From positions 1 to 58,217 of the forward strand of contig MEPB01000100.1 of the NCBI GenBank assembly GCA_001769385.1: DNA of 58,217 nucleotides. The letters are read 5' to 3'. The notes below the pieces were generated by a model. That model searched no databases. It was not told where the DNA came from and saw nothing but the letters and a program-made list of their open reading frames with translations. Below are positions 1 to 58,217 of the stretch, in pieces. The translations under genes were made by a program, and so were the position numbers. This stretch comes from Bacteroidetes bacterium RIFCSPLOWO2_12_FULL_35_15 (GTDB taxonomy: Bacteria > Bacteroidota > Bacteroidia > 2-12-FULL-35-15). Position 1 is the stretch's first letter, and each line of letters begins with the position of its first letter.

Positions 1-45
1 TTTTACAAATTTTTAGTCCTATTGAAAACTTAATTTATATTGCAA

Positions 46-82
46 AAAAAAGAGGCTGCCCTTTTGAGACAGCCTCTTTTTA
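46..82 (-). terminator. Rho-independent terminator of the first minus-strand gene
   Basis: A 10-bp perfect stem (arms 49-58 and 70-79, core GAGGCTG/CAGCCTC) closes an 11-nt loop. On the minus strand it is followed by a run of T (complement of A44-A50). It lies about 25 bp past the stop of the gene ending at 105. Confidence 0.8.
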
Positions 83-104
83 TTTTCAAAAATAAATTTG
101 GTAA

Positions 105-884
105 TTATTCTACAACTATTTTCTTGTAGCTGTTTTTACCATTTACATTGATTGCAACAAAATAAATTCCTTTTGCAATTGATGGTTCCATCATTAATTT
201 TCTGTTTTGTTTTCCGGCAGTTTGTTCTTCTTTATTAAAGAAAGTAGTTACAACTTGTCCGGTAACATTAATTAAGGTAGCAGAAACTGTTGAGTTTGCT
301 CCTAATTCGTAAGAAATGTTAGCTGATTCGGAAACAGGATTTGGGAATACAGAAAGATTGATGTTTGTTGCTTTTTGTTCAGCAATACCAACAGCAGAAA
401 GTGTTACTGTTTTTGTTCCTAAGTTCCAAAAATCTCCAGATGTACCACTGTTAGAATTTGCAGCTAATCCACAATAATTAAATGTAACGCTTCCGGAAGC
501 AGGCGCTGTCCATGTAAAATTAAAATCTACGCTACCGGTAGTTGTTGTATTTCCGGTACCTGTCTGAACAATTTCATTAGTCAAAATTTTAGTATTTGTC
601 CCTGCAGTTAAAGTTCCAGCACTTGCCGCAAGATCAATTCCTGCATTTGTTTCTCCTGTATATGCAACTGTTGCAGTTACAGTATAAGTTGTATTTGGCA
701 CATAACTATTTCCCATAGCAGGATTAAAAGATAACGAAACATTAACATTAGCTGTTGCAGCTGAACCATGGCAACTACAACCGGTGGTTGTTTTACCTGC
801 CTTACCATTGTTATTTAGAACTCCAAAGGACATTAATCCTAAAGCTACTAATGATGCCAAAGAAAGAGTAATTGTTTTTTTCAT
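105..884 (-). CDS. Secreted C-x-C-H protein (choice-of-anchor V/Reeler-like) with T9SS type A sorting domain
   Basis: 259 residues. Residues 1-20 form a lipophilic signal peptide. Just after it, Cys36-Ser-Cys38-His39 sits in a TTGCSCHG motif. The middle (about 45-165) is a Thr/Ser/Gly-rich beta domain with the YVPNTTYTVT and WTAPASGSVTFNY strands seen in choice-of-anchor V (Reeler-like) proteins. The last ~80 residues are a T9SS type A tail: a VFPNPVSE start, a GIYFVAINVNGK strand and a final KKIVVE. The protein should be exported through Sec and T9SS and stay at the surface or be released. It is a paralogue of the next gene (1060-1848), with near-identical signal peptide and tail. Its substrate or role is unknown. 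The family call is from motif memory; the sorting domain is clear. Confidence 0.8.
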   Translation of the reverse strand: MKKTITLSLASLVALGLMSFGVLNNNGKAGKTTTGCSCHGSAATANVNVSLSFNPAMGNSYVPNTTYTVTATVAYTGETNAGIDLAASAGTLTAGTNTKILTNEIVQTGTGNTTTTGSVDFNFTWTAPASGSVTFNYCGLAANSNSGTSGDFWNLGTKTVTLSAVGIAEQKATNINLSVFPNPVSESANISYELGANSTVSATLINVTGQVVTTFFNKEEQTAGKQNRKLMMEPSIAKGIYFVAINVNGKNSYKKIVVE

Positions 885-922
885 AGTTGTATGTTTTAGA
901 TAGAGTTAATATTAATTTTTAC

Positions 923-954
923 CAAAAGTACAGAGTATATTAAATACAAAACAA
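923..954 (-). promoter_or_regulatory. Bacteroidota-type promoter for the 105-884 gene
   Basis: Read on the minus strand, TACTTTTG (923-930) matches the TAnnTTTG -7 box exactly. TTG (952-954) lies 21 nt upstream, with an alternative TTTTG at 947-951, 16 nt upstream. This would start transcription about 30 nt before the ATG. Confidence 0.55.
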
Positions 955-1059
955 TGATTTTACTCACTTTTAACAAAATTGTCTTTCAAAATAAATTAAA
1001 GCAAAAAAAACAAAAGCCCTTCTACTAAAATAACATAAGACATTTTGCTATATAAATAG

Positions 1060-1848
1060 CTATTGAACAGCTATTTTCTTATACCTGATTTTTCCATTTA
1101 CATTCATTGCAACAAAATAAATTCCTTTTGCCATGGAGGGTTCGATGGTTAAAGACCTATCTTGAATTCCTGCAGTTTGTTCTTCGTTGTTAAAAAAAGT
1201 GGTAACTGCCTGACCTTGCATATTAATTAAGCTTGCTGAAACGATTGAGTTTGAAGCTAGTTCATAAGAAATGTTTATTGATTCAGAAACAGGATTAGGG
1301 AAAACAGACAGATTTATTGTTGGATCACTATTTTCTGAAATGCCTGTTGCAGATGAAACAACAACAGAGCCTTTGTTCCAATGATCACCTGTGTCATCTG
1401 TACCATTTCCATTTGTTGCATTCCCTGCAAAAGTAAAGGTTACCGATCCTGAAGCCGGTGCAGTCCATAAAAAATCAAATGTGTGAGAACTTGTGGCCGA
1501 ATTTCCGGTACCAGTATGGGTGATTTCTGTACCTGATTTTTGTGTGTCGCCATTTGGACCTGCCGCCAATGTTCCGGAAGAAGCCTTCACATCCAAACCA
1601 AACTTAACCTGGCCTGTTTCCTGAACCAGAAGATTAAGCGTATAGGTATTACCGGGAGTATAACCAACAGAAAACAAAGTACTTGTTGCGGAAGTTAATG
1701 AAACAGTTACACCAGCATTTGCTACTGAAGAATGGCAGGTACAACCTGTTGTTGTTTTACCGGTAATACCTGTTGAACTTATAACACCAAATGACATGAA
1801 TCCTAAAGCCAGTATAGATGCCAATGAAAGAGTAATTGTTTTTTTCAT
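1060..1848 (-). CDS. Secreted C-x-C-H protein, paralogue of the 105-884 gene, T9SS type A
   Basis: 262 residues, same architecture as its neighbour: signal peptide (1-20), Cys36-Thr-Cys38-His39, a ~130-residue beta domain with WTAPASGSVTFTF, and a T9SS type A tail (LSVFPNPVSES near residue 185, ending YKKIAVQ). The first ten residues are identical to the paralogue and the tails are close, but the middle domain has diverged and is slightly longer with a GNATNGNGTDDTGDHWN loop. This fits a local tandem duplication followed by change in the functional domain. I see no clear promoter box or terminator of its own. Function unknown. Confidence 0.8.
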   Translation of the reverse strand: MKKTITLSLASILALGFMSFGVISSTGITGKTTTGCTCHSSVANAGVTVSLTSATSTLFSVGYTPGNTYTLNLLVQETGQVKFGLDVKASSGTLAAGPNGDTQKSGTEITHTGTGNSATSSHTFDFLWTAPASGSVTFTFAGNATNGNGTDDTGDHWNKGSVVVSSATGISENSDPTINLSVFPNPVSESINISYELASNSIVSASLINMQGQAVTTFFNNEEQTAGIQDRSLTIEPSMAKGIYFVAMNVNGKIRYKKIAVQ

Positions 1849-2105
1849 TTTGATAATTTTTGAAAGATTAGTAATTTATCTTGAGTTATTTATATTATAT
1901 GATTACTATCATGTTTTATATAATATTGCCAATAATACAGATACTTATGATTAAAATCAAATTTTTTTCAAAAAAATATAATTTATAGATTAAAAACAAA
2001 TTTAAAAGAGGGAAAATGGATTTTAATTGATGAATAAAATTCAAAAATGTGTATTATTTCCTTGCATATTAATTGTAAATTCGCCAATTCAAACAAAAAT
2101 TTAAA
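1849..2105. other. Divergent intergenic region upstream of paaE
   Basis: 257 bp of very AT-rich DNA between two divergent genes. It must hold the promoters for both the minus-strand secreted protein and paaE. TAAATTCG at 2076-2083 is a near match to a -7 box for paaE, but I see no well-spaced -33 TTG. No operator palindrome for a PaaR- or PaaX-like regulator is obvious. Confidence 0.4.
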
Positions 2106-3176
2106 ATGTCTCAATTCCATATACTTAAAGTTAGTGATATCGTTCGTGAAACAGCCGATACAGTTTCATTAGCATTTGATATTCCTACTGAATTAAAGCA
2201 ACACTATCAATACAAGCAAGGACAATATTTAACCTTAAAATTTATTATTGATGGTGAAGAGTCCAGACGCGCCTACTCTATATGCAGCAGCCCTGTTGAG
2301 GAACATGAATTACGTATTGCCATAAAAAAAGTAAAGGATGGAAAAATATCTACTTATATAAACGATGTAATAAAAATTGGCGATCGGATTGAAGTGATGA
2401 TCCCCATGGGGAATTTTTATACAGAAATGGATCCGGAACATAAAAAAAATTATGTTTTGTTTGCAGGAGGAAGTGGAATTACACCTATTCTTTCTATTTT
2501 AAAAACAGTATTAAAATCAGAACCGTTTAGTACCATCACTTTATTTTATGGTAATAATGATGAAGCTTCCATCATCTTTAAAAAACACCTTGATACACTG
2601 GCTTCAACTTATTCAGAAAGATTAAAAGTTTTCCATATTTTAAATAATGCACCACTATCTTATCCTCATTTATTACGTGGAATGTTGACCAAAGAAAAGT
2701 GTTTAGAACTTATTAAAGCCAATGTGAATTTTGCTCTTGATAATGAATTTTTTATTTGTGGTCCAGGAGCAATGATGGATAATGCTGTTGCGGCATTAAA
2801 AGAGATGAAAGCTCCGGAATCGAATGTTCATATCGAATATTTTTCTGCACCAAAAAGCAATGAACCGGAGCAGGAAATTATTGAAAATGTGACCGGTGCA
2901 AAAGCACTGATTATAAAAGATGGAGACGAATACAATGTAGAGCTGTTACCTAACGAAACCATTTTACAAGCGGCATTACGAATTGGCTTGGATGCACCAT
3001 ATGCTTGCCAGGGAGGCTCCTGCTGCACTTGTCGTGCTTTACTTGAGGAAGGCAAAGTGAAGATGACTGTAAATTACGCATTATCGGCTGCAGAGGTCGA
3101 AAAAGGATATATCCTGACTTGCCAAAGCCATGTAACAACTCCTAATGTTGTGGTTAATTATGATAGAGGAATGTAG
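2106..3176 (+). CDS. paaE: Phenylacetyl-CoA epoxidase reductase subunit PaaE
   Basis: 356 residues, full length for PaaE. It passes electrons from NADPH through FAD and a plant-type 2Fe-2S cluster to the di-iron oxygenase PaaABCD. The N-terminal FAD domain carries the RRAYSICSS motif, and the nucleotide domain carries GGSGITP near residue 121. The C-terminal ferredoxin domain has cluster ligands Cys301, Cys306, Cys309 (CQGGSCCTC) and Cys339 (LTCQS). It is the first gene of the paa cluster, but a 482-bp repeat-bearing gap separates it from paaA, so it may have its own transcript. Placing paaE ahead of paaA differs from the enterobacterial paaABCDE order. Confidence 0.93.
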   Translation: MSQFHILKVSDIVRETADTVSLAFDIPTELKQHYQYKQGQYLTLKFIIDGEESRRAYSICSSPVEEHELRIAIKKVKDGKISTYINDVIKIGDRIEVMIPMGNFYTEMDPEHKKNYVLFAGGSGITPILSILKTVLKSEPFSTITLFYGNNDEASIIFKKHLDTLASTYSERLKVFHILNNAPLSYPHLLRGMLTKEKCLELIKANVNFALDNEFFICGPGAMMDNAVAALKEMKAPESNVHIEYFSAPKSNEPEQEIIENVTGAKALIIKDGDEYNVELLPNETILQAALRIGLDAPYACQGGSCCTCRALLEEGKVKMTVNYALSAAEVEKGYILTCQSHVTTPNVVVNYDRGM

Positions 3177-3658
3177 TAGGGGAACTTATTAACCTAAGTT
3201 TGAAAGTTAATTTCGCAAATTTATTAATATCCGAGCCATTCACACGTTCTCGATATATTTTTCAAAAAAGAAAAATACTCGAACTGACCACACAGAAGAA
3301 TTGGCATTACAGTCTCTTCGAGTTCGATCTTAAGAGGGCCACCTAATTTCCTTCATCTTATCAAGAACAAAATCACTGTTTCCGTATTAAATAAATTTCT
3401 AATTTTGAAAACTATGATTAATGTCATAAATTTACTTCTTAAAAAATGAAGATTTTAGGAGGTAATAAGGAAAATAAAATCTACAAAAGCTGAAATATTT
3501 AACTAATTTGCGTTAGGGATTCCTTCGACAAGCTCAGGATAAAATCCGCGGAAATCCCGCAGCGTAGCGAGGAATTACAGTCCTTGAACTTCGCGGAGGA
3601 TAAACGCCTAACACGACCCGCAGGGGAACGCCAAAAAAAATAATAGAGAGAAAAAATC
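3177..3658. repeat. Gene-free gap with a dispersed repeat element before paaA
   Basis: No credible gene. The left half (3240-3340) is a degenerate stretch with TTCTCGATATATTT and CTCGAACTGACC motifs. The right half (about 3507-3634) looks like a complete dispersed element. It opens TTTGCGTTAGGG, contains the CCTTCGACAAGCTCAGG word (3522-3538) and ends AGGGGAACGCCAA, so its ends (TTGCGTT and AACGCCAA) are roughly complementary. It stops about 25 bp before the paaA start codon. I recognise this GCGTTAGG...AACGCC style from Bacteroidota spacers; its function is unknown. Confidence 0.6.
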
Positions 3659-4600
3659 ATGGAAAACGAAAAACAGCTGGAGCAATTTGAAGCAAAAATT
3701 AATGCCGATAGCAAAATTGAGCCGAAAGACTGGATGCCTGAAGATTATCGCAAACACCTTATTCGTCAGATATCACAACATGCTCATTCCGAAATTATCG
3801 GGATGCAACCCGAAGGGAATTGGATCACACGTTCCCCGAGCTTACGTGCTAAATTAATTTTGTTAGCCAAAATTCAGGATGAAGCCGGACATGGTTTGTA
3901 TTTATACAGTTCGTGCGAAACACTTGGTATTTCACGTGAAGAGTTGATCGAACAATTACATACAGGGAAAGCAAAATATTCCACCATTTTTAATTACCCG
4001 GTTTTAACATGGGCCGATGTTGGTGCTATCGGTTGGTTGGTGGACGGTGCAGCTATCGTCAATCAGATTTCCTTACAACGGACTTCGTATGGTCCGTATT
4101 CACGTGCTATGGTTCGGATCTGTAAAGAAGAAAGTTTTCATCAGCGTCAGGGTTATGAGATCATGGGCAAATTAGCAAAAGGAACAGCCGAACAAAAAGA
4201 GATGGCTCAAGATGCGATAAATCGTTTGTGGTGGCCAACATTAATGATGTTCGGACCTCATGATGCGGACTCTGCACATACCGGAAAAGCAATGAAATGG
4301 AAAATAAAACGCGAAACGAATGATGAATTGCGTCAGCGCTTTATTGACAAAACAGTTCAACAAGCTGAGATCATTGGCCTTACAGTTCCTGACCCGGAAT
4401 TGAAATGGAACGCTGAAAAGAATAAGTATGATCACGGTAAAATTGATTGGGAAGAATTTAAACGTGTTGTAAATGGTGATGGTCCATGTAATAAAAAGCG
4501 AATGGATAATCACCTGAAAGCACATAATGAAGGAGCCTGGGTGCGTGAAGCAGCAACAGCGTATGCAGCAAAGCAAGTGAAGGAAGAGGTTGTTGGGTGA
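3659..4600 (+). CDS. paaA: 1,2-phenylacetyl-CoA epoxidase catalytic subunit PaaA
   Basis: 313 residues, normal for PaaA. It is the di-iron ferritin-like oxygenase subunit that inserts one oxygen atom into the ring of phenylacetyl-CoA to give the 1,2-epoxide. Both iron-binding ExxH motifs are visible: Glu75-Ala-Gly-His78 (DEAGH) and Glu158-Ser-Phe-His161 (EESFH). The [27 protein letters not shown] region is typical of the family. PaaB and PaaC follow at once and PaaD/PaaE complete the complex. After the stop codon comes a GATTAGTTGATTAGTTAATT repeat, then a palindromic element before paaB. Confidence 0.95.
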
Positions 4601-4735
4601 TTAGTTGATTAGTTAATTTGGGGATTGGGTGTATAAGGGTTTCATAAACAGTAAATATTCCTAATTCGTAGATTCGTCCCGATAGCTATCGGGATTCGTA
4701 TTCGTAGATACTTAATAATAAAAAATAAAGAAAAG
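4601..4735. repeat. Palindromic repeat in the paaA-paaB gap
   Basis: Contains a tandem GATTAGTTGATTAGTTAATT tract directly after paaA. Further on, TTCGTAGATTCG words surround a perfect 18-bp palindrome TCCCGATAGCTATCGGGA (4677-4694). The ATTCGTA words recur at 6443-6476 and 27304-27340, so this is a dispersed family. Confidence 0.75.
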
Positions 4736-5032
4736 ATGAGTAATGTAAAAGATTCACAATGGCCATTATGGGAAGTATTTGTACAGGCTAGTCCGGGTAT
4801 CCCACACAAACATGTTGGCAGTGTTCATGCACCCGATAAACAAATGGCGATGCAAAATGCCCGCGATCTATACACACGCAGAAGCGAAGGAATCAGCATT
4901 TGGGTAGTACCTGCTGAAGCAATAGTCGCATCCAATCCTGATGACAGCGATATGTTATTTGAGCCATCCAACGATAAAGTGTATCGTCATCCGACTTTTT
5001 ATGTAATGCCTGAAGGCTCAAAAAATATTTAA
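4736..5032 (+). CDS. paaB: Phenylacetyl-CoA epoxidase subunit PaaB
   Basis: 98 residues. PaaB is the small non-catalytic subunit that bridges PaaA-PaaC heterodimers in the epoxidase. The diagnostic WPLWEVFVQASPGIPHKHVGS segment (residues 9-29) and the ARDLYTRRSEGISIWVVPAEAI segment match the family along the whole length. Only 7 bp separate its stop from paaC, so translation of the two is probably linked. Confidence 0.93.
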   Translation: MSNVKDSQWPLWEVFVQASPGIPHKHVGSVHAPDKQMAMQNARDLYTRRSEGISIWVVPAEAIVASNPDDSDMLFEPSNDKVYRHPTFYVMPEGSKNI

Positions 5033-5039
5033 TACTATC

Positions 5040-5798
5040 ATGACAAAACAAGAAGCATTATTTAACTATTGTCTTCGCTTGGGCGACAACTCTTTGATCC
5101 TTGGCCATCGCTTATCGGAGTGGAGCAGCAAAGCACCAATTATTGAAGAAGATTTAGCATTAACAAATATGGCACTCGACTTAATCGGTCGTTCGGTAGC
5201 ATTACTAAAATATGCTGCGGAAGCAGAAGGCAAAGGTCATAGCGAAGATGATCTGGCATACAGACGTCCTGAACGTAAATTTTATAATAACTTATTAGTG
5301 GAACAACCGAATGGTGATTTTGCTGTAACCATTGTTCGCCAGTTTTTCAATTCAACTTTTGAATTTCTGTTGTATGAAGAATTGACAAAAAGTAAAGATG
5401 CAACTATCGCAGGTATTGCTGCAAAAACGATCAAAGAAATAAAATACCATCTGCGCCATGCAACAGACTGGATGCTGCGTTTAGGTGATGGAACTCCTGA
5501 AAGTCATCTTCGCGTGCAAAATGCCTTGAACGATCTTTGGATGTTCAGTGATGAATTATTTGAAATGAATGAAGTGGATGAGATCCTTATTAAAGAAGGT
5601 ATAGCTGTTGACCTGACTACTTTGAAAACGAACTGGGAAAAAAGAATTAATGAAGTTATTTTAGAGGCCACATTAATTGTTCCGACAAGTACATTCATGC
5701 AAACAGGAAGCAGACAAGGGATCCATTCTGAATATTTAGGATATATCATTGCAGAAATGCAATATTTACAACGGGCCTATCCGGATGCGAAATGGTAA
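5040..5798 (+). CDS. paaC: Phenylacetyl-CoA epoxidase structural subunit PaaC
   Basis: 252 residues, full length. PaaC has the ferritin-like fold of PaaA but serves as its structural partner. Recognised by LGDNSLILGHRLSEWSSKAPIIEEDLALTNMALDLIG near the N-terminus, by RPERKFYNNLLVEQPNGDFA (around residue 78) and by the QTGSRQGIHSEYLGYIIAEMQ segment at the C-terminus. paaB lies 7 bp upstream. A hairpin with a T-run lies just downstream, before paaD. Confidence 0.93.
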   Translation: MTKQEALFNYCLRLGDNSLILGHRLSEWSSKAPIIEEDLALTNMALDLIGRSVALLKYAAEAEGKGHSEDDLAYRRPERKFYNNLLVEQPNGDFAVTIVRQFFNSTFEFLLYEELTKSKDATIAGIAAKTIKEIKYHLRHATDWMLRLGDGTPESHLRVQNALNDLWMFSDELFEMNEVDEILIKEGIAVDLTTLKTNWEKRINEVILEATLIVPTSTFMQTGSRQGIHSEYLGYIIAEMQYLQRAYPDAKW

Positions 5799-5799
5799 T

Positions 5800-5832
5800 A
5801 CCCCTCCAACCTCCCCACAAGGGAGGCTTTTT
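5800..5832 (+). repeat. Palindromic element / possible attenuator in the paaC-paaD gap
   Basis: CCTCCC (5810-5815) and GGGAGG (5821-5826) pair around a 5-nt loop and are followed by CTTTTT. The flanking CCCCTCCAAC word and hairpin resemble the elements at 24033-24053 and 25051-25069. It begins two bases after the paaC stop, inside the operon, where it could act as a leaky terminator or an mRNA-stabilising stem. Confidence 0.65.
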
Positions 5833-5884
5833 AATATTTTGTCAATTTCGACCAAAGGGAGAAATCTTTTTCAAATAAAAACAG

Positions 5885-6370
5885 ATGCTAACCGAAAAAG
5901 AGATATTCGATATTCTTTCTGAAATTCCCGATCCTGAAATCCCTGTTATAACGATCAAAGATCTGGGAATACTGCAACGTGTGGAAGTAACAGGTAATAC
6001 ATGCGAAATATTTATTACACCAACCTATTCAGGCTGCCCGGCAATGAAGATGATCGAAGACCAAATTCAAGAAGCTTTAGCACCTTATCAGATCACAACT
6101 ATCAAAGTAAATTTAATTTATTCTCCTGCCTGGACCACTGATTGGATCAGTGATGAAGCAAAAGAAAAACTTCGTATTTATGGAATCGCTCCTCCCGAAC
6201 ATTCAAGTCTAGATAAAGGTGCACTTACAGGAAAAGCCAAAGAATTAAAATGTCCATTGTGTAATTCGAAAAATACCGAAATGATCTCCCAATTTGGATC
6301 TACTGCCTGTAAAGCACTTTATCGCTGCAAAGATTGCAAAGAGCCATTTGATTATTTCAAATGCATTTGA
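5885..6370 (+). CDS. paaD: Phenylacetate degradation protein PaaD (SUF/MIP18-like, zinc ribbon)
   Basis: 161 residues. PaaD belongs to the DUF59/MIP18 family and is thought to help mature or insert the metal centre of the PaaABC(E) epoxidase. Residues 1-100 are the DUF59 domain, with EIPDPEIPVITIKDLGIL and the conserved Cys51 in TYSGCPAMK. The tail is a zinc ribbon with Cys123/Cys126 (CPLC) and Cys148/Cys151 (CKDC). Two further Cys (142, 160) lie nearby. Downstream (6371-6527) are ATTCGTATTCGTA repeat words and a short TCGAG/CTCGA hairpin. Confidence 0.93.
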   Translation: MLTEKEIFDILSEIPDPEIPVITIKDLGILQRVEVTGNTCEIFITPTYSGCPAMKMIEDQIQEALAPYQITTIKVNLIYSPAWTTDWISDEAKEKLRIYGIAPPEHSSLDKGALTGKAKELKCPLCNSKNTEMISQFGSTACKALYRCKDCKEPFDYFKCI

Positions 6371-6527
6371 TCTATTGTTGATTGGGTAGCCTTTGCTGAA
6401 TCCATCGAGTAAGCTCGAATTATCCCTGAGTTTGTAAAACCAACATTCGTATATTCATACTGATTCGTATTCGTAAATTACCTCCAAAAGATTATCTTTG
6501 AATTCTTAAATTTCAAATTGAATAATT

Positions 6528-7304
6528 ATGACTTTTATTAAAACCCAAATGGATGGAAGTGTTTTGAAAATTACACTTAACCGTCCTGATAAATTCAATA
6601 GTTTTAATCGTGAAATGGCTTTACAAATGCAAGCCGCATTAGATAACGCAGCTACAGAAAAAACAATTCGCGCTATTTACATCACCGGAGAAGGAAAAGC
6701 ATTTTGTGCCGGACAAGATCTATCGGAAGTTGTTGATCCAAATGGAATAGGGCTGGATAGAATTGTTACCGAGCATTACAACCCTATGATCGAAAAGATC
6801 AGAAATATTGAAAAGCCGGTAATTTGTGCTGTCAATGGTGTTGCTGCAGGAGCCGGAGCAAACATTGCGTTGGCTTGTGATGTGGTGATTGCCGGTAGTT
6901 CTGTTGCATTTATTCAGGCATTCAGTAAAATTGGTTTGATACCGGATAGCGGAGGAACATTTTTTCTTCCTCGCTTAATTGGGTTTGGAAAAGCTTCTGC
7001 TTTGATGATGCTGGGCGATAAAATTTCGGCACATGATGCAGAAAAAATGGGAATGATCTACAAAGTTATTGAAGATGAAAAATTGCAAGCTGATGCCTTT
7101 GCAATAGCAAAAACATTAGCGGATATGCCAACGATCGGAATCGGTTTGACTAAACGTTTGTTGAACCAATCAATGACAAATAACTTAACCGCTCAATTGG
7201 ATGCTGAAGCAAAAGAACAAACTAATGCAGCTAAAAGTTACGACTATAATGAAGGAGTAAACGCGTTTTTGGAAAAAAGAAAACCTGTTTTTAAAGGGGA
7301 GTAA
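6528..7304 (+). CDS. paaG: 1,2-epoxyphenylacetyl-CoA isomerase PaaG (crotonase family)
   Basis: 258 residues, the normal crotonase length. PaaG converts ring-1,2-epoxyphenylacetyl-CoA to the seven-membered oxepin-CoA and also shifts double bonds later in the pathway. The oxyanion-hole segments are FCAGQDLSEV (59-68) and GVAAGAGANIALACD (104-118). IGLIPDSGGTFFLPRLIG follows, with the Asp typical of this isomerase. Operon position between paaD and paaH supports paaG over paaF, but crotonase paralogues are hard to separate by eye. Confidence 0.85.
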   Translation: MTFIKTQMDGSVLKITLNRPDKFNSFNREMALQMQAALDNAATEKTIRAIYITGEGKAFCAGQDLSEVVDPNGIGLDRIVTEHYNPMIEKIRNIEKPVICAVNGVAAGAGANIALACDVVIAGSSVAFIQAFSKIGLIPDSGGTFFLPRLIGFGKASALMMLGDKISAHDAEKMGMIYKVIEDEKLQADAFAIAKTLADMPTIGIGLTKRLLNQSMTNNLTAQLDAEAKEQTNAAKSYDYNEGVNAFLEKRKPVFKGE

Positions 7305-7310
7305 AAATTT

Positions 7311-7342
7311 GCCGCAAAGGCGCGAAGCGCGAAGAAAAATTT
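7311..7342. repeat. GCGCGAAG-type repeat between paaG and paaH
   Basis: GCCGCAAAGGCGCGAAGCGC and its continuation, just ahead of the paaH ATG, match a GC-rich word (cgcaaaggcgcgaag) common in spacers of this phylum. A related piece lies at 16490-16520. It would read as an N-terminal extension of paaH if a TTG at 7309 were used, which I think is wrong. Confidence 0.55.
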
Positions 7343-7347
7343 TAAAG

Positions 7348-8505
7348 ATGAAACAAATAGGAATAATCGGATCAGGAGCCATGGGCTCAGGGATAGCTCA
7401 GGTAGCAGCAACTGCAGGACACCAGGTATTTGTATATGATACTAACAAAGCTGCACTTGATAAAGCAAAAATTAATTTAGAAACTACATTAAAGAAGTTA
7501 GTGGAGAAACAAAAACATACTGATGAAACAGCAAGTGAGATTTTTCAACGCACACATTTTATCAGCGATATAAAAGAGTTCAAAAATTGCGGATTAGTGA
7601 TCGAAGCCATCGTTGAAAATCTTGAAATAAAGCAAAAATTATTTATCGAATTAGAAACTATTGTTTCTGAAGATTGCATTTTAGCCAGTAATACCTCCTC
7701 CCTATCCATTACCTCCATCGCATCAGCATGTAAAGATCCGAAGCGTGTGATCGGGATACATTTTTTTAACCCTGCGCCAGTAATGCCATTGGTTGAAATT
7801 ATCCCTGCACTTACAACCGCACCAAACATAACTGAAAAAACAAAAAAATTAATTGACACCTGGGGAAAGGTAACAGTTCTTACAAAAGATACTCCCGGCT
7901 TTATTGTTAATCGGGTGGCTCGCTCCTATTATGGTGAAGCAATTCGTATCTATGAAGAAGGGATTGCTGACTTTGTAACTATTGATTGGGCAATGAAAAC
8001 TTTTGGTGAATTTAAGATGGGGCCTTTTGAATTGATGGATTTTATTGGTAATGATATTAATTACAAAGTAACAGAAAGTGTATGGGAACAATTTTTTTAT
8101 GAGCCTCGCTTTAAACCATCCTTAACTCAAAAGCGTTTATACGAAGCCAAATGGTATGGACGTAAAACAGGAAGAGGTTATTATAATTATGCCGAAGGTG
8201 CATTTATTCCGGAACCGGATAAGGATGAAGTAACCGGCAGATATATTTTTAAACGTATTCTGGTAATGCTTATCAATGAAGCCATTGATTCGTTATACCT
8301 AAAGATCGCAAGTAAAGATGATCTTGATCTGGCAATAACAAAGGGAGTAAATTATCCGAAAGGTTTATTGAAGTGGGCCGATGATCTCGGACTACAAAGT
8401 GTTTTAGATACTTTAAATGAATTATATATTGAATATGCAGAAGACCGTTATCGACCAAGTGTATTATTAAAACAAATGCTTAGAGAAGGAAAAACATTTT
8501 ATTAA
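7348..8505 (+). CDS. paaH: 3-hydroxyadipyl-CoA / 3-hydroxyacyl-CoA dehydrogenase PaaH
   Basis: 385 residues from the ATG at 7348, which starts the protein MKQIGIIGSGAMGSG. A TTG 39 bp upstream only adds repeat-encoded residues. NAD-dependent oxidation of 3-hydroxyadipyl-CoA to 3-oxoadipyl-CoA. The N-terminal Rossmann motif is GSGAMGSG (8-15). SNTSSLSITSIA and the active-site His138 in HFFNPAPVMPLVEI follow. The C-terminal helical domain contains a second 3HCDH segment (VTGRYIFKRILVMLINEAIDSLY). It is shorter than ~500-residue PaaH proteins with a full duplicated C-terminal domain. paaI starts 7 bp after its stop. Confidence 0.88.
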   Translation: MKQIGIIGSGAMGSGIAQVAATAGHQVFVYDTNKAALDKAKINLETTLKKLVEKQKHTDETASEIFQRTHFISDIKEFKNCGLVIEAIVENLEIKQKLFIELETIVSEDCILASNTSSLSITSIASACKDPKRVIGIHFFNPAPVMPLVEIIPALTTAPNITEKTKKLIDTWGKVTVLTKDTPGFIVNRVARSYYGEAIRIYEEGIADFVTIDWAMKTFGEFKMGPFELMDFIGNDINYKVTESVWEQFFYEPRFKPSLTQKRLYEAKWYGRKTGRGYYNYAEGAFIPEPDKDEVTGRYIFKRILVMLINEAIDSLYLKIASKDDLDLAITKGVNYPKGLLKWADDLGLQSVLDTLNELYIEYAEDRYRPSVLLKQMLREGKTFY

Positions 8506-8512
8506 TATCGAA

Positions 8513-8938
8513 ATGAAAAATAATTCATCACCAGAAAATATTGTCAGCATACTATACGAAAAGGATGCTTTTACACAATGGTTGGGAATTGAAATCATAG
8601 AAGTAAAACAAGGAAGTTGTATGTTGCAAATGACCATTCGAAAAGAAATGTTGAATGGGTTTGCAATTGCACATGGAGGAATAACTTATTCATTAGCTGA
8701 TACAGCTTTGGCTTTTTCATCAAATACGCAAGGAAAAAAAAGTGTTTCAATCGAAACAAGTATTTCACATACAGAATCCTTAAAAGAAGGTGATGTAATT
8801 ACAGCCAGTGCCGAAGAAATAAGTCTAAGCAATAAAATTGGCATCTATCAAATTACAATAAAAAACCAACATGATAAAACTGTAGCTTTGTTTAAAGGGA
8901 CAGTATATCGTACCAGCAAGGAATGGTTAATTGATTAA
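8513..8938 (+). CDS. paaI: Phenylacetyl-CoA thioesterase PaaI (hotdog fold)
   Basis: 141 residues. PaaI hydrolyses phenylacetyl-CoA and hydroxyphenylacetyl-CoA, probably a safety valve that returns CoA when intermediates build up. The family segment NGFAIAHGGITYSLADTALAFSSNT carries the HGG (54-56) and the catalytic Asp63. The start lies 7 bp after paaH. After the stop codon the operon is interrupted by an IVP-type remnant before paaJ. Confidence 0.9.
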   Translation: MKNNSSPENIVSILYEKDAFTQWLGIEIIEVKQGSCMLQMTIRKEMLNGFAIAHGGITYSLADTALAFSSNTQGKKSVSIETSISHTESLKEGDVITASAEEISLSNKIGIYQITIKNQHDKTVALFKGTVYRTSKEWLID

Positions 8939-8974
8939 ATTTTAGTTGGTTAATAGTTAATTTAGTCAAATAGG

Positions 8975-9298
8975 ATGAAAAATTTTGAGGATTTAGAATC
9001 ATGGAAATTATCCAGACAACTTAGAAATGAAATTGCTTTGTTGGGTTATGGCCGTTTTCATTACCAGGAAAACATTCAATTTTGCCGACATTCACGCGGC
9101 TCACTAACAGAAGTTTTGGATCATTTGATCTGTGCTTATGATTGTAATTATATTAATGAGAATGAATTAAATTTATACAGAGAAAAAGTAAGTCATATTT
9201 TAAAAATACTGAACGGATATATTTCATATTTGAGAAAAAAAAGGAAGAGTACCTACACAGCCTTAATAACTTATTTAACCATTTACTTAATTAACTAA
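8975..9298 (+). pseudogene. IVP-family four-helix-bundle protein with an apparent internal deletion
   Basis: 107 residues, in frame and with an ATG. The N-terminus MKNFEDLESWKLSRQLRNEI and the part from GYGRFHYQENIQFCRHSRGSL onward match the four-helix-bundle proteins related to 23S rRNA intervening-sequence ORFs (TIGR02436-like). The piece that normally lies between them is missing. It holds helix 2, the Q-x-R-R-x-x-x-S-x-x-x-N-I-A-E-G core, and should be roughly 25-30 residues. ALL is joined straight to GYGRF. The fold would lose a helix, so I call it a decayed or altered gene. It sits between paaI and paaJ, one base from the paaJ start, flanked by imperfect inverted repeats (8941-8966 and 9271-9299). 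Confidence 0.65.
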
Positions 9299-9299
9299 A

Positions 9300-10508
9300 A
9301 TGAAAAACGCATTTATTATTGATGGAGTAAGAACACCAATCGGAAATCTCGGTGGAACATTATCAACAGTTCGTACAGATGATTTAGCAGCATTTGTAAT
9401 CAAGGAATTGATCAAAAGAAATTCAAGTATTGACACCAAACAAATAGCAGATGTTATTTTAGGTTGTGCCAATCAAGCCGGAGAAGATAATCGTAATGTA
9501 GCTCGTATGGCTTTGTTGTTAGCCGGTCTGCCTTATCAGGTTCCGGGCGAAACGGTAAACCGTTTATGCGCTTCCGGTTTATCAGCATGTATGAATGCAG
9601 CTCGTAGTATTATGATCGGAGAAGGTGATTTATTTATTGCAGGAGGTGTCGAAAATATGACACGTGGCCCTTTGGTACTTTCGAAAGCAACCTCAGCATT
9701 TGCACGTGATCAACAGATCTTTGATTCATCATTCGGATGGAGATTCATCAATCCTAAAATGAAAGAAATGTATGGCACTGATGGAATGGGGGAAACAGCT
9801 GAAAACCTTGCCGACAGAGATAAAATAAATCGTATGGATCAGGATAATTTTGCTTTGTGGAGTCAGCAAAAAGCTGCTGCAGCCCAAGCTAAAGGACGAT
9901 TTGCAAAAGAAATTATAGGTGTTTCAATTCCTCAACGCAAAGGTGATCCAAAACTTTTTGATAAAGATGAATTCATGAAACCGGACACCACATTGGAAGG
10001 TTTATCAAAACTAAAAGGATCCTTTAAAAAAGAAGGTGGCACTGTTACTGCGGGCAATGCATCAGGTTTAAATGATGGAGCTATTGCACTCTTATTTGCT
10101 TCAGATGAAGGAGTAAAAAAATACAATTTAAAACCGAAAGCAAGAATTGTTTCAAGCGGTGTAGCCGGTGTTGAGCCGCGCATCATGGGAATCGGCCCTG
10201 TTGAAGCGAGTAATTTAGCATTAAAACGTGCAGGATTAACCATGAAAGACATGGACATCCTTGAATTGAATGAAGCATTTGCAGCACAATCATTAGCTTG
10301 TACACGAGCATTTGGTTTGGCAGATAATGATCCACGAATAAATCCAAATGGTGGAGCCATTGCATTAGGGCATCCATTAGGCATGAGTGGAGCACGAATA
10401 TTAAATTCAGCTGCTATTGAATTACAGGAACAAAATAAACGCTATGCACTTGTAACACTTTGTATTGGTGTTGGACAAGGATATGCTGTTATTATAGAAA
10501 AAATTTAG
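9300..10508 (+). CDS. paaJ: 3-oxoadipyl-CoA/3-oxo-5,6-dehydrosuberyl-CoA thiolase PaaJ
   Basis: 402 residues, full-length thiolase II. It carries out the cleavages that give 2,3-dehydroadipyl-CoA plus acetyl-CoA and finally succinyl-CoA plus acetyl-CoA. Catalytic Cys90 lies in NRLCASGLSACMNAARS, His358 in GHPLGMSGAR and Cys388 in LCIGVGQGYAV. The NEAFAAQ motif is present, as is the GPVEAS segment typical of the PcaF/PaaJ branch. The ATG is one base past the IVP remnant stop. Confidence 0.92.
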   Translation: MKNAFIIDGVRTPIGNLGGTLSTVRTDDLAAFVIKELIKRNSSIDTKQIADVILGCANQAGEDNRNVARMALLLAGLPYQVPGETVNRLCASGLSACMNAARSIMIGEGDLFIAGGVENMTRGPLVLSKATSAFARDQQIFDSSFGWRFINPKMKEMYGTDGMGETAENLADRDKINRMDQDNFALWSQQKAAAAQAKGRFAKEIIGVSIPQRKGDPKLFDKDEFMKPDTTLEGLSKLKGSFKKEGGTVTAGNASGLNDGAIALLFASDEGVKKYNLKPKARIVSSGVAGVEPRIMGIGPVEASNLALKRAGLTMKDMDILELNEAFAAQSLACTRAFGLADNDPRINPNGGAIALGHPLGMSGARILNSAAIELQEQNKRYALVTLCIGVGQGYAVIIEKI

Positions 10509-10540
10509 GATTTATTTATTCAGGATTTAGGATTTGTAGT

Positions 10541-10906
10541 ATGACAAAAGAGGAACTTAAAAAAAGGACAAAATTATTTGCAATTCGCACATTTAAATTC
10601 GTAAATACATTACCAAAAAGTAAATCTACGGATGTTGTTTCTTATCAAATTTTTAAATCATCTTCATCCGTTGCTGCTAATTATCGGGCTGTATGTAGAG
10701 GGAAATCAACTGCTGATTTTTTAAATAAATTAAAAATTGTTGACGAAGAAGCTGATGAAACTCTATTTTGGTTAGAATTCATAAAAGATTTAGAAATTGA
10801 ATGCGACAATAAAGAATTGGAATATTTAATGAAAGAATCTGATGAGCTTGTTGCTATCTTTTCATCCTCAATAAGAACTATAAAATCAAAAAATCCTAAT
10901 TCCTAA
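10541..10906 (+). CDS. IVP-type four-helix-bundle protein inside the paa cluster
   Basis: 121 residues from the ATG at 10541; an upstream TTG at 10460 would overlap paaJ and encode an unrelated Cys/Trp-rich leader, so I reject it. Recognisable family features: TKLFAIRTFKFVNTLPKS, then SYQIFKSSSSVAANYRAVCRGKSTADFLNKLKIVDEEADETLFWLEFI and an acidic, helical tail. This second IVP-like gene of the window looks intact, and belongs to a different subfamily from the 8975 remnant. It has no known role in phenylacetate breakdown. It is bordered by AGGATTTAGGATTT (around 10523-10536) and its near inverse AAATCCTAATTCCT (around 10889-10902). Confidence 0.75.
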   Translation: MTKEELKKRTKLFAIRTFKFVNTLPKSKSTDVVSYQIFKSSSSVAANYRAVCRGKSTADFLNKLKIVDEEADETLFWLEFIKDLEIECDNKELEYLMKESDELVAIFSSSIRTIKSKNPNS

Positions 10907-10921
10907 TTCCTTAATGATAAA

Positions 10922-11515
10922 ATGATTTACGAATTTAATGGCTACAAGCCGGTCATTCACGAAAGTGCTTTTATTCATCCCAATGCAACTGTTACAGGAA
11001 ATGTAATTATTGGAAAGGATGTGTATGTTGGTCCGGGTGCTGCTATACGTGGCGACTGGGGACAAATAATAATTGAAGACGGTTGTAACATCCAGGAAAA
11101 CTGCACCATTCATATGTTTCCGGGGACAACGGTTTTATTAAAAGAAGCAGCACATATCGGACATGGTGCCATTATTCATGGCGGAACAATTGGTAAAAAT
11201 GTGTTAGTGGGAATGAATTCTGTTGTGATGGATAATGTTGTGATTGGTGATAATTGTATCATTGGTGCATTGACTTTAATAATCGCTGATACCATAATTC
11301 CTGATAGAAAAGTAGTTGTGGGAAATCCCGGAAAGATCGTAAAAGAAGTAAGCGATGAAATGATCGAATGGAAAACAAAAGGGACAAAACTATATCAGCA
11401 ATTACCAAAAGATTGTAAAGCAACCTTAAAACCTTGCGAACCTTTAAGAGAAGTAGAACCTAACAGGCCGCAACAACAAAATATTTATAAAACATGGAAT
11501 AAAACAAAATCTTAG
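10922..11515 (+). CDS. paaY: PaaY-like hexapeptide-repeat thioesterase/gamma-carbonic-anhydrase fold
   Basis: 197 residues. A left-handed beta helix with regular V/I-x-G-x-x repeats from residue 15 to 140 (NATVTGNVIIGKDVYVGPGAAIRGDWGQ). His64, His81 and His86 follow the zinc-ligand spacing of gamma-class carbonic anhydrases. The longer C-terminal part with KGTKLYQQLPKDCKATLKPCEPL matches PaaY. PaaY is a thioesterase that removes dead-end ring-CoA by-products of the pathway. It is the last clear paa gene of the cluster. Confidence 0.88.
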   Translation: MIYEFNGYKPVIHESAFIHPNATVTGNVIIGKDVYVGPGAAIRGDWGQIIIEDGCNIQENCTIHMFPGTTVLLKEAAHIGHGAIIHGGTIGKNVLVGMNSVVMDNVVIGDNCIIGALTLIIADTIIPDRKVVVGNPGKIVKEVSDEMIEWKTKGTKLYQQLPKDCKATLKPCEPLREVEPNRPQQQNIYKTWNKTKS

Positions 11516-11702
11516 AGTATGTTTAGATTTCTAAAAATAGTTTAACATTATTTAGAATGTCATTCCGACTACTTCGGCTTTGCTTAGTATAAACTCTGTG
11601 GAGGAATCTTTATTTATTCACATAATTGTAAACGAGTAAAATGATTTCTCTACTCCGCAAGAAATGACTAAAGACTTAAATAGATTGTTTTAAAATTATC
11701 AG
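11516..11702. repeat. Spacer with TCATTCCGAC...GAGGAATCT element
   Basis: TCATTCCGACTACTTCGGCT followed by GAGGAATCT (about 11559-11610). The same pair of words recurs at 27396-27421 and marks a dispersed element. No gene is visible. Confidence 0.55.
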
Positions 11703-12044
11703 ATGAGTGCAGAAGAAAAAAATGAATTCGAGAAACAACATGAAATGAAAACCTATTACCTGGTGTTTTTGAAATCAGGCCCGAATAGAGATCAGGATTC
11801 ATTAACTGTTGAAAAACTCCAGGAACAACATATTGCACATTTAACAAAAATGGTAAATGACAGCAAAATGGATATTGTAGGACCGCTTCTTGATGATTCA
11901 GATATAAAAGGAATTTGTATTTATAATGTTTCCTCTGCTGATGAAGCAGAACAATTAGCAAAACAAGATCCTGCTGTAATTGCCGGACGACTGATCATAG
12001 AAGTACATCCTTTTTACTCTGCAAAAGGTGCATCCTTAAAATAA
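11703..12044 (+). CDS. YciI-like protein
   Basis: 113 residues. After a 14-residue charged leader (MSAEEKNEFEKQHE) comes a YciI/ferredoxin-like domain: YYLVFLKSGPNR, then LQEQHIAHLTKMVNDSKMDIVGPLLDDSDIKGICIYNVSSADEAEQLAKQDPAVIAGRLIIEVHPF. YciI proteins are small dimers with a proposed His-Asp active site; His29-type and acidic residues are present but no reaction is established for this one. The core could also begin at the internal Met15. It follows paaY on the same strand after a repeat-bearing gap, so co-transcription is uncertain. Confidence 0.75.
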   Translation: MSAEEKNEFEKQHEMKTYYLVFLKSGPNRDQDSLTVEKLQEQHIAHLTKMVNDSKMDIVGPLLDDSDIKGICIYNVSSADEAEQLAKQDPAVIAGRLIIEVHPFYSAKGASLK

Positions 12045-12068
12045 ATCAAAAATAACAATTGAAAACAC

Positions 12069-12509
12069 ATGAACTTATACCTACATTTTATACTTGTCAA
12101 TTCAGAATTCAATCAAGGTTTAGCCGATGATCTGAATGAAGGACAAGAATCCGAAGATAACATCAAACATTTATGGGAAGATGAATTGCTGGTTTCTGAA
12201 CCGGTAAAAGAATTCAAAATAAAAAACAATGCGATCTATACATTAGCAGGATATTTTCCGGATGATAAGCCTTTCAGTTTTGAAATTTGGGATACTACTA
12301 TTGTTGATTGCTTGACTGAAAGCGGAAATCAAATGCAATTTGCTGTATCAAAAAAGCTATTAAAGAAAACCGAAAAAATAGTGGATGAAAAAACAAATGA
12401 CACACATTTGTATTTTTATTTGCGTGATGCGATACCAATGGAAAACCCAATGAATGGTGTTTATATTGTTAAATCAGATTTCCCAAAAGAGTTGAAAAAA
12501 AATGATTAA
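12069..12509 (+). CDS. Uncharacterised small acidic protein
   Basis: 146 residues; I do not recognise the family. Soluble and acidic, with no signal peptide or membrane segment. It starts with a strand-like MNLYLHFILVNSEF and has a central IYTLAGYFPDDKPFSFEIWDTTIVD and a late LYFYLRDAIPMENPMNGVYIV. An alternating alpha/beta fold seems likely. It starts 24 bp after the YciI-like gene, so the two are probably one transcript. It ends about 130 bp before a two-sided terminator. A real gene by length, codon use and spacing; function unknown. Confidence 0.6.
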   Translation: MNLYLHFILVNSEFNQGLADDLNEGQESEDNIKHLWEDELLVSEPVKEFKIKNNAIYTLAGYFPDDKPFSFEIWDTTIVDCLTESGNQMQFAVSKKLLKKTEKIVDEKTNDTHLYFYLRDAIPMENPMNGVYIVKSDFPKELKKND

Positions 12510-12640
12510 TAAATCTTTCTCAAAATATCTTAGAAAGGATATTATTATTGAAAGAGTTATGCTTTGCACAAACTATTAATCGAACTCCCGTTTGTACTAT
12601 AAGTCTTGACTCTTCGCTAATATTAATGTATTAAAAAGAT

Positions 12641-12682
12641 AAACCCAAAATGAACTGTTCATCTTGGGTTTATTATTTTTTT
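12641..12682. terminator. Bidirectional terminator between convergent genes
   Basis: AAACCCAA (12641-12648) pairs with TTGGGTTT (12664-12671), extended inward by ATGAAC/TTCAT with small bulges. A T-rich run follows on the plus strand (12672-12682) and A-rich sequence precedes it, so it can serve both the plus-strand gene ending at 12509 and the minus-strand gene ending at 12697. Confidence 0.7.
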
Positions 12683-12696
12683 GATAAAAATGAATA

Positions 12697-13611
12697 CTAT
12701 TTTTGTATTATCATTTTTTTATTTACCAACCCTTCATTTGTTAAAACAGAAATAAAATAAATGCCGGAAGGCATCTCCAGATCATTGAAAACAATTGAAC
12801 CATTTATGCTTTCAGGTTTCTTCAGGTTCTTGATTTCTTGCCCAACATTGTTATACATCATAATTGATTTAACAATGACAGTTGAAGGAAGCTTGATAGT
12901 TAACATATCAGACGCAGGATTTGGAAAAAGGCTCACATTTGCATCCAACGAATTCTCGTCAATCCCAACATTACAAGCTGTTACAGAAATATCGTCAATC
13001 GCATAAAAACAAACCTTACTAGTGTTTGCACTATTTACAATAACAGTATCTGTATTTAAATCATTGCTAAAATTCCCAATTAATATATATTTTTCTCCTC
13101 CGGACGCTGTAAAAGACCCTGAAATCAATAACCATCCAGTAGCGGAAAGCATATTCCCGGCATTATTTTGAACCTGTGGAGTAAAAGAGAGGTTGCTTGT
13201 AGTTGATTGATTCACCAAAGTAGTTGAAAAATAGGCTCCAATTCTATTGCATGCATACCGATAATTGGAACGTTTTACATAAAAACTAACACAGTAGTTT
13301 TGCCCTGCACTCAATGTTGCTGACAAAGGAGCTTCCATATACTCACGATTATTAGCAAAAGTGTTATATAAATAAACGCCTGAACTTCCAATCCCGGTTC
13401 TTGCAGAAAGATTTTGTGTTGTACAGGTACTGTTAAATAAATCGGGGGTACCCATTGTTGCCGAAATCCAAGGTGGAGCTTTAAATATTTGACTCACTGC
13501 GGGACATGTATCCTGAACTTCAAAGCCAGGGTTTGGAACAAGGTTTTGAGCCTTTGAAAAGTTAAAACCAATAGTTAAATAAAGAATTGAAAAGAGTAAT
13601 TTTTTTTTCAT
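12697..13611 (-). CDS. Secreted protein with N-terminal carbohydrate-binding-like domain and T9SS type A tail
   Basis: 304 residues. Signal peptide 1-21 (ends SKAQ). NLVPNPGFEVQDTCP opens a jelly-roll domain of the sort found at the N-terminus of many Bacteroidota surface proteins: paired Cys, a YMEAPLSATLSAGQNYCVSFYVKR strand and a closing VCFYAIDDISV strand near residue 205. Residues ~225-304 are a T9SS type A domain (VSLFPNPASDML, then GIYFISVLTNEGLVNKKMIIQK). It is likely exported and surface-linked; its ligand is unknown. It lies 73 bp downstream of the barrel gene on the same strand. Confidence 0.8.
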   Translation of the reverse strand: MKKKLLFSILYLTIGFNFSKAQNLVPNPGFEVQDTCPAVSQIFKAPPWISATMGTPDLFNSTCTTQNLSARTGIGSSGVYLYNTFANNREYMEAPLSATLSAGQNYCVSFYVKRSNYRYACNRIGAYFSTTLVNQSTTSNLSFTPQVQNNAGNMLSATGWLLISGSFTASGGEKYILIGNFSNDLNTDTVIVNSANTSKVCFYAIDDISVTACNVGIDENSLDANVSLFPNPASDMLTIKLPSTVIVKSIMMYNNVGQEIKNLKKPESINGSIVFNDLEMPSGIYFISVLTNEGLVNKKMIIQK

Positions 13612-13684
13612 GGTTTTGAATTTATGTTTATTTATTTACACGAATGTATTGAAAAACATATTAATAAAAGAGGATATAAAAAAA

Positions 13685-14605
13685 CTAAAATTTATAATAT
13701 GCTCTGATTCCTATAGCGTGTTGAAATTTAAGTCTTGGATTTTCGCCAATATTAATACGTTCGAAAGAAGGATTGTATCCAAGTTGAACTGTCCAGCTTG
13801 GGCTCATACTAAAGTTTATACCAAGCCCTGAGAACAAACCAAAACCTGTACCAATAGGCTTTTTCGTAACATATGCATTATATCCGTTTATCGAAGAATA
13901 GGATTCAGTCAGATCAATATGTAAAACGGTAGGTGTTGTTTCGTTATTTATTAAAATATCATTTTTACTAAATTTAGCTAAGGTAATATTCAGCCCGCCT
14001 TCCACATAAAAGTTAACTTTTTCATTATCACCTAAAATTCTGTTATAACCAAACTGAAACATCAATCTCTGCTCCTCGCCCCTGATGGCAAATGTTCTGA
14101 TACTTTTGTTTATTTGAGTTGAACCGGTTGGAGGAGTTGTTGTAATAGTAAAATTAGCGCTAACATTAAGTTTTGTTGCATTCACATTAATTAAAATTGC
14201 ATTTTTTTTATCTACTGTATATCTGCTTTGCAATCCAAGTAAAAAAGCGGGTGTATATTTCAGATTTGTCGGCATATCACTTTCATTAAATGTCCATGCC
14301 CCGGGATCAACATTCAATGCTTGTGCCACCTGATCAACAGTTCCAGAATAGCCCCCGCCATATTCCAAAATTATTTTATTATACATAAAACTATTAATAA
14401 AATTATTTCTTTTCCCATCAATATCATATCCATAGCCATCATAAAGATTCGCTGTATATTTATTTGCGAAGTAAGAACCTACATACAATCCAAAATGAAA
14501 TCCTTTCGATTTAACCGGAATCTCGTTATCAGTATTTTCCTGAGCGCTTATTATTGAAGTATTCAGGAACAGGATAAGTAAGGTTGCTATTTTAAATATT
14601 TTCAT
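13685..14605 (-). CDS. Outer-membrane beta-barrel protein
   Basis: 306 residues. Signal peptide about 1-21 (ending IISAQ). The rest alternates polar and aromatic residues as in transmembrane beta strands: GFHFGLYVGSYFANKY, TPAFLLGLQSRYTV, RLMFQFGYNRIL, VNFYVEGGLNI, GFGLFSGLGINFSM, WTVQLGYNP. It ends IGIRAYYKF with a terminal Phe, usual for Bam-assembled barrels. About eight to ten strands seem possible. No substrate can be named. It is followed by the 12697 gene and preceded by a small DUF3820 gene on the same strand. Confidence 0.75.
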   Translation of the reverse strand: MKIFKIATLLILFLNTSIISAQENTDNEIPVKSKGFHFGLYVGSYFANKYTANLYDGYGYDIDGKRNNFINSFMYNKIILEYGGGYSGTVDQVAQALNVDPGAWTFNESDMPTNLKYTPAFLLGLQSRYTVDKKNAILINVNATKLNVSANFTITTTPPTGSTQINKSIRTFAIRGEEQRLMFQFGYNRILGDNEKVNFYVEGGLNITLAKFSKNDILINNETTPTVLHIDLTESYSSINGYNAYVTKKPIGTGFGLFSGLGINFSMSPSWTVQLGYNPSFERINIGENPRLKFQHAIGIRAYYKF

Positions 14606-14638
14606 TATTTTAACAAGTTAAAAACAAAGCGATTTGAT

Positions 14639-14863
14639 TCACATTTTTTTGAGGGGTTCTAATAAATACTCCAACCCATTCATTTTTATTTCGAGCAAAG
14701 TCTGTAAAAGTATTCCCAATTTACCATCCGGAAACCCTTTTCGTTGAAACCATTCCAGATAAGAAACAGGCAAATAACACAAAACTGTTCCTTTGTATTT
14801 TCCGAAAGGCATTTTCATTTTTACCAATTCTAATAATTGAGCGTTTGGATTGATTTCAGGCAT
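14639..14863 (-). CDS. DUF3820 family protein
   Basis: 74 residues, a complete small protein. The core MPFGKYKGTVLCYLPVSYLEWFQRKGFPDGKLGILL matches DUF3820, a widespread small domain once described as a quorum-sensing-regulated virulence factor; its biochemical role is not established. It begins 33 bp upstream of the barrel gene and points the same way. A short AT-rich gap (14864-15109) without visible genes lies on its 5' side. Confidence 0.75.
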   Translation of the reverse strand: MPEINPNAQLLELVKMKMPFGKYKGTVLCYLPVSYLEWFQRKGFPDGKLGILLQTLLEIKMNGLEYLLEPLKKM

Positions 14864-15109
14864 CTTATAATTTAAGATGCTAAATTATGCAAATAAATTC
14901 TTTTTAAAGATAAAAAAGCCGTGGAGAATGAATGATTGATTTCATTTTGTATTGCATTAAAATTTATGGATTTGTAACAGAAACAAACCAGGTTATGAAA
15001 CGGTATCTATAAGACACAAATCCATCTTATAAAGCAGCGAAGGTTGTTGGACAAATAAAATAATTTTGGTATAAAAAGTATTAACTTCGCACATTCAATT
15101 TTTTTACCT

Positions 15110-16435
15110 ATGAAAAACATATTAATAATCGGAGCGGGACGTTCAGCATCATCCCTGATAAAATATATTTTAGATCATTCTATTACCGAAAACTGGAATG
15201 TAACAATTGGTGATATTTCAATCGACCTGGTTAAGCAAAAAACTGCAAATCATACAAATGCAAGAGCAATTGTTTTTGATATAAATAATGATGCACAAAG
15301 AGAGGAAGAAATAAAACGTGCCGATATTGTTATCTCCATGTTACCTGCATCCCTGCATTTGAACGTAGCCAAAGATTGTGTTCGTTTCAAAAAACATCTG
15401 GCAACAGCTTCTTATGTTTCCAAAGAAATGGCTGAATTGGATGCAGAAGCAAAAGCAGCAGGAATTATTTTGATGAATGAAATTGGTTTAGATCCGGGCA
15501 TAGATCATGCTTCCGCGATGAAAGTGATTGACCATATTCATGCTCAGGGAGGGGAATTAACTTCTTTCAAATCGTATTGTGGGGGCTTGGTTGCTCCCGA
15601 AAGCAATGATAATCCGTGGGGTTACAAGTTTTCATGGAACCCTCGTAATGTAATATTAGCAGGACAAGGAACAGCGCAGTATATCGAAAACGGAGAATAT
15701 AAATACATTCCTTATAATAGATTGTTCACTCAAATAAATACGATTGAAATTGATGCTTTAGGAAAGTTCGATGCCTATGCAAATCGCGATTCTTTATCGT
15801 ACCGTAAATTTTATAATATCCAAAACATCCCAACTATGCTGCGCGGAACCTTGCGTATGCCGGGGTATTGCAAAGCATGGAATGTTTTTGTTAAATTAGG
15901 ATTGACAGATGACACGTATAAAATAGAAGCGTCCGATAAATTAACATACCGGCAACTATTAGACGCCTTTTTACCAGCCTCCAAACAACCAACAAAGGAT
16001 AAGTTAATTGCATTTATGGGTAATGAAATGCATGCCGATATTCTTAGCAAATTAGAATGGGTAGGGATTTTTGAGGACACTAAAATAAAATTAGCAAATG
16101 CTTCTCCTGCACAAATTCTTCAGGATCTGTTAGAAGAGAAATGGAAATTGCAAGAACATGATAAAGATATGATCGTGATGCAACATCAATTTGATTTTTC
16201 AACAAATGGGAAATCAAAAAAAATAATTTCATCCCTTGTAGTAAAAGGTGAAGATCAAACCTATACAGCAATGGCAAAAACAGTTGGATTGCCATTGGCC
16301 ATTACCACTAAATTAATTTTGCAAGGGAAAATAAATGCGCGTGGCGTTGTAATACCAACCATCAAAGAAATTTATGAACCGGTATTAGCTGAATTAGAAA
16401 GCTTTGGAGTAAAGTTTGAAGAAAAAGAAATCTAA
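15110..16435 (+). CDS. Saccharopine dehydrogenase-like (glutamate-forming) oxidoreductase
   Basis: 441 residues. An N-terminal Rossmann motif GAGRSASSL (8-16) is followed by DISIDL, the usual acidic end of strand 2, and MLPASLH. The middle contains NEIGLDPGIDHASAMKVIDHI and SFKSYCGGLVAPESNDNPWGYKFSWNPRNVI, both characteristic of saccharopine reductase/dehydrogenase (Lys9-like). The C-terminal domain is the Sacchrp_dh_C type. The expected reaction joins or splits saccharopine and glutamate/aminoadipate semialdehyde in lysine metabolism. No partner gene is adjacent. TAACTTCG at 15082-15089 could be a -7 box, but no TTG is well placed. Confidence 0.82.
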   Translation: MKNILIIGAGRSASSLIKYILDHSITENWNVTIGDISIDLVKQKTANHTNARAIVFDINNDAQREEEIKRADIVISMLPASLHLNVAKDCVRFKKHLATASYVSKEMAELDAEAKAAGIILMNEIGLDPGIDHASAMKVIDHIHAQGGELTSFKSYCGGLVAPESNDNPWGYKFSWNPRNVILAGQGTAQYIENGEYKYIPYNRLFTQINTIEIDALGKFDAYANRDSLSYRKFYNIQNIPTMLRGTLRMPGYCKAWNVFVKLGLTDDTYKIEASDKLTYRQLLDAFLPASKQPTKDKLIAFMGNEMHADILSKLEWVGIFEDTKIKLANASPAQILQDLLEEKWKLQEHDKDMIVMQHQFDFSTNGKSKKIISSLVVKGEDQTYTAMAKTVGLPLAITTKLILQGKINARGVVIPTIKEIYEPVLAELESFGVKFEEKEI

Positions 16436-16656
16436 GTATTGATTGCATAAATTCTTTTTATAAAAAATTTATTAAGAAAAAATCTTTGAGTCTTTGCGCT
16501 GGAGTTCAGGCGGAGGCGCAAAATGTCGAAGTGTGGAGGTCACCCTGAGTTTGTCGAAGGGGTGGGAAAGCCCACTCACATGTTTCGACAAACTCAACAT
16601 GACCGCACACGATTCGTTTGAGTCATCCTGAGCCAAGTCGAAGGTCAGCAAAATTT
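16436..16656. repeat. Nested palindromic repeats between convergent genes
   Basis: Starts with a TTTGAGTCTTTGCGC/GGAGGCGCAAAATG piece (16483-16524). Then come long inverted arms GGTCACCCTGAGTTTGTCGA (16538-) and its partner at 16584-16604, with a perfect inner hairpin GTGGG-AAAG-CCCAC. A third copy of the word (ATCCTGAGCCAAGTCGAAGG, around 16625-16645) follows. The word CCTTCGACAAGCTCAGG also occurs at 3522-3538. No gene. It may end transcripts of both convergent genes. Confidence 0.7.
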
Positions 16657-17370
16657 TCAGAATGCTAAATAATAATCTTTGGTTAACTCTTTGTACTCGT
16701 CAGTATAGGAATGTCGTTCATCCTTTTCAATAACAATTGAACTTTCAGAAAAAGTTCTCCGGATAAATTCGAACCGCATCAATAATCTTTTTTCAGGCTT
16801 ATCAGCTCTTGTTATTACCCGGGTAAGTTTTGTCAGATAAAATTTATTTTCTTCTGCAAGTTCACGAAAAGACTCTCCTTCTTTTGTTGGAAGAATTATA
16901 TGAAATTTTCCATTCGGATTTAATAATTTTAACACCCCGTCTAACAATTCGCTGTAACCTAACTGATCAGTATGTCTTGCATTCGAACGGGACTCTTCTA
17001 TTGCTTTGGATGAATCAACAAAGTATGGAGGATTGCTAACAATCAGATCATATTTTTGGGAATTTTCTAATGCAAATTGTTGCAGGGAAATATGATGAGC
17101 AGTAATTCGATCTTTCCAGTTACAACTATTTATATTTTCCCGGGCTTGTTCAAAAGCATTATTATCAATATCGATCGCATCAATTCGTGCACCTGATTTT
17201 TGTGCAAGCATCAACGCAATAATGCCGGTACCTGTTCCAATATCTAAAATAGTTTTTGAGTTGAGAGCATTTACCCATGAACCTAATAAAACAGCATCGG
17301 TGCCTACTTTCATAGCACACTTGTCCTGATTGATCCTGAACTGTTTAAAAGCAAATGATTGATTCGACAT
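16657..17370 (-). CDS. trmN6: tRNA1(Val) (adenine(37)-N6)-methyltransferase
   Basis: 237 residues, typical of the YfiC/TrmN6 family. It is an S-adenosylmethionine-dependent enzyme that methylates N6 of A37 in tRNA1-Val. The SAM-binding motif is DIGTGTG (43-49), with acidic strand DAIDID (64-69), and the catalytic amino-methyltransferase motif is NPPYF (113-117). The N-terminus FAFKQFRINQDKCAMKVGTDAVLLGSW is characteristic. It follows rimM on the minus strand after ~210 bp, so the two could share a transcript. Confidence 0.88.
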   Translation of the reverse strand: MSNQSFAFKQFRINQDKCAMKVGTDAVLLGSWVNALNSKTILDIGTGTGIIALMLAQKSGARIDAIDIDNNAFEQARENINSCNWKDRITAHHISLQQFALENSQKYDLIVSNPPYFVDSSKAIEESRSNARHTDQLGYSELLDGVLKLLNPNGKFHIILPTKEGESFRELAEENKFYLTKLTRVITRADKPEKRLLMRFEFIRRTFSESSIVIEKDERHSYTDEYKELTKDYYLAF

Positions 17371-17578
17371 AAATGTTCATTGCTGAAGTAGAAAATTGTT
17401 TTCCTAATGTCAATGTATAGTATAATCGTAGAATAAAGTTATAATAAATTCTTGAATTACATAGAAACAAAATAAGTTTTCCATGAGGAGACTATCGGGA
17501 GAAATTGAAAAAAGACCTTTTACTTACAAAAGGACGGAAATATAATCAACAAACAAAATACCTTTGGCGTCAATCAAT
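17371..17578. other. Short gap between trmN6 and rimM
   Basis: About 208 bp of AT-rich sequence with no credible reading frame. I see no strong hairpin or promoter box here. Confidence 0.35.
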
Positions 17579-18145
17579 TTACTCAAGATCGGTTTCCTTT
17601 TCTGACTCGTCAAATTCTTTGGTGGAAATATAAAGATCGATCAAACCTTCGGGAGCATCTAAGTCAAGTCGTTTACTTTCGCGGTTGATGCTTACAATAA
17701 ACTCTTCTTTGGCCGGAATTAAAATTTCATTTTTTCCCTGCTTGATACTAAATATAGCTTGTTGAGGAAAATCCAGAACTTCGGTTACAATGCCTATCTC
17801 ACCATATTTTTTGTCAAATGCAGTAAATCCCGGCATTTCATGGAAATAAAACTTTTTCCCTTTTAAAGGAGGTAAAAAACTCAAGGGTAAATAAAGGGTT
17901 GACTTTACCAATTTTTCTGCCTTATCAATTGAGTCAATTCCATCAATTGTAACAGTTGCAATATTTCCTTTGATCTGATTTTTTTTAATAAAAAAAGGAA
18001 CAAGTGTATTGTTTATTTCAACGAAAACAGATTCTAATTTTTGGTACGCTGAAGGATTATCAACATCGAAAATAAATGCCAATTCGCCATGATTACCAAC
18101 TCGCCTGGCAATATATCCTAAAATAAAACAATCATTTTTAACCAT
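17579..18145 (-). CDS. rimM: Ribosome maturation factor RimM
   Basis: 188 residues. RimM binds S19 and helps mature the head of the 30S subunit. The N-terminal RimM domain is CFILGYIARRVGNHGELAFIFDVDNPSAYQ. A linker leads to a PRC-barrel domain (KGKKFYFHEMPGFTAFDKKYGEIGIVTEVLDFPQQAIFSIKQGKNEILIPAKEEFIVSINRES). LDLDAPEGLIDLY near the end is a family hallmark. It lies 68 bp downstream of rpsP, the usual order, but trmD and rplS do not follow as they do in Proteobacteria. Confidence 0.93.
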   Translation of the reverse strand: MVKNDCFILGYIARRVGNHGELAFIFDVDNPSAYQKLESVFVEINNTLVPFFIKKNQIKGNIATVTIDGIDSIDKAEKLVKSTLYLPLSFLPPLKGKKFYFHEMPGFTAFDKKYGEIGIVTEVLDFPQQAIFSIKQGKNEILIPAKEEFIVSINRESKRLDLDAPEGLIDLYISTKEFDESEKETDLE

Positions 18146-18213
18146 ACTATTTAAAATAAAAAGAGCAGTTGATGTTGATCAACTGCCCAATTAAACAAAT
18201 ATATTTATACTAA

Positions 18214-18747
18214 TTAAGCTTCTGCTTGTGTTTCAGCTTCCGGTGTTGCCGGAGCTGACTCCTCAACAACAGGTTCTTCAACTACAGGAGGTGTATTTTT
18301 AACAACAATTTTTGCAGCTTTTGCTTCTTTTGCAGCAGCTTCGGCAGCCATACGATTTTTGTAAGCATCCTTTTGAGTGTTGCTCAATTTAGATACTTTT
18401 GTTTCTATTTTACCTTCTTTTTCAGATTGCCATTTTGCATATTTTGCATCAGCCTGTTCTTGTGTTAATGCTCCTTTTGCGATACCACCTTCTAAGTGAT
18501 TTCTGAACATTACTCCTTTGTAAGAAAGGATTGCACGGCAAGTATCTGTTGGTTGAGCTCCATTTTTTAACCAAGCTAACGCTTTGTCGTTGTCTAAAAG
18601 AATGGTTGCTGGATTTGTAGTTGGGTTGTAGGTGCCAATTTTCTCAATGAATTTTCCGTCTCGAGGTGCACGACCATCCGCAATTACAATATGATAAAAA
18701 GCACTTGCTTTTTTACCATGACGTTGTAATCTAATTTTTACTGACAT
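18214..18747 (-). CDS. rpsP: 30S ribosomal protein S16 with long Ala/Glu-rich tail
   Basis: 177 residues against 80-90 for most S16. Residues 1-~85 are the conserved core (VKIRLQRHGKKASAFYHIVIADGRAPRDGKFIEKIGTYNP). From about residue 110 a charged helix rich in Lys/Ala, then an acidic Pro/Glu/Ala tail ending PEAETQAEA. Such tails are common in Bacteroidota. A clear promoter lies upstream (18798-18829). Confidence 0.95.
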   Translation of the reverse strand: MSVKIRLQRHGKKASAFYHIVIADGRAPRDGKFIEKIGTYNPTTNPATILLDNDKALAWLKNGAQPTDTCRAILSYKGVMFRNHLEGGIAKGALTQEQADAKYAKWQSEKEGKIETKVSKLSNTQKDAYKNRMAAEAAAKEAKAAKIVVKNTPPVVEEPVVEESAPATPEAETQAEA

Positions 18748-18797
18748 TTTTTTGTTTTTTTAAGATTAATATTAGTCCCATCTTTAATTTGGGTTTG

Positions 18798-18829
18798 CGA
18801 AAGTACGAAAATAATATTACAACCAAAAA
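18798..18829 (-). promoter_or_regulatory. Promoter of rpsP-rimM
   Basis: On the minus strand TTTTTG (18824-18829) is followed after 18 nt by TACTTTCG (18798-18805), close to the Bacteroidota TTTG-N19-TAnnTTTG pattern. The predicted start gives a ~45-nt leader. It is the best-spaced promoter seen here. Confidence 0.65.
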
Positions 18830-18902
18830 TTTCTTTCCCTAATTTGAGTTTTCAAGCACATTTTAGGGCATTATTACAATTTTTTTTGTTTATTTATATA
18901 GT

Positions 18903-19084
18903 GTCTGTCCATAGAGTGCGATTAAATTAAAACAAAAAAATAGAAGCCGCAGATTCGCAGATTAAAAAGGAATCCGCCTTTGGCGGATAATCCGCGAAAA
19001 TCAGCATGATCTGTGGCAAAAAAGTGTGTAGTAGTTCAATTTTAATCTGCGAATCTGCGGCTAATTTTTACATTATGGACAGAC
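18903..19084. repeat. 182-bp nested palindromic element (MITE-like), left of the stress-protein gene
   Basis: Outer perfect 11-bp inverted ends GTCTGTCCATA (18903-18913) and TATGGACAGAC (19074-19084). Inner perfect 23-bp inverted arms start AGCCGCAGATTCGCAGATT (18945-18967 and 19040-19062). A central 7-bp hairpin ATCCGCC-TTT-GGCGGAT spans 18972-18988. No reading frame inside. A sister element with core GCCACAGATTCACAGATT lies at 20134-20253. Confidence 0.85.
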
Positions 19085-19155
19085 TCTACATAGTTAATTA
19101 ATAGATGAATTGCGTATTATTAATGACAAATATTTCGATTTCAAACTATTATTCT

Positions 19156-19163
19156 TACTTTTG
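19156..19163 (+). promoter_or_regulatory. Likely -7 box of the universal stress protein gene
   Basis: TACTTTTG matches TAnnTTTG exactly, 24 nt before the ATG at 19187. Upstream at the -33 distance only TTTCG (19133-19137) is found, a weak match. The promoter sits ~70 bp past the palindromic element, outside it. Confidence 0.5.
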
Positions 19164-19186
19164 CAAAAAAACAAATCAAAATTTCT

Positions 19187-20014
19187 ATGTCAACAAGTCC
19201 AGAAAATTGCATTTTAGTACCAATAGATTCTACTGAACAAACAGTTATTGCTTTAAGTCAATCGTACAATTTAGCAAGACTTACAAACTCCAAAATAATT
19301 TTGTTAAGTGTTGATGAGGGGAATGGTCCTCTTGTACAGAAAAAATTAGATGAATTAGCGAAGGAAGCATCTGTAAAATCGGGAATGCCGGTTGAAACAA
19401 TGATCCGTCAAGGAAATGTTTACGAAGAGATAAATAAAGTTGCTGATGTGTTAAATCCGTTATTCGTAATGATCGGATTGGTTTCAAAAATAACTTTGGG
19501 TAAACTTATCGGGCAAAATGCCTTCAAAATGGTTCGTGAATCGAAACATCCTGTTATTACGATCAGAGGGAAAGAACATCGTGATGGATGCAAAACCATA
19601 TTATTACCACTTGACTTAACAAAGGAAACCCGCGAAAAAGTGAGAAAAGCTGTTGAGTTAGCAAAAATATTCAATGCTGATATTCGTGTTATTTCTATTT
19701 TAACACAAAAAGATGAGGATGCTGAAAATAAATTGATCTCCTACTCCAACCAAGTTTGGAAATATATTAAAGAAGAAGGCATCCGTTGTACAATAAAAAC
19801 ACTTCGCGGCCATGATATCCCTCAAATGATATTAGATTACGGACATGAGGTGGAGGCTGACATCATCTTAATTATGAGTAAAGCAGAATTAAGTATGAAA
19901 GAATTTTTTATCGGAACTGTTGCACAACGTATCATTAATGAAAGTGATATTCCGGTTCTAAGCTTTAGACCAATGGTTCGAAAAGATACAACCAGATTTA
20001 CCACACCTTATTAA
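19187..20014 (+). CDS. Tandem-domain universal stress protein (UspA family)
   Basis: 275 residues with two UspA folds. The first (about 4-125) starts NCILVPIDSTEQTVIALSQSYNLARLTNSKIILLSV. The second (about 129-267) starts CKTILLPLDLTKETREKVRKAVELAKIFNADIRVISI. The second domain has GTVAQRIINESDIPVLSFRP, close to the nucleotide-binding G-x-x-x-x-x-I loop; the first is less canonical. These proteins are cytosolic and linked to starvation or redox stress, but no target is predictable here. It stands alone between two palindromic elements with its own promoter and terminator. Confidence 0.85.
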   Translation: MSTSPENCILVPIDSTEQTVIALSQSYNLARLTNSKIILLSVDEGNGPLVQKKLDELAKEASVKSGMPVETMIRQGNVYEEINKVADVLNPLFVMIGLVSKITLGKLIGQNAFKMVRESKHPVITIRGKEHRDGCKTILLPLDLTKETREKVRKAVELAKIFNADIRVISILTQKDEDAENKLISYSNQVWKYIKEEGIRCTIKTLRGHDIPQMILDYGHEVEADIILIMSKAELSMKEFFIGTVAQRIINESDIPVLSFRPMVRKDTTRFTTPY

Positions 20015-20037
20015 TAAGAAAATAACAAAACAATTTA

Positions 20038-20065
20038 AGCTCTGCATTTTTGCAGGGCTTTTTTT
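20038..20065 (+). terminator. Terminator after the universal stress protein gene
   Basis: Arms AGCTCTGCA (20038-20046) and TGCAGGGCT (20051-20059) form a 9-bp stem with one G-T pair and a 4-nt loop, followed by a T-run (20059-20065). Confidence 0.85.
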
Positions 20066-20133
20066 ATGTTAATTTTCAATCCGCCCACTCATTATAATAC
20101 AAATCACCTGCACAACTTACTAATAAAAAAGAT

Positions 20134-20253
20134 AGCCACAGATTCACAGATTTTAAAGTTTATTATTTCGAATATTTTATTCCCCATTCCTCTTTTCTTC
20201 AATATCCACAATTAATATAATTTCAGGCATAAAAAATCTGTGAATCTGTGGCT
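20134..20253. repeat. Palindromic element, right of the stress-protein gene
   Basis: Perfect 21-bp inverted arms with core AGCCACAGATTCACAGATTT (20134-20154 and 20233-20253), separated by 78 bp of AT-rich sequence. The core differs from the 18945-18967 arm (GCCGCAGATTCGCAGATT) by two G-to-A changes. The whole gap 20015-20418 has no gene. Confidence 0.85.
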
Positions 20254-20400
20254 GTTTTTCATCCTGCAACAGAACTGCAACGAATTACTTCAATAAAGTT
20301 ATTTTTACTTTTTAGCTACTTTTCAACATCGAAAAAATCTACTCCTTTTAATACCTAAATTTACAATCCAATTTTCCTGTAAAATTTTCGGTCACACATT

Positions 20401-20408
20401 TAATTTTG
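20401..20408 (+). promoter_or_regulatory. Possible -7 box of dnaE
   Basis: TAATTTTG fits TAnnTTTG and ends 10 nt before the dnaE ATG, which would give a very short or leaderless transcript. No TTG at the -33 distance, so this is weak. Confidence 0.3.
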
Positions 20409-20418
20409 AATTTATAAA

Positions 20419-23400
20419 ATGAACTTTTCACATTTACACGTACATACTCAATTTTCATTACTCGATGGAGCTGCTGATATTTCATCGATGTACAAAAAGG
20501 CCGTTAATGACGGTATGCGTGGACTTGCAATTACAGATCATGGTAATATGTTTGGCGTATTTAAATTTGTTGCGGAAGCAGCAAAACATAATACGCAGGA
20601 TAATCCTAATAAAATAAAACCAATTGTTGGTTGTGAATTTTATCTGGTTGAAAACCGCCACAAGCGCCAATTTACAAAAGAAGATAAAGATGTCAGGTAC
20701 CATCAATTACTTTTAGCAAAAAATCCGGAAGGATACAAAAACCTTGTAAAGCTTTGTTCTTTGGGCTATATGGAAGGTTTGTATGGTAAATATCCACGCA
20801 TCGATAAAGAGCTGATCTTACAATATCATGAAGGTTTAATTGCAACTACCTGTTGTTTGGGAGCTTCTGTACCTCGTACTATTCTTAAAAAAGGAGAAGA
20901 AGAAGGTGAAAAAGAATTCAAATGGTGGTTAGATATTTTTGGTGAAGATTATTATATCGAACTACAACGCCATAGCATTGCTGATCAAAATACGGTGAAT
21001 GAAGTATTATTGAAGTTCGCTAAAAAGTACAATGTTAAAGTGATCGCGTCAAACGATTCGCATTACGTTGACCAGGCTGATTCAAATGCACATGATATTT
21101 TACTGTGCATTAACACAGGAGAAAAACAAAGTACTCCTATCATGAAAGATTATGGAGATGATGATTCCATGTCATCAAAAGGGAAACGTTTTGCTTTTTA
21201 TAATGATCAGTTCTATTTTAAAACAACTGCTGAAATGACACAGTTGTTCAGCGATATTCCTCAGGCAATTGATAATACGAATGAGATCGTTGACAAGATT
21301 GTTCCTCTGAAACTGAAGCAGGACATCATGTTGCCGAACTTTGTAATCCCGACAACCTTTTTAACACAAGATGATTACCTGCATCATTTAACATTTACCG
21401 GTGCAAAAGAACGTTACCGCGATATTACTCCGGAAGTGGAAGAACGATTGAATTTCGAGTTGAATACAATTCGGATCATGGGCTTTGCCGGTTACTTTTT
21501 AATTGTTGCCGATTTTATAAAAGCCGGTCGTGACATAGGAGTTTTTATTGGTCCGGGACGTGGTTCAGCTGCGGGTTCTGCTGTTGCTTATTGTATAGGA
21601 ATTACAAATATCGATCCCATAAAATACAATTTACTGTTCGAGCGTTTCTTAAATCCTGACCGGAAAACAATGCCCGATATTGATACTGATTTTGATGATG
21701 AAGGTCGTCAAAAAGTGATCGATTATGTTGTTGAAAAATATGGAAAAAATCAAGTAGCACAAATTGTTACCTATGGTACAATGGCTGCAAAGATGAGCAT
21801 TAAAGATGTTGCCAGAGTATTGGACCTCCCTTTGCAGGATTCGAATATGCTTGCGAAATTGGTTCCTGACCGCCCGGGTATCGAATTAAAACGTGTGTTA
21901 TTGGCACCAATGACGGGCGATGCAAGTTTAGAAGAAAAAGAAGGCTTATCAAAAGAAGATCTGGAAGATGTAAAAAAATTACGCGCAGTACTTGCCGGAA
22001 ATGATATTCAATCAAAAGTTTTGAAAGAAGCGTTGATACTGGAAGGCTCTGTACGTGGCACCGGCATTCACGCATCGGCCATCATCATTGCCCCAAAAGA
22101 TCTGACAGAAATAGTTCCCATCGCTGCATCCAAAGAAACTGAATTATACATTACACAATATGATGGCAGAGTAATTGAAGATGCCGGAGTAATTAAGATG
22201 GACTTCTTAGGTCTGAAAACACTCACTATTCTTCGGGATGCATTACGATTGATAAAAGAAAATCACGGAATCGATCTCGTGATTGATGATGTTCCATTAG
22301 ATGATGCAAAAACATTTGATCTTTATCAACATGGCGATACCAACGGTACATTTCAGTTTGAAAGTGCCGGAATGCAAAAGCATCTGATCAGTTTAAAGCC
22401 TGATAAATTTGCTGATCTCATTGCCATGAACGCCTTGTATCGTCCGGGTCCTATTGAATACATTCCAAAATTTATTGCTCGTAAACACGGAAGAGAACCC
22501 ATTGAATACGACCTTCCTGAAATGGAAGAATACCTAGCGGATACCTATGGTATCACTGTGTATCAGGAACAGGTAATGTTGCTGTCTCAGAAATTAGCAG
22601 GTTTTTCAAAAGGGGATGCCGATGTATTGCGAAAAGCAATGGGTAAAAAAGACAGAGGAACTCTTGATAAAATGAAGAGCAAATTTATTTCGGGTGCTAC
22701 TGAAAAAGGATTACCTGCTGATAAACTTGAAAAGATCTGGACCGACTGGGAAAAGTTTGCTCAATATGCATTTAACAAATCACATTCGACTTGTTACGCG
22801 ATGGTGGCTTTTCAAACTGCCTACTTAAAAGCACATTATCCCGGTGAATACATGTCATCGGTATTAACACACAACCTAAGCAATATTGATAAGATCACCT
22901 TCTTTATGGATGAGTGCAAGCGCATGGGTGTTCCGGTGCTTGGGCCTGATGTAAATGAAAGTCAGTATCAATTTTCGGTAAATAAGAACGGACAAATTCG
23001 CTTTGGAATGGGTGCTGTTAAAGGTGTTGGAGAATCGGCCGTAAATTCGATTGTGGAAGAACGCAAGGAAAACGGCCCTTATAAAAGCATTTTTGATTTT
23101 GTAAGAAGAATAAATTTACGTGCAGCAAATAAAAAAACATTTGAAAGTCTTGCAAATTCAGGAGGTTTAGATTCATTCGGAATTCATCGTGCAACTTATT
23201 TTTTTACGGAGGGAAATGACACAGGAAATTTTCTGGAGCGCGTAATTCGTTACGGCAGTTCTCATCAGGATGGAGTAAACTCAGCTCAGGTATCACTCTT
23301 TGGTGAAGATACAGCGGTGGATATGCCCGAACCAAAAATTCCGGTTTGTGAAGTCTGGAACAATCTGGAACAATTGAAAAATGAAAAAGATGTGGTCGGA

Positions 23401-24015
23401 TTCTTTATTTCCGGACATCCGCTGGATACCTACAAATTAGAGATGGATAATTTTTGTATTCATACTATTGGTGACACAAAAAAAATCGAAGAAAATAAAA
23501 ATAAAGATTTGGTATTTGGTGGTATTGTAACCAATGTACACAATGGAGTTACAAAAACCGGAAATCCCTGGGGAAAAATTACCATTGAAGATTATTATGA
23601 ATCAAGTGAATTAGCGTTCTTTGGAGAAGATTATGTGAAGTTTAAACAATATATGGTAACGGGTTTATTCTTATACATAAAAGGAAAGATCGCTGAACGA
23701 TTCCGTAACTCAGGAAATTTCGAATTCAAAGTGTCAAACATCCAATTGTTATCCGAGCTACGCGATAAATTAGCAAGGAGTATTACTGTAAATGTGTCCT
23801 TAAAACAATTGGACGAAGAGTTCATTACCAAGATCAACGAAATATTAAGCACGAATAGTGCAACACAGCCTCGCAATTGCTTATTACGTTTTAAAGTATA
23901 TGATTCAGAGGAAAATATTTCGGTTGAATTACCTTCAAAAAAAATAAAGGTAAATCCCAATAATGAGTTGCTTGAGTTGTTAGATTTGAATAAACTGGAA
24001 TATAAATTTAATTAA
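20419..24015 (+). CDS. dnaE: DNA polymerase III alpha subunit
   Basis: 1198 residues, complete. It is the catalytic replicative polymerase. The N-terminal PHP domain opens HLHVHTQFSLLDG (5-17) with ITDHGNMFG. The polymerase domain holds GPGRGSAAGS (around 380) and the metal-binding PDIDTDF with Asp420 and Asp422. IHASAIII and FNKSHSTCYA (around 785) are the fingers and helix-hairpin-helix approach. The OB fold lies at ~1030-1110 (VFGGIVTNVHNGVTKTGNPWGKITIEDYY). The C-terminal ~90 residues are less conserved. A palindrome follows the stop. Confidence 0.96.
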   Translation: MNFSHLHVHTQFSLLDGAADISSMYKKAVNDGMRGLAITDHGNMFGVFKFVAEAAKHNTQDNPNKIKPIVGCEFYLVENRHKRQFTKEDKDVRYHQLLLAKNPEGYKNLVKLCSLGYMEGLYGKYPRIDKELILQYHEGLIATTCCLGASVPRTILKKGEEEGEKEFKWWLDIFGEDYYIELQRHSIADQNTVNEVLLKFAKKYNVKVIASNDSHYVDQADSNAHDILLCINTGEKQSTPIMKDYGDDDSMSSKGKRFAFYNDQFYFKTTAEMTQLFSDIPQAIDNTNEIVDKIVPLKLKQDIMLPNFVIPTTFLTQDDYLHHLTFTGAKERYRDITPEVEERLNFELNTIRIMGFAGYFLIVADFIKAGRDIGVFIGPGRGSAAGSAVAYCIGITNIDPIKYNLLFERFLNPDRKTMPDIDTDFDDEGRQKVIDYVVEKYGKNQVAQIVTYGTMAAKMSIKDVARVLDLPLQDSNMLAKLVPDRPGIELKRVLLAPMTGDASLEEKEGLSKEDLEDVKKLRAVLAGNDIQSKVLKEALILEGSVRGTGIHASAIIIAPKDLTEIVPIAASKETELYITQYDGRVIEDAGVIKMDFLGLKTLTILRDALRLIKENHGIDLVIDDVPLDDAKTFDLYQHGDTNGTFQFESAGMQKHLISLKPDKFADLIAMNALYRPGPIEYIPKFIARKHGREPIEYDLPEMEEYLADTYGITVYQEQVMLLSQKLAGFSKGDADVLRKAMGKKDRGTLDKMKSKFISGATEKGLPADKLEKIWTDWEKFAQYAFNKSHSTCYAMVAFQTAYLKAHYPGEYMSSVLTHNLSNIDKITFFMDECKRMGVPVLGPDVNESQYQFSVNKNGQIRFGMGAVKGVGESAVNSIVEERKENGPYKSIFDFVRRINLRAANKKTFESLANSGGLDSFGIHRATYFFTEGNDTGNFLERVIRYGSSHQDGVNSAQVSLFGEDTAVDMPEPKIPVCEVWNNLEQLKNEKDVVGFFISGHPLDTYKLEMDNFCIHTIGDTKKIEENKNKDLVFGGIVTNVHNGVTKTGNPWGKITIEDYYESSELAFFGEDYVKFKQYMVTGLFLYIKGKIAERFRNSGNFEFKVSNIQLLSELRDKLARSITVNVSLKQLDEEFITKINEILSTNSATQPRNCLLRFKVYDSEENISVELPSKKIKVNPNNELLELLDLNKLEYKFN

Positions 24016-24017
24016 AA

Positions 24018-24062
24018 ACCTCAGCCTTTAATCCCCTCTCCACAAGAGAGGGGTGTATTTGT
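24018..24062. repeat. CCTCTCC-type palindromic element after dnaE
   Basis: CCCCTCTC (24033-24040) and GAGAGGGG (24046-24053) pair around the loop CACAA. Flanked by CTCAGCC and TTGTGAG-like words. Same class as 5800-5832, 24651-24686 and 25048-25082. It may also end the dnaE transcript, although the T-run is poor. Confidence 0.65.
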
Positions 24063-24143
24063 GAGAAACAGAAAAAAACTTAATTTTCAAACTTTGAACT
24101 AAAAAAAATGTCATCATGTCACAAAAAACATTTTGGCAAATGA

Positions 24144-24174
24144 TTTGACTAATCAATAAGCATTTTTATCTTTA
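24144..24174 (+). promoter_or_regulatory. Promoter of trxA
   Basis: TTTG (24144-24147), 19 nt, then TATCTTTA (24167-24174), one base off TAnnTTTG. The leader would be about 55 nt. Confidence 0.5.
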
Positions 24175-24234
24175 TAAAAATTTGAAGCACATTAAATAAT
24201 CAATCATAAATAAAATAATAAAATAAATAAAATT

Positions 24235-24552
24235 ATGGCAGTAGAAATCACAGACGCTAACTTTGATGAGTTGGTAAAAAATTCAGGAAAACCGGTATTA
24301 CTTGACTTTTGGGCAGAATGGTGCGGACCATGTCGCATGGTAGGACCGGTAGTTGAAGAGTTATCAAAAGAATATGAAGGCCAAGCCGTTATTGGCAAAG
24401 TAAACGTTGATAATAACGCAAACATTTCAGCAATGTTTGGTATTCGTAATATTCCAACAATTCTATTTTTCAAAGGAGGAGAAGTCGTTGACAAACAAGT
24501 TGGAGCTGTTCCAAAATCAGTGTTGGAAGCGAAATTGAAAGCACTTTTTTAA
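24235..24552 (+). CDS. trxA: Thioredoxin
   Basis: 105 residues, standard length. A cytosolic dithiol reductase. The active site WCGPC has Cys30 and Cys33 inside LLDFWAEWCGPCRMVGP, the cis-Pro loop is IPTILFF, and the C-terminal helix is VLEAKLKALF. It has its own promoter and a strong terminator, so it is a single-gene unit. Confidence 0.95.
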   Translation: MAVEITDANFDELVKNSGKPVLLDFWAEWCGPCRMVGPVVEELSKEYEGQAVIGKVNVDNNANISAMFGIRNIPTILFFKGGEVVDKQVGAVPKSVLEAKLKALF

Positions 24553-24565
24553 AAAAAGCAAACAA

Positions 24566-24611
24566 ATGAACAATATGCAGTAAACAAATGCTGTATGTTG
24601 TTCATTTTTTA
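24566..24611 (+). terminator. Terminator after trxA
   Basis: A 15-bp stem (24566-24580 with 24591-24605, two G-T pairs) encloses a 10-nt loop, followed by a T-run to 24610. Confidence 0.85.
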
Positions 24612-24650
24612 TTATTTATACCAATTGAAATATAAAATAAAATATTTTAA

Positions 24651-24700
24651 AACCTCACCCAATGCCCTCTCCTTGAAAAAAGAGATAGCTTTTTGGGCTA
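24651..24700. repeat. Degenerate CCTCACCC/CCCTCTCCTT element before the DUF58 gene
   Basis: ACCTCACCC...GCCCTCTCCTT...GAGA reads like an inverted, decayed copy of the element inside the DUF58 gene (25048-25082). It covers the place where a normal ribosome-binding site and ATG would be expected. Confidence 0.55.
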
Positions 24701-24752
24701 TTTTTTATTTCAAGTTGGTATTATTGTCTATTATTTTTTATTGTCCACTGTT

Positions 24753-25703
24753 TTGAACTCAATCAATCAACAACCCTTACAGCAGTTTACCCATCTGGAG
24801 TTAATTGCAAAAAAAGTGGTAGAGGGCTTTATAACAGGTCTTCACAAAAGTCCCTTCCATGGCTTTAGTGTTGAATTTGCGGAGCATCGTCTTTATAACA
24901 AAGGGGAAGCAACAAAACATATTGATTGGAAATTATTCGGACGAACGGATAAATTATTTGTAAAACGATTCGAAGAAGAAACCAATTTACGTTGTCAAAT
25001 TATCATTGATGATTCGTCCTCTATGTATTTCCCTGTTGTCGCTAACAACTCCCTCTCCTTCGGAGAGGGCCGGGGTGAGGTAAATAAGATCACCTTTTCT
25101 GCATACTGCGCGGCTGCATTAATTGAACTATTGAAGCGCCAACGTGATGCAGTTGGATTAAGTATTTTTTCTGAAAAGATCGAAGTACATACACCTGCAA
25201 AATCAAGTTCATTACATCACAAAATGTTGTTCCATGAATTGGAAAAACTAATTCAACCACATGATGTAAAAACTCACAAAAAGACTTCAGCCATTGAAGC
25301 CTTACATCAAATAGCCGAAGCCATTCACAAACGTTCGTTGGTAATAATATTCAGCGATATGATGGATTCAAAAGCCAATTCTGAAGAATTATTTTCTGCC
25401 TTACAGCATTTAAAACACAACAAACATGAAGTGATCTTATTTCATGTTACCGACAAACAAAAAGAACTGGATTTCGATTTTGATAATCGACCCTACCGAT
25501 TTGTGGATATGGAAACAGGAGAAGAAGTAAAATTACATCCTAACGAGATCAAAGAAACCTACCAACACTCCATGGCTGATTTCAGAAAAAATTTAATTCT
25601 GAAATGCGGACAATATAAAATTGATTTTGTGGAAGCCGATATCAACGAAGGCTTTGAAAAAGTGTTACTCCCTTACCTTTTGAAGAGAACAAGAATGATG
25701 TAA
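24753..25703 (+). CDS. DUF58 (VWA-like) protein with repeat-derived in-frame insertion
   Basis: About 316 residues. The family core is clear: LELIAKKVVEGFITGLHKSPFHGFSVEFAEHRLYNKGEATKHIDWKLFGRTDKLFVKRFEEETNLRCQIIIDDSSSMYFP. The Asp-x-Ser-x-Ser metal site is seen as DDSSS, followed by LVIIFSDMMDS. These cytosolic proteins usually work with a MoxR AAA ATPase, which is not adjacent here. No ATG is available: only TTG codons at 24753, 24741 or 24693 precede the domain, so the start is uncertain. Residues ~98-109 (ANNSLSFGEGRGEV) are encoded by a palindromic element with stem CCCTCTCC-TTC-GGAGAGGG. The family normally runs straight from SSSMYFP to KI-FSAYCAAALIELL. Confidence 0.8.
   Translation: MNSINQQPLQQFTHLELIAKKVVEGFITGLHKSPFHGFSVEFAEHRLYNKGEATKHIDWKLFGRTDKLFVKRFEEETNLRCQIIIDDSSSMYFPVVANNSLSFGEGRGEVNKITFSAYCAAALIELLKRQRDAVGLSIFSEKIEVHTPAKSSSLHHKMLFHELEKLIQPHDVKTHKKTSAIEALHQIAEAIHKRSLVIIFSDMMDSKANSEELFSALQHLKHNKHEVILFHVTDKQKELDFDFDNRPYRFVDMETGEEVKLHPNEIKETYQHSMADFRKNLILKCGQYKIDFVEADINEGFEKVLLPYLLKRTRMM
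25048..25082. repeat. Palindromic element inside the DUF58 reading frame
   Basis: A perfect 8-bp hairpin CCCTCTCC-TTC-GGAGAGGG (25051-25069) followed by CCGGGGTGAGG. It keeps the frame and encodes NSLSFGEGRGEV. This class is otherwise intergenic in the window. Confidence 0.8.
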
Positions 25704-25741
25704 GATTATTTTTGTGTAGATTTATTATCAAATAACAATTA

Positions 25742-27184
25742 ATGAAATTTTTTATTAATATAGCTCTGCTAATTTGCGCATTTGCTTTGCAAGCAAATGC
25801 ACAAATTTATTTTAATAATTTGTATGATTATGATCGGGCTTCAATCTATAATAATGCTGCAGGAACATCTTATGAATACAACAATGGCGATTACTTAATT
25901 ACCGGACAAAAATATTATTCTTTTTCATTTGGTGCTTTGTTTTTCATTAGGACAAACGCTAATGGAGATACTGTTTATACAAAGCGCTACCCTAAGGCAA
26001 ATTGTTCCTATTATACAGGTGCATCCAACTCATTAATAAAATGTTCTGATGGTAATTTAGCTCAGGCAGGTGCATATATTGATAGCAGTAACACTTACCC
26101 AGATGCCTTATTAATAAAACTCACCGAGGATGGAGATACTTTGTGGACAAAAACCTATGGAGGTGCAAATTTTGATAATGCGAACATTGTATGTCAAACC
26201 CCTGATAGTGGTTTTGTATTAATGGGAGTAACGCAAAGTTACAGCAATGGTCCATCTTCCGATTTTTATTTAATTAAAACGGACAAAAACGGAATTTTCC
26301 AATGGCAAAAGGTTTATGGAACAACAGCAGCAGAAGATTGTGTTTCAGGTCAAATTACATTGGATGGAGGGTATATTTTATCCGGAAGTAAATCAATCAA
26401 CAGTACTACAAGTAACTTTTACATTGTAAAAACAGATTTTATGGGGAATCTGCAATGGCAAAAATCTTACACTACTTCTAATGGAATTTGTTTTATTAAA
26501 CAATTAGCAGACAGCAGCTATCTGCTTACTGGAGCGCAAAGCATTATAGGAATGGGATATCAGGCTACTATTTTAAAAGTGAATAAGCTTGGAAATTTTA
26601 TTTGGCAAAAAAATTATGGAGGAAGTACTGATGATTGGTTTTATTCAAAACCAATCATATTAAATGATGGAAGTATAATTGCTGGTGGTCAACAAATGGT
26701 AGGCGGCAAACCCTTCGGATTATTAATTAAAACAGATAGTTTGGGTAACCAACAATGGTTACGTACCTATTATGCGAATCCAAGTAATGCCAATTATGTT
26801 TATGATGTAAAACATACCAGTGACAATGGATTTATATTGACGGGTTCTGGTAATGTTACAGGGCAGGATGCCTGGGTAGTAAAAGTCGACAGCAACGGTT
26901 GTGAAGTTGCTAATTGTAATGTAGGAATAAATGAATTTAAAAATGAAAATTATAAATTGCAGATTTGCCCAAACCCAGCAAAAATTGAAATTACAGTTGA
27001 ACTAAGCAATTCAACAATTACAGATTATGTAATTGAAATTAGAAATGTGTTAGGGGAATTACAAAAAACAGAAGTGCAAAATTCGATTATAAATATTTCT
27101 CAATTTGCTTCAGGCATTTATTTTATTACCGCAATTAATAAAGATGGAAAAATAAGAGTGGGGGAGAAATTTGTGAAGGAATAA
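25742..27184 (+). CDS. Secreted beta-propeller-like protein with T9SS type A sorting domain
   Basis: 480 residues. Signal peptide 1-20 (ends LQANA). Residues ~40-385 consist of about six repeats with the pattern DGGYILSGS-x(10)-FYIVKTD-x-x-GNLQWQKSYG, as in delta-60/Kelch-like propeller proteins of this phylum. T9SS type A tail from about 400 (LQICPNPAKIEITVEL...GIYFITAINKDGKIRVGEKFVKE). No catalytic site is visible; probably a surface or released structural or binding protein. It follows the DUF58 gene after 38 bp, but the two are not obviously linked in function. Confidence 0.8.
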   Translation: MKFFINIALLICAFALQANAQIYFNNLYDYDRASIYNNAAGTSYEYNNGDYLITGQKYYSFSFGALFFIRTNANGDTVYTKRYPKANCSYYTGASNSLIKCSDGNLAQAGAYIDSSNTYPDALLIKLTEDGDTLWTKTYGGANFDNANIVCQTPDSGFVLMGVTQSYSNGPSSDFYLIKTDKNGIFQWQKVYGTTAAEDCVSGQITLDGGYILSGSKSINSTTSNFYIVKTDFMGNLQWQKSYTTSNGICFIKQLADSSYLLTGAQSIIGMGYQATILKVNKLGNFIWQKNYGGSTDDWFYSKPIILNDGSIIAGGQQMVGGKPFGLLIKTDSLGNQQWLRTYYANPSNANYVYDVKHTSDNGFILTGSGNVTGQDAWVVKVDSNGCEVANCNVGINEFKNENYKLQICPNPAKIEITVELSNSTITDYVIEIRNVLGELQKTEVQNSIINISQFASGIYFITAINKDGKIRVGEKFVKE

Positions 27185-27624
27185 AGGTTACTAATAAACG
27201 AATGGTAATGAATTAACGAAATGAAAATATTATTATTGTTAGACAATCATTTGTCTTAATAAGTATAAAGATCTCTCCGCTGCGGTCGAGATGACAACAC
27301 GCAGATTCGTATATTCGTAAAATTTCGTATTTCGTAGATTAGTAGTTTAGTAATTATAATTAGTAGCCATTAGATATTCATAATCACACGTACATTGTCA
27401 TTCCGACCTTAGGAGGAATCTTGTTACTTTATAAAAAAAATTTCTACTATGAAACTAAGTGCAAAAAAATCTGTCAGTTCTTCAATTTTAATTATCTTTT
27501 TATGAAAAAATAAATTAATTACTCCAAAGCAACCTTAAATCCTTTTTTAACATCTATTTTGTGTCCTCCTGATTTAGAGTTTTTTTTCTATATTTGTTAG
27601 GATAAAACTAATACTCCAATTATT
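27185..27624. repeat. Gene-free gap with three dispersed repeat types
   Basis: 440 bp. GATCTCTCCGCTGCGGTCGA with GATGACA (about 27270-27295); ATTCGTATATTCGTAAAATT with TTCGTAGATT (27304-27340); TCATTCCGACCTTAGGAGGA (27396-) as in 11559-11610. At the right end TATATTTG (27589-27596) matches a -7 box for the next gene, 28 nt before its ATG. The nearest TTTTG (27557-27561) is 27 nt further up, too far for a good promoter. Confidence 0.55.
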
Positions 27625-27993
27625 ATGAAATATCTTAAACTGACATTTCTTGCTTTCTCGTGTTTTTTTATTTGTTCTGTTTCAAAAGGACAATCATCAA
27701 AACAGAATCCGAAGATCACAAAAACTGCCTATTATTATTCCTTTGAAGGAGCTAAATCTCTTTCGGATGTTGAAGTTCTGAAGGATGAACTATTCGCATT
27801 GAAAGGCGTTACGGAATTTAAACCAATCTTTAAATTCGAAAAAAACGCGGCACAAATAATTGTTATAGTTAAAGAAAAGGAGAGAACATCTGAAGGGGAT
27901 AAATTATTTGAAATTACAGATCTAAAAAAGATTTTAATAAAACATGGATATGCTCCCCTTGAATTAACAATGGAATCATTACCCATCGAATAA
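27625..27993 (+). CDS. Small exported protein of unknown function
   Basis: 122 residues; I do not recognise it firmly. Signal peptide 1-22 (FICSVSKGQ). The mature part is an alpha/beta sandwich with a beta-alpha-beta feel: TKTAYYYSFEGAKSLSDVEVLKDELFALKGVTEFKPIFKFEKNAAQIIVIVKE..., which resembles a heavy-metal-associated fold without the Cys pair. It has a possible -7 box at 27589-27596. It ends 37 bp before the giant T9SS protein on the same strand. Confidence 0.6.
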   Translation: MKYLKLTFLAFSCFFICSVSKGQSSKQNPKITKTAYYYSFEGAKSLSDVEVLKDELFALKGVTEFKPIFKFEKNAAQIIVIVKEKERTSEGDKLFEITDLKKILIKHGYAPLELTMESLPIE

Positions 27994-28030
27994 GACATTT
28001 TTATTGTTTTTTGCAAATACTCTCCAAACT

Positions 28031-31000
28031 ATGAAAAAATTAATACTAATTTTTTTACTCTTTTCTATTCAGTGTAAAACTATTTTCGCCCAATCCGACA
28101 ATTGCTCCACCGCAACATTAATAGGTGTTACCGCAAATTGTTCTTCACCTACAAATGGGACTACCATTGGGGCAACAGCAAGTATAGCGGGTTGTGTTGG
28201 TAATGCGGATGACGATGTATGGTATAAATTTGTCGCGACAAGTACCAGCCAGGTAATTACTGTAAGTCCAAGTGCAACCATGGATCCTGTTGTTCAACTA
28301 TTTTCAGGAACCTGTTCTACACTTATTTCATTGTATTGTGAAGATGTTGGATTTTCAGGAGGAGCTGAAACCATTTATTCAACCGGATTAACAATTGGAG
28401 CAACTTATACCGTTCGGGTTTATAATTATGCAGCAGGTGCCGGCTCCGGAACATTTACTATTTGTGTTACTAATCCTCCTGCTGCCCCCGGCAATGATTT
28501 TTGTGGTGGCGCAGTAAGTTTGCCTGTCAACTTAGCTTGCGTTAATACAGCTGGAACCACAGTTGGCGCAACACAATCTTATGTAGGATGTGCAGGAACA
28601 GCCGATGATGATGTGTGGTATAAATTCGTAGCTACTAATTCTACTGCAACTATCACTGTTGATCCCTCCAACACCATGGATGCTGTTGCTGAAATGTATT
28701 CAGGAGCATGTGCCACTTTAAATTCAATGGATTGTCAGGATGTTGGATTTACGAATGGTAATGAAGTAATTAGTGCTGTTGGTTTAGTTGCAGGAAACAC
28801 CTATTACGTCAGGGTTTATGATTACTATGGTGGAAATGGTGGTGGAACATTTAATATTTGTGTGTCTGGTCCTGCAGCATCAGGAATACCTACCAATGAT
28901 GAACCTTGTAATGCTATTGCTTTACCTGCTGTTACATCCGATTGTAATTATTTGCAATTCACAACAACCGGTGCTACCGCATCAGTTGGTGCTACTCCTA
29001 TTCCATCTGCTTGTGTTGGAGGTTCTGCTCCGCAACAAGGAGGTTTTGTTGCAACAAGTCATGATGTATGGTTTAAGGTAATTGCTCCTGCAAACGGACA
29101 ATTAACCATAACACCTCAACCGGGTTATGGAATCAATGATGGTGTTATGGTTTTGTATAGCGGAACCTGCGGAGCCCTGGTACAAATTGCCTGTTCAGAT
29201 GACAATAATTATCCCGGTGCTCCGAATGATCTTAAACCTTATATTTCAAGAACGGGATTAACTCCGGGAACTACTTATTACATAAGGTATTTCGGATGGG
29301 GCACCAGCTTCGGAAATTTTGGAATTTGCATTTCATCTCCTACCAACGATTTTTGTTCAACAGCATTATATATCTGTGATTTAAATGGATACAGTGCTTC
29401 TACCAGTGCGGCATATACTCCGGACCGACCCGGTAATATGTTCGGTAATAATGAAACAGCAGCTGGTGTTGATCAACCGAATGGAACAAATACCGGTGGA
29501 ATTTTTGGTCAGGGTGGCGCATGGGGGACCGGATCTGCTTTTTATGATGTAAATATCAATAATAATTCCTGGATCAGATTCACGGCATCTGCAACTTCTG
29601 CGGTATTAAGCGTTACAATAGGAAATTGCTGGGTAGGAGCTTATCCTTCCGGAGGAATCCAAATGCAAATATTTTCCGGTACTAATTGCACCAGCTTTAC
29701 TCCTGTTTCTAATTTCGAAGAAAACTCGACAGGATTTACTATCACTGCAAACGGACTAACCATTGGAAATGATTATTACTTAATGGTCGATGGCTATGCA
29801 GGCGATATTTGTAACTATACGATAACAGCCAATTCAGGAGTTCTATTTCCTGCAATTACTGCTTCTCCGTCAGCCGTATGTGCAGGAAGCAGTACAACAT
29901 TAACGGCTCCAAACGGAGCAACAAGTTATCTTTGGTCACCAGGAGGAGAAATAACTCAAAGTATTGTTCCTACTCCATCATCGACAACAACCTACACTTG
30001 TATTGTATCCGGTGTTTGTGGATCCAAACAAACATTAACCAAAACAATTACTGTAAATCAATTGCCTTCCATGACAAGTACGGCATCACCCGCTGCTATA
30101 TGCAGTGGTGGAACAGTTAGTGTTCCTTTGTCTGCCAGTCCTGCCTCCAGCTTTACCTGGATCGCTGCGAATAATGGAAGTACACTTGGAGAGAGTCTTA
30201 CCACTCAAAGTTCAAGTACGTTAAGTAATACAATAACCAGTTCTTCCACTTCTCCGCAAGTAGTATCCTATACAGTAACTCCAACATCAACTGTTGGATC
30301 TTGTCCCGGTACGCCTCAAACAGTTAGTGTAACTGTTAATCCAACTCCAACGGTTTCTGCTGCCGGATCAGCTCAAAGTGTTTGTGCAACTACTGCTACG
30401 TTAGCCGGAAATACACCAACAGTAGGTACTGGAGCATGGACACTTATTAGCGGAAGCGGGGTTATCACTTCTCCTACTTCCCCAAATTCAGGAGTTACCG
30501 GTTTGGGAACGGGAGCAAATGTTTTTCAATGGGCCATCTCCAATTCACCTTGTACTCCTTCTACAAGTCAGGTAACAATTACACGAGTTGCTAATCCAAC
30601 TGTATCTGCAGCAGGATCAAACCAGACAGTGTGTACCACTTTTGCTACACTTGCAGGCAACAATGCAACTACCGGTTCTGGATTATGGACATTAGTTAGT
30701 GGAAGTGGAAGTATCACCACACCTTCCTCAGCTACCTCCGGAGTAACAGGATTAGGTATTGGAGCAAATGTTTTTCAATGGACAATCTCCAATTCTCCTT
30801 GCTTATCTTCATCCAGCCAGGTAACCATAACAAATACAGGTGGTCCTCCAACAACTGCTGCTGCAGGATCAGCTCAAAATGTGTGTGCAACAACTGCAAC
30901 CTTAAGCGGAAATCCACCAGTGGTAGGGACAGGTTTATGGACGCTTGTTAGCGGAAGCGGAAGTATCACCTCTCCAACTTCACCCAACTCAGGAGTTACC

Positions 31001-34000
31001 GGTTTAGGCACCGGAGCAAATGTGTTTCAGTGGACGATCAGCAATGCTCCCTGCACACCTTCATCAAGTCAGGTAACTATTACCGGTGTTGCAAATCCAA
31101 CTGTTTCTGCAGCCGGATCTGATCAATCCATTTGCAGTACTTCTGCCACACTTGCCGGAAATACTCCTGCTGCCGGATCAGGTTTATGGACATTAGTAAG
31201 TGGTAGCGGATCAATCACATCGCCTTCTTCTCCAAATTCAGGAGTAACCGGATTGGGAGCAGGAACAAATGTTTTTCAATGGACAATTTCAAATTCGCCT
31301 TGTTCTTCTTCGCAAAGTACAGTTACAATTACAAATACCGGTGGACCAACAACTGCCAATGCCGGTGCAACTCAAAATGTGTGTGCAACCACTGCAACCT
31401 TAAATGGAAATTCACCCCTAGTAGGAACTGGTTTGTGGTCATTGATCAGCGGAAGCGGAACGATCACTTCTCCAGCTTCACCTAACTCCGGAGTTACCGG
31501 TTTAGGAACAGGAGCAAATATATTTCAGTGGACGATCAGCAATGCTCCCTGTACAGCTTCAACAAGCCAGGTAACTATTACCGGTGTTGCAAATCCAACT
31601 GTTTCTGCAGCCGGATCTGATCAATCCATTTGCAGTACTTCGGCTACACTTACCGGAAATACTCCTGCTGCCGGAACAGGTTTATGGACATTAGTAAGCG
31701 GGACAGGAACCATCACATCGCCTTCTTCACCAAATTCGGGAGTAACAGGATTGGGAGCAGGAGCAAATGTATTTCAATGGACAATTTCAAATTCACCTTG
31801 TTCTTCTTCGCAAAGTACAGTTACAATTACAAACACTGGAGGACCAACAACTTCTAATGCCGGTGCAACTCAAAATGTGTGTGCAACCACTGCAACCTTA
31901 AATGGAAATTCACCCTTAGTAGGAACAGGTTTATGGTCATTGGTTAGCGGAAGCGGAACAATCACTTCTCCGGCTTCACCTAACTCAGGAGTTACCGGAT
32001 TAGGAACCGGTGCAAATGTGTTTCAATGGACAATCAGTAATGGTCCTTGTACACCATCAACAAGCCAGGTAACAATTACCGGTGTTGCTGCGCCAACAGT
32101 TTCAGTTGCCGGATCAAATCAAACAATATGTAGCAGCTCAGCTACACTTGCTGGAAATACACCAATCGTTGGCACTGGAACATGGTCATTAGTGAGTGGA
32201 TTTGGGATACTAATTTCACCTTCTTCACCCAACTCTCTTGTTATTGGATTAGGCACAGGAGCAAATGTTTTTCAATGGACCATTTCAAATTCGCCTTGTT
32301 CTTCTTCGCAAAGTACAGTTACAATTACGAATACAGATGGCCCTACTACTTCAGTTGCAGGATCGGATCAAAGTGTTTGTGCAACTACTGCAACATTAAA
32401 TGGAAATTCACCAACAGTCGGAACAGGATTGTGGTCATTGATCAGCGGAAGCGGAACCATCACCTCTCCAACTTCACCTAACTCAGGAGTTACAGGTTTA
32501 GGCACAGGAGCGAATGTGTTTCAATGGACGATCAGCAATGCTCCTTGTACACCTTCATCCAGTCAGGTAACTATTACAGGAATTGCAAATCCTACTGTTT
32601 CAGCTGCCGGATCAAATCAAACTATTTGCAGTACTTCTGCCACACTTGCCGGAAATACACCGACAACAGGAACAGGATCCTGGACCTTAGTAAGTGGAAG
32701 CGGAACTATCACAACATCGTCTTCACCAAATTCGGGAGTTACCGGTTTGGGAACCGGAGCCAATGTATTTCAGTGGACCATCTCCAATTCACCCTGTTCT
32801 TCTTCTTCCAGCACAGTTACAATTACTAATACCGGTGGACCAACAACTTCTATTGCCGGAGCTAATCAAAATGTTTGCGTGGCAACTGCTACATTAAATG
32901 GGAATATACCAACAGTTGGCACAGGTTTATGGACACTAATCAGCGGAAGCGGAACTATCACCTCGCCAACTTCACCTAACTCCGGAGTTACGGGTTTAGC
33001 AACAGGAGCAAATGTTTTTCAATGGACAATCAGTAATGCTCCATGTGTGGCTTCATCAAGCCAGGTAACCATCACATTAAATACTCTTCCGACAATAACT
33101 ACTGTTCCTACTTCTGCTCCCAGCAATTGCGGTCAGGCAACAGGATCATTAACCGGAGCAATTGTGAGTGGAAGTGGAATCTTGTCCTATTCATGGACTG
33201 ATGCATCTAACAGCGTAGTTGGCACATCTTCGGATCTATCCAACCAACCAGCCGGCACTTATAATTTAACTGTTACTGATGCCAATGGTTGTTCGTCAAT
33301 TTTTGGACCTTACAGTATTATTAATCCCGGAGCACCAACAGCACCAACAGTAACAGCAAACAACAATTCAGTTTGTGTTGGAAATCCTATATTACTAAGT
33401 GCTTCATCAGTTTTTCCAAATCCGATTTTTAATTGGACCGGACCAAATGCAACCGGTAATTTAGCCACATTAACAATACCTTCGGCTACTTTAGCGGATT
33501 CAGGACCATATGCTGTTTCGGTTACTTCAAATGGTTGTACAGGACCGGCAACTATTGTTAACATTACTGTTTCGGCAAATCCAATAGCCACAGTAAGTTC
33601 AACAACTACAACTATTTGTTCAGGAAATACAATTAATTTAAATAGTACCGGTGGTGGAACCTATAGCTGGACAGGGCCAAATGGTTTCGCATCAAGCAAT
33701 GGAATTGATTCGATTCCTACTTCCACAATTGCTGCATCAGGCACCTATACCGTTGTTATTACTAATTCAGCAGGCTGCAAAGATACTGCTACAGTTAGTA
33801 TCGCAGTAAACCAAAGCCCTTCTACACCAATAGTGACAGCTAATGCAAATAACTTATGTAAGGGAGATAGTTTACAATTAAATAGTAATTCGACACTGGG
33901 AAGTACCTACGCATGGACAGGGCCAAATGGTTTTTCTACTTCAGTTCAAAATCCAGGTATCAATCCTGTTACCATTTTAAATTCCGGAAATTATTCGGTG

Positions 34001-35068
34001 ATCGCCTCCTTGAATAATTGTTCGAGTGCAGCTATTTCAATAGCTATTACTGTTAATACAAATCCAATAGCAACGGCTAGTTCAAGTACAACTGCACTTT
34101 GTTCGGGAGATACCATTTACTTATTAAGCACAGGCGGTGGAACCTATACATGGAATGGGCCAAATGGTTTTTCATCCGGCAATGCCAATGAAACTATTAC
34201 AAATTCTTCAGCACTTGCAACCGGAACCTATACTGTTGTAGTTGCTAATGCATCAGGCTGTTTAGATACGGCCACAGTAAACATCCTTGTTAGCCAAACA
34301 CCACCTGCAGCTATAACCTCAGATGTTGCAACTTGTGCAGGAGACACTTTGATATTAACGGCAAGCGGAACAGGAACCATAAATTGGTATAGCGATATCG
34401 CATTAACAACTTTGGTTCAGGCAAATAGTTCCACCTATTCACCAGGTATTCCATCAGGAACAATTGCAACCTATTATGTTACAGTTTCTAATAACGGATG
34501 TATAAGTACAACATCCGCAGTAACTGCCAGCAATGCAAACATTAATGCTGCTGCTATTGCAAGTGATACTACCGGGTTTGTTCCGATGAGTGTTAACTTC
34601 ACAAATTTAAGTACCGGGGTTGATGCCGGTGATAATTTCCTTTGGTTGTTTGGTGATGGCAATTCGGCAAACACCTATAATTCAAGCAATACCTATAACA
34701 GTGGCGGCAATTTTAATGTAATGCTTATTATTACAGAAACCACAACAGGATGTATGGATACCGCTTACATAAATGTAATTTATGATGGAGATTCATATAT
34801 TGTAATACCAAACATTTTTACACCGAACGATGATAATACAAATGATGTTTATACTATCCTTTCGAAAGGAATAAAAACCTTAGATGCTGAAATATACGAC
34901 CGCTGGGGATTGAAAATGTATGAATGGCATACTGTAAACGGAGGCTGGGATGGAAGAACAGCAAGTGGTGTACAAGCAAGTGATGGCACTTATTATTACA
35001 TTATCAAGGCAAAAGCATATAACGGGAAAGAATATTTTGAAAAAGGGCCATTCCAACTTACGCGATAA
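28031..35068 (+). CDS. Giant repetitive T9SS type B (CHU_C) surface protein
   Basis: 2345 residues from the ATG at 28031 ([14 protein letters not shown]); nine codons upstream are open but precede the signal peptide. Residues ~22-300: two PPC-like beta domains ([10 protein letters not shown]... [11 protein letters not shown]), then a third variant and a fourth larger beta domain to ~615. Next come Ig/PKD-like domains. Eleven 83-residue repeats (30347-33089) follow, then four further Ig-like domains with [10 protein letters not shown], and a PKD domain ([15 protein letters not shown]). The C-terminal CHU_C/gliding-associated domain ([20 protein letters not shown]...[12 protein letters not shown]...WDGRT) targets it to T9SS as a type B cargo. 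An adhesin-like role is likely. Confidence 0.88.
30347..33089 (+). repeat. Eleven tandem 249-bp coding repeats with 498-bp higher-order period
   Basis: Each unit encodes 83 residues, from PTVSAAGS to VTITGVAN or VTITNTGG, with the anchor [18 protein letters not shown]. Units alternate between two types (...ITGVAN then ...ITNTGG), giving a 498-bp period; the same sequence starts at 31101 and 31599. All eleven units keep two Cys (unit positions 13 and 69). Confidence 0.9.
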
Positions 35069-35226
35069 ATAATAAACCTTTTTTTTTAACGATGTTTTTT
35101 TATTCTGAATTAATGATTTGGAACCTTTTAAATTAAACGTAAGGGTATATATTATCAAGTCTCCGGTTGATTTTAATGCCATTTGCTAAAGATAGCTCAT
35201 TGTAACATCGCAAAAAAAGAACAAGA

Positions 35227-37521
35227 ATGAAACCAAAACATTTTTTCTTCTGCCTGATTCTTTTTATTCAAACAGTAAAAGCTCAGGATAGTTTACGATT
35301 TCTTTCAGCAACAACAGGTGCAGGTTGTTACCGTGTGGAATATTATAATAATTTTCTTTTTGCGGGAACCGGTACTACATTGCGGGTTTATGATGCAAGC
35401 GGAAATCCTCCTTTTCAAATGCTTTATGAATACAGGTTCAGATCGATCATACTCGATCTAAAAATAAAAAATAATTTTCTTTATGTTGCCGCAAATCATG
35501 ATGGCATTTCCAAATGGGATATCACCTCCCCTTCCACCCCAACGAAATTATACAACTATGTTCCGGATAGCCTGAACGAAGCTGCTTATCATATTTCTTT
35601 TTATGGCGACACTATTTTTGTAGCCTACTTTAAAAAAGTAGGCGTGTTTTACGATAACGGAAATTCTTTTCAAAAACTAAGTACTTTCGGTCACATCACC
35701 GGAAACGGATATATTGCCGGAGGAGATTTAAAAAACAATGTTTATGCATATACGGTAGGAAGGAACGGCTATACAGGAGCTGCTCCCGATGGAGTGTATT
35801 TTCGGAATGCACAAACTTTTGCTCCTGTTTCTTTTTACCAACAAACTTTTGCTGCACCGGAAGGAGTTATTTTCGGAAAGAATACTTCTCTGATTCATGT
35901 GTTGGGAGGCACACAAAATACCTATAATCCTTTTGATGCAAGAGGACTTTTTTATTCCCTGGATATATCAAACATCAACTCTCCGCAGGTTGCTTTTTCC
36001 GATACAATTACGGATGTTGTGATGGGGCTTGCAGTTGCTTCTCCACAAAACGCGGTAAATATTAACGACACTATCTATGTTGCAACCAATGCTGCACTGG
36101 AAACCGGGTGGACAATACTTTCACCAGCCTATGGACAGGTATATGCGTATGACGCAACAACTATTTCCAATGTAAATTTGCTTACGAATATTTATGCGGG
36201 TCTCTGGCATTTTGATGCGGAGGTCCATAACCAAAACATGTATGTTGCTTCAGAATGGTATGGTATTAAAACGCTTAATATTTCAAATATTTATAATGAA
36301 GTAGATCTAGGGAACACACTCACAGGAGGATGGGCAATGAAGGGTGATAAATTCGGAAATACGATGGTTCTGGCGAATGAAGGTTATGGAATAAAAAAAT
36401 TTGATATTACTAATCCATTTCAGCCCATACTAACAGGAACTGCCACTTTTGTTTCAGATACTATTGGGTTCTGCCAAAATGTAAAATTCTCAGGCAATGG
36501 TAATTATATTTATGGTTTATTCCAGACAGTTTACCAATTCAGGATTTATGATAAAAATACACTCTCTCTGGTCGGAAAAATCCCGAACATAGGCGGAGTA
36601 AGCTATGGGAACACCGATATGCAGGTATGGGGAAACAAGATTTTTTTTAATGGAAATACAGGCGGAAATGATTCTATCCAAGTAATGGATGTTACAAATC
36701 CTGCCTCACCATTCCTTGTTTCAAAACTCCCCCTGAAAGAAAATGATATGAAGATAAGTGACAATGGAAAACTTTTCATCTGCAATAATGAAGGAATATT
36801 TGTTTATGATGTTACAACCGGAACTCCTTCCCTTCTTGCCAGCCACTTATTTTCAGGAATACAAGATGGAAAGAAAATAGCTGTTATCAACGACACTATT
36901 TTCGCTTATGTGACCTGGAAAGGACTCGTGCGTTATATTTACAACAGTACTCTTAACACCATTACAGAAAGTACAACTGTTTCACTTGGCTCATTGGGAA
37001 CACCCCAAGCAATGGCTGTTGACCAATTTGGATTGTATATTGGATATACAAAATTCGGATTGTATGCATATAATAAACAAACAATGACTCAAAAAAGCTG
37101 GTATCGGACAGGCTTGGACTTAAAAGGATATACTGACATTTGGCCACTGACCGATCTGTATTGTAAAGACAACTTAATTTTTCTGAACGAATATTTCGGG
37201 CAAACTTCCATACTCACTATGGATAATAGTGTTGTAACGACTATTGAAAATTCTACTTCTTCCGATTCATCACCCGAACTAATCATTTATCCAAATCCCT
37301 CAAACGGAAATTTTGTTTTACAACAACTTAAAACTGTGGATAAAAAATCCCTGCAAAATGGCAACATTGAAATTTATGATGTATATGGACAGAAAGTTTT
37401 TCAATCACAAATTAATAGTACGAAATATGAAATTCATTTAGATCTGCCAGGTGGCATCTATTTTTACAAATTCAAAGACAAAGAAAAAATTAAGGGAACA
37501 GGTAAAATCATTCTCCAATAA
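35227..37521 (+). CDS. Secreted LVIVD/beta-propeller-like protein with T9SS type A tail
   Basis: 764 residues. Signal peptide 1-19 (ends TVKAQ). Residues ~25-670 hold repeated strands such as LRVYDASGNPPF, ISKWDITSPSTPTKL, IKTLNISNIYNEVDL, IKKFDITNPFQPIL, IQVMDVTNPASPFLV: the LVIVD-type propeller motif (x-V/I-x-D-V/I-T-x-P-x-x-P). T9SS type A domain from ~685 (LIIYPNPSNGNFVLQ...IYDVYGQKVF...GGIYFYKFKDKEKIKGTGKIILQ). No catalytic motif. It follows the giant protein on the same strand after 158 bp and a possible weak hairpin, so it may belong to the same surface programme. Confidence 0.8.
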   Translation: MKPKHFFFCLILFIQTVKAQDSLRFLSATTGAGCYRVEYYNNFLFAGTGTTLRVYDASGNPPFQMLYEYRFRSIILDLKIKNNFLYVAANHDGISKWDITSPSTPTKLYNYVPDSLNEAAYHISFYGDTIFVAYFKKVGVFYDNGNSFQKLSTFGHITGNGYIAGGDLKNNVYAYTVGRNGYTGAAPDGVYFRNAQTFAPVSFYQQTFAAPEGVIFGKNTSLIHVLGGTQNTYNPFDARGLFYSLDISNINSPQVAFSDTITDVVMGLAVASPQNAVNINDTIYVATNAALETGWTILSPAYGQVYAYDATTISNVNLLTNIYAGLWHFDAEVHNQNMYVASEWYGIKTLNISNIYNEVDLGNTLTGGWAMKGDKFGNTMVLANEGYGIKKFDITNPFQPILTGTATFVSDTIGFCQNVKFSGNGNYIYGLFQTVYQFRIYDKNTLSLVGKIPNIGGVSYGNTDMQVWGNKIFFNGNTGGNDSIQVMDVTNPASPFLVSKLPLKENDMKISDNGKLFICNNEGIFVYDVTTGTPSLLASHLFSGIQDGKKIAVINDTIFAYVTWKGLVRYIYNSTLNTITESTTVSLGSLGTPQAMAVDQFGLYIGYTKFGLYAYNKQTMTQKSWYRTGLDLKGYTDIWPLTDLYCKDNLIFLNEYFGQTSILTMDNSVVTTIENSTSSDSSPELIIYPNPSNGNFVLQQLKTVDKKSLQNGNIEIYDVYGQKVFQSQINSTKYEIHLDLPGGIYFYKFKDKEKIKGTGKIILQ

Positions 37522-38054
37522 AGAGAGAATATATACCAATTTTTAGAATGTATATTTAGGGTTCACTCAATCATTACGAAAAAGAATAATATAGGCTCTT
37601 TCAAGAAATTTCGTATGTGTTTAATGCAAACATAAACACAAAACAATCTTTTTCTTTGCACTCTTTTTCTTTTTCCTTAATGAAAAAGAAACAAAAAATC
37701 AAGAGCAAACGATTGCTCCACTCCTCTCCCAATTTTTTTGAATGTCTATGAGAGCAGCTAAAGCTCTCACCAAGACCTTCAAGAAAAATTGAGTTCACCG
37801 CGAAACGACATCGCGTTTGCTCATAGCTCGCACACATCAAACTAACAAACTTTTTTTATAAAATTAAACATTATTGATTCCAAATATTTGGAACCTGGAG
37901 AGAGGATGATTGGACTCCTATTTTATATTTCAATTGGAATTGGTCCTAAACCTGAGTAAAAATGTGTTAATAATTTACCAAGGTTATTCTCGAAAACACA
38001 AACTAAGATTCTATTTCTCATCGACATACACCACCAACTTCATCAATAAAACTC
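37522..38054. repeat. Gene-free convergent gap with degenerate dispersed repeat
   Basis: 533 bp. The middle (about 37640-37850) resembles a decayed dispersed unit: TTTTTCTTTTTCCTTAATGA followed by AAAAAGAAACAAAAAATCAAG, then GAGCAAACGATTGCTCCACTC, GAGAGCAGCTAAAGCTCTC (a palindrome) and GCGAAACGACATCGCGTTTGC. A minus-strand open frame of 79 codons over it (37601-37840) has no protein-like pattern. The rest is AT-rich. Two convergent genes end here, but I see no strong T-run hairpin. Confidence 0.55.
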
Positions 38055-41000
38055 TTATTGTCTGGTGATGGTATATGTTTCTGTTTTACTTCCGGCACTA
38101 TTAGTTGCAATGATAACAATAGTATTAATACCCATATTTAAATTTGCAGGAATGCTTAAATTTTTTGTTTTATTATTAAATGAAAATCCTGTAAAAGCGG
38201 CACCATTAATTTTTACACTTATTCCTGCAGCAGTTAATACATTTTCAAGTTTTAAAGTTATTGTATAAAGGCTATTTGTTGTTGTTTCGGAACGTGTGCC
38301 TGGAGAAATTAATTTTATCACAGGTGAAACTCTTCCTGTTGAAGCAGCAGAATCTGATCCTGCAGAAACATTGTCGGAATTAGTTACAAAAGGCTTTACA
38401 TCTATTTGATCATTCGAAATCACAGTTCCGGTATTTGTTATAGCAGTTCGAGTAATCGATACCGTTTTACTATCTGTTCCGGCTGAATTTGTTGCTGAAA
38501 CCACAATAGAATTATTGCCTAGAATTAAAGAAACTTTGAACGTCAATTTATTTGTACCAACCTGATAGGAAAAATTGGTCAGCGGTACTCCATTTAATTT
38601 TACCAAAATATTACTTGCGCTTTGCACATTTAATACCTTGGCAGTTACAGAGTAAAGTAAAGCATTGGAAGTTGAATTTGCTGTTGAAGGGGCAATAAAA
38701 CTAACTACTGGCGCAATTTCTTGAGGAGTAATAACAGGTCTGGAATAATTTATCAACTGGGTTTCCGAAACACTCCCACTTGCGTTTGATGCTGAAATTA
38801 CAAATGTATTTGCACCTAAAAACAATGCTTGGGTTATGGCAAGTTCTTTTGTTGAAGTATTATAAGTAAAATTTACCTGAACAGTTCCATTCACTTTTAG
38901 TGTAATATCATTTTTAGAATTTACTCCAATTACTTTTGCTAAAAAATTAACTGGAGAATGGGTCGTAGAAAATGGATTTGCAGAAGGAGTTATGAATGTG
39001 ATCACAGGTTTTGGCAAATGAACATCGGTCTGGTATAAAATTGATTGATTTTTAGAATCATTTCCACTTTGGTTTGTTGCCGTAATCACAAATGCATTTG
39101 AACCCGGTATTAAATTAGTAGAAATACTTAACGTTTTAGTTACTGAATTATATGAAAAATTCGGTGTTGAAATTCCATTTACAATAATTGAAATATCATT
39201 TTTAGAATTTACATTTTGTACACTTGCTTTTACTGTTGCATTATTTTGATTTGTAGAAAAAGGATTTGTTGTCGGTGAAGTAATCGTTACAATTGGTTTT
39301 GGCAATGCAACAACCGGGGTATAAATAATGGTTTGGGTTTCTGAATCGGCACCACTAACATTAGTTGCTGAAATAATAATACTGTTTGCACCCTGAATCA
39401 TATCCGCATTAAATGTTAATTGTTTTGAAACTAAATTATAATTGTATTTACTGGAAGGAAGCGGTCCATTATTAATAGTTATAGCAATTTGACCGGGAGA
39501 AGTAATGTTTTGAATACTTGCCGAAATGGCCATTGTATTAACTGAACAATTATATGGATTTGTATTCGGACTGGAAATAGTAATAATGGGAATAGGAGTG
39601 CTGTAGTTTGTGATATCCTGTTTAAAAATTACAGTAATTGATTTAGAATCATTTCCACTTTGATTATTTGCGGAAATTAAAAATGTATTTGCACCTTGAA
39701 TTAAACTAGTATTTAAACTAAATGTTTTAGAAGTTGGATTGAATGTAAAATTACTATTTGAAGAGCCATTCACAGAAATCTGGATCTGATTTTTTGAAGT
39801 TACATTTTGAACGCTTCCGGTAATTGTAATTGCTCCCTGATTAGTTGAAAATGGACTCTGTCCAGGATAAGCAATAGTTACAATAGGGGACGGAATTGCA
39901 TTTACAACTGTTTCATTAAAAAACACATTGGCTGATGCGCTTATACTTCCTGAAGAATTAGTTGCTGTAACAATAACTGAATTACTTCCATTATTAAGAA
40001 GAACAGGAAATGTTACAGAATGAGTATTTGGATCAAAAGAGAAGTTCGTAACAGTTATTCCATTGTAAATAATATTTATGTCATTTTTTGAAGCCACATT
40101 TTTAACATTCGCAGCAAATGAAAAGTTTTTTTGTTGAGAAGTAGCTGAAGCACCCTGAGGATTTGTAATTACTACAATAGGTTTTTGAGGAGTTACAGGT
40201 GGTGTATAATTATTTGTTGTGGTGGTAGTTGTTGTTGTGGCTGCCGGTTTTACTTTTCTGCCAAAACTGAACTTAAGCCAAATGGATGAATAATGATACA
40301 TATCGTTAGTCCCTGTAGGCACATTTGTATTTAACCATTGTTGTCCATCCAAAACATCATTTAAAGCCCAGGTAATTTTATGTTCCAACCCCATAGAAAA
40401 CCCTTTGGTGAATTGATAACCGATACCGACACCAACTGATGGCATAAATTTCCATTGTGGATTTAGGCTTCCTTCTGATATGGTTTCATAATTTCCATCC
40501 AGAAGATCATTCAATTGTCCAATGTTAGCGGAAGAACCTGCGGTTCCGGCTGAATCAATTTTCGCATAATCATAACGTTTATTATTTGCATTCAACTGGT
40601 CTGTTTTAGCAATAGCTTTCGTTAAACCAACTCCGCCAAATATATAGGGATAGATCTTAGTTTTTTCTCTTAATTTATTTGCACCTAAAATTAGTTCCAG
40701 TGAAAATTCTGAGATGCTTGTTTTATAATTCTGATAAACATATCCTCCATTTGAATAATAGTTTAATGTGGTATCATTAGTTCCGTTAAACACATTATTT
40801 TTGGCTATACCAAACGATTTTTTTGAATCTTGTCCGTAAGCGGTTGCGCTCAAATAACGAAGGCGCCATCCCCAATCAACAGGACTGGTTTTATTTTGAC
40901 AATACATCTGTCCGAATGTTAATCCTCCGGCACCACCAAGTTTTTTCATCTTAACATCACTCTTTAACCAGGAAGCACCAAAATTCAGCCCTAATTCAAA

Positions 41001-41081
41001 TGGATGATTCGTTTGAGCTGTTGAATGTTCAATAGATAAGAGAATTAATGCAGAAACAAGAATTGTAAGTATTTTTTTCAT
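38055..41081 (-). CDS. Outer-membrane-barrel-like protein fused to seven Ig-like repeats
   Basis: 1008 residues from the ATG at 41081 (MKKILTILVSALILLS); an in-frame ATG 72 bp upstream adds a leader with no signal features. Signal peptide to ~23 (HSTAQ). Residues ~25-275 look like a small outer-membrane barrel (FELGLNFGASWLKSD, YPYIFGGVGLTKAI, KFMPSVGVGIGYQFTKGFSMGLEHKITW, YHYSSIWLKFSFGRK). A Thr-rich linker of eight Thr follows, then seven ~95-residue repeats: PKPIVTITSPTTNPF, SVQNVNSKNDISIIVNG, FSYNSVTKTLSI, GANTFVISATNxSGNDSK. There is no T9SS tail; the protein ends TETYTITRQ. Probably a barrel presenting an Ig stalk. It is last in a seven-gene minus-strand run. Confidence 0.75.
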   Translation of the reverse strand: MKKILTILVSALILLSIEHSTAQTNHPFELGLNFGASWLKSDVKMKKLGGAGGLTFGQMYCQNKTSPVDWGWRLRYLSATAYGQDSKKSFGIAKNNVFNGTNDTTLNYYSNGGYVYQNYKTSISEFSLELILGANKLREKTKIYPYIFGGVGLTKAIAKTDQLNANNKRYDYAKIDSAGTAGSSANIGQLNDLLDGNYETISEGSLNPQWKFMPSVGVGIGYQFTKGFSMGLEHKITWALNDVLDGQQWLNTNVPTGTNDMYHYSSIWLKFSFGRKVKPAATTTTTTTTNNYTPPVTPQKPIVVITNPQGASATSQQKNFSFAANVKNVASKNDINIIYNGITVTNFSFDPNTHSVTFPVLLNNGSNSVIVTATNSSGSISASANVFFNETVVNAIPSPIVTIAYPGQSPFSTNQGAITITGSVQNVTSKNQIQISVNGSSNSNFTFNPTSKTFSLNTSLIQGANTFLISANNQSGNDSKSITVIFKQDITNYSTPIPIITISSPNTNPYNCSVNTMAISASIQNITSPGQIAITINNGPLPSSKYNYNLVSKQLTFNADMIQGANSIIISATNVSGADSETQTIIYTPVVALPKPIVTITSPTTNPFSTNQNNATVKASVQNVNSKNDISIIVNGISTPNFSYNSVTKTLSISTNLIPGSNAFVITATNQSGNDSKNQSILYQTDVHLPKPVITFITPSANPFSTTHSPVNFLAKVIGVNSKNDITLKVNGTVQVNFTYNTSTKELAITQALFLGANTFVISASNASGSVSETQLINYSRPVITPQEIAPVVSFIAPSTANSTSNALLYSVTAKVLNVQSASNILVKLNGVPLTNFSYQVGTNKLTFKVSLILGNNSIVVSATNSAGTDSKTVSITRTAITNTGTVISNDQIDVKPFVTNSDNVSAGSDSAASTGRVSPVIKLISPGTRSETTTNSLYTITLKLENVLTAAGISVKINGAAFTGFSFNNKTKNLSIPANLNMGINTIVIIATNSAGSKTETYTITRQ

Positions 41082-41142
41082 TTTAAGATAATTATCAATT
41101 TGGAAATGGAATACATAAATTATGCCGTGCAATTTATTTGCT

Positions 41143-41171
41143 AAAAAAGCCAAACAAAGTCCGGCTTTTTT
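41143..41171 (-). terminator. Terminator after the PorE-like gene
   Basis: AAAAAAGCC (41143-41151) and GGCTTTTTT (41163-41171) form a perfect 9-bp stem. On the minus strand the hairpin lies 22 bp beyond the stop at 41193 and has its own U-run, so the barrel/Ig gene downstream may be expressed less or separately. Confidence 0.75.
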
Positions 41172-41192
41172 ACAAATAAATTTATTAATTTT

Positions 41193-44100
41193 TTATTTGT
41201 TTGAAATTTTAAATTCGGTTCTCCTGTTTTTTGCATGCTCCTCTTCGCTACATTCCACATTCTCATAACAGTTATTAACAAGTTTTGTTTCCCCGTAACG
41301 TTTTCCGGTTAAACGTTCTTCCCTAATGCCTTTAGAAACAAAATAGTCAATAACCGAATTATTACGCTTCTGAGAAAGCAAAAAGTTAAATCCGGCAGAT
41401 GAACGTGAATCAGTATGTGAAGAGATTATAATTTTTAATTTCTTATCATTTTTCATGCTATCAATTAATTTATCCATTGTTTTTTTAGCTTCAGGCAAAA
41501 TTTTATAATCGCCATAATTAAAATAAATAGTTCCGATAACCATTGAGTTATCAATGAGAGTTGAATTTTTTACAACTTCTGCATTATTAACAGTCGTGTT
41601 TTTTACTACTTCGATAGGAATTATTTTTGTGTTATTTGTTTTCGAACTATCGTTTTGATTTGTATTTTTTACGACTTCTGAAGTCCCATCATTTGTGTCG
41701 GATGTGATCGGGGTAATCTTGTTTTTTACAATAAGTTCTTTAAGCTGCGTATCTTCCACATATAAAGCGCCTAATTTTACCTGATCACTTGGTAAAATAG
41801 TAAATCTGAATTTTCCATTCGTACGGGTAAATTCCTTCACTACTACTCCTTTTTCATTCGTTAACAACAATTTATTATATTTTTTTAGCTCGGGATCGTT
41901 TTCATCAAGTGTAAAAGAAAAGGTTTGGTCAGCGTGTAAATTTGCAAACAGAAATTTACCTTCCTTGTCAGTTTTTGTGGATTGTAAAATTGCATCTTTG
42001 TCGTTTATCAGGTTTATTATAGAGTTGATCAACGGGGATTTATTTTCAGTAATTAACTTTCCTCTCAAATCAAAACGCAATTCACTATCTTCTATCGACA
42101 TTGATTTTAAAGTATTTTTATCAGCTGCAAGAAATGCAAATTTGAAATCACCTTTATTTCCGGTAGTGGTTGCTAACATTTCTTTTCCACTTTTGTTGGT
42201 GATTGTTATTTTTGTGTTTGGTGCTAAATCAGGATCACTCTCATCTACCTTCACTAAATATTTTTGATCCGCAGGCAAATCTGTAAAATTAAATCCACCG
42301 GAAGCATCAGTGAAAACCGTTTTTATTATTTCACCTTTTTCATTCACTAAATTAACTTTTTTATTTGCTAAGGGCTTTGATGGATTTTCACCAAATAATA
42401 AATTTCCTGCTATCGAAACATCATCTCCTGCATCCATCTCAACCAGCGTATTGGAATCTGCAGAGAGTAAAGAAAAATTGAAAGCACCATTTTTACCGGA
42501 GGTAGTGGATTGCATTTCTTTACCATTTTTATTGGTGATACTAATTTTCGTGTTTGGCGCTAGTTCAGTATCACCTTCATCCACCTTAACCATAAAATTT
42601 TGGTCCGAAGGTAAATTAACAAAAACAAATGCTCCAACAGCATTGGTAGTAACAGTCTGAAGGATTTCACCTTTATCATTCACCAGGTTAACTTTGGTAT
42701 TTGCAAGTGGTTTTGACGGGTTTTCACCAAACAATAAATTACCCGCAATCGTCACATCTTCAGCTCCTCCAATCTCAGGCAATGAATTTGGATCAGCAGG
42801 TAGATTTTGGAAAACAAACTTTCCGCCTTTGTCATTTATAACTGTTACACGAATAATTTTCCCTTTTTCATCTGACAGGTAATATCTATTTTTTGCAGCA
42901 ATTGCCGGATCATTTTCATCTAACTTTACTAAATATTTTGAATCGGGATCAAGTTTGTCAAACTTAAAAAAACCTGTACTATCAGTAATAGAAACATTGA
43001 GAATACTTCCATCTTCGGCAATAAGCATTACTTTAGCATTCCTTGCCGGATCATTCAGATTTTGACTGAACAATATTTTTCCCGACACCGTAAGAAAGTT
43101 ATTAAGTGTAATAAAACTGTAAATATCATCAGCTCCTTTTCCGCTTGTTCTATCGGAAGAAAAATAACCGGCAGTATTATCATCCGAAAAAACAATTCCA
43201 AAATCGTCTGTTGAGGAGTTTAATGGAGATCCGAAATTTTTTATTGCCGAATATTTATCATCAATTTTTGTTGCTGAAAATACATCCAGTCCACCAAATC
43301 CTGAATGCCCATCTGAAGAGAAGAATAACATACCATCTTTACGGATGTATGGAAATACTTCTGATCCTGCGGTATTAACATTTGAGCCAAGATTTTGTGG
43401 TTGCGCCCAATTATCACCCTCTTTTTTACAAAAATAAATATCCATTCCTCCAAAGCCTCCGGGCATATCTGATGCAAAAAACAAATACTGGTCATCTCCT
43501 GAAAGACTTGGATGTGCAACTGAATAATCATCACTATTGTATTGAAATGGTTTTACTTTATTCCAGGATTTTTCACTTTTTGCAGAATAAAACAACTTGG
43601 CACGATTCACAAAATTTTTATCTTTTTTACTTGTTTCGTAACCAACACGCGTAAGATACATCGTATTTTGGGTAGAGTTATAACAAACCGGTCCATCGTG
43701 GTAAATTGAATTTATTTGCCAGGAAAGAGCTTTTACCTTTTTTGACAATAAAACAGCACCTGTTTGATCTGTTTTTATTTCCGAGGAATAGACATTTAAA
43801 AATGGTTGCTTGTTCCATGAATACGTATTATCATTCACCATATCTTTTGTTCTGTCAGAAACAAAAACCAATTGATTTTTATAAAATGAAGGCCCGAACT
43901 CCGAATGAATAGTATTTATTTCATCAACGAAAGTAATATCCATTTGCCGTGTTTTCGAGATCCAGATTTTTATATCATCACAGGATTGTACAGAAATTTC
44001 AACTTGTTTATCATTAGGGACAACATTGGAATATATTTTAAATTGTTCTTTCGCTTCATCAATTTTATTTATATTTTTTAAAACCATTCCGTAAAAAAAA

Positions 44101-44366
44101 TGATTTACCGGTGCAATAGTATCTTGCTTCATCAACCGTGCATAATACGTTTCGGCCTGTTGATAGTTTTTTGTTAAACGATAGGAATTGGCAATTTTTT
44201 CAAGCGCCTCAGCATTGTCATTCTTTTTTATTATTTTTTTATACAGCTGTATAGCTTTTGCATAATCATAATTATCATAGTACTTATTGGCGCGTTTTAA
44301 TTGCGCAAATGAAGACGTAACAAAAAGTGAAAATATAAATGTGAAGCAAATGAATGTTATTCTCAT
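41193..44366 (-). CDS. PorE-like OmpA-family protein (TPR, PD40, four beta-repeats, OmpA)
   Basis: 1057 residues. Signal peptide 1-21 (SSFAQ). TPR region ~22-120 (YYDNYDYAKAIQLYKKIIKKNDNAEALEKIANSYRLTKNYQQAETYYARLM). A PD40/WD40-like propeller spans ~140-410 (HPSLSGDDQYLFFASDMPGGFGGMDIYFCKKEGDNW, YIRKDGMLFFSSDGHSGFGGLDVF). Then four ~110-residue carboxypeptidase-regulatory-like repeats (about 41740-43110; IAGNLLFGENPSKPLANxKVNLVN...). The C-terminal OmpA peptidoglycan-binding domain has GTIYFNYGDYKILPEAK, SSHTDSRSS and NRRTEFKI. PorE (T9SS) has the same TPR-PD40-CRD-OmpA order but one CRD; the extra repeats are unusual. It lies 60 bp downstream of a PorP/SprF gene. Confidence 0.85.
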   Translation of the reverse strand: MRITFICFTFIFSLFVTSSFAQLKRANKYYDNYDYAKAIQLYKKIIKKNDNAEALEKIANSYRLTKNYQQAETYYARLMKQDTIAPVNHFFYGMVLKNINKIDEAKEQFKIYSNVVPNDKQVEISVQSCDDIKIWISKTRQMDITFVDEINTIHSEFGPSFYKNQLVFVSDRTKDMVNDNTYSWNKQPFLNVYSSEIKTDQTGAVLLSKKVKALSWQINSIYHDGPVCYNSTQNTMYLTRVGYETSKKDKNFVNRAKLFYSAKSEKSWNKVKPFQYNSDDYSVAHPSLSGDDQYLFFASDMPGGFGGMDIYFCKKEGDNWAQPQNLGSNVNTAGSEVFPYIRKDGMLFFSSDGHSGFGGLDVFSATKIDDKYSAIKNFGSPLNSSTDDFGIVFSDDNTAGYFSSDRTSGKGADDIYSFITLNNFLTVSGKILFSQNLNDPARNAKVMLIAEDGSILNVSITDSTGFFKFDKLDPDSKYLVKLDENDPAIAAKNRYYLSDEKGKIIRVTVINDKGGKFVFQNLPADPNSLPEIGGAEDVTIAGNLLFGENPSKPLANTKVNLVNDKGEILQTVTTNAVGAFVFVNLPSDQNFMVKVDEGDTELAPNTKISITNKNGKEMQSTTSGKNGAFNFSLLSADSNTLVEMDAGDDVSIAGNLLFGENPSKPLANKKVNLVNEKGEIIKTVFTDASGGFNFTDLPADQKYLVKVDESDPDLAPNTKITITNKSGKEMLATTTGNKGDFKFAFLAADKNTLKSMSIEDSELRFDLRGKLITENKSPLINSIINLINDKDAILQSTKTDKEGKFLFANLHADQTFSFTLDENDPELKKYNKLLLTNEKGVVVKEFTRTNGKFRFTILPSDQVKLGALYVEDTQLKELIVKNKITPITSDTNDGTSEVVKNTNQNDSSKTNNTKIIPIEVVKNTTVNNAEVVKNSTLIDNSMVIGTIYFNYGDYKILPEAKKTMDKLIDSMKNDKKLKIIISSHTDSRSSAGFNFLLSQKRNNSVIDYFVSKGIREERLTGKRYGETKLVNNCYENVECSEEEHAKNRRTEFKISNK

Positions 44367-44426
44367 AAATTATAAAACTACTAAATTCTAATTCTTAATC
44401 CTTGACTGGAATTCTTAATTTATTTC

Positions 44427-45368
44427 TTACAGATAGCGTGGCGAAAGCATTTTGTTTTTATAAATATTAAAATCATAACTAATCATTATTTCATGACTTC
44501 CTCCTGCAGCTTTTCCAATTTTGTTTAATCCAAAATCATACGAATAGCCTAACTTAAACTTATCTGTAATATTAAATTGAGTATAGGCAACAATACCATA
44601 ACTAGATCGAATGGATACACCGAACCATAATTTCTGATCCAACAAAAAGCTTAAATTAACATCGGCAGTTGGTGGCGAATGTTTAGCGGCTTTCAGCATA
44701 CAGGAAGGATTAAAAGTCAACTTATCGGATATTGCCCATGCTTTTCCGAGTGTAAAAAAGACATGTGGAGAAAATTGCGCATCATCCCCATTTTGGTTGG
44801 AAACACTAGTCAATCGGCCATTATATAAATGCGTTACGCTAAAACCTGCATACATCGAATTCGTATTATAATAAACTCCGGCATCTGCAGTAGGAACAAT
44901 TTTTGAAGTGACATTGTTATCATAAACATTGTCATTAGGGTCTTTGTGAGTTACATCTGTCCAGTTATAAGTAAATTTATAAATTCCGACCCTCAAACCA
45001 AAAGCTAATTTTCCATTTTGAATCGGAATACGATACGCATAAGAACCCATTGCACCAATACTTTTCTTTGGACCTATCTGATCAGCAATAATTGCAAATC
45101 CTAAACCTACTTTCTTTTTTCTTAATGGTGCATTTGCTGTTATTGATTCAGTTTTAGGGGCACCATCAATTCCTGTCCACTGGCTTCGTAAAAACATGGC
45201 AGCACTTAATGCTTCCCTGCTCCCCGCGAATCCGGGATTAATAGCCATTTGGTTAAACATGTACTGGCTATATTGCGGATCTTGTTGTGCAAATATTTCT
45301 CCACCGGAACCTTTCCAAAGGAAAGGTAAAAGGAAAATAAGTGCCGGAATAATAATTACTTTTTTCAT
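44427..45368 (-). CDS. PorP/SprF-family type IX secretion membrane protein
   Basis: 313 residues. The mature start QQDPQYSQYMFNQMAINPGFAGSREALSA is diagnostic of PorP/SprF. RSQWTGIDGAPKTESITANAPLRKKKVGLGFAIIADQIGPKKS follows, then beta strands to a final MISYDFNIYKNKMLSPRYL. These outer-membrane barrels pair with T9SS type B cargoes and hold them at the surface. The signal peptide is odd: after MKKVIIIPALIFLL comes PFLWKGSGGEI, encoded by a palindrome (45310-45326), before FAQQDP. It sits between the small CHU_C gene and the PorE-like gene, the usual cassette order. Confidence 0.92.
   Translation of the reverse strand: MKKVIIIPALIFLLPFLWKGSGGEIFAQQDPQYSQYMFNQMAINPGFAGSREALSAAMFLRSQWTGIDGAPKTESITANAPLRKKKVGLGFAIIADQIGPKKSIGAMGSYAYRIPIQNGKLAFGLRVGIYKFTYNWTDVTHKDPNDNVYDNNVTSKIVPTADAGVYYNTNSMYAGFSVTHLYNGRLTSVSNQNGDDAQFSPHVFFTLGKAWAISDKLTFNPSCMLKAAKHSPPTADVNLSFLLDQKLWFGVSIRSSYGIVAYTQFNITDKFKLGYSYDFGLNKIGKAAGGSHEIMISYDFNIYKNKMLSPRYL
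45299..45328. repeat. Palindromic element inside the PorP/SprF signal-peptide codons
   Basis: CCTTTCC-AAA-GGAAAGG (45310-45326), a perfect 7-bp stem, followed on the minus strand by TTCCGGTGGAGA. It keeps the reading frame and encodes residues ~15-25 (PFLWKGSGGEI), between the hydrophobic core and the expected signal peptidase site. Confidence 0.75.
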
Positions 45369-45407
45369 CTTATATAAATTTCAAATGCAAAATCATTAAT
45401 CAAAATT

Positions 45408-46181
45408 TTAATGTGTTACTTCCACATATCCTTTATATGTTTTACCACCTGCTTCCACTAAATAAAAATAAGTTGCATCCTGTAATGGGTTTCCAGCATT
45501 ATTTTTTCCATCCCACACAACCGTTACATTATCATAATTTTTCCGGTTCCATACCAGATCTCCCCAGCGATTATAAAATGAAACTTTATTCTCCCCAATG
45601 TTTTCAATCCCGTCAATTATCCATTTATCATTATTACCATCACCATTAGGTGTGATACCTTTGTAAAAAACGAGTTCAGCACCACATTCTACCTGATCTT
45701 CGGTAATAATTACCGAATCGCTGATAGTATAAGTAGTATCTGTAATGATGTAATAATAAGTACCGGGTGCAAGATTGGTAACGATACTGTTTGTCGAATT
45801 TAATGGTGGCCCCCAGAAATAGGTAACCGGCCCTGTGCTTGTAAGCACCGCTAATGATGCACTACCATTGTTTGCACCGATACAGGTTGAATTTACACTC
45901 ATGCCATCAACAGAAAGGAAATTATTTATTGATGTAGGTTGATGAAAACCTTGTGTTATTGTTTTTATTGTAAAAGGTGCAGTTGCAGGTGAATACGTTT
46001 GAACCATAACTTCACCAATAGTATAATCAATTTTATTACCGGCAGCTGTTGTACCTGTATTACCGGAAGTACCTAATACCTGTTGCATAGGTGGATTAGT
46101 TTGCACTTGAGCAAATCCAGAACTTACTAATGCGAACATTAGCAGATAAAGGAATACTATTTTATTTTTTATATTTATCAT
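45408..46181 (-). CDS. Small T9SS type B cargo with SprB-like repeat
   Basis: 257 residues from the ATG at 46181 (MINIKNKIVFLYLLMFALVSSGFAQ); 16 further open codons upstream lack a signal. After the signal peptide come VQTNPPMQQVLGTSGNTG and an IDYTIGEVMVQTYS beta domain. A SprB-like repeat spans ~100-165 (VNSTCIGANNGSASLAVLTSTGPVTYFWGPP...GTYYYIITD). The C-terminal CHU_C domain is ITPNGDGNNDKWIIDGI...SFYNRWGDLVW...WDGKNNAGNPLQDATYFYLVEAGG. It is probably the direct cargo or partner of the PorP/SprF protein encoded 39 bp downstream. Confidence 0.85.
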   Translation of the reverse strand: MINIKNKIVFLYLLMFALVSSGFAQVQTNPPMQQVLGTSGNTGTTAAGNKIDYTIGEVMVQTYSPATAPFTIKTITQGFHQPTSINNFLSVDGMSVNSTCIGANNGSASLAVLTSTGPVTYFWGPPLNSTNSIVTNLAPGTYYYIITDTTYTISDSVIITEDQVECGAELVFYKGITPNGDGNNDKWIIDGIENIGENKVSFYNRWGDLVWNRKNYDNVTVVWDGKNNAGNPLQDATYFYLVEAGGKTYKGYVEVTH

Positions 46182-46263
46182 GATGATAAATTCTGTTTTT
46201 ATTATTAAACCTTGCCGGTGAAATAACACCTGCCATGGCTAAAAAGTCTCCTTATTAATCTAA

Positions 46264-49200
46264 TTATTTTTTCACTTCAAAATTTATTCCTAATTGAGCT
46301 TTTATTTTTTCGAAATCGGATTCAAGTTGAATATTAGATTTTTTCAGATTTACATTCTCCTCCTTTAAAACCCCAACAGACTGTGTTAAACTTTGAATTA
46401 CCTGTTGTTGTGTTTCCATTTTAACATTCAATTCTTTTAATGCCTCCACAAGTACAGGAGTGAGTTTAGAGTAATCAACACTTTTGTACCCAAGGCTGTC
46501 TTCATCCGTGTTTACTAATTCAGGAAATATTTTTTCAACATCCTGAGCAATGAAGCCAATCTGTTTTTTATTGCCAAATTCCCAATCGGGAAATTCATCT
46601 TTTTTCCAATAGTAATTGACTCCCTGCATTCTTAATACCTTTTCCAAAGAATTATGCAGTGGTTTAATTTCTTTTTTAAAACGTAAGTCCGAGCAAGCCA
46701 ATGCAGTAGTTGTTATTAAAGTAGAAGCCCTGATTGCGCCAGCAACATATAAACGTGCTGTGCCGATAGTCGGAGGTGTTGCACAAGTTCCAATTATCAC
46801 CCTTCCATCCGTTTTGATTCTCATTTTTTCAGTAATGTTAACATTGTTAATTCCATCACCATCGGTACCAAAAATCAGATCACCGTTATAACCTGCAGAA
46901 CCATCTGCCCAGATACCACCTTGGCCCCAAGGTCCAAGGCCATTACTATTATTTAATAAATTAATACCGGTACTTGGAACTCCAGCCCCATCTGCTGCAA
47001 AAGAAACTATAGCTAACCTTGATGGAGGAGTTATTGTACCTATACCAACGTTACCTGAAGACACAATTGCAAAGTCATTGGAAATTCCACCGTTATTTGC
47101 GTATCTGAAAAGGATGGAGCTTGCAGGTGCCGGAGCAGTATAGTCTCCATGCGTGAATACCATACTACCTGGAGTGTCGAAATGACCTGCTGAATTTAAA
47201 ATAAAATATGCTCCTTTGTAGGAGGTTTTAGAGGAATAAAGGCCGAACTGTGATGTCTCATTGTGTGACCTAATATTGCTATATATTCCGGTACCGACTG
47301 TAATTTCTCCCGAAACCTCCAACTTAGATGTAGGGATGGTTGTTCCAATCCCAACATTCACTGCATCTGCACCGGTTCCGCCAAGAACTATGGCATTATC
47401 CGCATCTACTTTTGCATTATAACCAATTGCCGCTGCTTTACTATGTTGAGTTGCCGAATAAAGGTCGGCACCATATCCAATAAAAGTATTATTTGAGCCT
47501 GTTGAACTAGTGTATCCAGCGTGGTAACCTATAGCAGTATTGTTTCCTCCTCCAATATTATTATAAAGTGAAGATTCTCCAATGGCTGTATTATTGGATC
47601 CTGTACTATTCGTTAGTGCTTGTACTCCATTCGCGGTATTTGAGCTTCCTGTTACATTGGCAGAAAGAGCCCCCTGTCCGATAGCGGTATTGAATAGACC
47701 AGATGTATTGCTATAAAGCGCTTCGGCTCCAATGGCTGTATTCAGAGTTCCTGCGTTTGTAGAAATACCAGCTAAATAACCAAAGGCTACAGAACCCAGA
47801 CTATTCGGCTCAATTCTCCCTGCCTTCAGATTGTTTACCCTAAAATTTAAAGAAATATTGTCGCTGGTACCGATAAAGTTTGTGCCATCAACCGTTCCAC
47901 TATTACCTGTTAAACCCCATGTTGTGGGTAAAGGATTTCCAACCGTTTTCCAATCAACATATACCGATGTCCCTATACGGTTAAAGCGGTAAAGCGTGCT
48001 TTGAGCAGCCACCGTTGGACCATTTGGAGGAGTAAAATAGAAAGTAAGTCCGGCCTGTGAGAAAGTATAAGTACGCGATGTGGCATCCGTAATAATTGCG
48101 GTATAGTTTCCTCCATCCTGCATATTTACAAAAGTAACAGCTCCCCCCCCAACCGCCTGCAATACTTGATTATTACCATTGTTCCAATCAATCGCACTGC
48201 CGGCAGCGACTATATATCCATGACTGTATATCTGCCCAACCACATCAAGTGCTGCAATGGGTGAAGTTGTTCCGATACCCACTTTTCCACCACCTGAAGG
48301 AACTACAATTGCATAGTTATTGGTTGCACCACTTGCGAAAAAGTATCCAGATATATTGGTGCTGGTTGATCCTGTATTTGTAACAGAAGAATTAATACCA
48401 TAAGCCGTGTGACTCGCAATTGAATTAGCCCCACTGCGTTGTATTGTTATTATTTTACTTGCACTACCTCCGGTTCCTGTTGTTGAAGCTGAAGACAAAT
48501 AAAGGACTTGTCCATTTGTCAGGTTATTATCCTGCGCAGCAATAGTAGTACCATTTCCACTGCCAATAACATCCAATGCAAATGAAGGGGCACTATTATT
48601 AATGCCTACAAAACCGGTATTCTTCACATAAAATTTAGATGTACCGGCATCCTGTATATCAAAATTACCAGTCCCTGCTAAATTATATATCATGTTAAAA
48701 TTAGCTTGAGAAATTGTTGTATTGGCAGTTAGTGTTCCACCTAATTGAATATCATTAACAACTTTAGTCAAACCATTTGATGCTGTTGGAGAAGCCGGAA
48801 GAGCAGCCCAACTTAAATTTCCGGAAGCATCCGTTGACAGGAAATTTCCTGCAGTCAGTGAAGCCGGCAAAGTATAAGTAATATTGGCAGCCTGAACAGG
48901 AGCTTTGAAAGCTGTATAATTTGTGCCACTTGCTGCTGGCTCGGCTAATCGTATTTCCCCTGCAGCACTGCTGTTAGATACTAAAAAATTACCGTCCTTT
49001 AATTCAAATTTTTGAGATGGTTTTGTTCCAATACCTACCTGGCCACTATTATCAACTCTCATGGCTTCACTCAAAGCAGTACCATTATGTGTGGAAAAAA
49101 TAATATTCCCCATATTACCACTTCCATCTGTTTTAGATTCAATTCTGGCAATCAGATTTGAACTGGCTGTATAATTTCCAAAATCAATTCTTGCCACATT

Positions 49201-50472
49201 TCCATCTATGCCCGTATTTGTTGATCCTTGTAATTCCAAAGATATATTTTCGTTGTTGTATGCATCTCCCTGAGCTATGGTTACATAATGAGATGCGCCT
49301 GTGTATTTTCCCGGGGAAGCAGTACCAACGCCCACATTCACGGCATCTCCTCCAGTGCCTCCAAGAACCATGCTATTGCTTGCATTTACCAAGGCATTTT
49401 TACCAATAGCGATTGCATTTTGCAGATTTGAGGCCGAAGCAACACCGGGGCCTGAATTATAACCTAGAAAAACATTATAACTTCCGATGGTATTGGCGTT
49501 GGCCGGGGTTGCTGTATAACCAGCCTGAAAACCCAATGCCATATTACCTGTACCGGAAGTATTACTATACAATGCATTCACTCCGTTGGCAGTATTAGAA
49601 TTTCCGGTATTGTTTAAATAAAGCGCATAACCTCCAATGGCAATATTTTCGTTTCCTGTTGTATTAAAACGGAGCGCATTCATTCCGATAGCGGAATTAT
49701 AGTTTCCGGTAGTATTGAAACGCAGTACATAATTTCCAATTGCGGTATTCTGAATACCATTTACAGTTGAAGTTGGCTGGTTTAAGAAAAGAGCTTCAAC
49801 CCCAATTGCAATATTATCGGTGTTCCAGGCAGTACCGGCATTGTTAAAGGACTGCGTATTTAAAGCTTTAAATCCGATGGCAATATTTCTACTTGCAGTA
49901 GTATTGTTAAGAAGTGAAGAACCTCCACTTGCGATATTTTGTAATCCTGTTGTGTTGGCATTACCTGCCTGATATCCAAAAAAAGTGTTGAATAAAGTTG
50001 GATCTATTCTTCCTGCTTTTTGGTTGTTTACACGTATATTAAAAGGTATATTATCTGAAGTGCCGATAAAATTGGTACCATCCACTGTGCCTGTATTTCC
50101 TGTAAGAGACCATGCACTGCCTGCAACCGAATTACCGGAAGCACTTAACATTTGCCAATAGGTTCCATCATACACTAAATTCACAACCTGTCCTCCTCTA
50201 ATATCCTTGTCCAATAAATTAGTTGTACCACCTTCTTTTTTAATTAAGATAGCTCCGGTTGAATTCACATTAATTGTTGGGAAGGAATCACATACAACAT
50301 TCGCTTTAAAAGTTACCTGGATACCTGATTTTAAAGTAAATTCACCAGGTACATCCAGAGTATAAGCCGAGCCTACTCCACCTGAACTGATTTCTACCTG
50401 TGCATTAACAGTAATATTCGCTGTTATGAACAGCAGAAAAAAGATTCGTGTTATTATTTTTTTATTTATCAT
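46264..50472 (-). CDS. Giant trimeric-fibre protein with YadA-like heads and C-terminal peptidase S74 domain
   Basis: 1402 residues from the ATG at 50472 (MINKKIITRIFFLLF); eight open codons upstream are excluded. Signal peptide to NAQ (~25), then an N-terminal module starting VEISSGG that is shared with the next gene. Two YadA-like head blocks of GNENIAIGGYALYLNNTGN repeats, at ~160-380 and ~905-1045, each led by the same TVDGTNFIGTSDNI segment. Several GNVGIGTxxP modules lie between them. The C-terminal S74 domain (from Ser1261, SDLRFKKEI; then IGFIAQDVEKIFPELV) is an intramolecular chaperone that cleaves itself off trimeric phage and bacterial fibres; a coiled coil (VIQSLTQSVGVLKEENVNLKKSNIQLE) closes it. 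No T9SS tail. Confidence 0.87.
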   Translation of the reverse strand: MINKKIITRIFFLLFITANITVNAQVEISSGGVGSAYTLDVPGEFTLKSGIQVTFKANVVCDSFPTINVNSTGAILIKKEGGTTNLLDKDIRGGQVVNLVYDGTYWQMLSASGNSVAGSAWSLTGNTGTVDGTNFIGTSDNIPFNIRVNNQKAGRIDPTLFNTFFGYQAGNANTTGLQNIASGGSSLLNNTTASRNIAIGFKALNTQSFNNAGTAWNTDNIAIGVEALFLNQPTSTVNGIQNTAIGNYVLRFNTTGNYNSAIGMNALRFNTTGNENIAIGGYALYLNNTGNSNTANGVNALYSNTSGTGNMALGFQAGYTATPANANTIGSYNVFLGYNSGPGVASASNLQNAIAIGKNALVNASNSMVLGGTGGDAVNVGVGTASPGKYTGASHYVTIAQGDAYNNENISLELQGSTNTGIDGNVARIDFGNYTASSNLIARIESKTDGSGNMGNIIFSTHNGTALSEAMRVDNSGQVGIGTKPSQKFELKDGNFLVSNSSAAGEIRLAEPAASGTNYTAFKAPVQAANITYTLPASLTAGNFLSTDASGNLSWAALPASPTASNGLTKVVNDIQLGGTLTANTTISQANFNMIYNLAGTGNFDIQDAGTSKFYVKNTGFVGINNSAPSFALDVIGSGNGTTIAAQDNNLTNGQVLYLSSASTTGTGGSASKIITIQRSGANSIASHTAYGINSSVTNTGSTSTNISGYFFASGATNNYAIVVPSGGGKVGIGTTSPIAALDVVGQIYSHGYIVAAGSAIDWNNGNNQVLQAVGGGAVTFVNMQDGGNYTAIITDATSRTYTFSQAGLTFYFTPPNGPTVAAQSTLYRFNRIGTSVYVDWKTVGNPLPTTWGLTGNSGTVDGTNFIGTSDNISLNFRVNNLKAGRIEPNSLGSVAFGYLAGISTNAGTLNTAIGAEALYSNTSGLFNTAIGQGALSANVTGSSNTANGVQALTNSTGSNNTAIGESSLYNNIGGGNNTAIGYHAGYTSSTGSNNTFIGYGADLYSATQHSKAAAIGYNAKVDADNAIVLGGTGADAVNVGIGTTIPTSKLEVSGEITVGTGIYSNIRSHNETSQFGLYSSKTSYKGAYFILNSAGHFDTPGSMVFTHGDYTAPAPASSILFRYANNGGISNDFAIVSSGNVGIGTITPPSRLAIVSFAADGAGVPSTGINLLNNSNGLGPWGQGGIWADGSAGYNGDLIFGTDGDGINNVNITEKMRIKTDGRVIIGTCATPPTIGTARLYVAGAIRASTLITTTALACSDLRFKKEIKPLHNSLEKVLRMQGVNYYWKKDEFPDWEFGNKKQIGFIAQDVEKIFPELVNTDEDSLGYKSVDYSKLTPVLVEALKELNVKMETQQQVIQSLTQSVGVLKEENVNLKKSNIQLESDFEKIKAQLGINFEVKK

Positions 50473-50515
50473 TTTGATAAATTTTATTTTAAACATATGT
50501 AATATTAAAAATACC

Positions 50516-53500
50516 TTATTTCCTTGCTTTTGCCTCTAATCCCAATACTGTTCTGATTTTTTCTATTTCGGCTTTCATAACAGCATTATCACTTTTTATT
50601 TTATTTATCTCCTCATCTTTATTCCCGTTTTCCGCTTTCAGCGATTCAATTTGCTTTTGCTGAGATTCCACTTTAACATTTAATTCTTTTATTGCATTAA
50701 TTGCAGCCCAGTGAATAGGATCCGCATTGAGTTCTAAGTAACCATCCGGACGTACATTTATGGCATCCGGAATTACAACTTGTACTTCCTGAGCTACAAA
50801 ACCAATAATTTCTTTATCGGAAGGAAGCCCGAGAACATTATCCTTTTTATAATTAAAGCGTATTGTGCGTAGTTGTATTATTTCTTTAAGCCCATATTCA
50901 TAATTGGAGCGAACATCTTTAAGCCTGATGTCAGAAGTATTTGTCCAGGCAGTACCTGTAGATAAACCAGCTGTTCCTACAACACTTAACCTGTGCGTTC
51001 CAGGTGCAGATGTCCCCATACCTATATTTCCATTATTTAATATTGTCATTCGTTCTGTTGGCGTATTTGTGTTTAGTGGTGCAGTAGAAAATACTAATCT
51101 GCTACCTGCATAGGCACTAGTAGTAAATGCCTGAGAAGCTTCTGCATATATTGTTGCTCCCCATTGCATAGATGCGTTAGCTGAATTATATCCAAAAAAA
51201 TCAATTGCACCCAAATCATCACCCGAAGCTACAGCAAGCGGAGCCGTTGCAGTGCCACGTCCTTTTTGAAAAGCTAAACTGGTACCAAGAGCAAAGCTAG
51301 AATAGTTTTTAATTGTCTGAGAAATAAAACCTGAGGTATTAGAAGAAATTGTAAGAAGTTCAGTTGGATTGTTAGTACCAATACCTACATTGCCGTTTCC
51401 TTTTATTCTCATTTTTTCAGTTATGTTGACATTGCTAACACCATCGCCATCGGTGCCAAAAATCATATCCCCGTTATATCCTGCATAGCCATCGGACCAG
51501 ATACCAGCATGTCCCCAGGAATTGTTCAGAAAAGTAAGGCCGTTACTGAAAGTTCCTGCACCATCGGCAGCAAGAGAAACCATAGATAACTTTGATGCAG
51601 GAGCGTTTGTCCCAATTCCAAAATCACCTGCTTTGTAAACAATATTTTGACCAGTCCCTCCATCATATACAAACCAGTATTGTTGAGTAGAGGTGGTTGA
51701 CCATCCGGTAGATGCCTTATAAACACCATTTTCATTGAAAGTAATAGTGGAATTACCTGTATTTTGTCCGTTTGCATCAAGTATTATTCCCGGGGCATCA
51801 GTGGCTCCTGCCCCATTACTTTCTATCAGTAACTTTGGTGATCCTGTAGATTGAAAAATATGAAGTTTTTGGGAGGGTGCAGCTGTTGCAATACCAACAT
51901 TGCCGTTAGGTAAATAATTTAAAGGCTGAATCCAGGAGGCGCCATCAAAATATGCTAAATAAGCCATATTTCTTTCAGCAACAGTAGCCCAGGCATTTCC
52001 TCTTGCCCCAAAAGCCCAACCTTTAGTACTTACTGCGCCCATTTGTAAAGAACCAGCGGCATTATTTAATGTAACTAAATTAAAAGCAATATCATCGCCA
52101 GCTGCAGCTCCTTGTGTAGATAAAGCAATATTTGCGTCATTCGGGTTATGAATAGTTAAATTTGCAGGAGGTGCAGTAGTTCCAATACCTACAAAACCTG
52201 CATTCGTAATTCTCATTTTTTCAGATTGTATATTGGTACCGCTGGGTGTTGTATTAAAAGTTATTCTACCTGGCATGTTATTTATCCCGGGTGTCCCATC
52301 CACTTCAAACTCTATTGTTCCGGTAGGCCAATAAGATGTTGATGATGCACCATCTGCTCCCCATCCCCCTATTTGACCTGTAATATCATTGAGATTGACG
52401 ATGGTATTGCTTCCTATAGCCGGATTTCGACTTTTTGTCATCATTATTCTTGGCTCTGTATTGTTGGCAGCAAAATTCTGAAGTAAAAATGCAGCCTCAT
52501 ATTGGCTTATACCTGCAACATTCAGTTTGCTTAAAGGGGTACTTATTCCAATACCCACATTACCTGCATTATCAATACGCATACGTTCAGCATTTGCAGC
52601 GGTAGCATCCTTTGTAGTATAAAAAACAAGAGCGGTTGGCAAGTCGGCTCCTCCACCGCTAGCGGCATCTCGCATTCCCCGTATGGCGGCTTCATCATAC
52701 ATTCCACCGTTTGCACCAAACCCTAACATACCCAGAGTACCACCTGCACCGGCCACCGGCACCCCGGTCATTAAATTTATATTTCCCCCATAAGCACTGG
52801 CAGTATTACTCACATGGACAACTTGCGGAAAACTTGCAGCTGCCTGAGTCATCGTGATAGTAGTCCCATTATCCGTAATGCTTGAATTTCCTAAAGCATT
52901 GGCAGCAGTCCATTTAGGAATCGTGTTAATAACACCTCCACTTAATATGCCTGCAGTTGACCAGGTTAGTGTACCTGAACCATTATTACTTAAAAAGCCA
53001 CTCGTATTCGCGGCAGGGAAAGTTGTAGCAGCTCCGTTTAATTTTATGATGTTACCTGAAGAGTTCACCTGAAATGGTGATGAAGCACCAGATCCAACGG
53101 AGAAAAGGGCAGATGGAGTGTTTGTTCCAATACCGACATTATCGGTTAATGTCGTTTGAAAAATATTAGATCCTGATTTTGTCCAAGGACCAACGGAGTT
53201 TGGATCAGCCCAGGAAGCCAATCCTGTTGCATCTGATTTTAAAATATAATTTGCTGCCGCACCGGTTGGCATAGTTAAATTTCCTCCAATGAATGTGTTA
53301 TTAGGAGTATATACCCCCCATTGGATACTTGATGCATCTTTATAGGACAATGCACCAAAAATAGTTGCGTTCCAATCAGAACCAATTACCCCTGCTGAAT
53401 TTGGAAAATCCTGATAATTATATCCTGCCACTGCAACGGAGTAATTATTACCCCAATTACTTGCACCTTTTATTGCTGCATCTACAACTGTTTCTCCCCA

Positions 53501-54673
53501 ACCTGTTCCCCCATTTGCAGGTACATTACTACCATCTCTATATGATAAAATCCCTGTATGATCCGGACCAAAATCCGCTATAGGACTCTCGTTATATAAA
53601 TCATATTTAGCATTTGGTGTTGTTCCATTGATACCGATTTTTCCAGTTGTATTTATTCTCATTCTTTGTACATCTGAAGTCTTAAATACTAAATCCTGAG
53701 CATCAGAAGTTCCAATATAATCAGTAGCAGGATTGGTTCCTGAATTACCTACCGTTGACCAATCCGGGTTTGCAGGTATTACATCAAATACCTTCCAGGC
53801 TGTACCATTATAATAATTGAATTTATCACTTCCGGTATTATAAACTAACAGACCGGTGGCTGGCGTAGAAATTGCATTCCTTTGAGCCAAAGTCATACGT
53901 GGAACTAAAACACCTTTAGAAGTTGAAGTTAAATCCAATAAAGCCGAAGCATTTGGTGCAATTGTTCCCATCCCAATACTACCACTATCTTTCAGAACCA
54001 ATGGGGCACCAAGTAAGGCGTTACTATAGAAGAACATCCCTTGTTGAGCATTGTTGTAATATTGAGCCCAATTTTCAGAACCGCTTGTTTTAAATTTGAT
54101 GCCTGTGTTTGCTGTTCCATCAATTCCTAGCATAGCTTGTGCACCGGTATCAACGACAGATAATCTCTCGGTAGGAGTATTTGTACCAATACCTATATTT
54201 CCACTGGCATTAATTCTCATTCTCTCTGTATTGTTAGTCCTAAATAATAAAGGAAGAGCATCTGTAGTTCCTAAAAAATTTGTAGCTACATTAATTCCAG
54301 TGTTTCCCTTAAGCGACCATACACTATTCGCTGAAGCAAGGGCAATACCGGAAGCACTTAACATTTGCCAATAAGTTCCATCATACACTAAATTCACAAC
54401 CTGATTTGCAATAATATCACCTGACACTAAATCTGTTGCACCACCTTCTTTTTTAATAGTTTTTGGGAGAGTCCCATTAACATTCATAGTTACCGCTGCG
54501 GCACATGCTATATTGGCTTTAAAGGTTATCTGGATACCGGCCTTAAGAGTAAATGCTCCCGGTATCGTTAGTGTATATTCCGTAGGTGTTCCACCAGAAC
54601 TGATTTCAACCTGTGCTTCTGAAGACAAAAAACAAGTGGTGAAACCTAGAATAAATAATAATTTTCTTTTCAT
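50516..54673 (-). CDS. Giant trimeric-fibre protein with peptidase S74 chaperone domain
   Basis: 1385 residues. Signal peptide 1-20 (LSSEAQ). The N-terminal module (VEISSGGTPTEYTLTIPGAFTLKAGIQITFKAN...YDGTYWQMLSASG) matches that of the downstream neighbour. The shaft contains ten copies of an RMRI-x-x-x-GNVGIGT-x-x-P-x-x-x-L-x-V module, spaced by variable beta domains, among them the [18 protein letters not shown] cassette. No YadA head. The C-terminal S74 domain starts at Ser1247 (SDIRLKDV) with IIGFVAQEVQVVIPDAI, followed by a coiled coil (KVESQQKQIESLKAENGNKDEEINKIK). Only 43 bp separate it from the next gene. Fibre length and modules suggest a surface or tail-like appendage. Confidence 0.87.
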   Translation of the reverse strand: MKRKLLFILGFTTCFLSSEAQVEISSGGTPTEYTLTIPGAFTLKAGIQITFKANIACAAAVTMNVNGTLPKTIKKEGGATDLVSGDIIANQVVNLVYDGTYWQMLSASGIALASANSVWSLKGNTGINVATNFLGTTDALPLLFRTNNTERMRINASGNIGIGTNTPTERLSVVDTGAQAMLGIDGTANTGIKFKTSGSENWAQYYNNAQQGMFFYSNALLGAPLVLKDSGSIGMGTIAPNASALLDLTSTSKGVLVPRMTLAQRNAISTPATGLLVYNTGSDKFNYYNGTAWKVFDVIPANPDWSTVGNSGTNPATDYIGTSDAQDLVFKTSDVQRMRINTTGKIGINGTTPNAKYDLYNESPIADFGPDHTGILSYRDGSNVPANGGTGWGETVVDAAIKGASNWGNNYSVAVAGYNYQDFPNSAGVIGSDWNATIFGALSYKDASSIQWGVYTPNNTFIGGNLTMPTGAAANYILKSDATGLASWADPNSVGPWTKSGSNIFQTTLTDNVGIGTNTPSALFSVGSGASSPFQVNSSGNIIKLNGAATTFPAANTSGFLSNNGSGTLTWSTAGILSGGVINTIPKWTAANALGNSSITDNGTTITMTQAAASFPQVVHVSNTASAYGGNINLMTGVPVAGAGGTLGMLGFGANGGMYDEAAIRGMRDAASGGGADLPTALVFYTTKDATAANAERMRIDNAGNVGIGISTPLSKLNVAGISQYEAAFLLQNFAANNTEPRIMMTKSRNPAIGSNTIVNLNDITGQIGGWGADGASSTSYWPTGTIEFEVDGTPGINNMPGRITFNTTPSGTNIQSEKMRITNAGFVGIGTTAPPANLTIHNPNDANIALSTQGAAAGDDIAFNLVTLNNAAGSLQMGAVSTKGWAFGARGNAWATVAERNMAYLAYFDGASWIQPLNYLPNGNVGIATAAPSQKLHIFQSTGSPKLLIESNGAGATDAPGIILDANGQNTGNSTITFNENGVYKASTGWSTTSTQQYWFVYDGGTGQNIVYKAGDFGIGTNAPASKLSMVSLAADGAGTFSNGLTFLNNSWGHAGIWSDGYAGYNGDMIFGTDGDGVSNVNITEKMRIKGNGNVGIGTNNPTELLTISSNTSGFISQTIKNYSSFALGTSLAFQKGRGTATAPLAVASGDDLGAIDFFGYNSANASMQWGATIYAEASQAFTTSAYAGSRLVFSTAPLNTNTPTERMTILNNGNIGMGTSAPGTHRLSVVGTAGLSTGTAWTNTSDIRLKDVRSNYEYGLKEIIQLRTIRFNYKKDNVLGLPSDKEIIGFVAQEVQVVIPDAINVRPDGYLELNADPIHWAAINAIKELNVKVESQQKQIESLKAENGNKDEEINKIKSDNAVMKAEIEKIRTVLGLEAKARK

Positions 54674-54686
54674 ATTTATTAAAGAA

Positions 54687-57600
54687 TTATTTCAATAAAA
54701 CTTTTGCAGTACCAGCACCCGCCACTGATTCTAAATAAACACCAATGCTGGTACCAGCCGAAGGGATAGCTACACTTCCAGCTTTACCGGCTGATACATT
54801 ACCTGTAATACAATGTTGGCCTCTTACTGCTCCCCCTGCATCAACATTAACTGTAACAACACCAGCTACGGCCACTTTTGCAAGTGCACCGCTGGCAACA
54901 GATTCGGTTACAACACCCATTGCAGAATAGTTACCGGCAGTAGCGGTTGTGGTAAATGAATTATTTATACTGCCAATTATAACTATATCACCTACAGTAC
55001 AAACTCCACCTGTATTGTTAGTTAAAACTATTGTAATGGCCGTGTTAATACCTGATGACGCATCACCAATATTCATATTACCAGTATTGGCATCAATTCT
55101 CATTCTTTCTGTATTTGCTGTCTTAAATACTAATGGTTGAGTATTGGTGGAACCTATGAATTCGGAACCAGATAAAGAATTACCGGTTAGTAACCATCCG
55201 GAACCACCGGAAGAAACTAATGTCCAATTTGGTATTGCGGGTGTTCCGCTATTATAATAAAAACCTGCAGTACCATCTGTTTGATATATTATTAAACCTG
55301 TTGCAGGGGAAGCTATTGCTGTTTTATTGGCAAGTGTCATCCGAGGAACTAAGAATCCTTTGGTAGTGGAAGTTAAATCCAATAAAGAAGATGCTTCCGG
55401 CGAACTGGTTCCAATACCAATATTTCCACCTGTATTAATATAACTGCTACCAGTTCCACCTGACAAAAGGATAGTATTTGTCCCACTATTTTTTATTCCA
55501 ATTGAGCCTGATGCTCCGGCTCCTGTTCCTGCTGAAATATTTACAGCATCTATTACATTTGTTTGATCACGTAATAATATTCCACCACCGGCAACAACAA
55601 ATTTATCTCCCGGAGTTGTTGTCCCAATTCCAATGTTACCGGTATTTTTGATAACCATATTCACATTGCCAGCAATAGATCCGTCAGCTGTGGTAATAAA
55701 TTCAAGACGAGTCGGTAAATCGCCAGCACCACCTGATGCAGCATCTCTTTTGCAAAAAATGCCCCCTTGTGCAGTACCCGCATCTTGTGAATCAGCAAAA
55801 TATATTGCACCAAGAATAGTGTTTACCGTAGCAGCAGGTGTATTTAGAACAGCAGAAAAAGTAGGAGCGAATCCATTTGAAATAGATAATAAGGTAGAAG
55901 GTGAACCTGTTCCAATACCCACATTTGTTCCACCATCAAAAATAAGGGAGTTACCAAGAGTAGTACCATTTGGCGTCCATTTTGGCACATAATTTAAAGT
56001 ACCGCTTCCTGTAACTGTTCCTGCAGCGGGAGTATTCCATGTTGGCGCACCCGCTCCATTGGAGGTAAGCACTTGCCCTGATGTTCCTACGGCTGTAATA
56101 CCCATTCCACTAGCTGTAGAATATACAGCACCTCCATTAACAGCAGTAAGGTTTGTATTTGTTCCGCCATTGGCAAGAGGTATTGTCGCAACCGTTCCAA
56201 TAGTACCTGCGGCACTGTTAGTAATAATTCCCGCTGTTGTTAATTTAGGGAAAGAAACAGTATTACTTGCACCACCAATTGCAACCGCTCCTGTAGCAGC
56301 GCCTGTATTAATATTTGTTACTGCTGAACCACTGGTATTGATATTAGATGCACCAGTTATAGTTACTGAGCTACTAAATGCAGCAGCAGCCGACCATGTT
56401 TTAGCACCTGCAGCAGTTTGTGCATTTGTTAAATCCACAAAGTTTTGAGTGGATGAACCTGTACCTCCATTCGCAATTGGTAATATTCCGGTAAAAGTAA
56501 TATTGGGTGTTGTTCCTCCGCTGGAAGCTATATTACCGCTACCTGTTACATTTGTTACAGTTCCTGCCGCACTGGAAACCAAGGTCCAGACAGGGACAGC
56601 AGGTGTACCGCTGTTATAGTAAAAACCAGCTGTGCCATCAGTCTGGTAAATCATTAAACCTGTTGCAGGTGTTACTATTGCTGTTTTATTTGCAAGAGTC
56701 ATTCTTGGAACTAAGAACCCTTTGGAAGTAGAAGTTAAATCCAATATCGAAGATACATCAGGAGATGAAGTTCCTATTGCTACCCTACCATCAGGAGAAA
56801 TAGTCATTCTGCCTGTTGCACTAATTGATCCGTTATCTGTAGTGACAAATGTTAATGCTGTTCCATGGGCAATCCCTGAAAAGTTTTCAGTAGCAGTAGC
56901 CATCATTCCTGCATTTGGCCCATTTGAACTAAATGCGGCTCCATCGTAACCAGAAAGTACAAAAGCACCAAGATTATCCCCAACCAATACAGCAGTAGGA
57001 AGTAATACAGTGCCTCTCGACCTCATCATTCCAATTCCGCTTTGAATATTTGAAGTAATATCTTCCGCAACCTGAACCGTCAAAGAAACCGGATTATTTC
57101 CTGCAATATGTAATTTTGAAGAAGGAGCATTAGTTCCAATACCAATATTACCTGCAGCGTCAAGTCTCATTCTCTCTAAATTCGTTGTTCTGAATATTAA
57201 TGGCTGTGCATCCGTATTTCCTAAAAAATTTGTTGCAGGATTAATACCTGAATTACCAAAAATTGACCATGTATTTGAGGTTCCACTCGAAGAAATAATT
57301 TTTTTCCATATGGCTCCATTAAAATAACAAAAGGCAAGACTGTCCGTATTATATATCAATAATCCGGTGGCAGGTGTCGCGATGGCAGCCATTTGAGTCC
57401 CATTCATTCGGGGAGTCAATAAACCTTTTGTAGCTGATTGAACATCCAGCATTGCACTGACATCCGGTGCTGCAATACCGATACTAACATTACCATTAGT
57501 AGAAATATTCATTACATTCCTATTCCCATTATAGATATCCTTAATTGTAAATCCGGTTGATGAATTTCCATCCTGACCAATAAACCATTCGCTTAGTCCG

Positions 57601-58217
57601 GTTTTTAAACGGTAACCCGTCTTAAAGTTACCTCCGCCATTTTGAACAGTAACCTCAATGGGATCAGTCGTTCCATAAACATGAAGTAAAGAAGCTGGAA
57701 CTGTCCCAATGCCAATTTTAGTTCCATCGTTATACAAATTACTTGTTGCTGTCCAATCTGTTCCATCGTGGTAAATAGTTTGTCCTGTAGTACCAATAAC
57801 ACCAAAAGTTCCGGTAGCTCCGGTTGTTCCATCAATTCCAGTGGCTCCCGTTACTCCCTGAATACCTTGTGAACCCGTTACTCCTGCTATACCTTGAATA
57901 CCTTGAGATCCGGTGGCTCCATCAATTCCGGTGGCTCCCGTCACTCCCTGAATACCTTGTGAACCCGTTACTCCGGCTATACCTTGAATACCCTGAGATC
58001 CGGTAGCTCCATCAATTCCTGTTGCTCCGGTTACTCCCTGAATACCTTGTGAACCTGTTACTCCGGCTATACCCTGAATACCTTGAGATCCGGTGGCTCC
58101 ATCAATTCCTGTTGCTCCCGTTACTCCCTGAATACCTTGTGAACCCGTTACTCCGGCTATACCTTGAATACCCTGAGATCCGGTGGCTCCATCAATTCCT
58201 GTGGCTCCCGTTACTCC
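54687..58217 (-). CDS. Fibre protein with collagen-like region; 5' end outside the window
   Basis: The last 1176 codons are visible; the frame stays open to the right edge, so the start and signal peptide are not in the window. The beginning is a collagen-like Gly-x-y region made of a 30-residue repeat ([18 protein letters not shown] and so on; 90-bp period, 57800-58217). The shaft has the same GNIGIGTxxP and [24 protein letters not shown] modules as the two downstream genes. The end is not S74 but a ~95-residue beta domain ([51 protein letters not shown]...[20 protein letters not shown]), somewhat like small trimeric capsid-cement domains. It ends 13 bp before the next gene on the same strand. 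Confidence 0.85.
57800..58217 (-). repeat. 90-bp tandem repeat coding for Gly-x-y collagen-like sequence
   Basis: The same word recurs 90 bp apart (for example GGCTCCCGTCAC at 57932 and a close copy at 58022) and continues to the window end. At least four and a half units are visible. Copies differ mostly by single third-position changes. Confidence 0.85.

What the first reader, a model, noticed from the sequence alone, without database searches (positions are those of the whole stretch)
38055..58217. Candidate surface-fibre system: three giant fibres coupled to a T9SS PorP-PorE cassette
Seven genes point the same way, mostly with short gaps (13, 43, 82, 39, 60 bp by my starts). Three fibres (collagen-like; S74; YadA-head plus S74) share shaft modules, and two share an N-terminal module. 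They are followed by a CHU_C cargo, PorP/SprF, a PorE-like OmpA protein and a barrel with Ig stalk. S74 domains drive trimer folding of phage tail spikes, while PorP/PorE fix T9SS type B cargo to the cell surface. I infer an appendage in which phage-like trimeric fibres are shown on a T9SS base. I know both halves separately; I do not know this combination as a described system.
Basis: partly seen in the sequence, partly recalled or inferred. Interest (0 to 1): 0.7.

Follow-up and report, generated by a model that had tools for sequence, protein, structure and literature searches.

The report
Secretion-anchored phage-like surface fibres
A bacterium's gene cluster for phage-like surface fibres includes a small exported protein whose short front domain, in related genomes, is mostly found right beside such fibres, which makes it a strong candidate for the missing part that holds them on the cell.

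Summary
The seven genes are real, run one way and are tightly spaced. Two fibres carry S74 domains with SDxxxK motifs; the third is collagen-like and cut by the contig end. The PorP/PorE cassette alone is generic (27 PorP/SprF genes in this genome). The informative part is the small CHU_C cargo: its first ~50 mature residues form an unnamed domain ("IGE"...TxGE...LTQGFQQP). Elsewhere this domain sits beside fibres whose N-domain resembles that of Bdellovibrio mosaic adhesive trimers (MAT_N). In 60 genomes of the window's class IGE and MAT_N occur in the same 37 and neither in the other 23. Of 75 IGE genes, 57 directly neighbour a MAT_N fibre. In 198 genomes of the phylum all 22 with IGE have MAT_N, but 38 with MAT_N lack IGE. 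Two layouts recur: type A cargo then fibre; or, as here, fibres, IGE-CHU_C cargo, PorP, PorE. I read the IGE cargo as a T9SS-delivered anchor for CTD-less trimeric fibres. Linkage is shown; binding and export route are inferred. My paper searches showed no description of the pairing.

The parts
54687..58217 (-). Fibre A: collagen-like repeats, fibre shaft, C-terminal tip (ends [22 protein letters not shown]); 5' end beyond the contig
   Evidence: the missing N-terminus is probably the MAT_N+collagen ORF on contig C1 (L071:10241-11083), judged from gene order in G010 (L084, L085, L105) and L099
57819..58217 (-). Collagen Gly-X-Y repeat array, 90-bp unit, cut by the contig end
   Evidence: 4.4 copies, 93% matches
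50516..54673 (-). Fibre B: signal peptide (by eye), N-module, shaft, S74, coiled-coil-like tail (by eye)
54344..54613 (-). N-module of fibre B ('ISSGTG' module)
   Evidence: no relation to MAT_N seen by hhalign
50762..50935 (-). S74 domain of fibre B with SDIRLK
46264..50472 (-). Fibre C: signal peptide (by eye), N-module, repetitive shaft, S74, coiled-coil-like tail (ORF can also start at 50496)
50143..50400 (-). N-module of fibre C, 66% identical to that of fibre B
46513..46692 (-). S74 domain of fibre C with SDLRFK
45408..46181 (-). T9SS cargo, 257 aa: signal peptide (by eye), IGE domain, SprB-like repeat (weak), type B CTD (CHU_C/TIGR04131)
45933..46106 (-). IGE domain, candidate fibre-docking domain
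44427..45368 (-). PorP/SprF-family OM barrel, likely cognate shuttle/anchor of the type B cargo
   Evidence: TIGR03519, 271.6 bits, cut-off 90.55
41193..44366 (-). PorE-like protein: TPR, PD40, CarboxypepD_reg repeats, OmpA domain
   Evidence: 342.2 bits to T9SS_PorE, cut-off 600; 424.6 bits to CHU_0125_OmpA, cut-off 620
38055..41081 (-). Predicted barrel with Ig-like repeats, found after PorE-like in several same-genus genomes

Best explanation
The locus encodes a T9SS-anchored display system for phage-like trimeric fibres. The 257-aa cargo is exported by T9SS through its type B CTD, handed to its cognate PorP/SprF barrel, and linked to the cell wall through the PorE-like protein. Its first mature segment, the 50-residue IGE domain, faces outward and docks the N-terminal end of a trimeric fibre. 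Fibre A, which probably begins with a MAT_N domain, is the fibre docked; fibres B and C, whose N-module is different, may attach to the tip of fibre A. Fibres trimerise through collagen and beta-helical shafts, and the S74 domains act as chaperones and then cut themselves off, so the fibres have no room for a C-terminal T9SS signal and need an anchor in trans. SHOWN here: gene order, domains, and linkage and co-occurrence of IGE with MAT_N fibres. From published work: PorE-PorP-type B cargo complex formation, and S74 and MAT biochemistry. INFERRED: IGE-fibre binding, fibre A as base, B/C stacking, trimerisation and S74 cleavage in these particular fibres, and the route by which fibres cross the outer membrane.
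For: Co-occurrence: in 60 genomes of the class, IGE and MAT_N are both in the same 37 and neither in the same 23; among the 56 with SprA, 36 both, 20 neither, 0 discordant. Phylum sample: all 22 IGE genomes lie within the 60 MAT_N genomes, and those within the 154 SprA genomes, of 198. Linkage: 57 of 75 IGE genes are immediate same-strand neighbours of a MAT_N gene, 60 within two genes; 37 of the 46 downstream gaps are under 60 bp. In the phylum sample 26 of 27 IGE matches outside G000 have a MAT_N match on the same strand within 3.5 kb. Weak IGE hits are linked no less often than strong ones: 12 of 13 under 30 bits, 23 of 29 at 30-50, 22 of 33 above. MAT_N identity: 89 of 89 domains scanned match NCBIfam Bdello_MAT_N at E <= 0.001. 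No T9SS CTD on the fibres: 0 of 82 and 1 of 71 complete MAT_N ORFs by pattern, the one doubtful. Type B layout: of 10 type B IGE genes 8 are followed directly by PorP and 9 have PorE two or three genes on. Published: PorE-PorP-PG1035 complex (PMC9143113, abstract and passages); [quoted passage not shown] johnsoniae operons hold a PorE homologue, a type B substrate and its shuttle (PMC12618676, abstract and passages).
Against: No direct evidence of contact. No ORF with both domains was found (0). MAT_N does not need IGE: 38 of the 60 MAT_N genomes in the phylum sample show no IGE, 5 of them (G145, G202, G234, G238, G246) of the window's own class, which breaks the perfect match of the class sample; fewer candidates per genome were scored there, so those absences are less sure. 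Only 21 of 103 MAT_N ORFs in the 77 fetched loci directly neighbour an IGE gene (my count). Bdellovibrio shows MATs on its surface (PMC10769870) and has no T9SS (recalled). Of the 10 type B IGE genes only 4 have a MAT_N gene directly upstream. In the window the gene next to the IGE cargo is a fibre with the other N-module; that fibre A carries MAT_N rests on gene order, and the two contig ends do not overlap. The IGE region of the window cargo is not modelled with confidence (pLDDT about 40, 13-row alignment). In five regions a type A IGE gene stands alone without a fibre (L206, L210, L211, L215, L216). IGE-PorP-PorE can occur with no fibre beside it (L089; L228).
Confidence: 0.6

Rival explanations
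1. Co-regulated adhesin kit without contact: fibre and IGE cargo are expressed together and act on the same surface, but the cargo is an independent T9SS surface protein and the fibre has its own anchor, as in Bdellovibrio.
For: MAT_N fibres without IGE in 38 of 60 MAT_N genomes of the phylum sample; no fusion of the two domains; MATs reach the surface in a bacterium without T9SS (PMC10769870; absence of T9SS recalled).
Against: A shared N-domain on cargoes that otherwise differ (type A about 165 aa, type B about 245 aa, one of 2714 aa in L131) was found only in genomes that also have MAT_N (37 of 37 and 22 of 22, two genomes in both samples). Mere co-regulation does not require that this domain be kept.
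Confidence: 0.25
2. Chance neighbours: a fibre operon followed by one of many unrelated PorP-PorE cassettes.
For: 27 PorP/SprF genes in this genome; cargo-PorP-OmpA groups without fibres elsewhere in it (L067, L068, L072; my reading).
Against: Same order in same-genus genomes and in other families; 57 of 75 IGE genes next to MAT_N fibres.
Confidence: 0.03
3. Prophage or phage-tail-like particle remnant.
For: The fibres match phage tail families.
Against: No phage structural family among the five neighbouring window proteins scanned with Pfam (the other window ORFs were not scanned); the cassette's other genes are T9SS-related; fibres with the MAT_N domain of cell-encoded fibres stand in the same place in relatives.
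Confidence: 0.02
4. Escort version (overlaps with the best explanation): the IGE cargo binds the fibre N-domain in the periplasm and carries the fibre through the T9SS translocon; anchoring is secondary.
For: Fibres lack CTDs; in the phylum sample MAT_N was found only in SprA-positive genomes, 60 of 60.
Against: Of the 20 SprA-negative genomes listed, 19 are one family (24 more are not listed), so that nesting is weak; in the class sample G080 has MAT_N and IGE but no detected SprA, at 95% completeness. A trimeric fibre of 1000+ aa is a very large passenger.
Confidence: 0.3

Closest known systems
Mosaic adhesive trimer (MAT) fibres of Bdellovibrio bacteriovorus (PMC10769870: abstract, outline, sections 10 and 16, search passages)
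   Same: Signal peptide, conserved N-domain, long shaft, mosaic C-terminal tips, S74 and non-S74 versions, SDxxxK motif; cell-encoded, not phage
   Different: Here fibres are linked to a T9SS cargo with an IGE domain; the paper says the surface element bound by the N-domain awaits identification, and its main text has no hit for 'Bacteroid' or 'secretion'. Window fibres B and C have a different N-module.
PorE-PorP-type B cargo complexes (P. gingivalis PG1035; F. johnsoniae operons with PorE homologue, type B substrate and SprF-like shuttle) (PMC9143113 and PMC12618676, abstracts and passages)
   Same: Type B CTD cargo, adjacent PorP/SprF, PorE-like OmpA protein; expected to place the cargo on the surface tied to the wall
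   Different: No fibres and no N-terminal domain of the IGE kind appear in the passages seen; here the cargo is small and looks like an adaptor rather than the effector.
SprB/SprF gliding adhesin pair (abstract and passages of PMC9143113 and PMC12618676)
   Same: Type B adhesin plus SprF barrel
   Different: In SprB the adhesin itself carries the CTD; here no CTD was found on the fibres and a small partner has one.
Phage S74 tail spikes and fibres
   Same: S74 chaperone/protease domain and modular shafts
   Different: Proteins with signal peptides (by eye), in a row with T9SS genes.

Membership tests
MAT superfamily | Conserved N-domain directly after the signal peptide (Bdello_MAT_N) | tested here: inconclusive
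   89 of 89 domains scanned from relatives match NF053851 at E <= 0.001, best 3.8e-14; the member shown in full scores 40.3 bits against a cut-off of 60 and matches 12-78 of 162 positions. Window fibre A's N-terminus is off the contig; fibres B and C have another module
MAT superfamily | S74 domain with SDxxxK or alternative C-terminal tips | tested here: met
   Fibres B and C: SDIRLK and SDLRFK; S74 motif by pattern in 13 of 82 and 10 of 71 complete MAT_N ORFs elsewhere
MAT superfamily | Trimeric fibre displayed on the surface | not testable with these tools
   Needs experiment
T9SS type B cargo | CHU_C/TIGR04131 CTD at the C-terminus | tested here: met
   48.4 bits, cut-off 35; CHU_C E 1.5e-22
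T9SS type B cargo | PorP/SprF encoded next to it (common, not invariable: PMC12618676) | tested here: met
   PorP 39 bp downstream, TIGR03519 271.6 bits, cut-off 90.55
PorE | TPR, beta-propeller, CarboxypepD_reg, OmpA | tested here: met
   All four found by Pfam, the TPR exactly at its cut-off (27 bits)
PorE | Score over the T9SS_PorE cut-off | tested here: not met
   342.2 of 600 bits: PorE-like, not filed as PorE
Trimeric autotransporter (YadA type) | YadA head repeats and C-terminal trimeric membrane anchor | tested here: not met
   No YadA head or anchor match in the three fibres at E <= 0.1

The most novel reading that the evidence does not exclude
A 50-residue N-terminal domain on T9SS cargoes is a general in-trans adaptor through which Bacteroidota export and/or anchor trimeric MAT-type fibres that carry no CTD, S74 fibres among them cutting off their own C-terminus. 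Many 'tail fibre' proteins of these bacteria would then be T9SS-dependent surface appendages, and a surface partner of the MAT N-domain would be identified.
Probability: 0.45. Interest if true: 0.85.

Novelty: new variant of a known kind. Interest (0 to 1): 0.72.

Why it matters
How MAT-type fibres are held on a cell is stated as open in the paper that named them (PMC10769870, section 16). The linkage found here gives a concrete, small, testable partner in Bacteroidota. It would also widen T9SS from delivering proteins with their own CTD to displaying CTD-less fibres through an adaptor, and give a working role to many proteins of this phylum with S74, collagen or other fibre tips.

Tried and rejected
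Rejected: chance neighbours; phage remnant (with the limits stated under that rival); the idea that PorP/PorE is the link (most pairs lack both); relation of the window's fibre N-module to MAT_N (hhalign probability 0.5%, five-row profile); a direct overlap of contigs C1 and C100 (none). Tried without result: fold searches with the MAT_N model (pLDDT 86, beta-sandwich) gave no match at E <= 0.001 in the PDB or in viral models; sequence profiles of MAT_N and IGE against PDB chains gave nothing convincing (the listed IGE hits are antibody stretches, best E 0.016); Pfam gave only chance-level hits for IGE (two families, one member of 21 each, E about 0.02); the model of the window cargo is poor in the IGE part. 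Two papers opened for a possible tail-fibre/T9SS link were unrelated (PMC9478572, PMC13288928; passages).

Caveats on counts. The tool does not name the genomes; 'Bacteroidia' and 'Bacteroidota' are my reading of named records of relatives. The IGE and MAT_N models were seeded mostly from loci where both occur, so unlinked IGE variants may be under-detected; weak hits are linked no less often than strong ones, which speaks against that being large. Genomes share ancestry, so the hypergeometric values printed overstate significance. Dropped before the count of 75: 10 matches in G000 and G043 (own genus), 1 match not fetched (G054:C284), and 8 regions where my ORF rules recovered no IGE ORF (L214, L238, L245, L254, L257, L262, L276, L277), four of which hold a MAT_N ORF (L214, L238, L254, L277). 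Of the 75, 13 have no CTD by my pattern and 1 is cut at a contig end. CTD and S74 counts on many proteins are by sequence pattern, not by Pfam, and the patterns differ slightly. The tip-motif pattern was written from sequences seen in earlier output, so its four cases are an observation, not a test.
Full report
What is there. The window is one whole contig (C100) of a 5.39-Mb genome in 110 contigs. From its right end, on the - strand, come three fibre genes, a 257-aa T9SS cargo, a PorP/SprF barrel, a PorE-like OmpA protein and a predicted barrel with Ig-like repeats. Fibres B and C have S74 domains with SDxxxK motifs near their ends and share an N-module (66% identity). Fibre A has collagen repeats and runs off the contig. 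Pfam does not see a YadA head in fibre C, and the barrel and Ig matches are weak.

The start of fibre A. Own contig C1 (L071) ends inside a MAT_N+collagen ORF directly after a type B cargo. In same-genus genome G010, on one contig, homologues of the C1 genes and of the C100 cargo, PorP, PorE-like and barrel genes lie in one row with two MAT_N fibres between (C1 homologues 43-84% identical, C100 ones 46-74%). L099 shows the same row, without the first type B cargo, and its stretch ends just after PorE. There is no sequence overlap between the contig ends. So fibre A probably begins with a MAT_N domain; this is inference from gene order.

The cassette is generic, the cargo's N-domain is not. This genome has 27 PorP/SprF matches over the cut-off, and cargo-PorP-OmpA groups without fibres stand elsewhere in it (L067, L068, L072; my reading). 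But the same genome has other fibre genes, with S74 or kelch tips, that are directly preceded by a small type A T9SS cargo whose first mature residues resemble those of the window cargo (L009, L010, L011, L065); one S74 gene (L008) has no such neighbour. The shared segment is about 50 residues, consensus AQxLxxxVIxxxGG...SxGSLSxTxGE...TLxxxxxxLTQGFQQP. Pfam gave only chance-level hits for it. I call it IGE.

The partner domain. The fibres beside these cargoes start with a domain (PPQGINYQAVARN...SVPYALYA) that matches NCBIfam Bdello_MAT_N: 89 of 89 copies scanned at E <= 0.001, best 3.8e-14; the one member shown in full is under the family cut-off. AlphaFold2 models it as a beta-sandwich (pLDDT 86) with no match at E <= 0.001 among solved or viral structures; the Bdellovibrio paper too says its N-domain has no structural homologue in the PDB (PMC10769870, section 16).

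Survey 1, class. A5 (IGE) and A2 (MAT_N) were searched in the same 60 genomes of the window's class (taken to be Bacteroidia; at least 90% complete, 54 genera; two are of the own genus). IGE: 37 of 60, 94 matches. MAT_N: 37 of 60. The two sets are identical. SprA is present in 56 of 60; among those, 36 have both and 20 neither. Of the four without SprA, three have neither and one (G080) has both. I fetched 80 regions holding 83 of the 84 IGE matches outside the own genus. 75 IGE ORFs were recovered; 57 have a MAT_N ORF as immediate same-strand neighbour (46 downstream, 14 upstream, 3 both), 60 within two genes, 63 within three. Three of the rest (L217, L219, L252) have instead a fibre with fibre A's tip motif and one fibre with the N-module of B/C. 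For L219, one search places a MAT_N match (G053:C99:28341-28730) just beyond the fetched stretch, in a 1186-aa open frame on the same strand. The IGE domain starts at residue 22 (median; range 2-94), where a signal peptide would end.

Survey 2, phylum. In 198 genomes of the phylum IGE is found in 22, MAT_N in 60, SprA in 154; the sets are nested. 26 of 27 IGE matches outside G000 have a MAT_N match on the same strand within 3.5 kb (one genome, G083, is also in survey 1). So IGE was not seen without MAT_N, but MAT_N is often seen without IGE: 38 of 60, of which 33 lie outside the class and 5 within it. The last five go against the perfect match of survey 1; fewer candidates per genome were scored in survey 2 (21 at most), so its absences are less sure. 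Of the 20 SprA-negative genomes listed, 19 are one family and 24 are not listed, so the outer nesting is weak evidence.

Survey 3, named records. A scan of GTDB contigs with MAT_N gave 77 loci, the best of a capped list, with 103 MAT_N ORFs and 23 IGE ORFs and no ORF with both. By my reading, 21 of the 23 IGE ORFs directly neighbour a MAT_N ORF and the other two are one ORF away, but only 21 of the 103 MAT_N ORFs directly neighbour an IGE ORF. None of 82 complete MAT_N ORFs has a T9SS CTD by pattern; in survey 1 it is 1 of 71, and that match is doubtful.

Two layouts. Of 75 IGE genes 51 have a type A CTD by pattern, 40 of them with MAT_N immediately downstream. Ten have a type B CTD: 8 are followed directly by PorP, 9 have PorE two or three genes on, 4 have MAT_N directly upstream, L240 has it two genes upstream, and L217, L219 and L252 have the other fibres; the remaining two are L218, with MAT_N downstream, and L228, with no fibre. 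Thirteen show no CTD by my pattern and one is cut. The window is the second layout. In the four loci where a fibre ends with the tip motif of fibre A (window, L217, L219, L252), the next gene is a fibre with the N-module of fibres B and C, which suggests, on four cases only, that B/C dock on A's tip.

How it likely works. Published work shows a PorE-PorP-type B cargo complex, with PorE reported to bind peptidoglycan (PMC9143113, passages), and that two type B substrates rely on their PorP/SprF shuttles for secretion (PMC12618676, abstract and passages). S74 cleavage at the SDxxxK serine was shown for a MAT (PMC10769870, section 10). Put together, the cargo would be placed on the surface and tied to the wall, with its IGE segment free to hold the N-terminal end of a fibre. 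The fibre's C-terminus is taken up by tip or S74, so a CTD in trans makes sense. Contact between IGE and fibre, and how the fibre crosses the outer membrane, are inferred, not shown.

What is new. Both halves are known. My searches showed no paper on their combination: (mosaic adhesive trimer: the same 3 papers, of which I read parts of one; 0 papers; 1 each, by title and abstract start unrelated; 8 papers, passages of two seen, titles of the rest; 15 of 322 listed, titles only) and 78 for PorP/PorE (20 of 203 listed, passages of two seen). The library holds open-licence PMC papers only, so absence there is not proof. I rate it a new variant of a known kind: MAT-like fibres with a T9SS adaptor.

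Noticed in passing
L071:2331-7714 (own contig C1): A conserved block lies left of the fibre locus: sigma-70 family factor, protein with zf-HC2 and TonB_C matches, DUF4154 (YfiR/HmsC-like), TPR protein, HAMP-SpoIIE protein. A gene of the last one's size (594-602 aa) stands directly or one gene before the MAT_N fibre in 13 of 77 loci as I read (identity checked only for L105 and L099); possible regulator of fibre expression.
   Followed up: partly
L206, L210, L211, L215, L216: A small type A IGE cargo stands without a fibre beside a 381-385 aa gene that looks like an iron-containing alcohol dehydrogenase (my reading, no scan), in five genomes that do have MAT_N matches elsewhere.
   Followed up: no
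L094:2-2197: In same-genus genome G023 the barrel gene stands next to a sigma-factor-like gene (by eye) with no fibre, cargo, PorP or PorE between, as if the cassette had been lost.
   Followed up: no
window 28004-35068: 2354-aa T9SS protein with GBD_T9SS_assoc, PKD and CHU_C domains and a 498-bp tandem repeat (5.4 copies, 30361-33069); the only PorP on this contig is the one of the cassette.
   Followed up: no
L131:11336-19480 (Polaribacter glomeratus): A 2714-aa protein starts with an IGE domain, directly after a 386-aa MAT_N gene: the domain is also used on giant proteins, and this is a named strain.
   Followed up: no
G078:C1:2603711-2610850: SprA reads in pieces with several stop codons in a genome with 18 MAT_N and 5 IGE matches; sequencing errors or a decayed T9SS, not told apart.
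   Followed up: no
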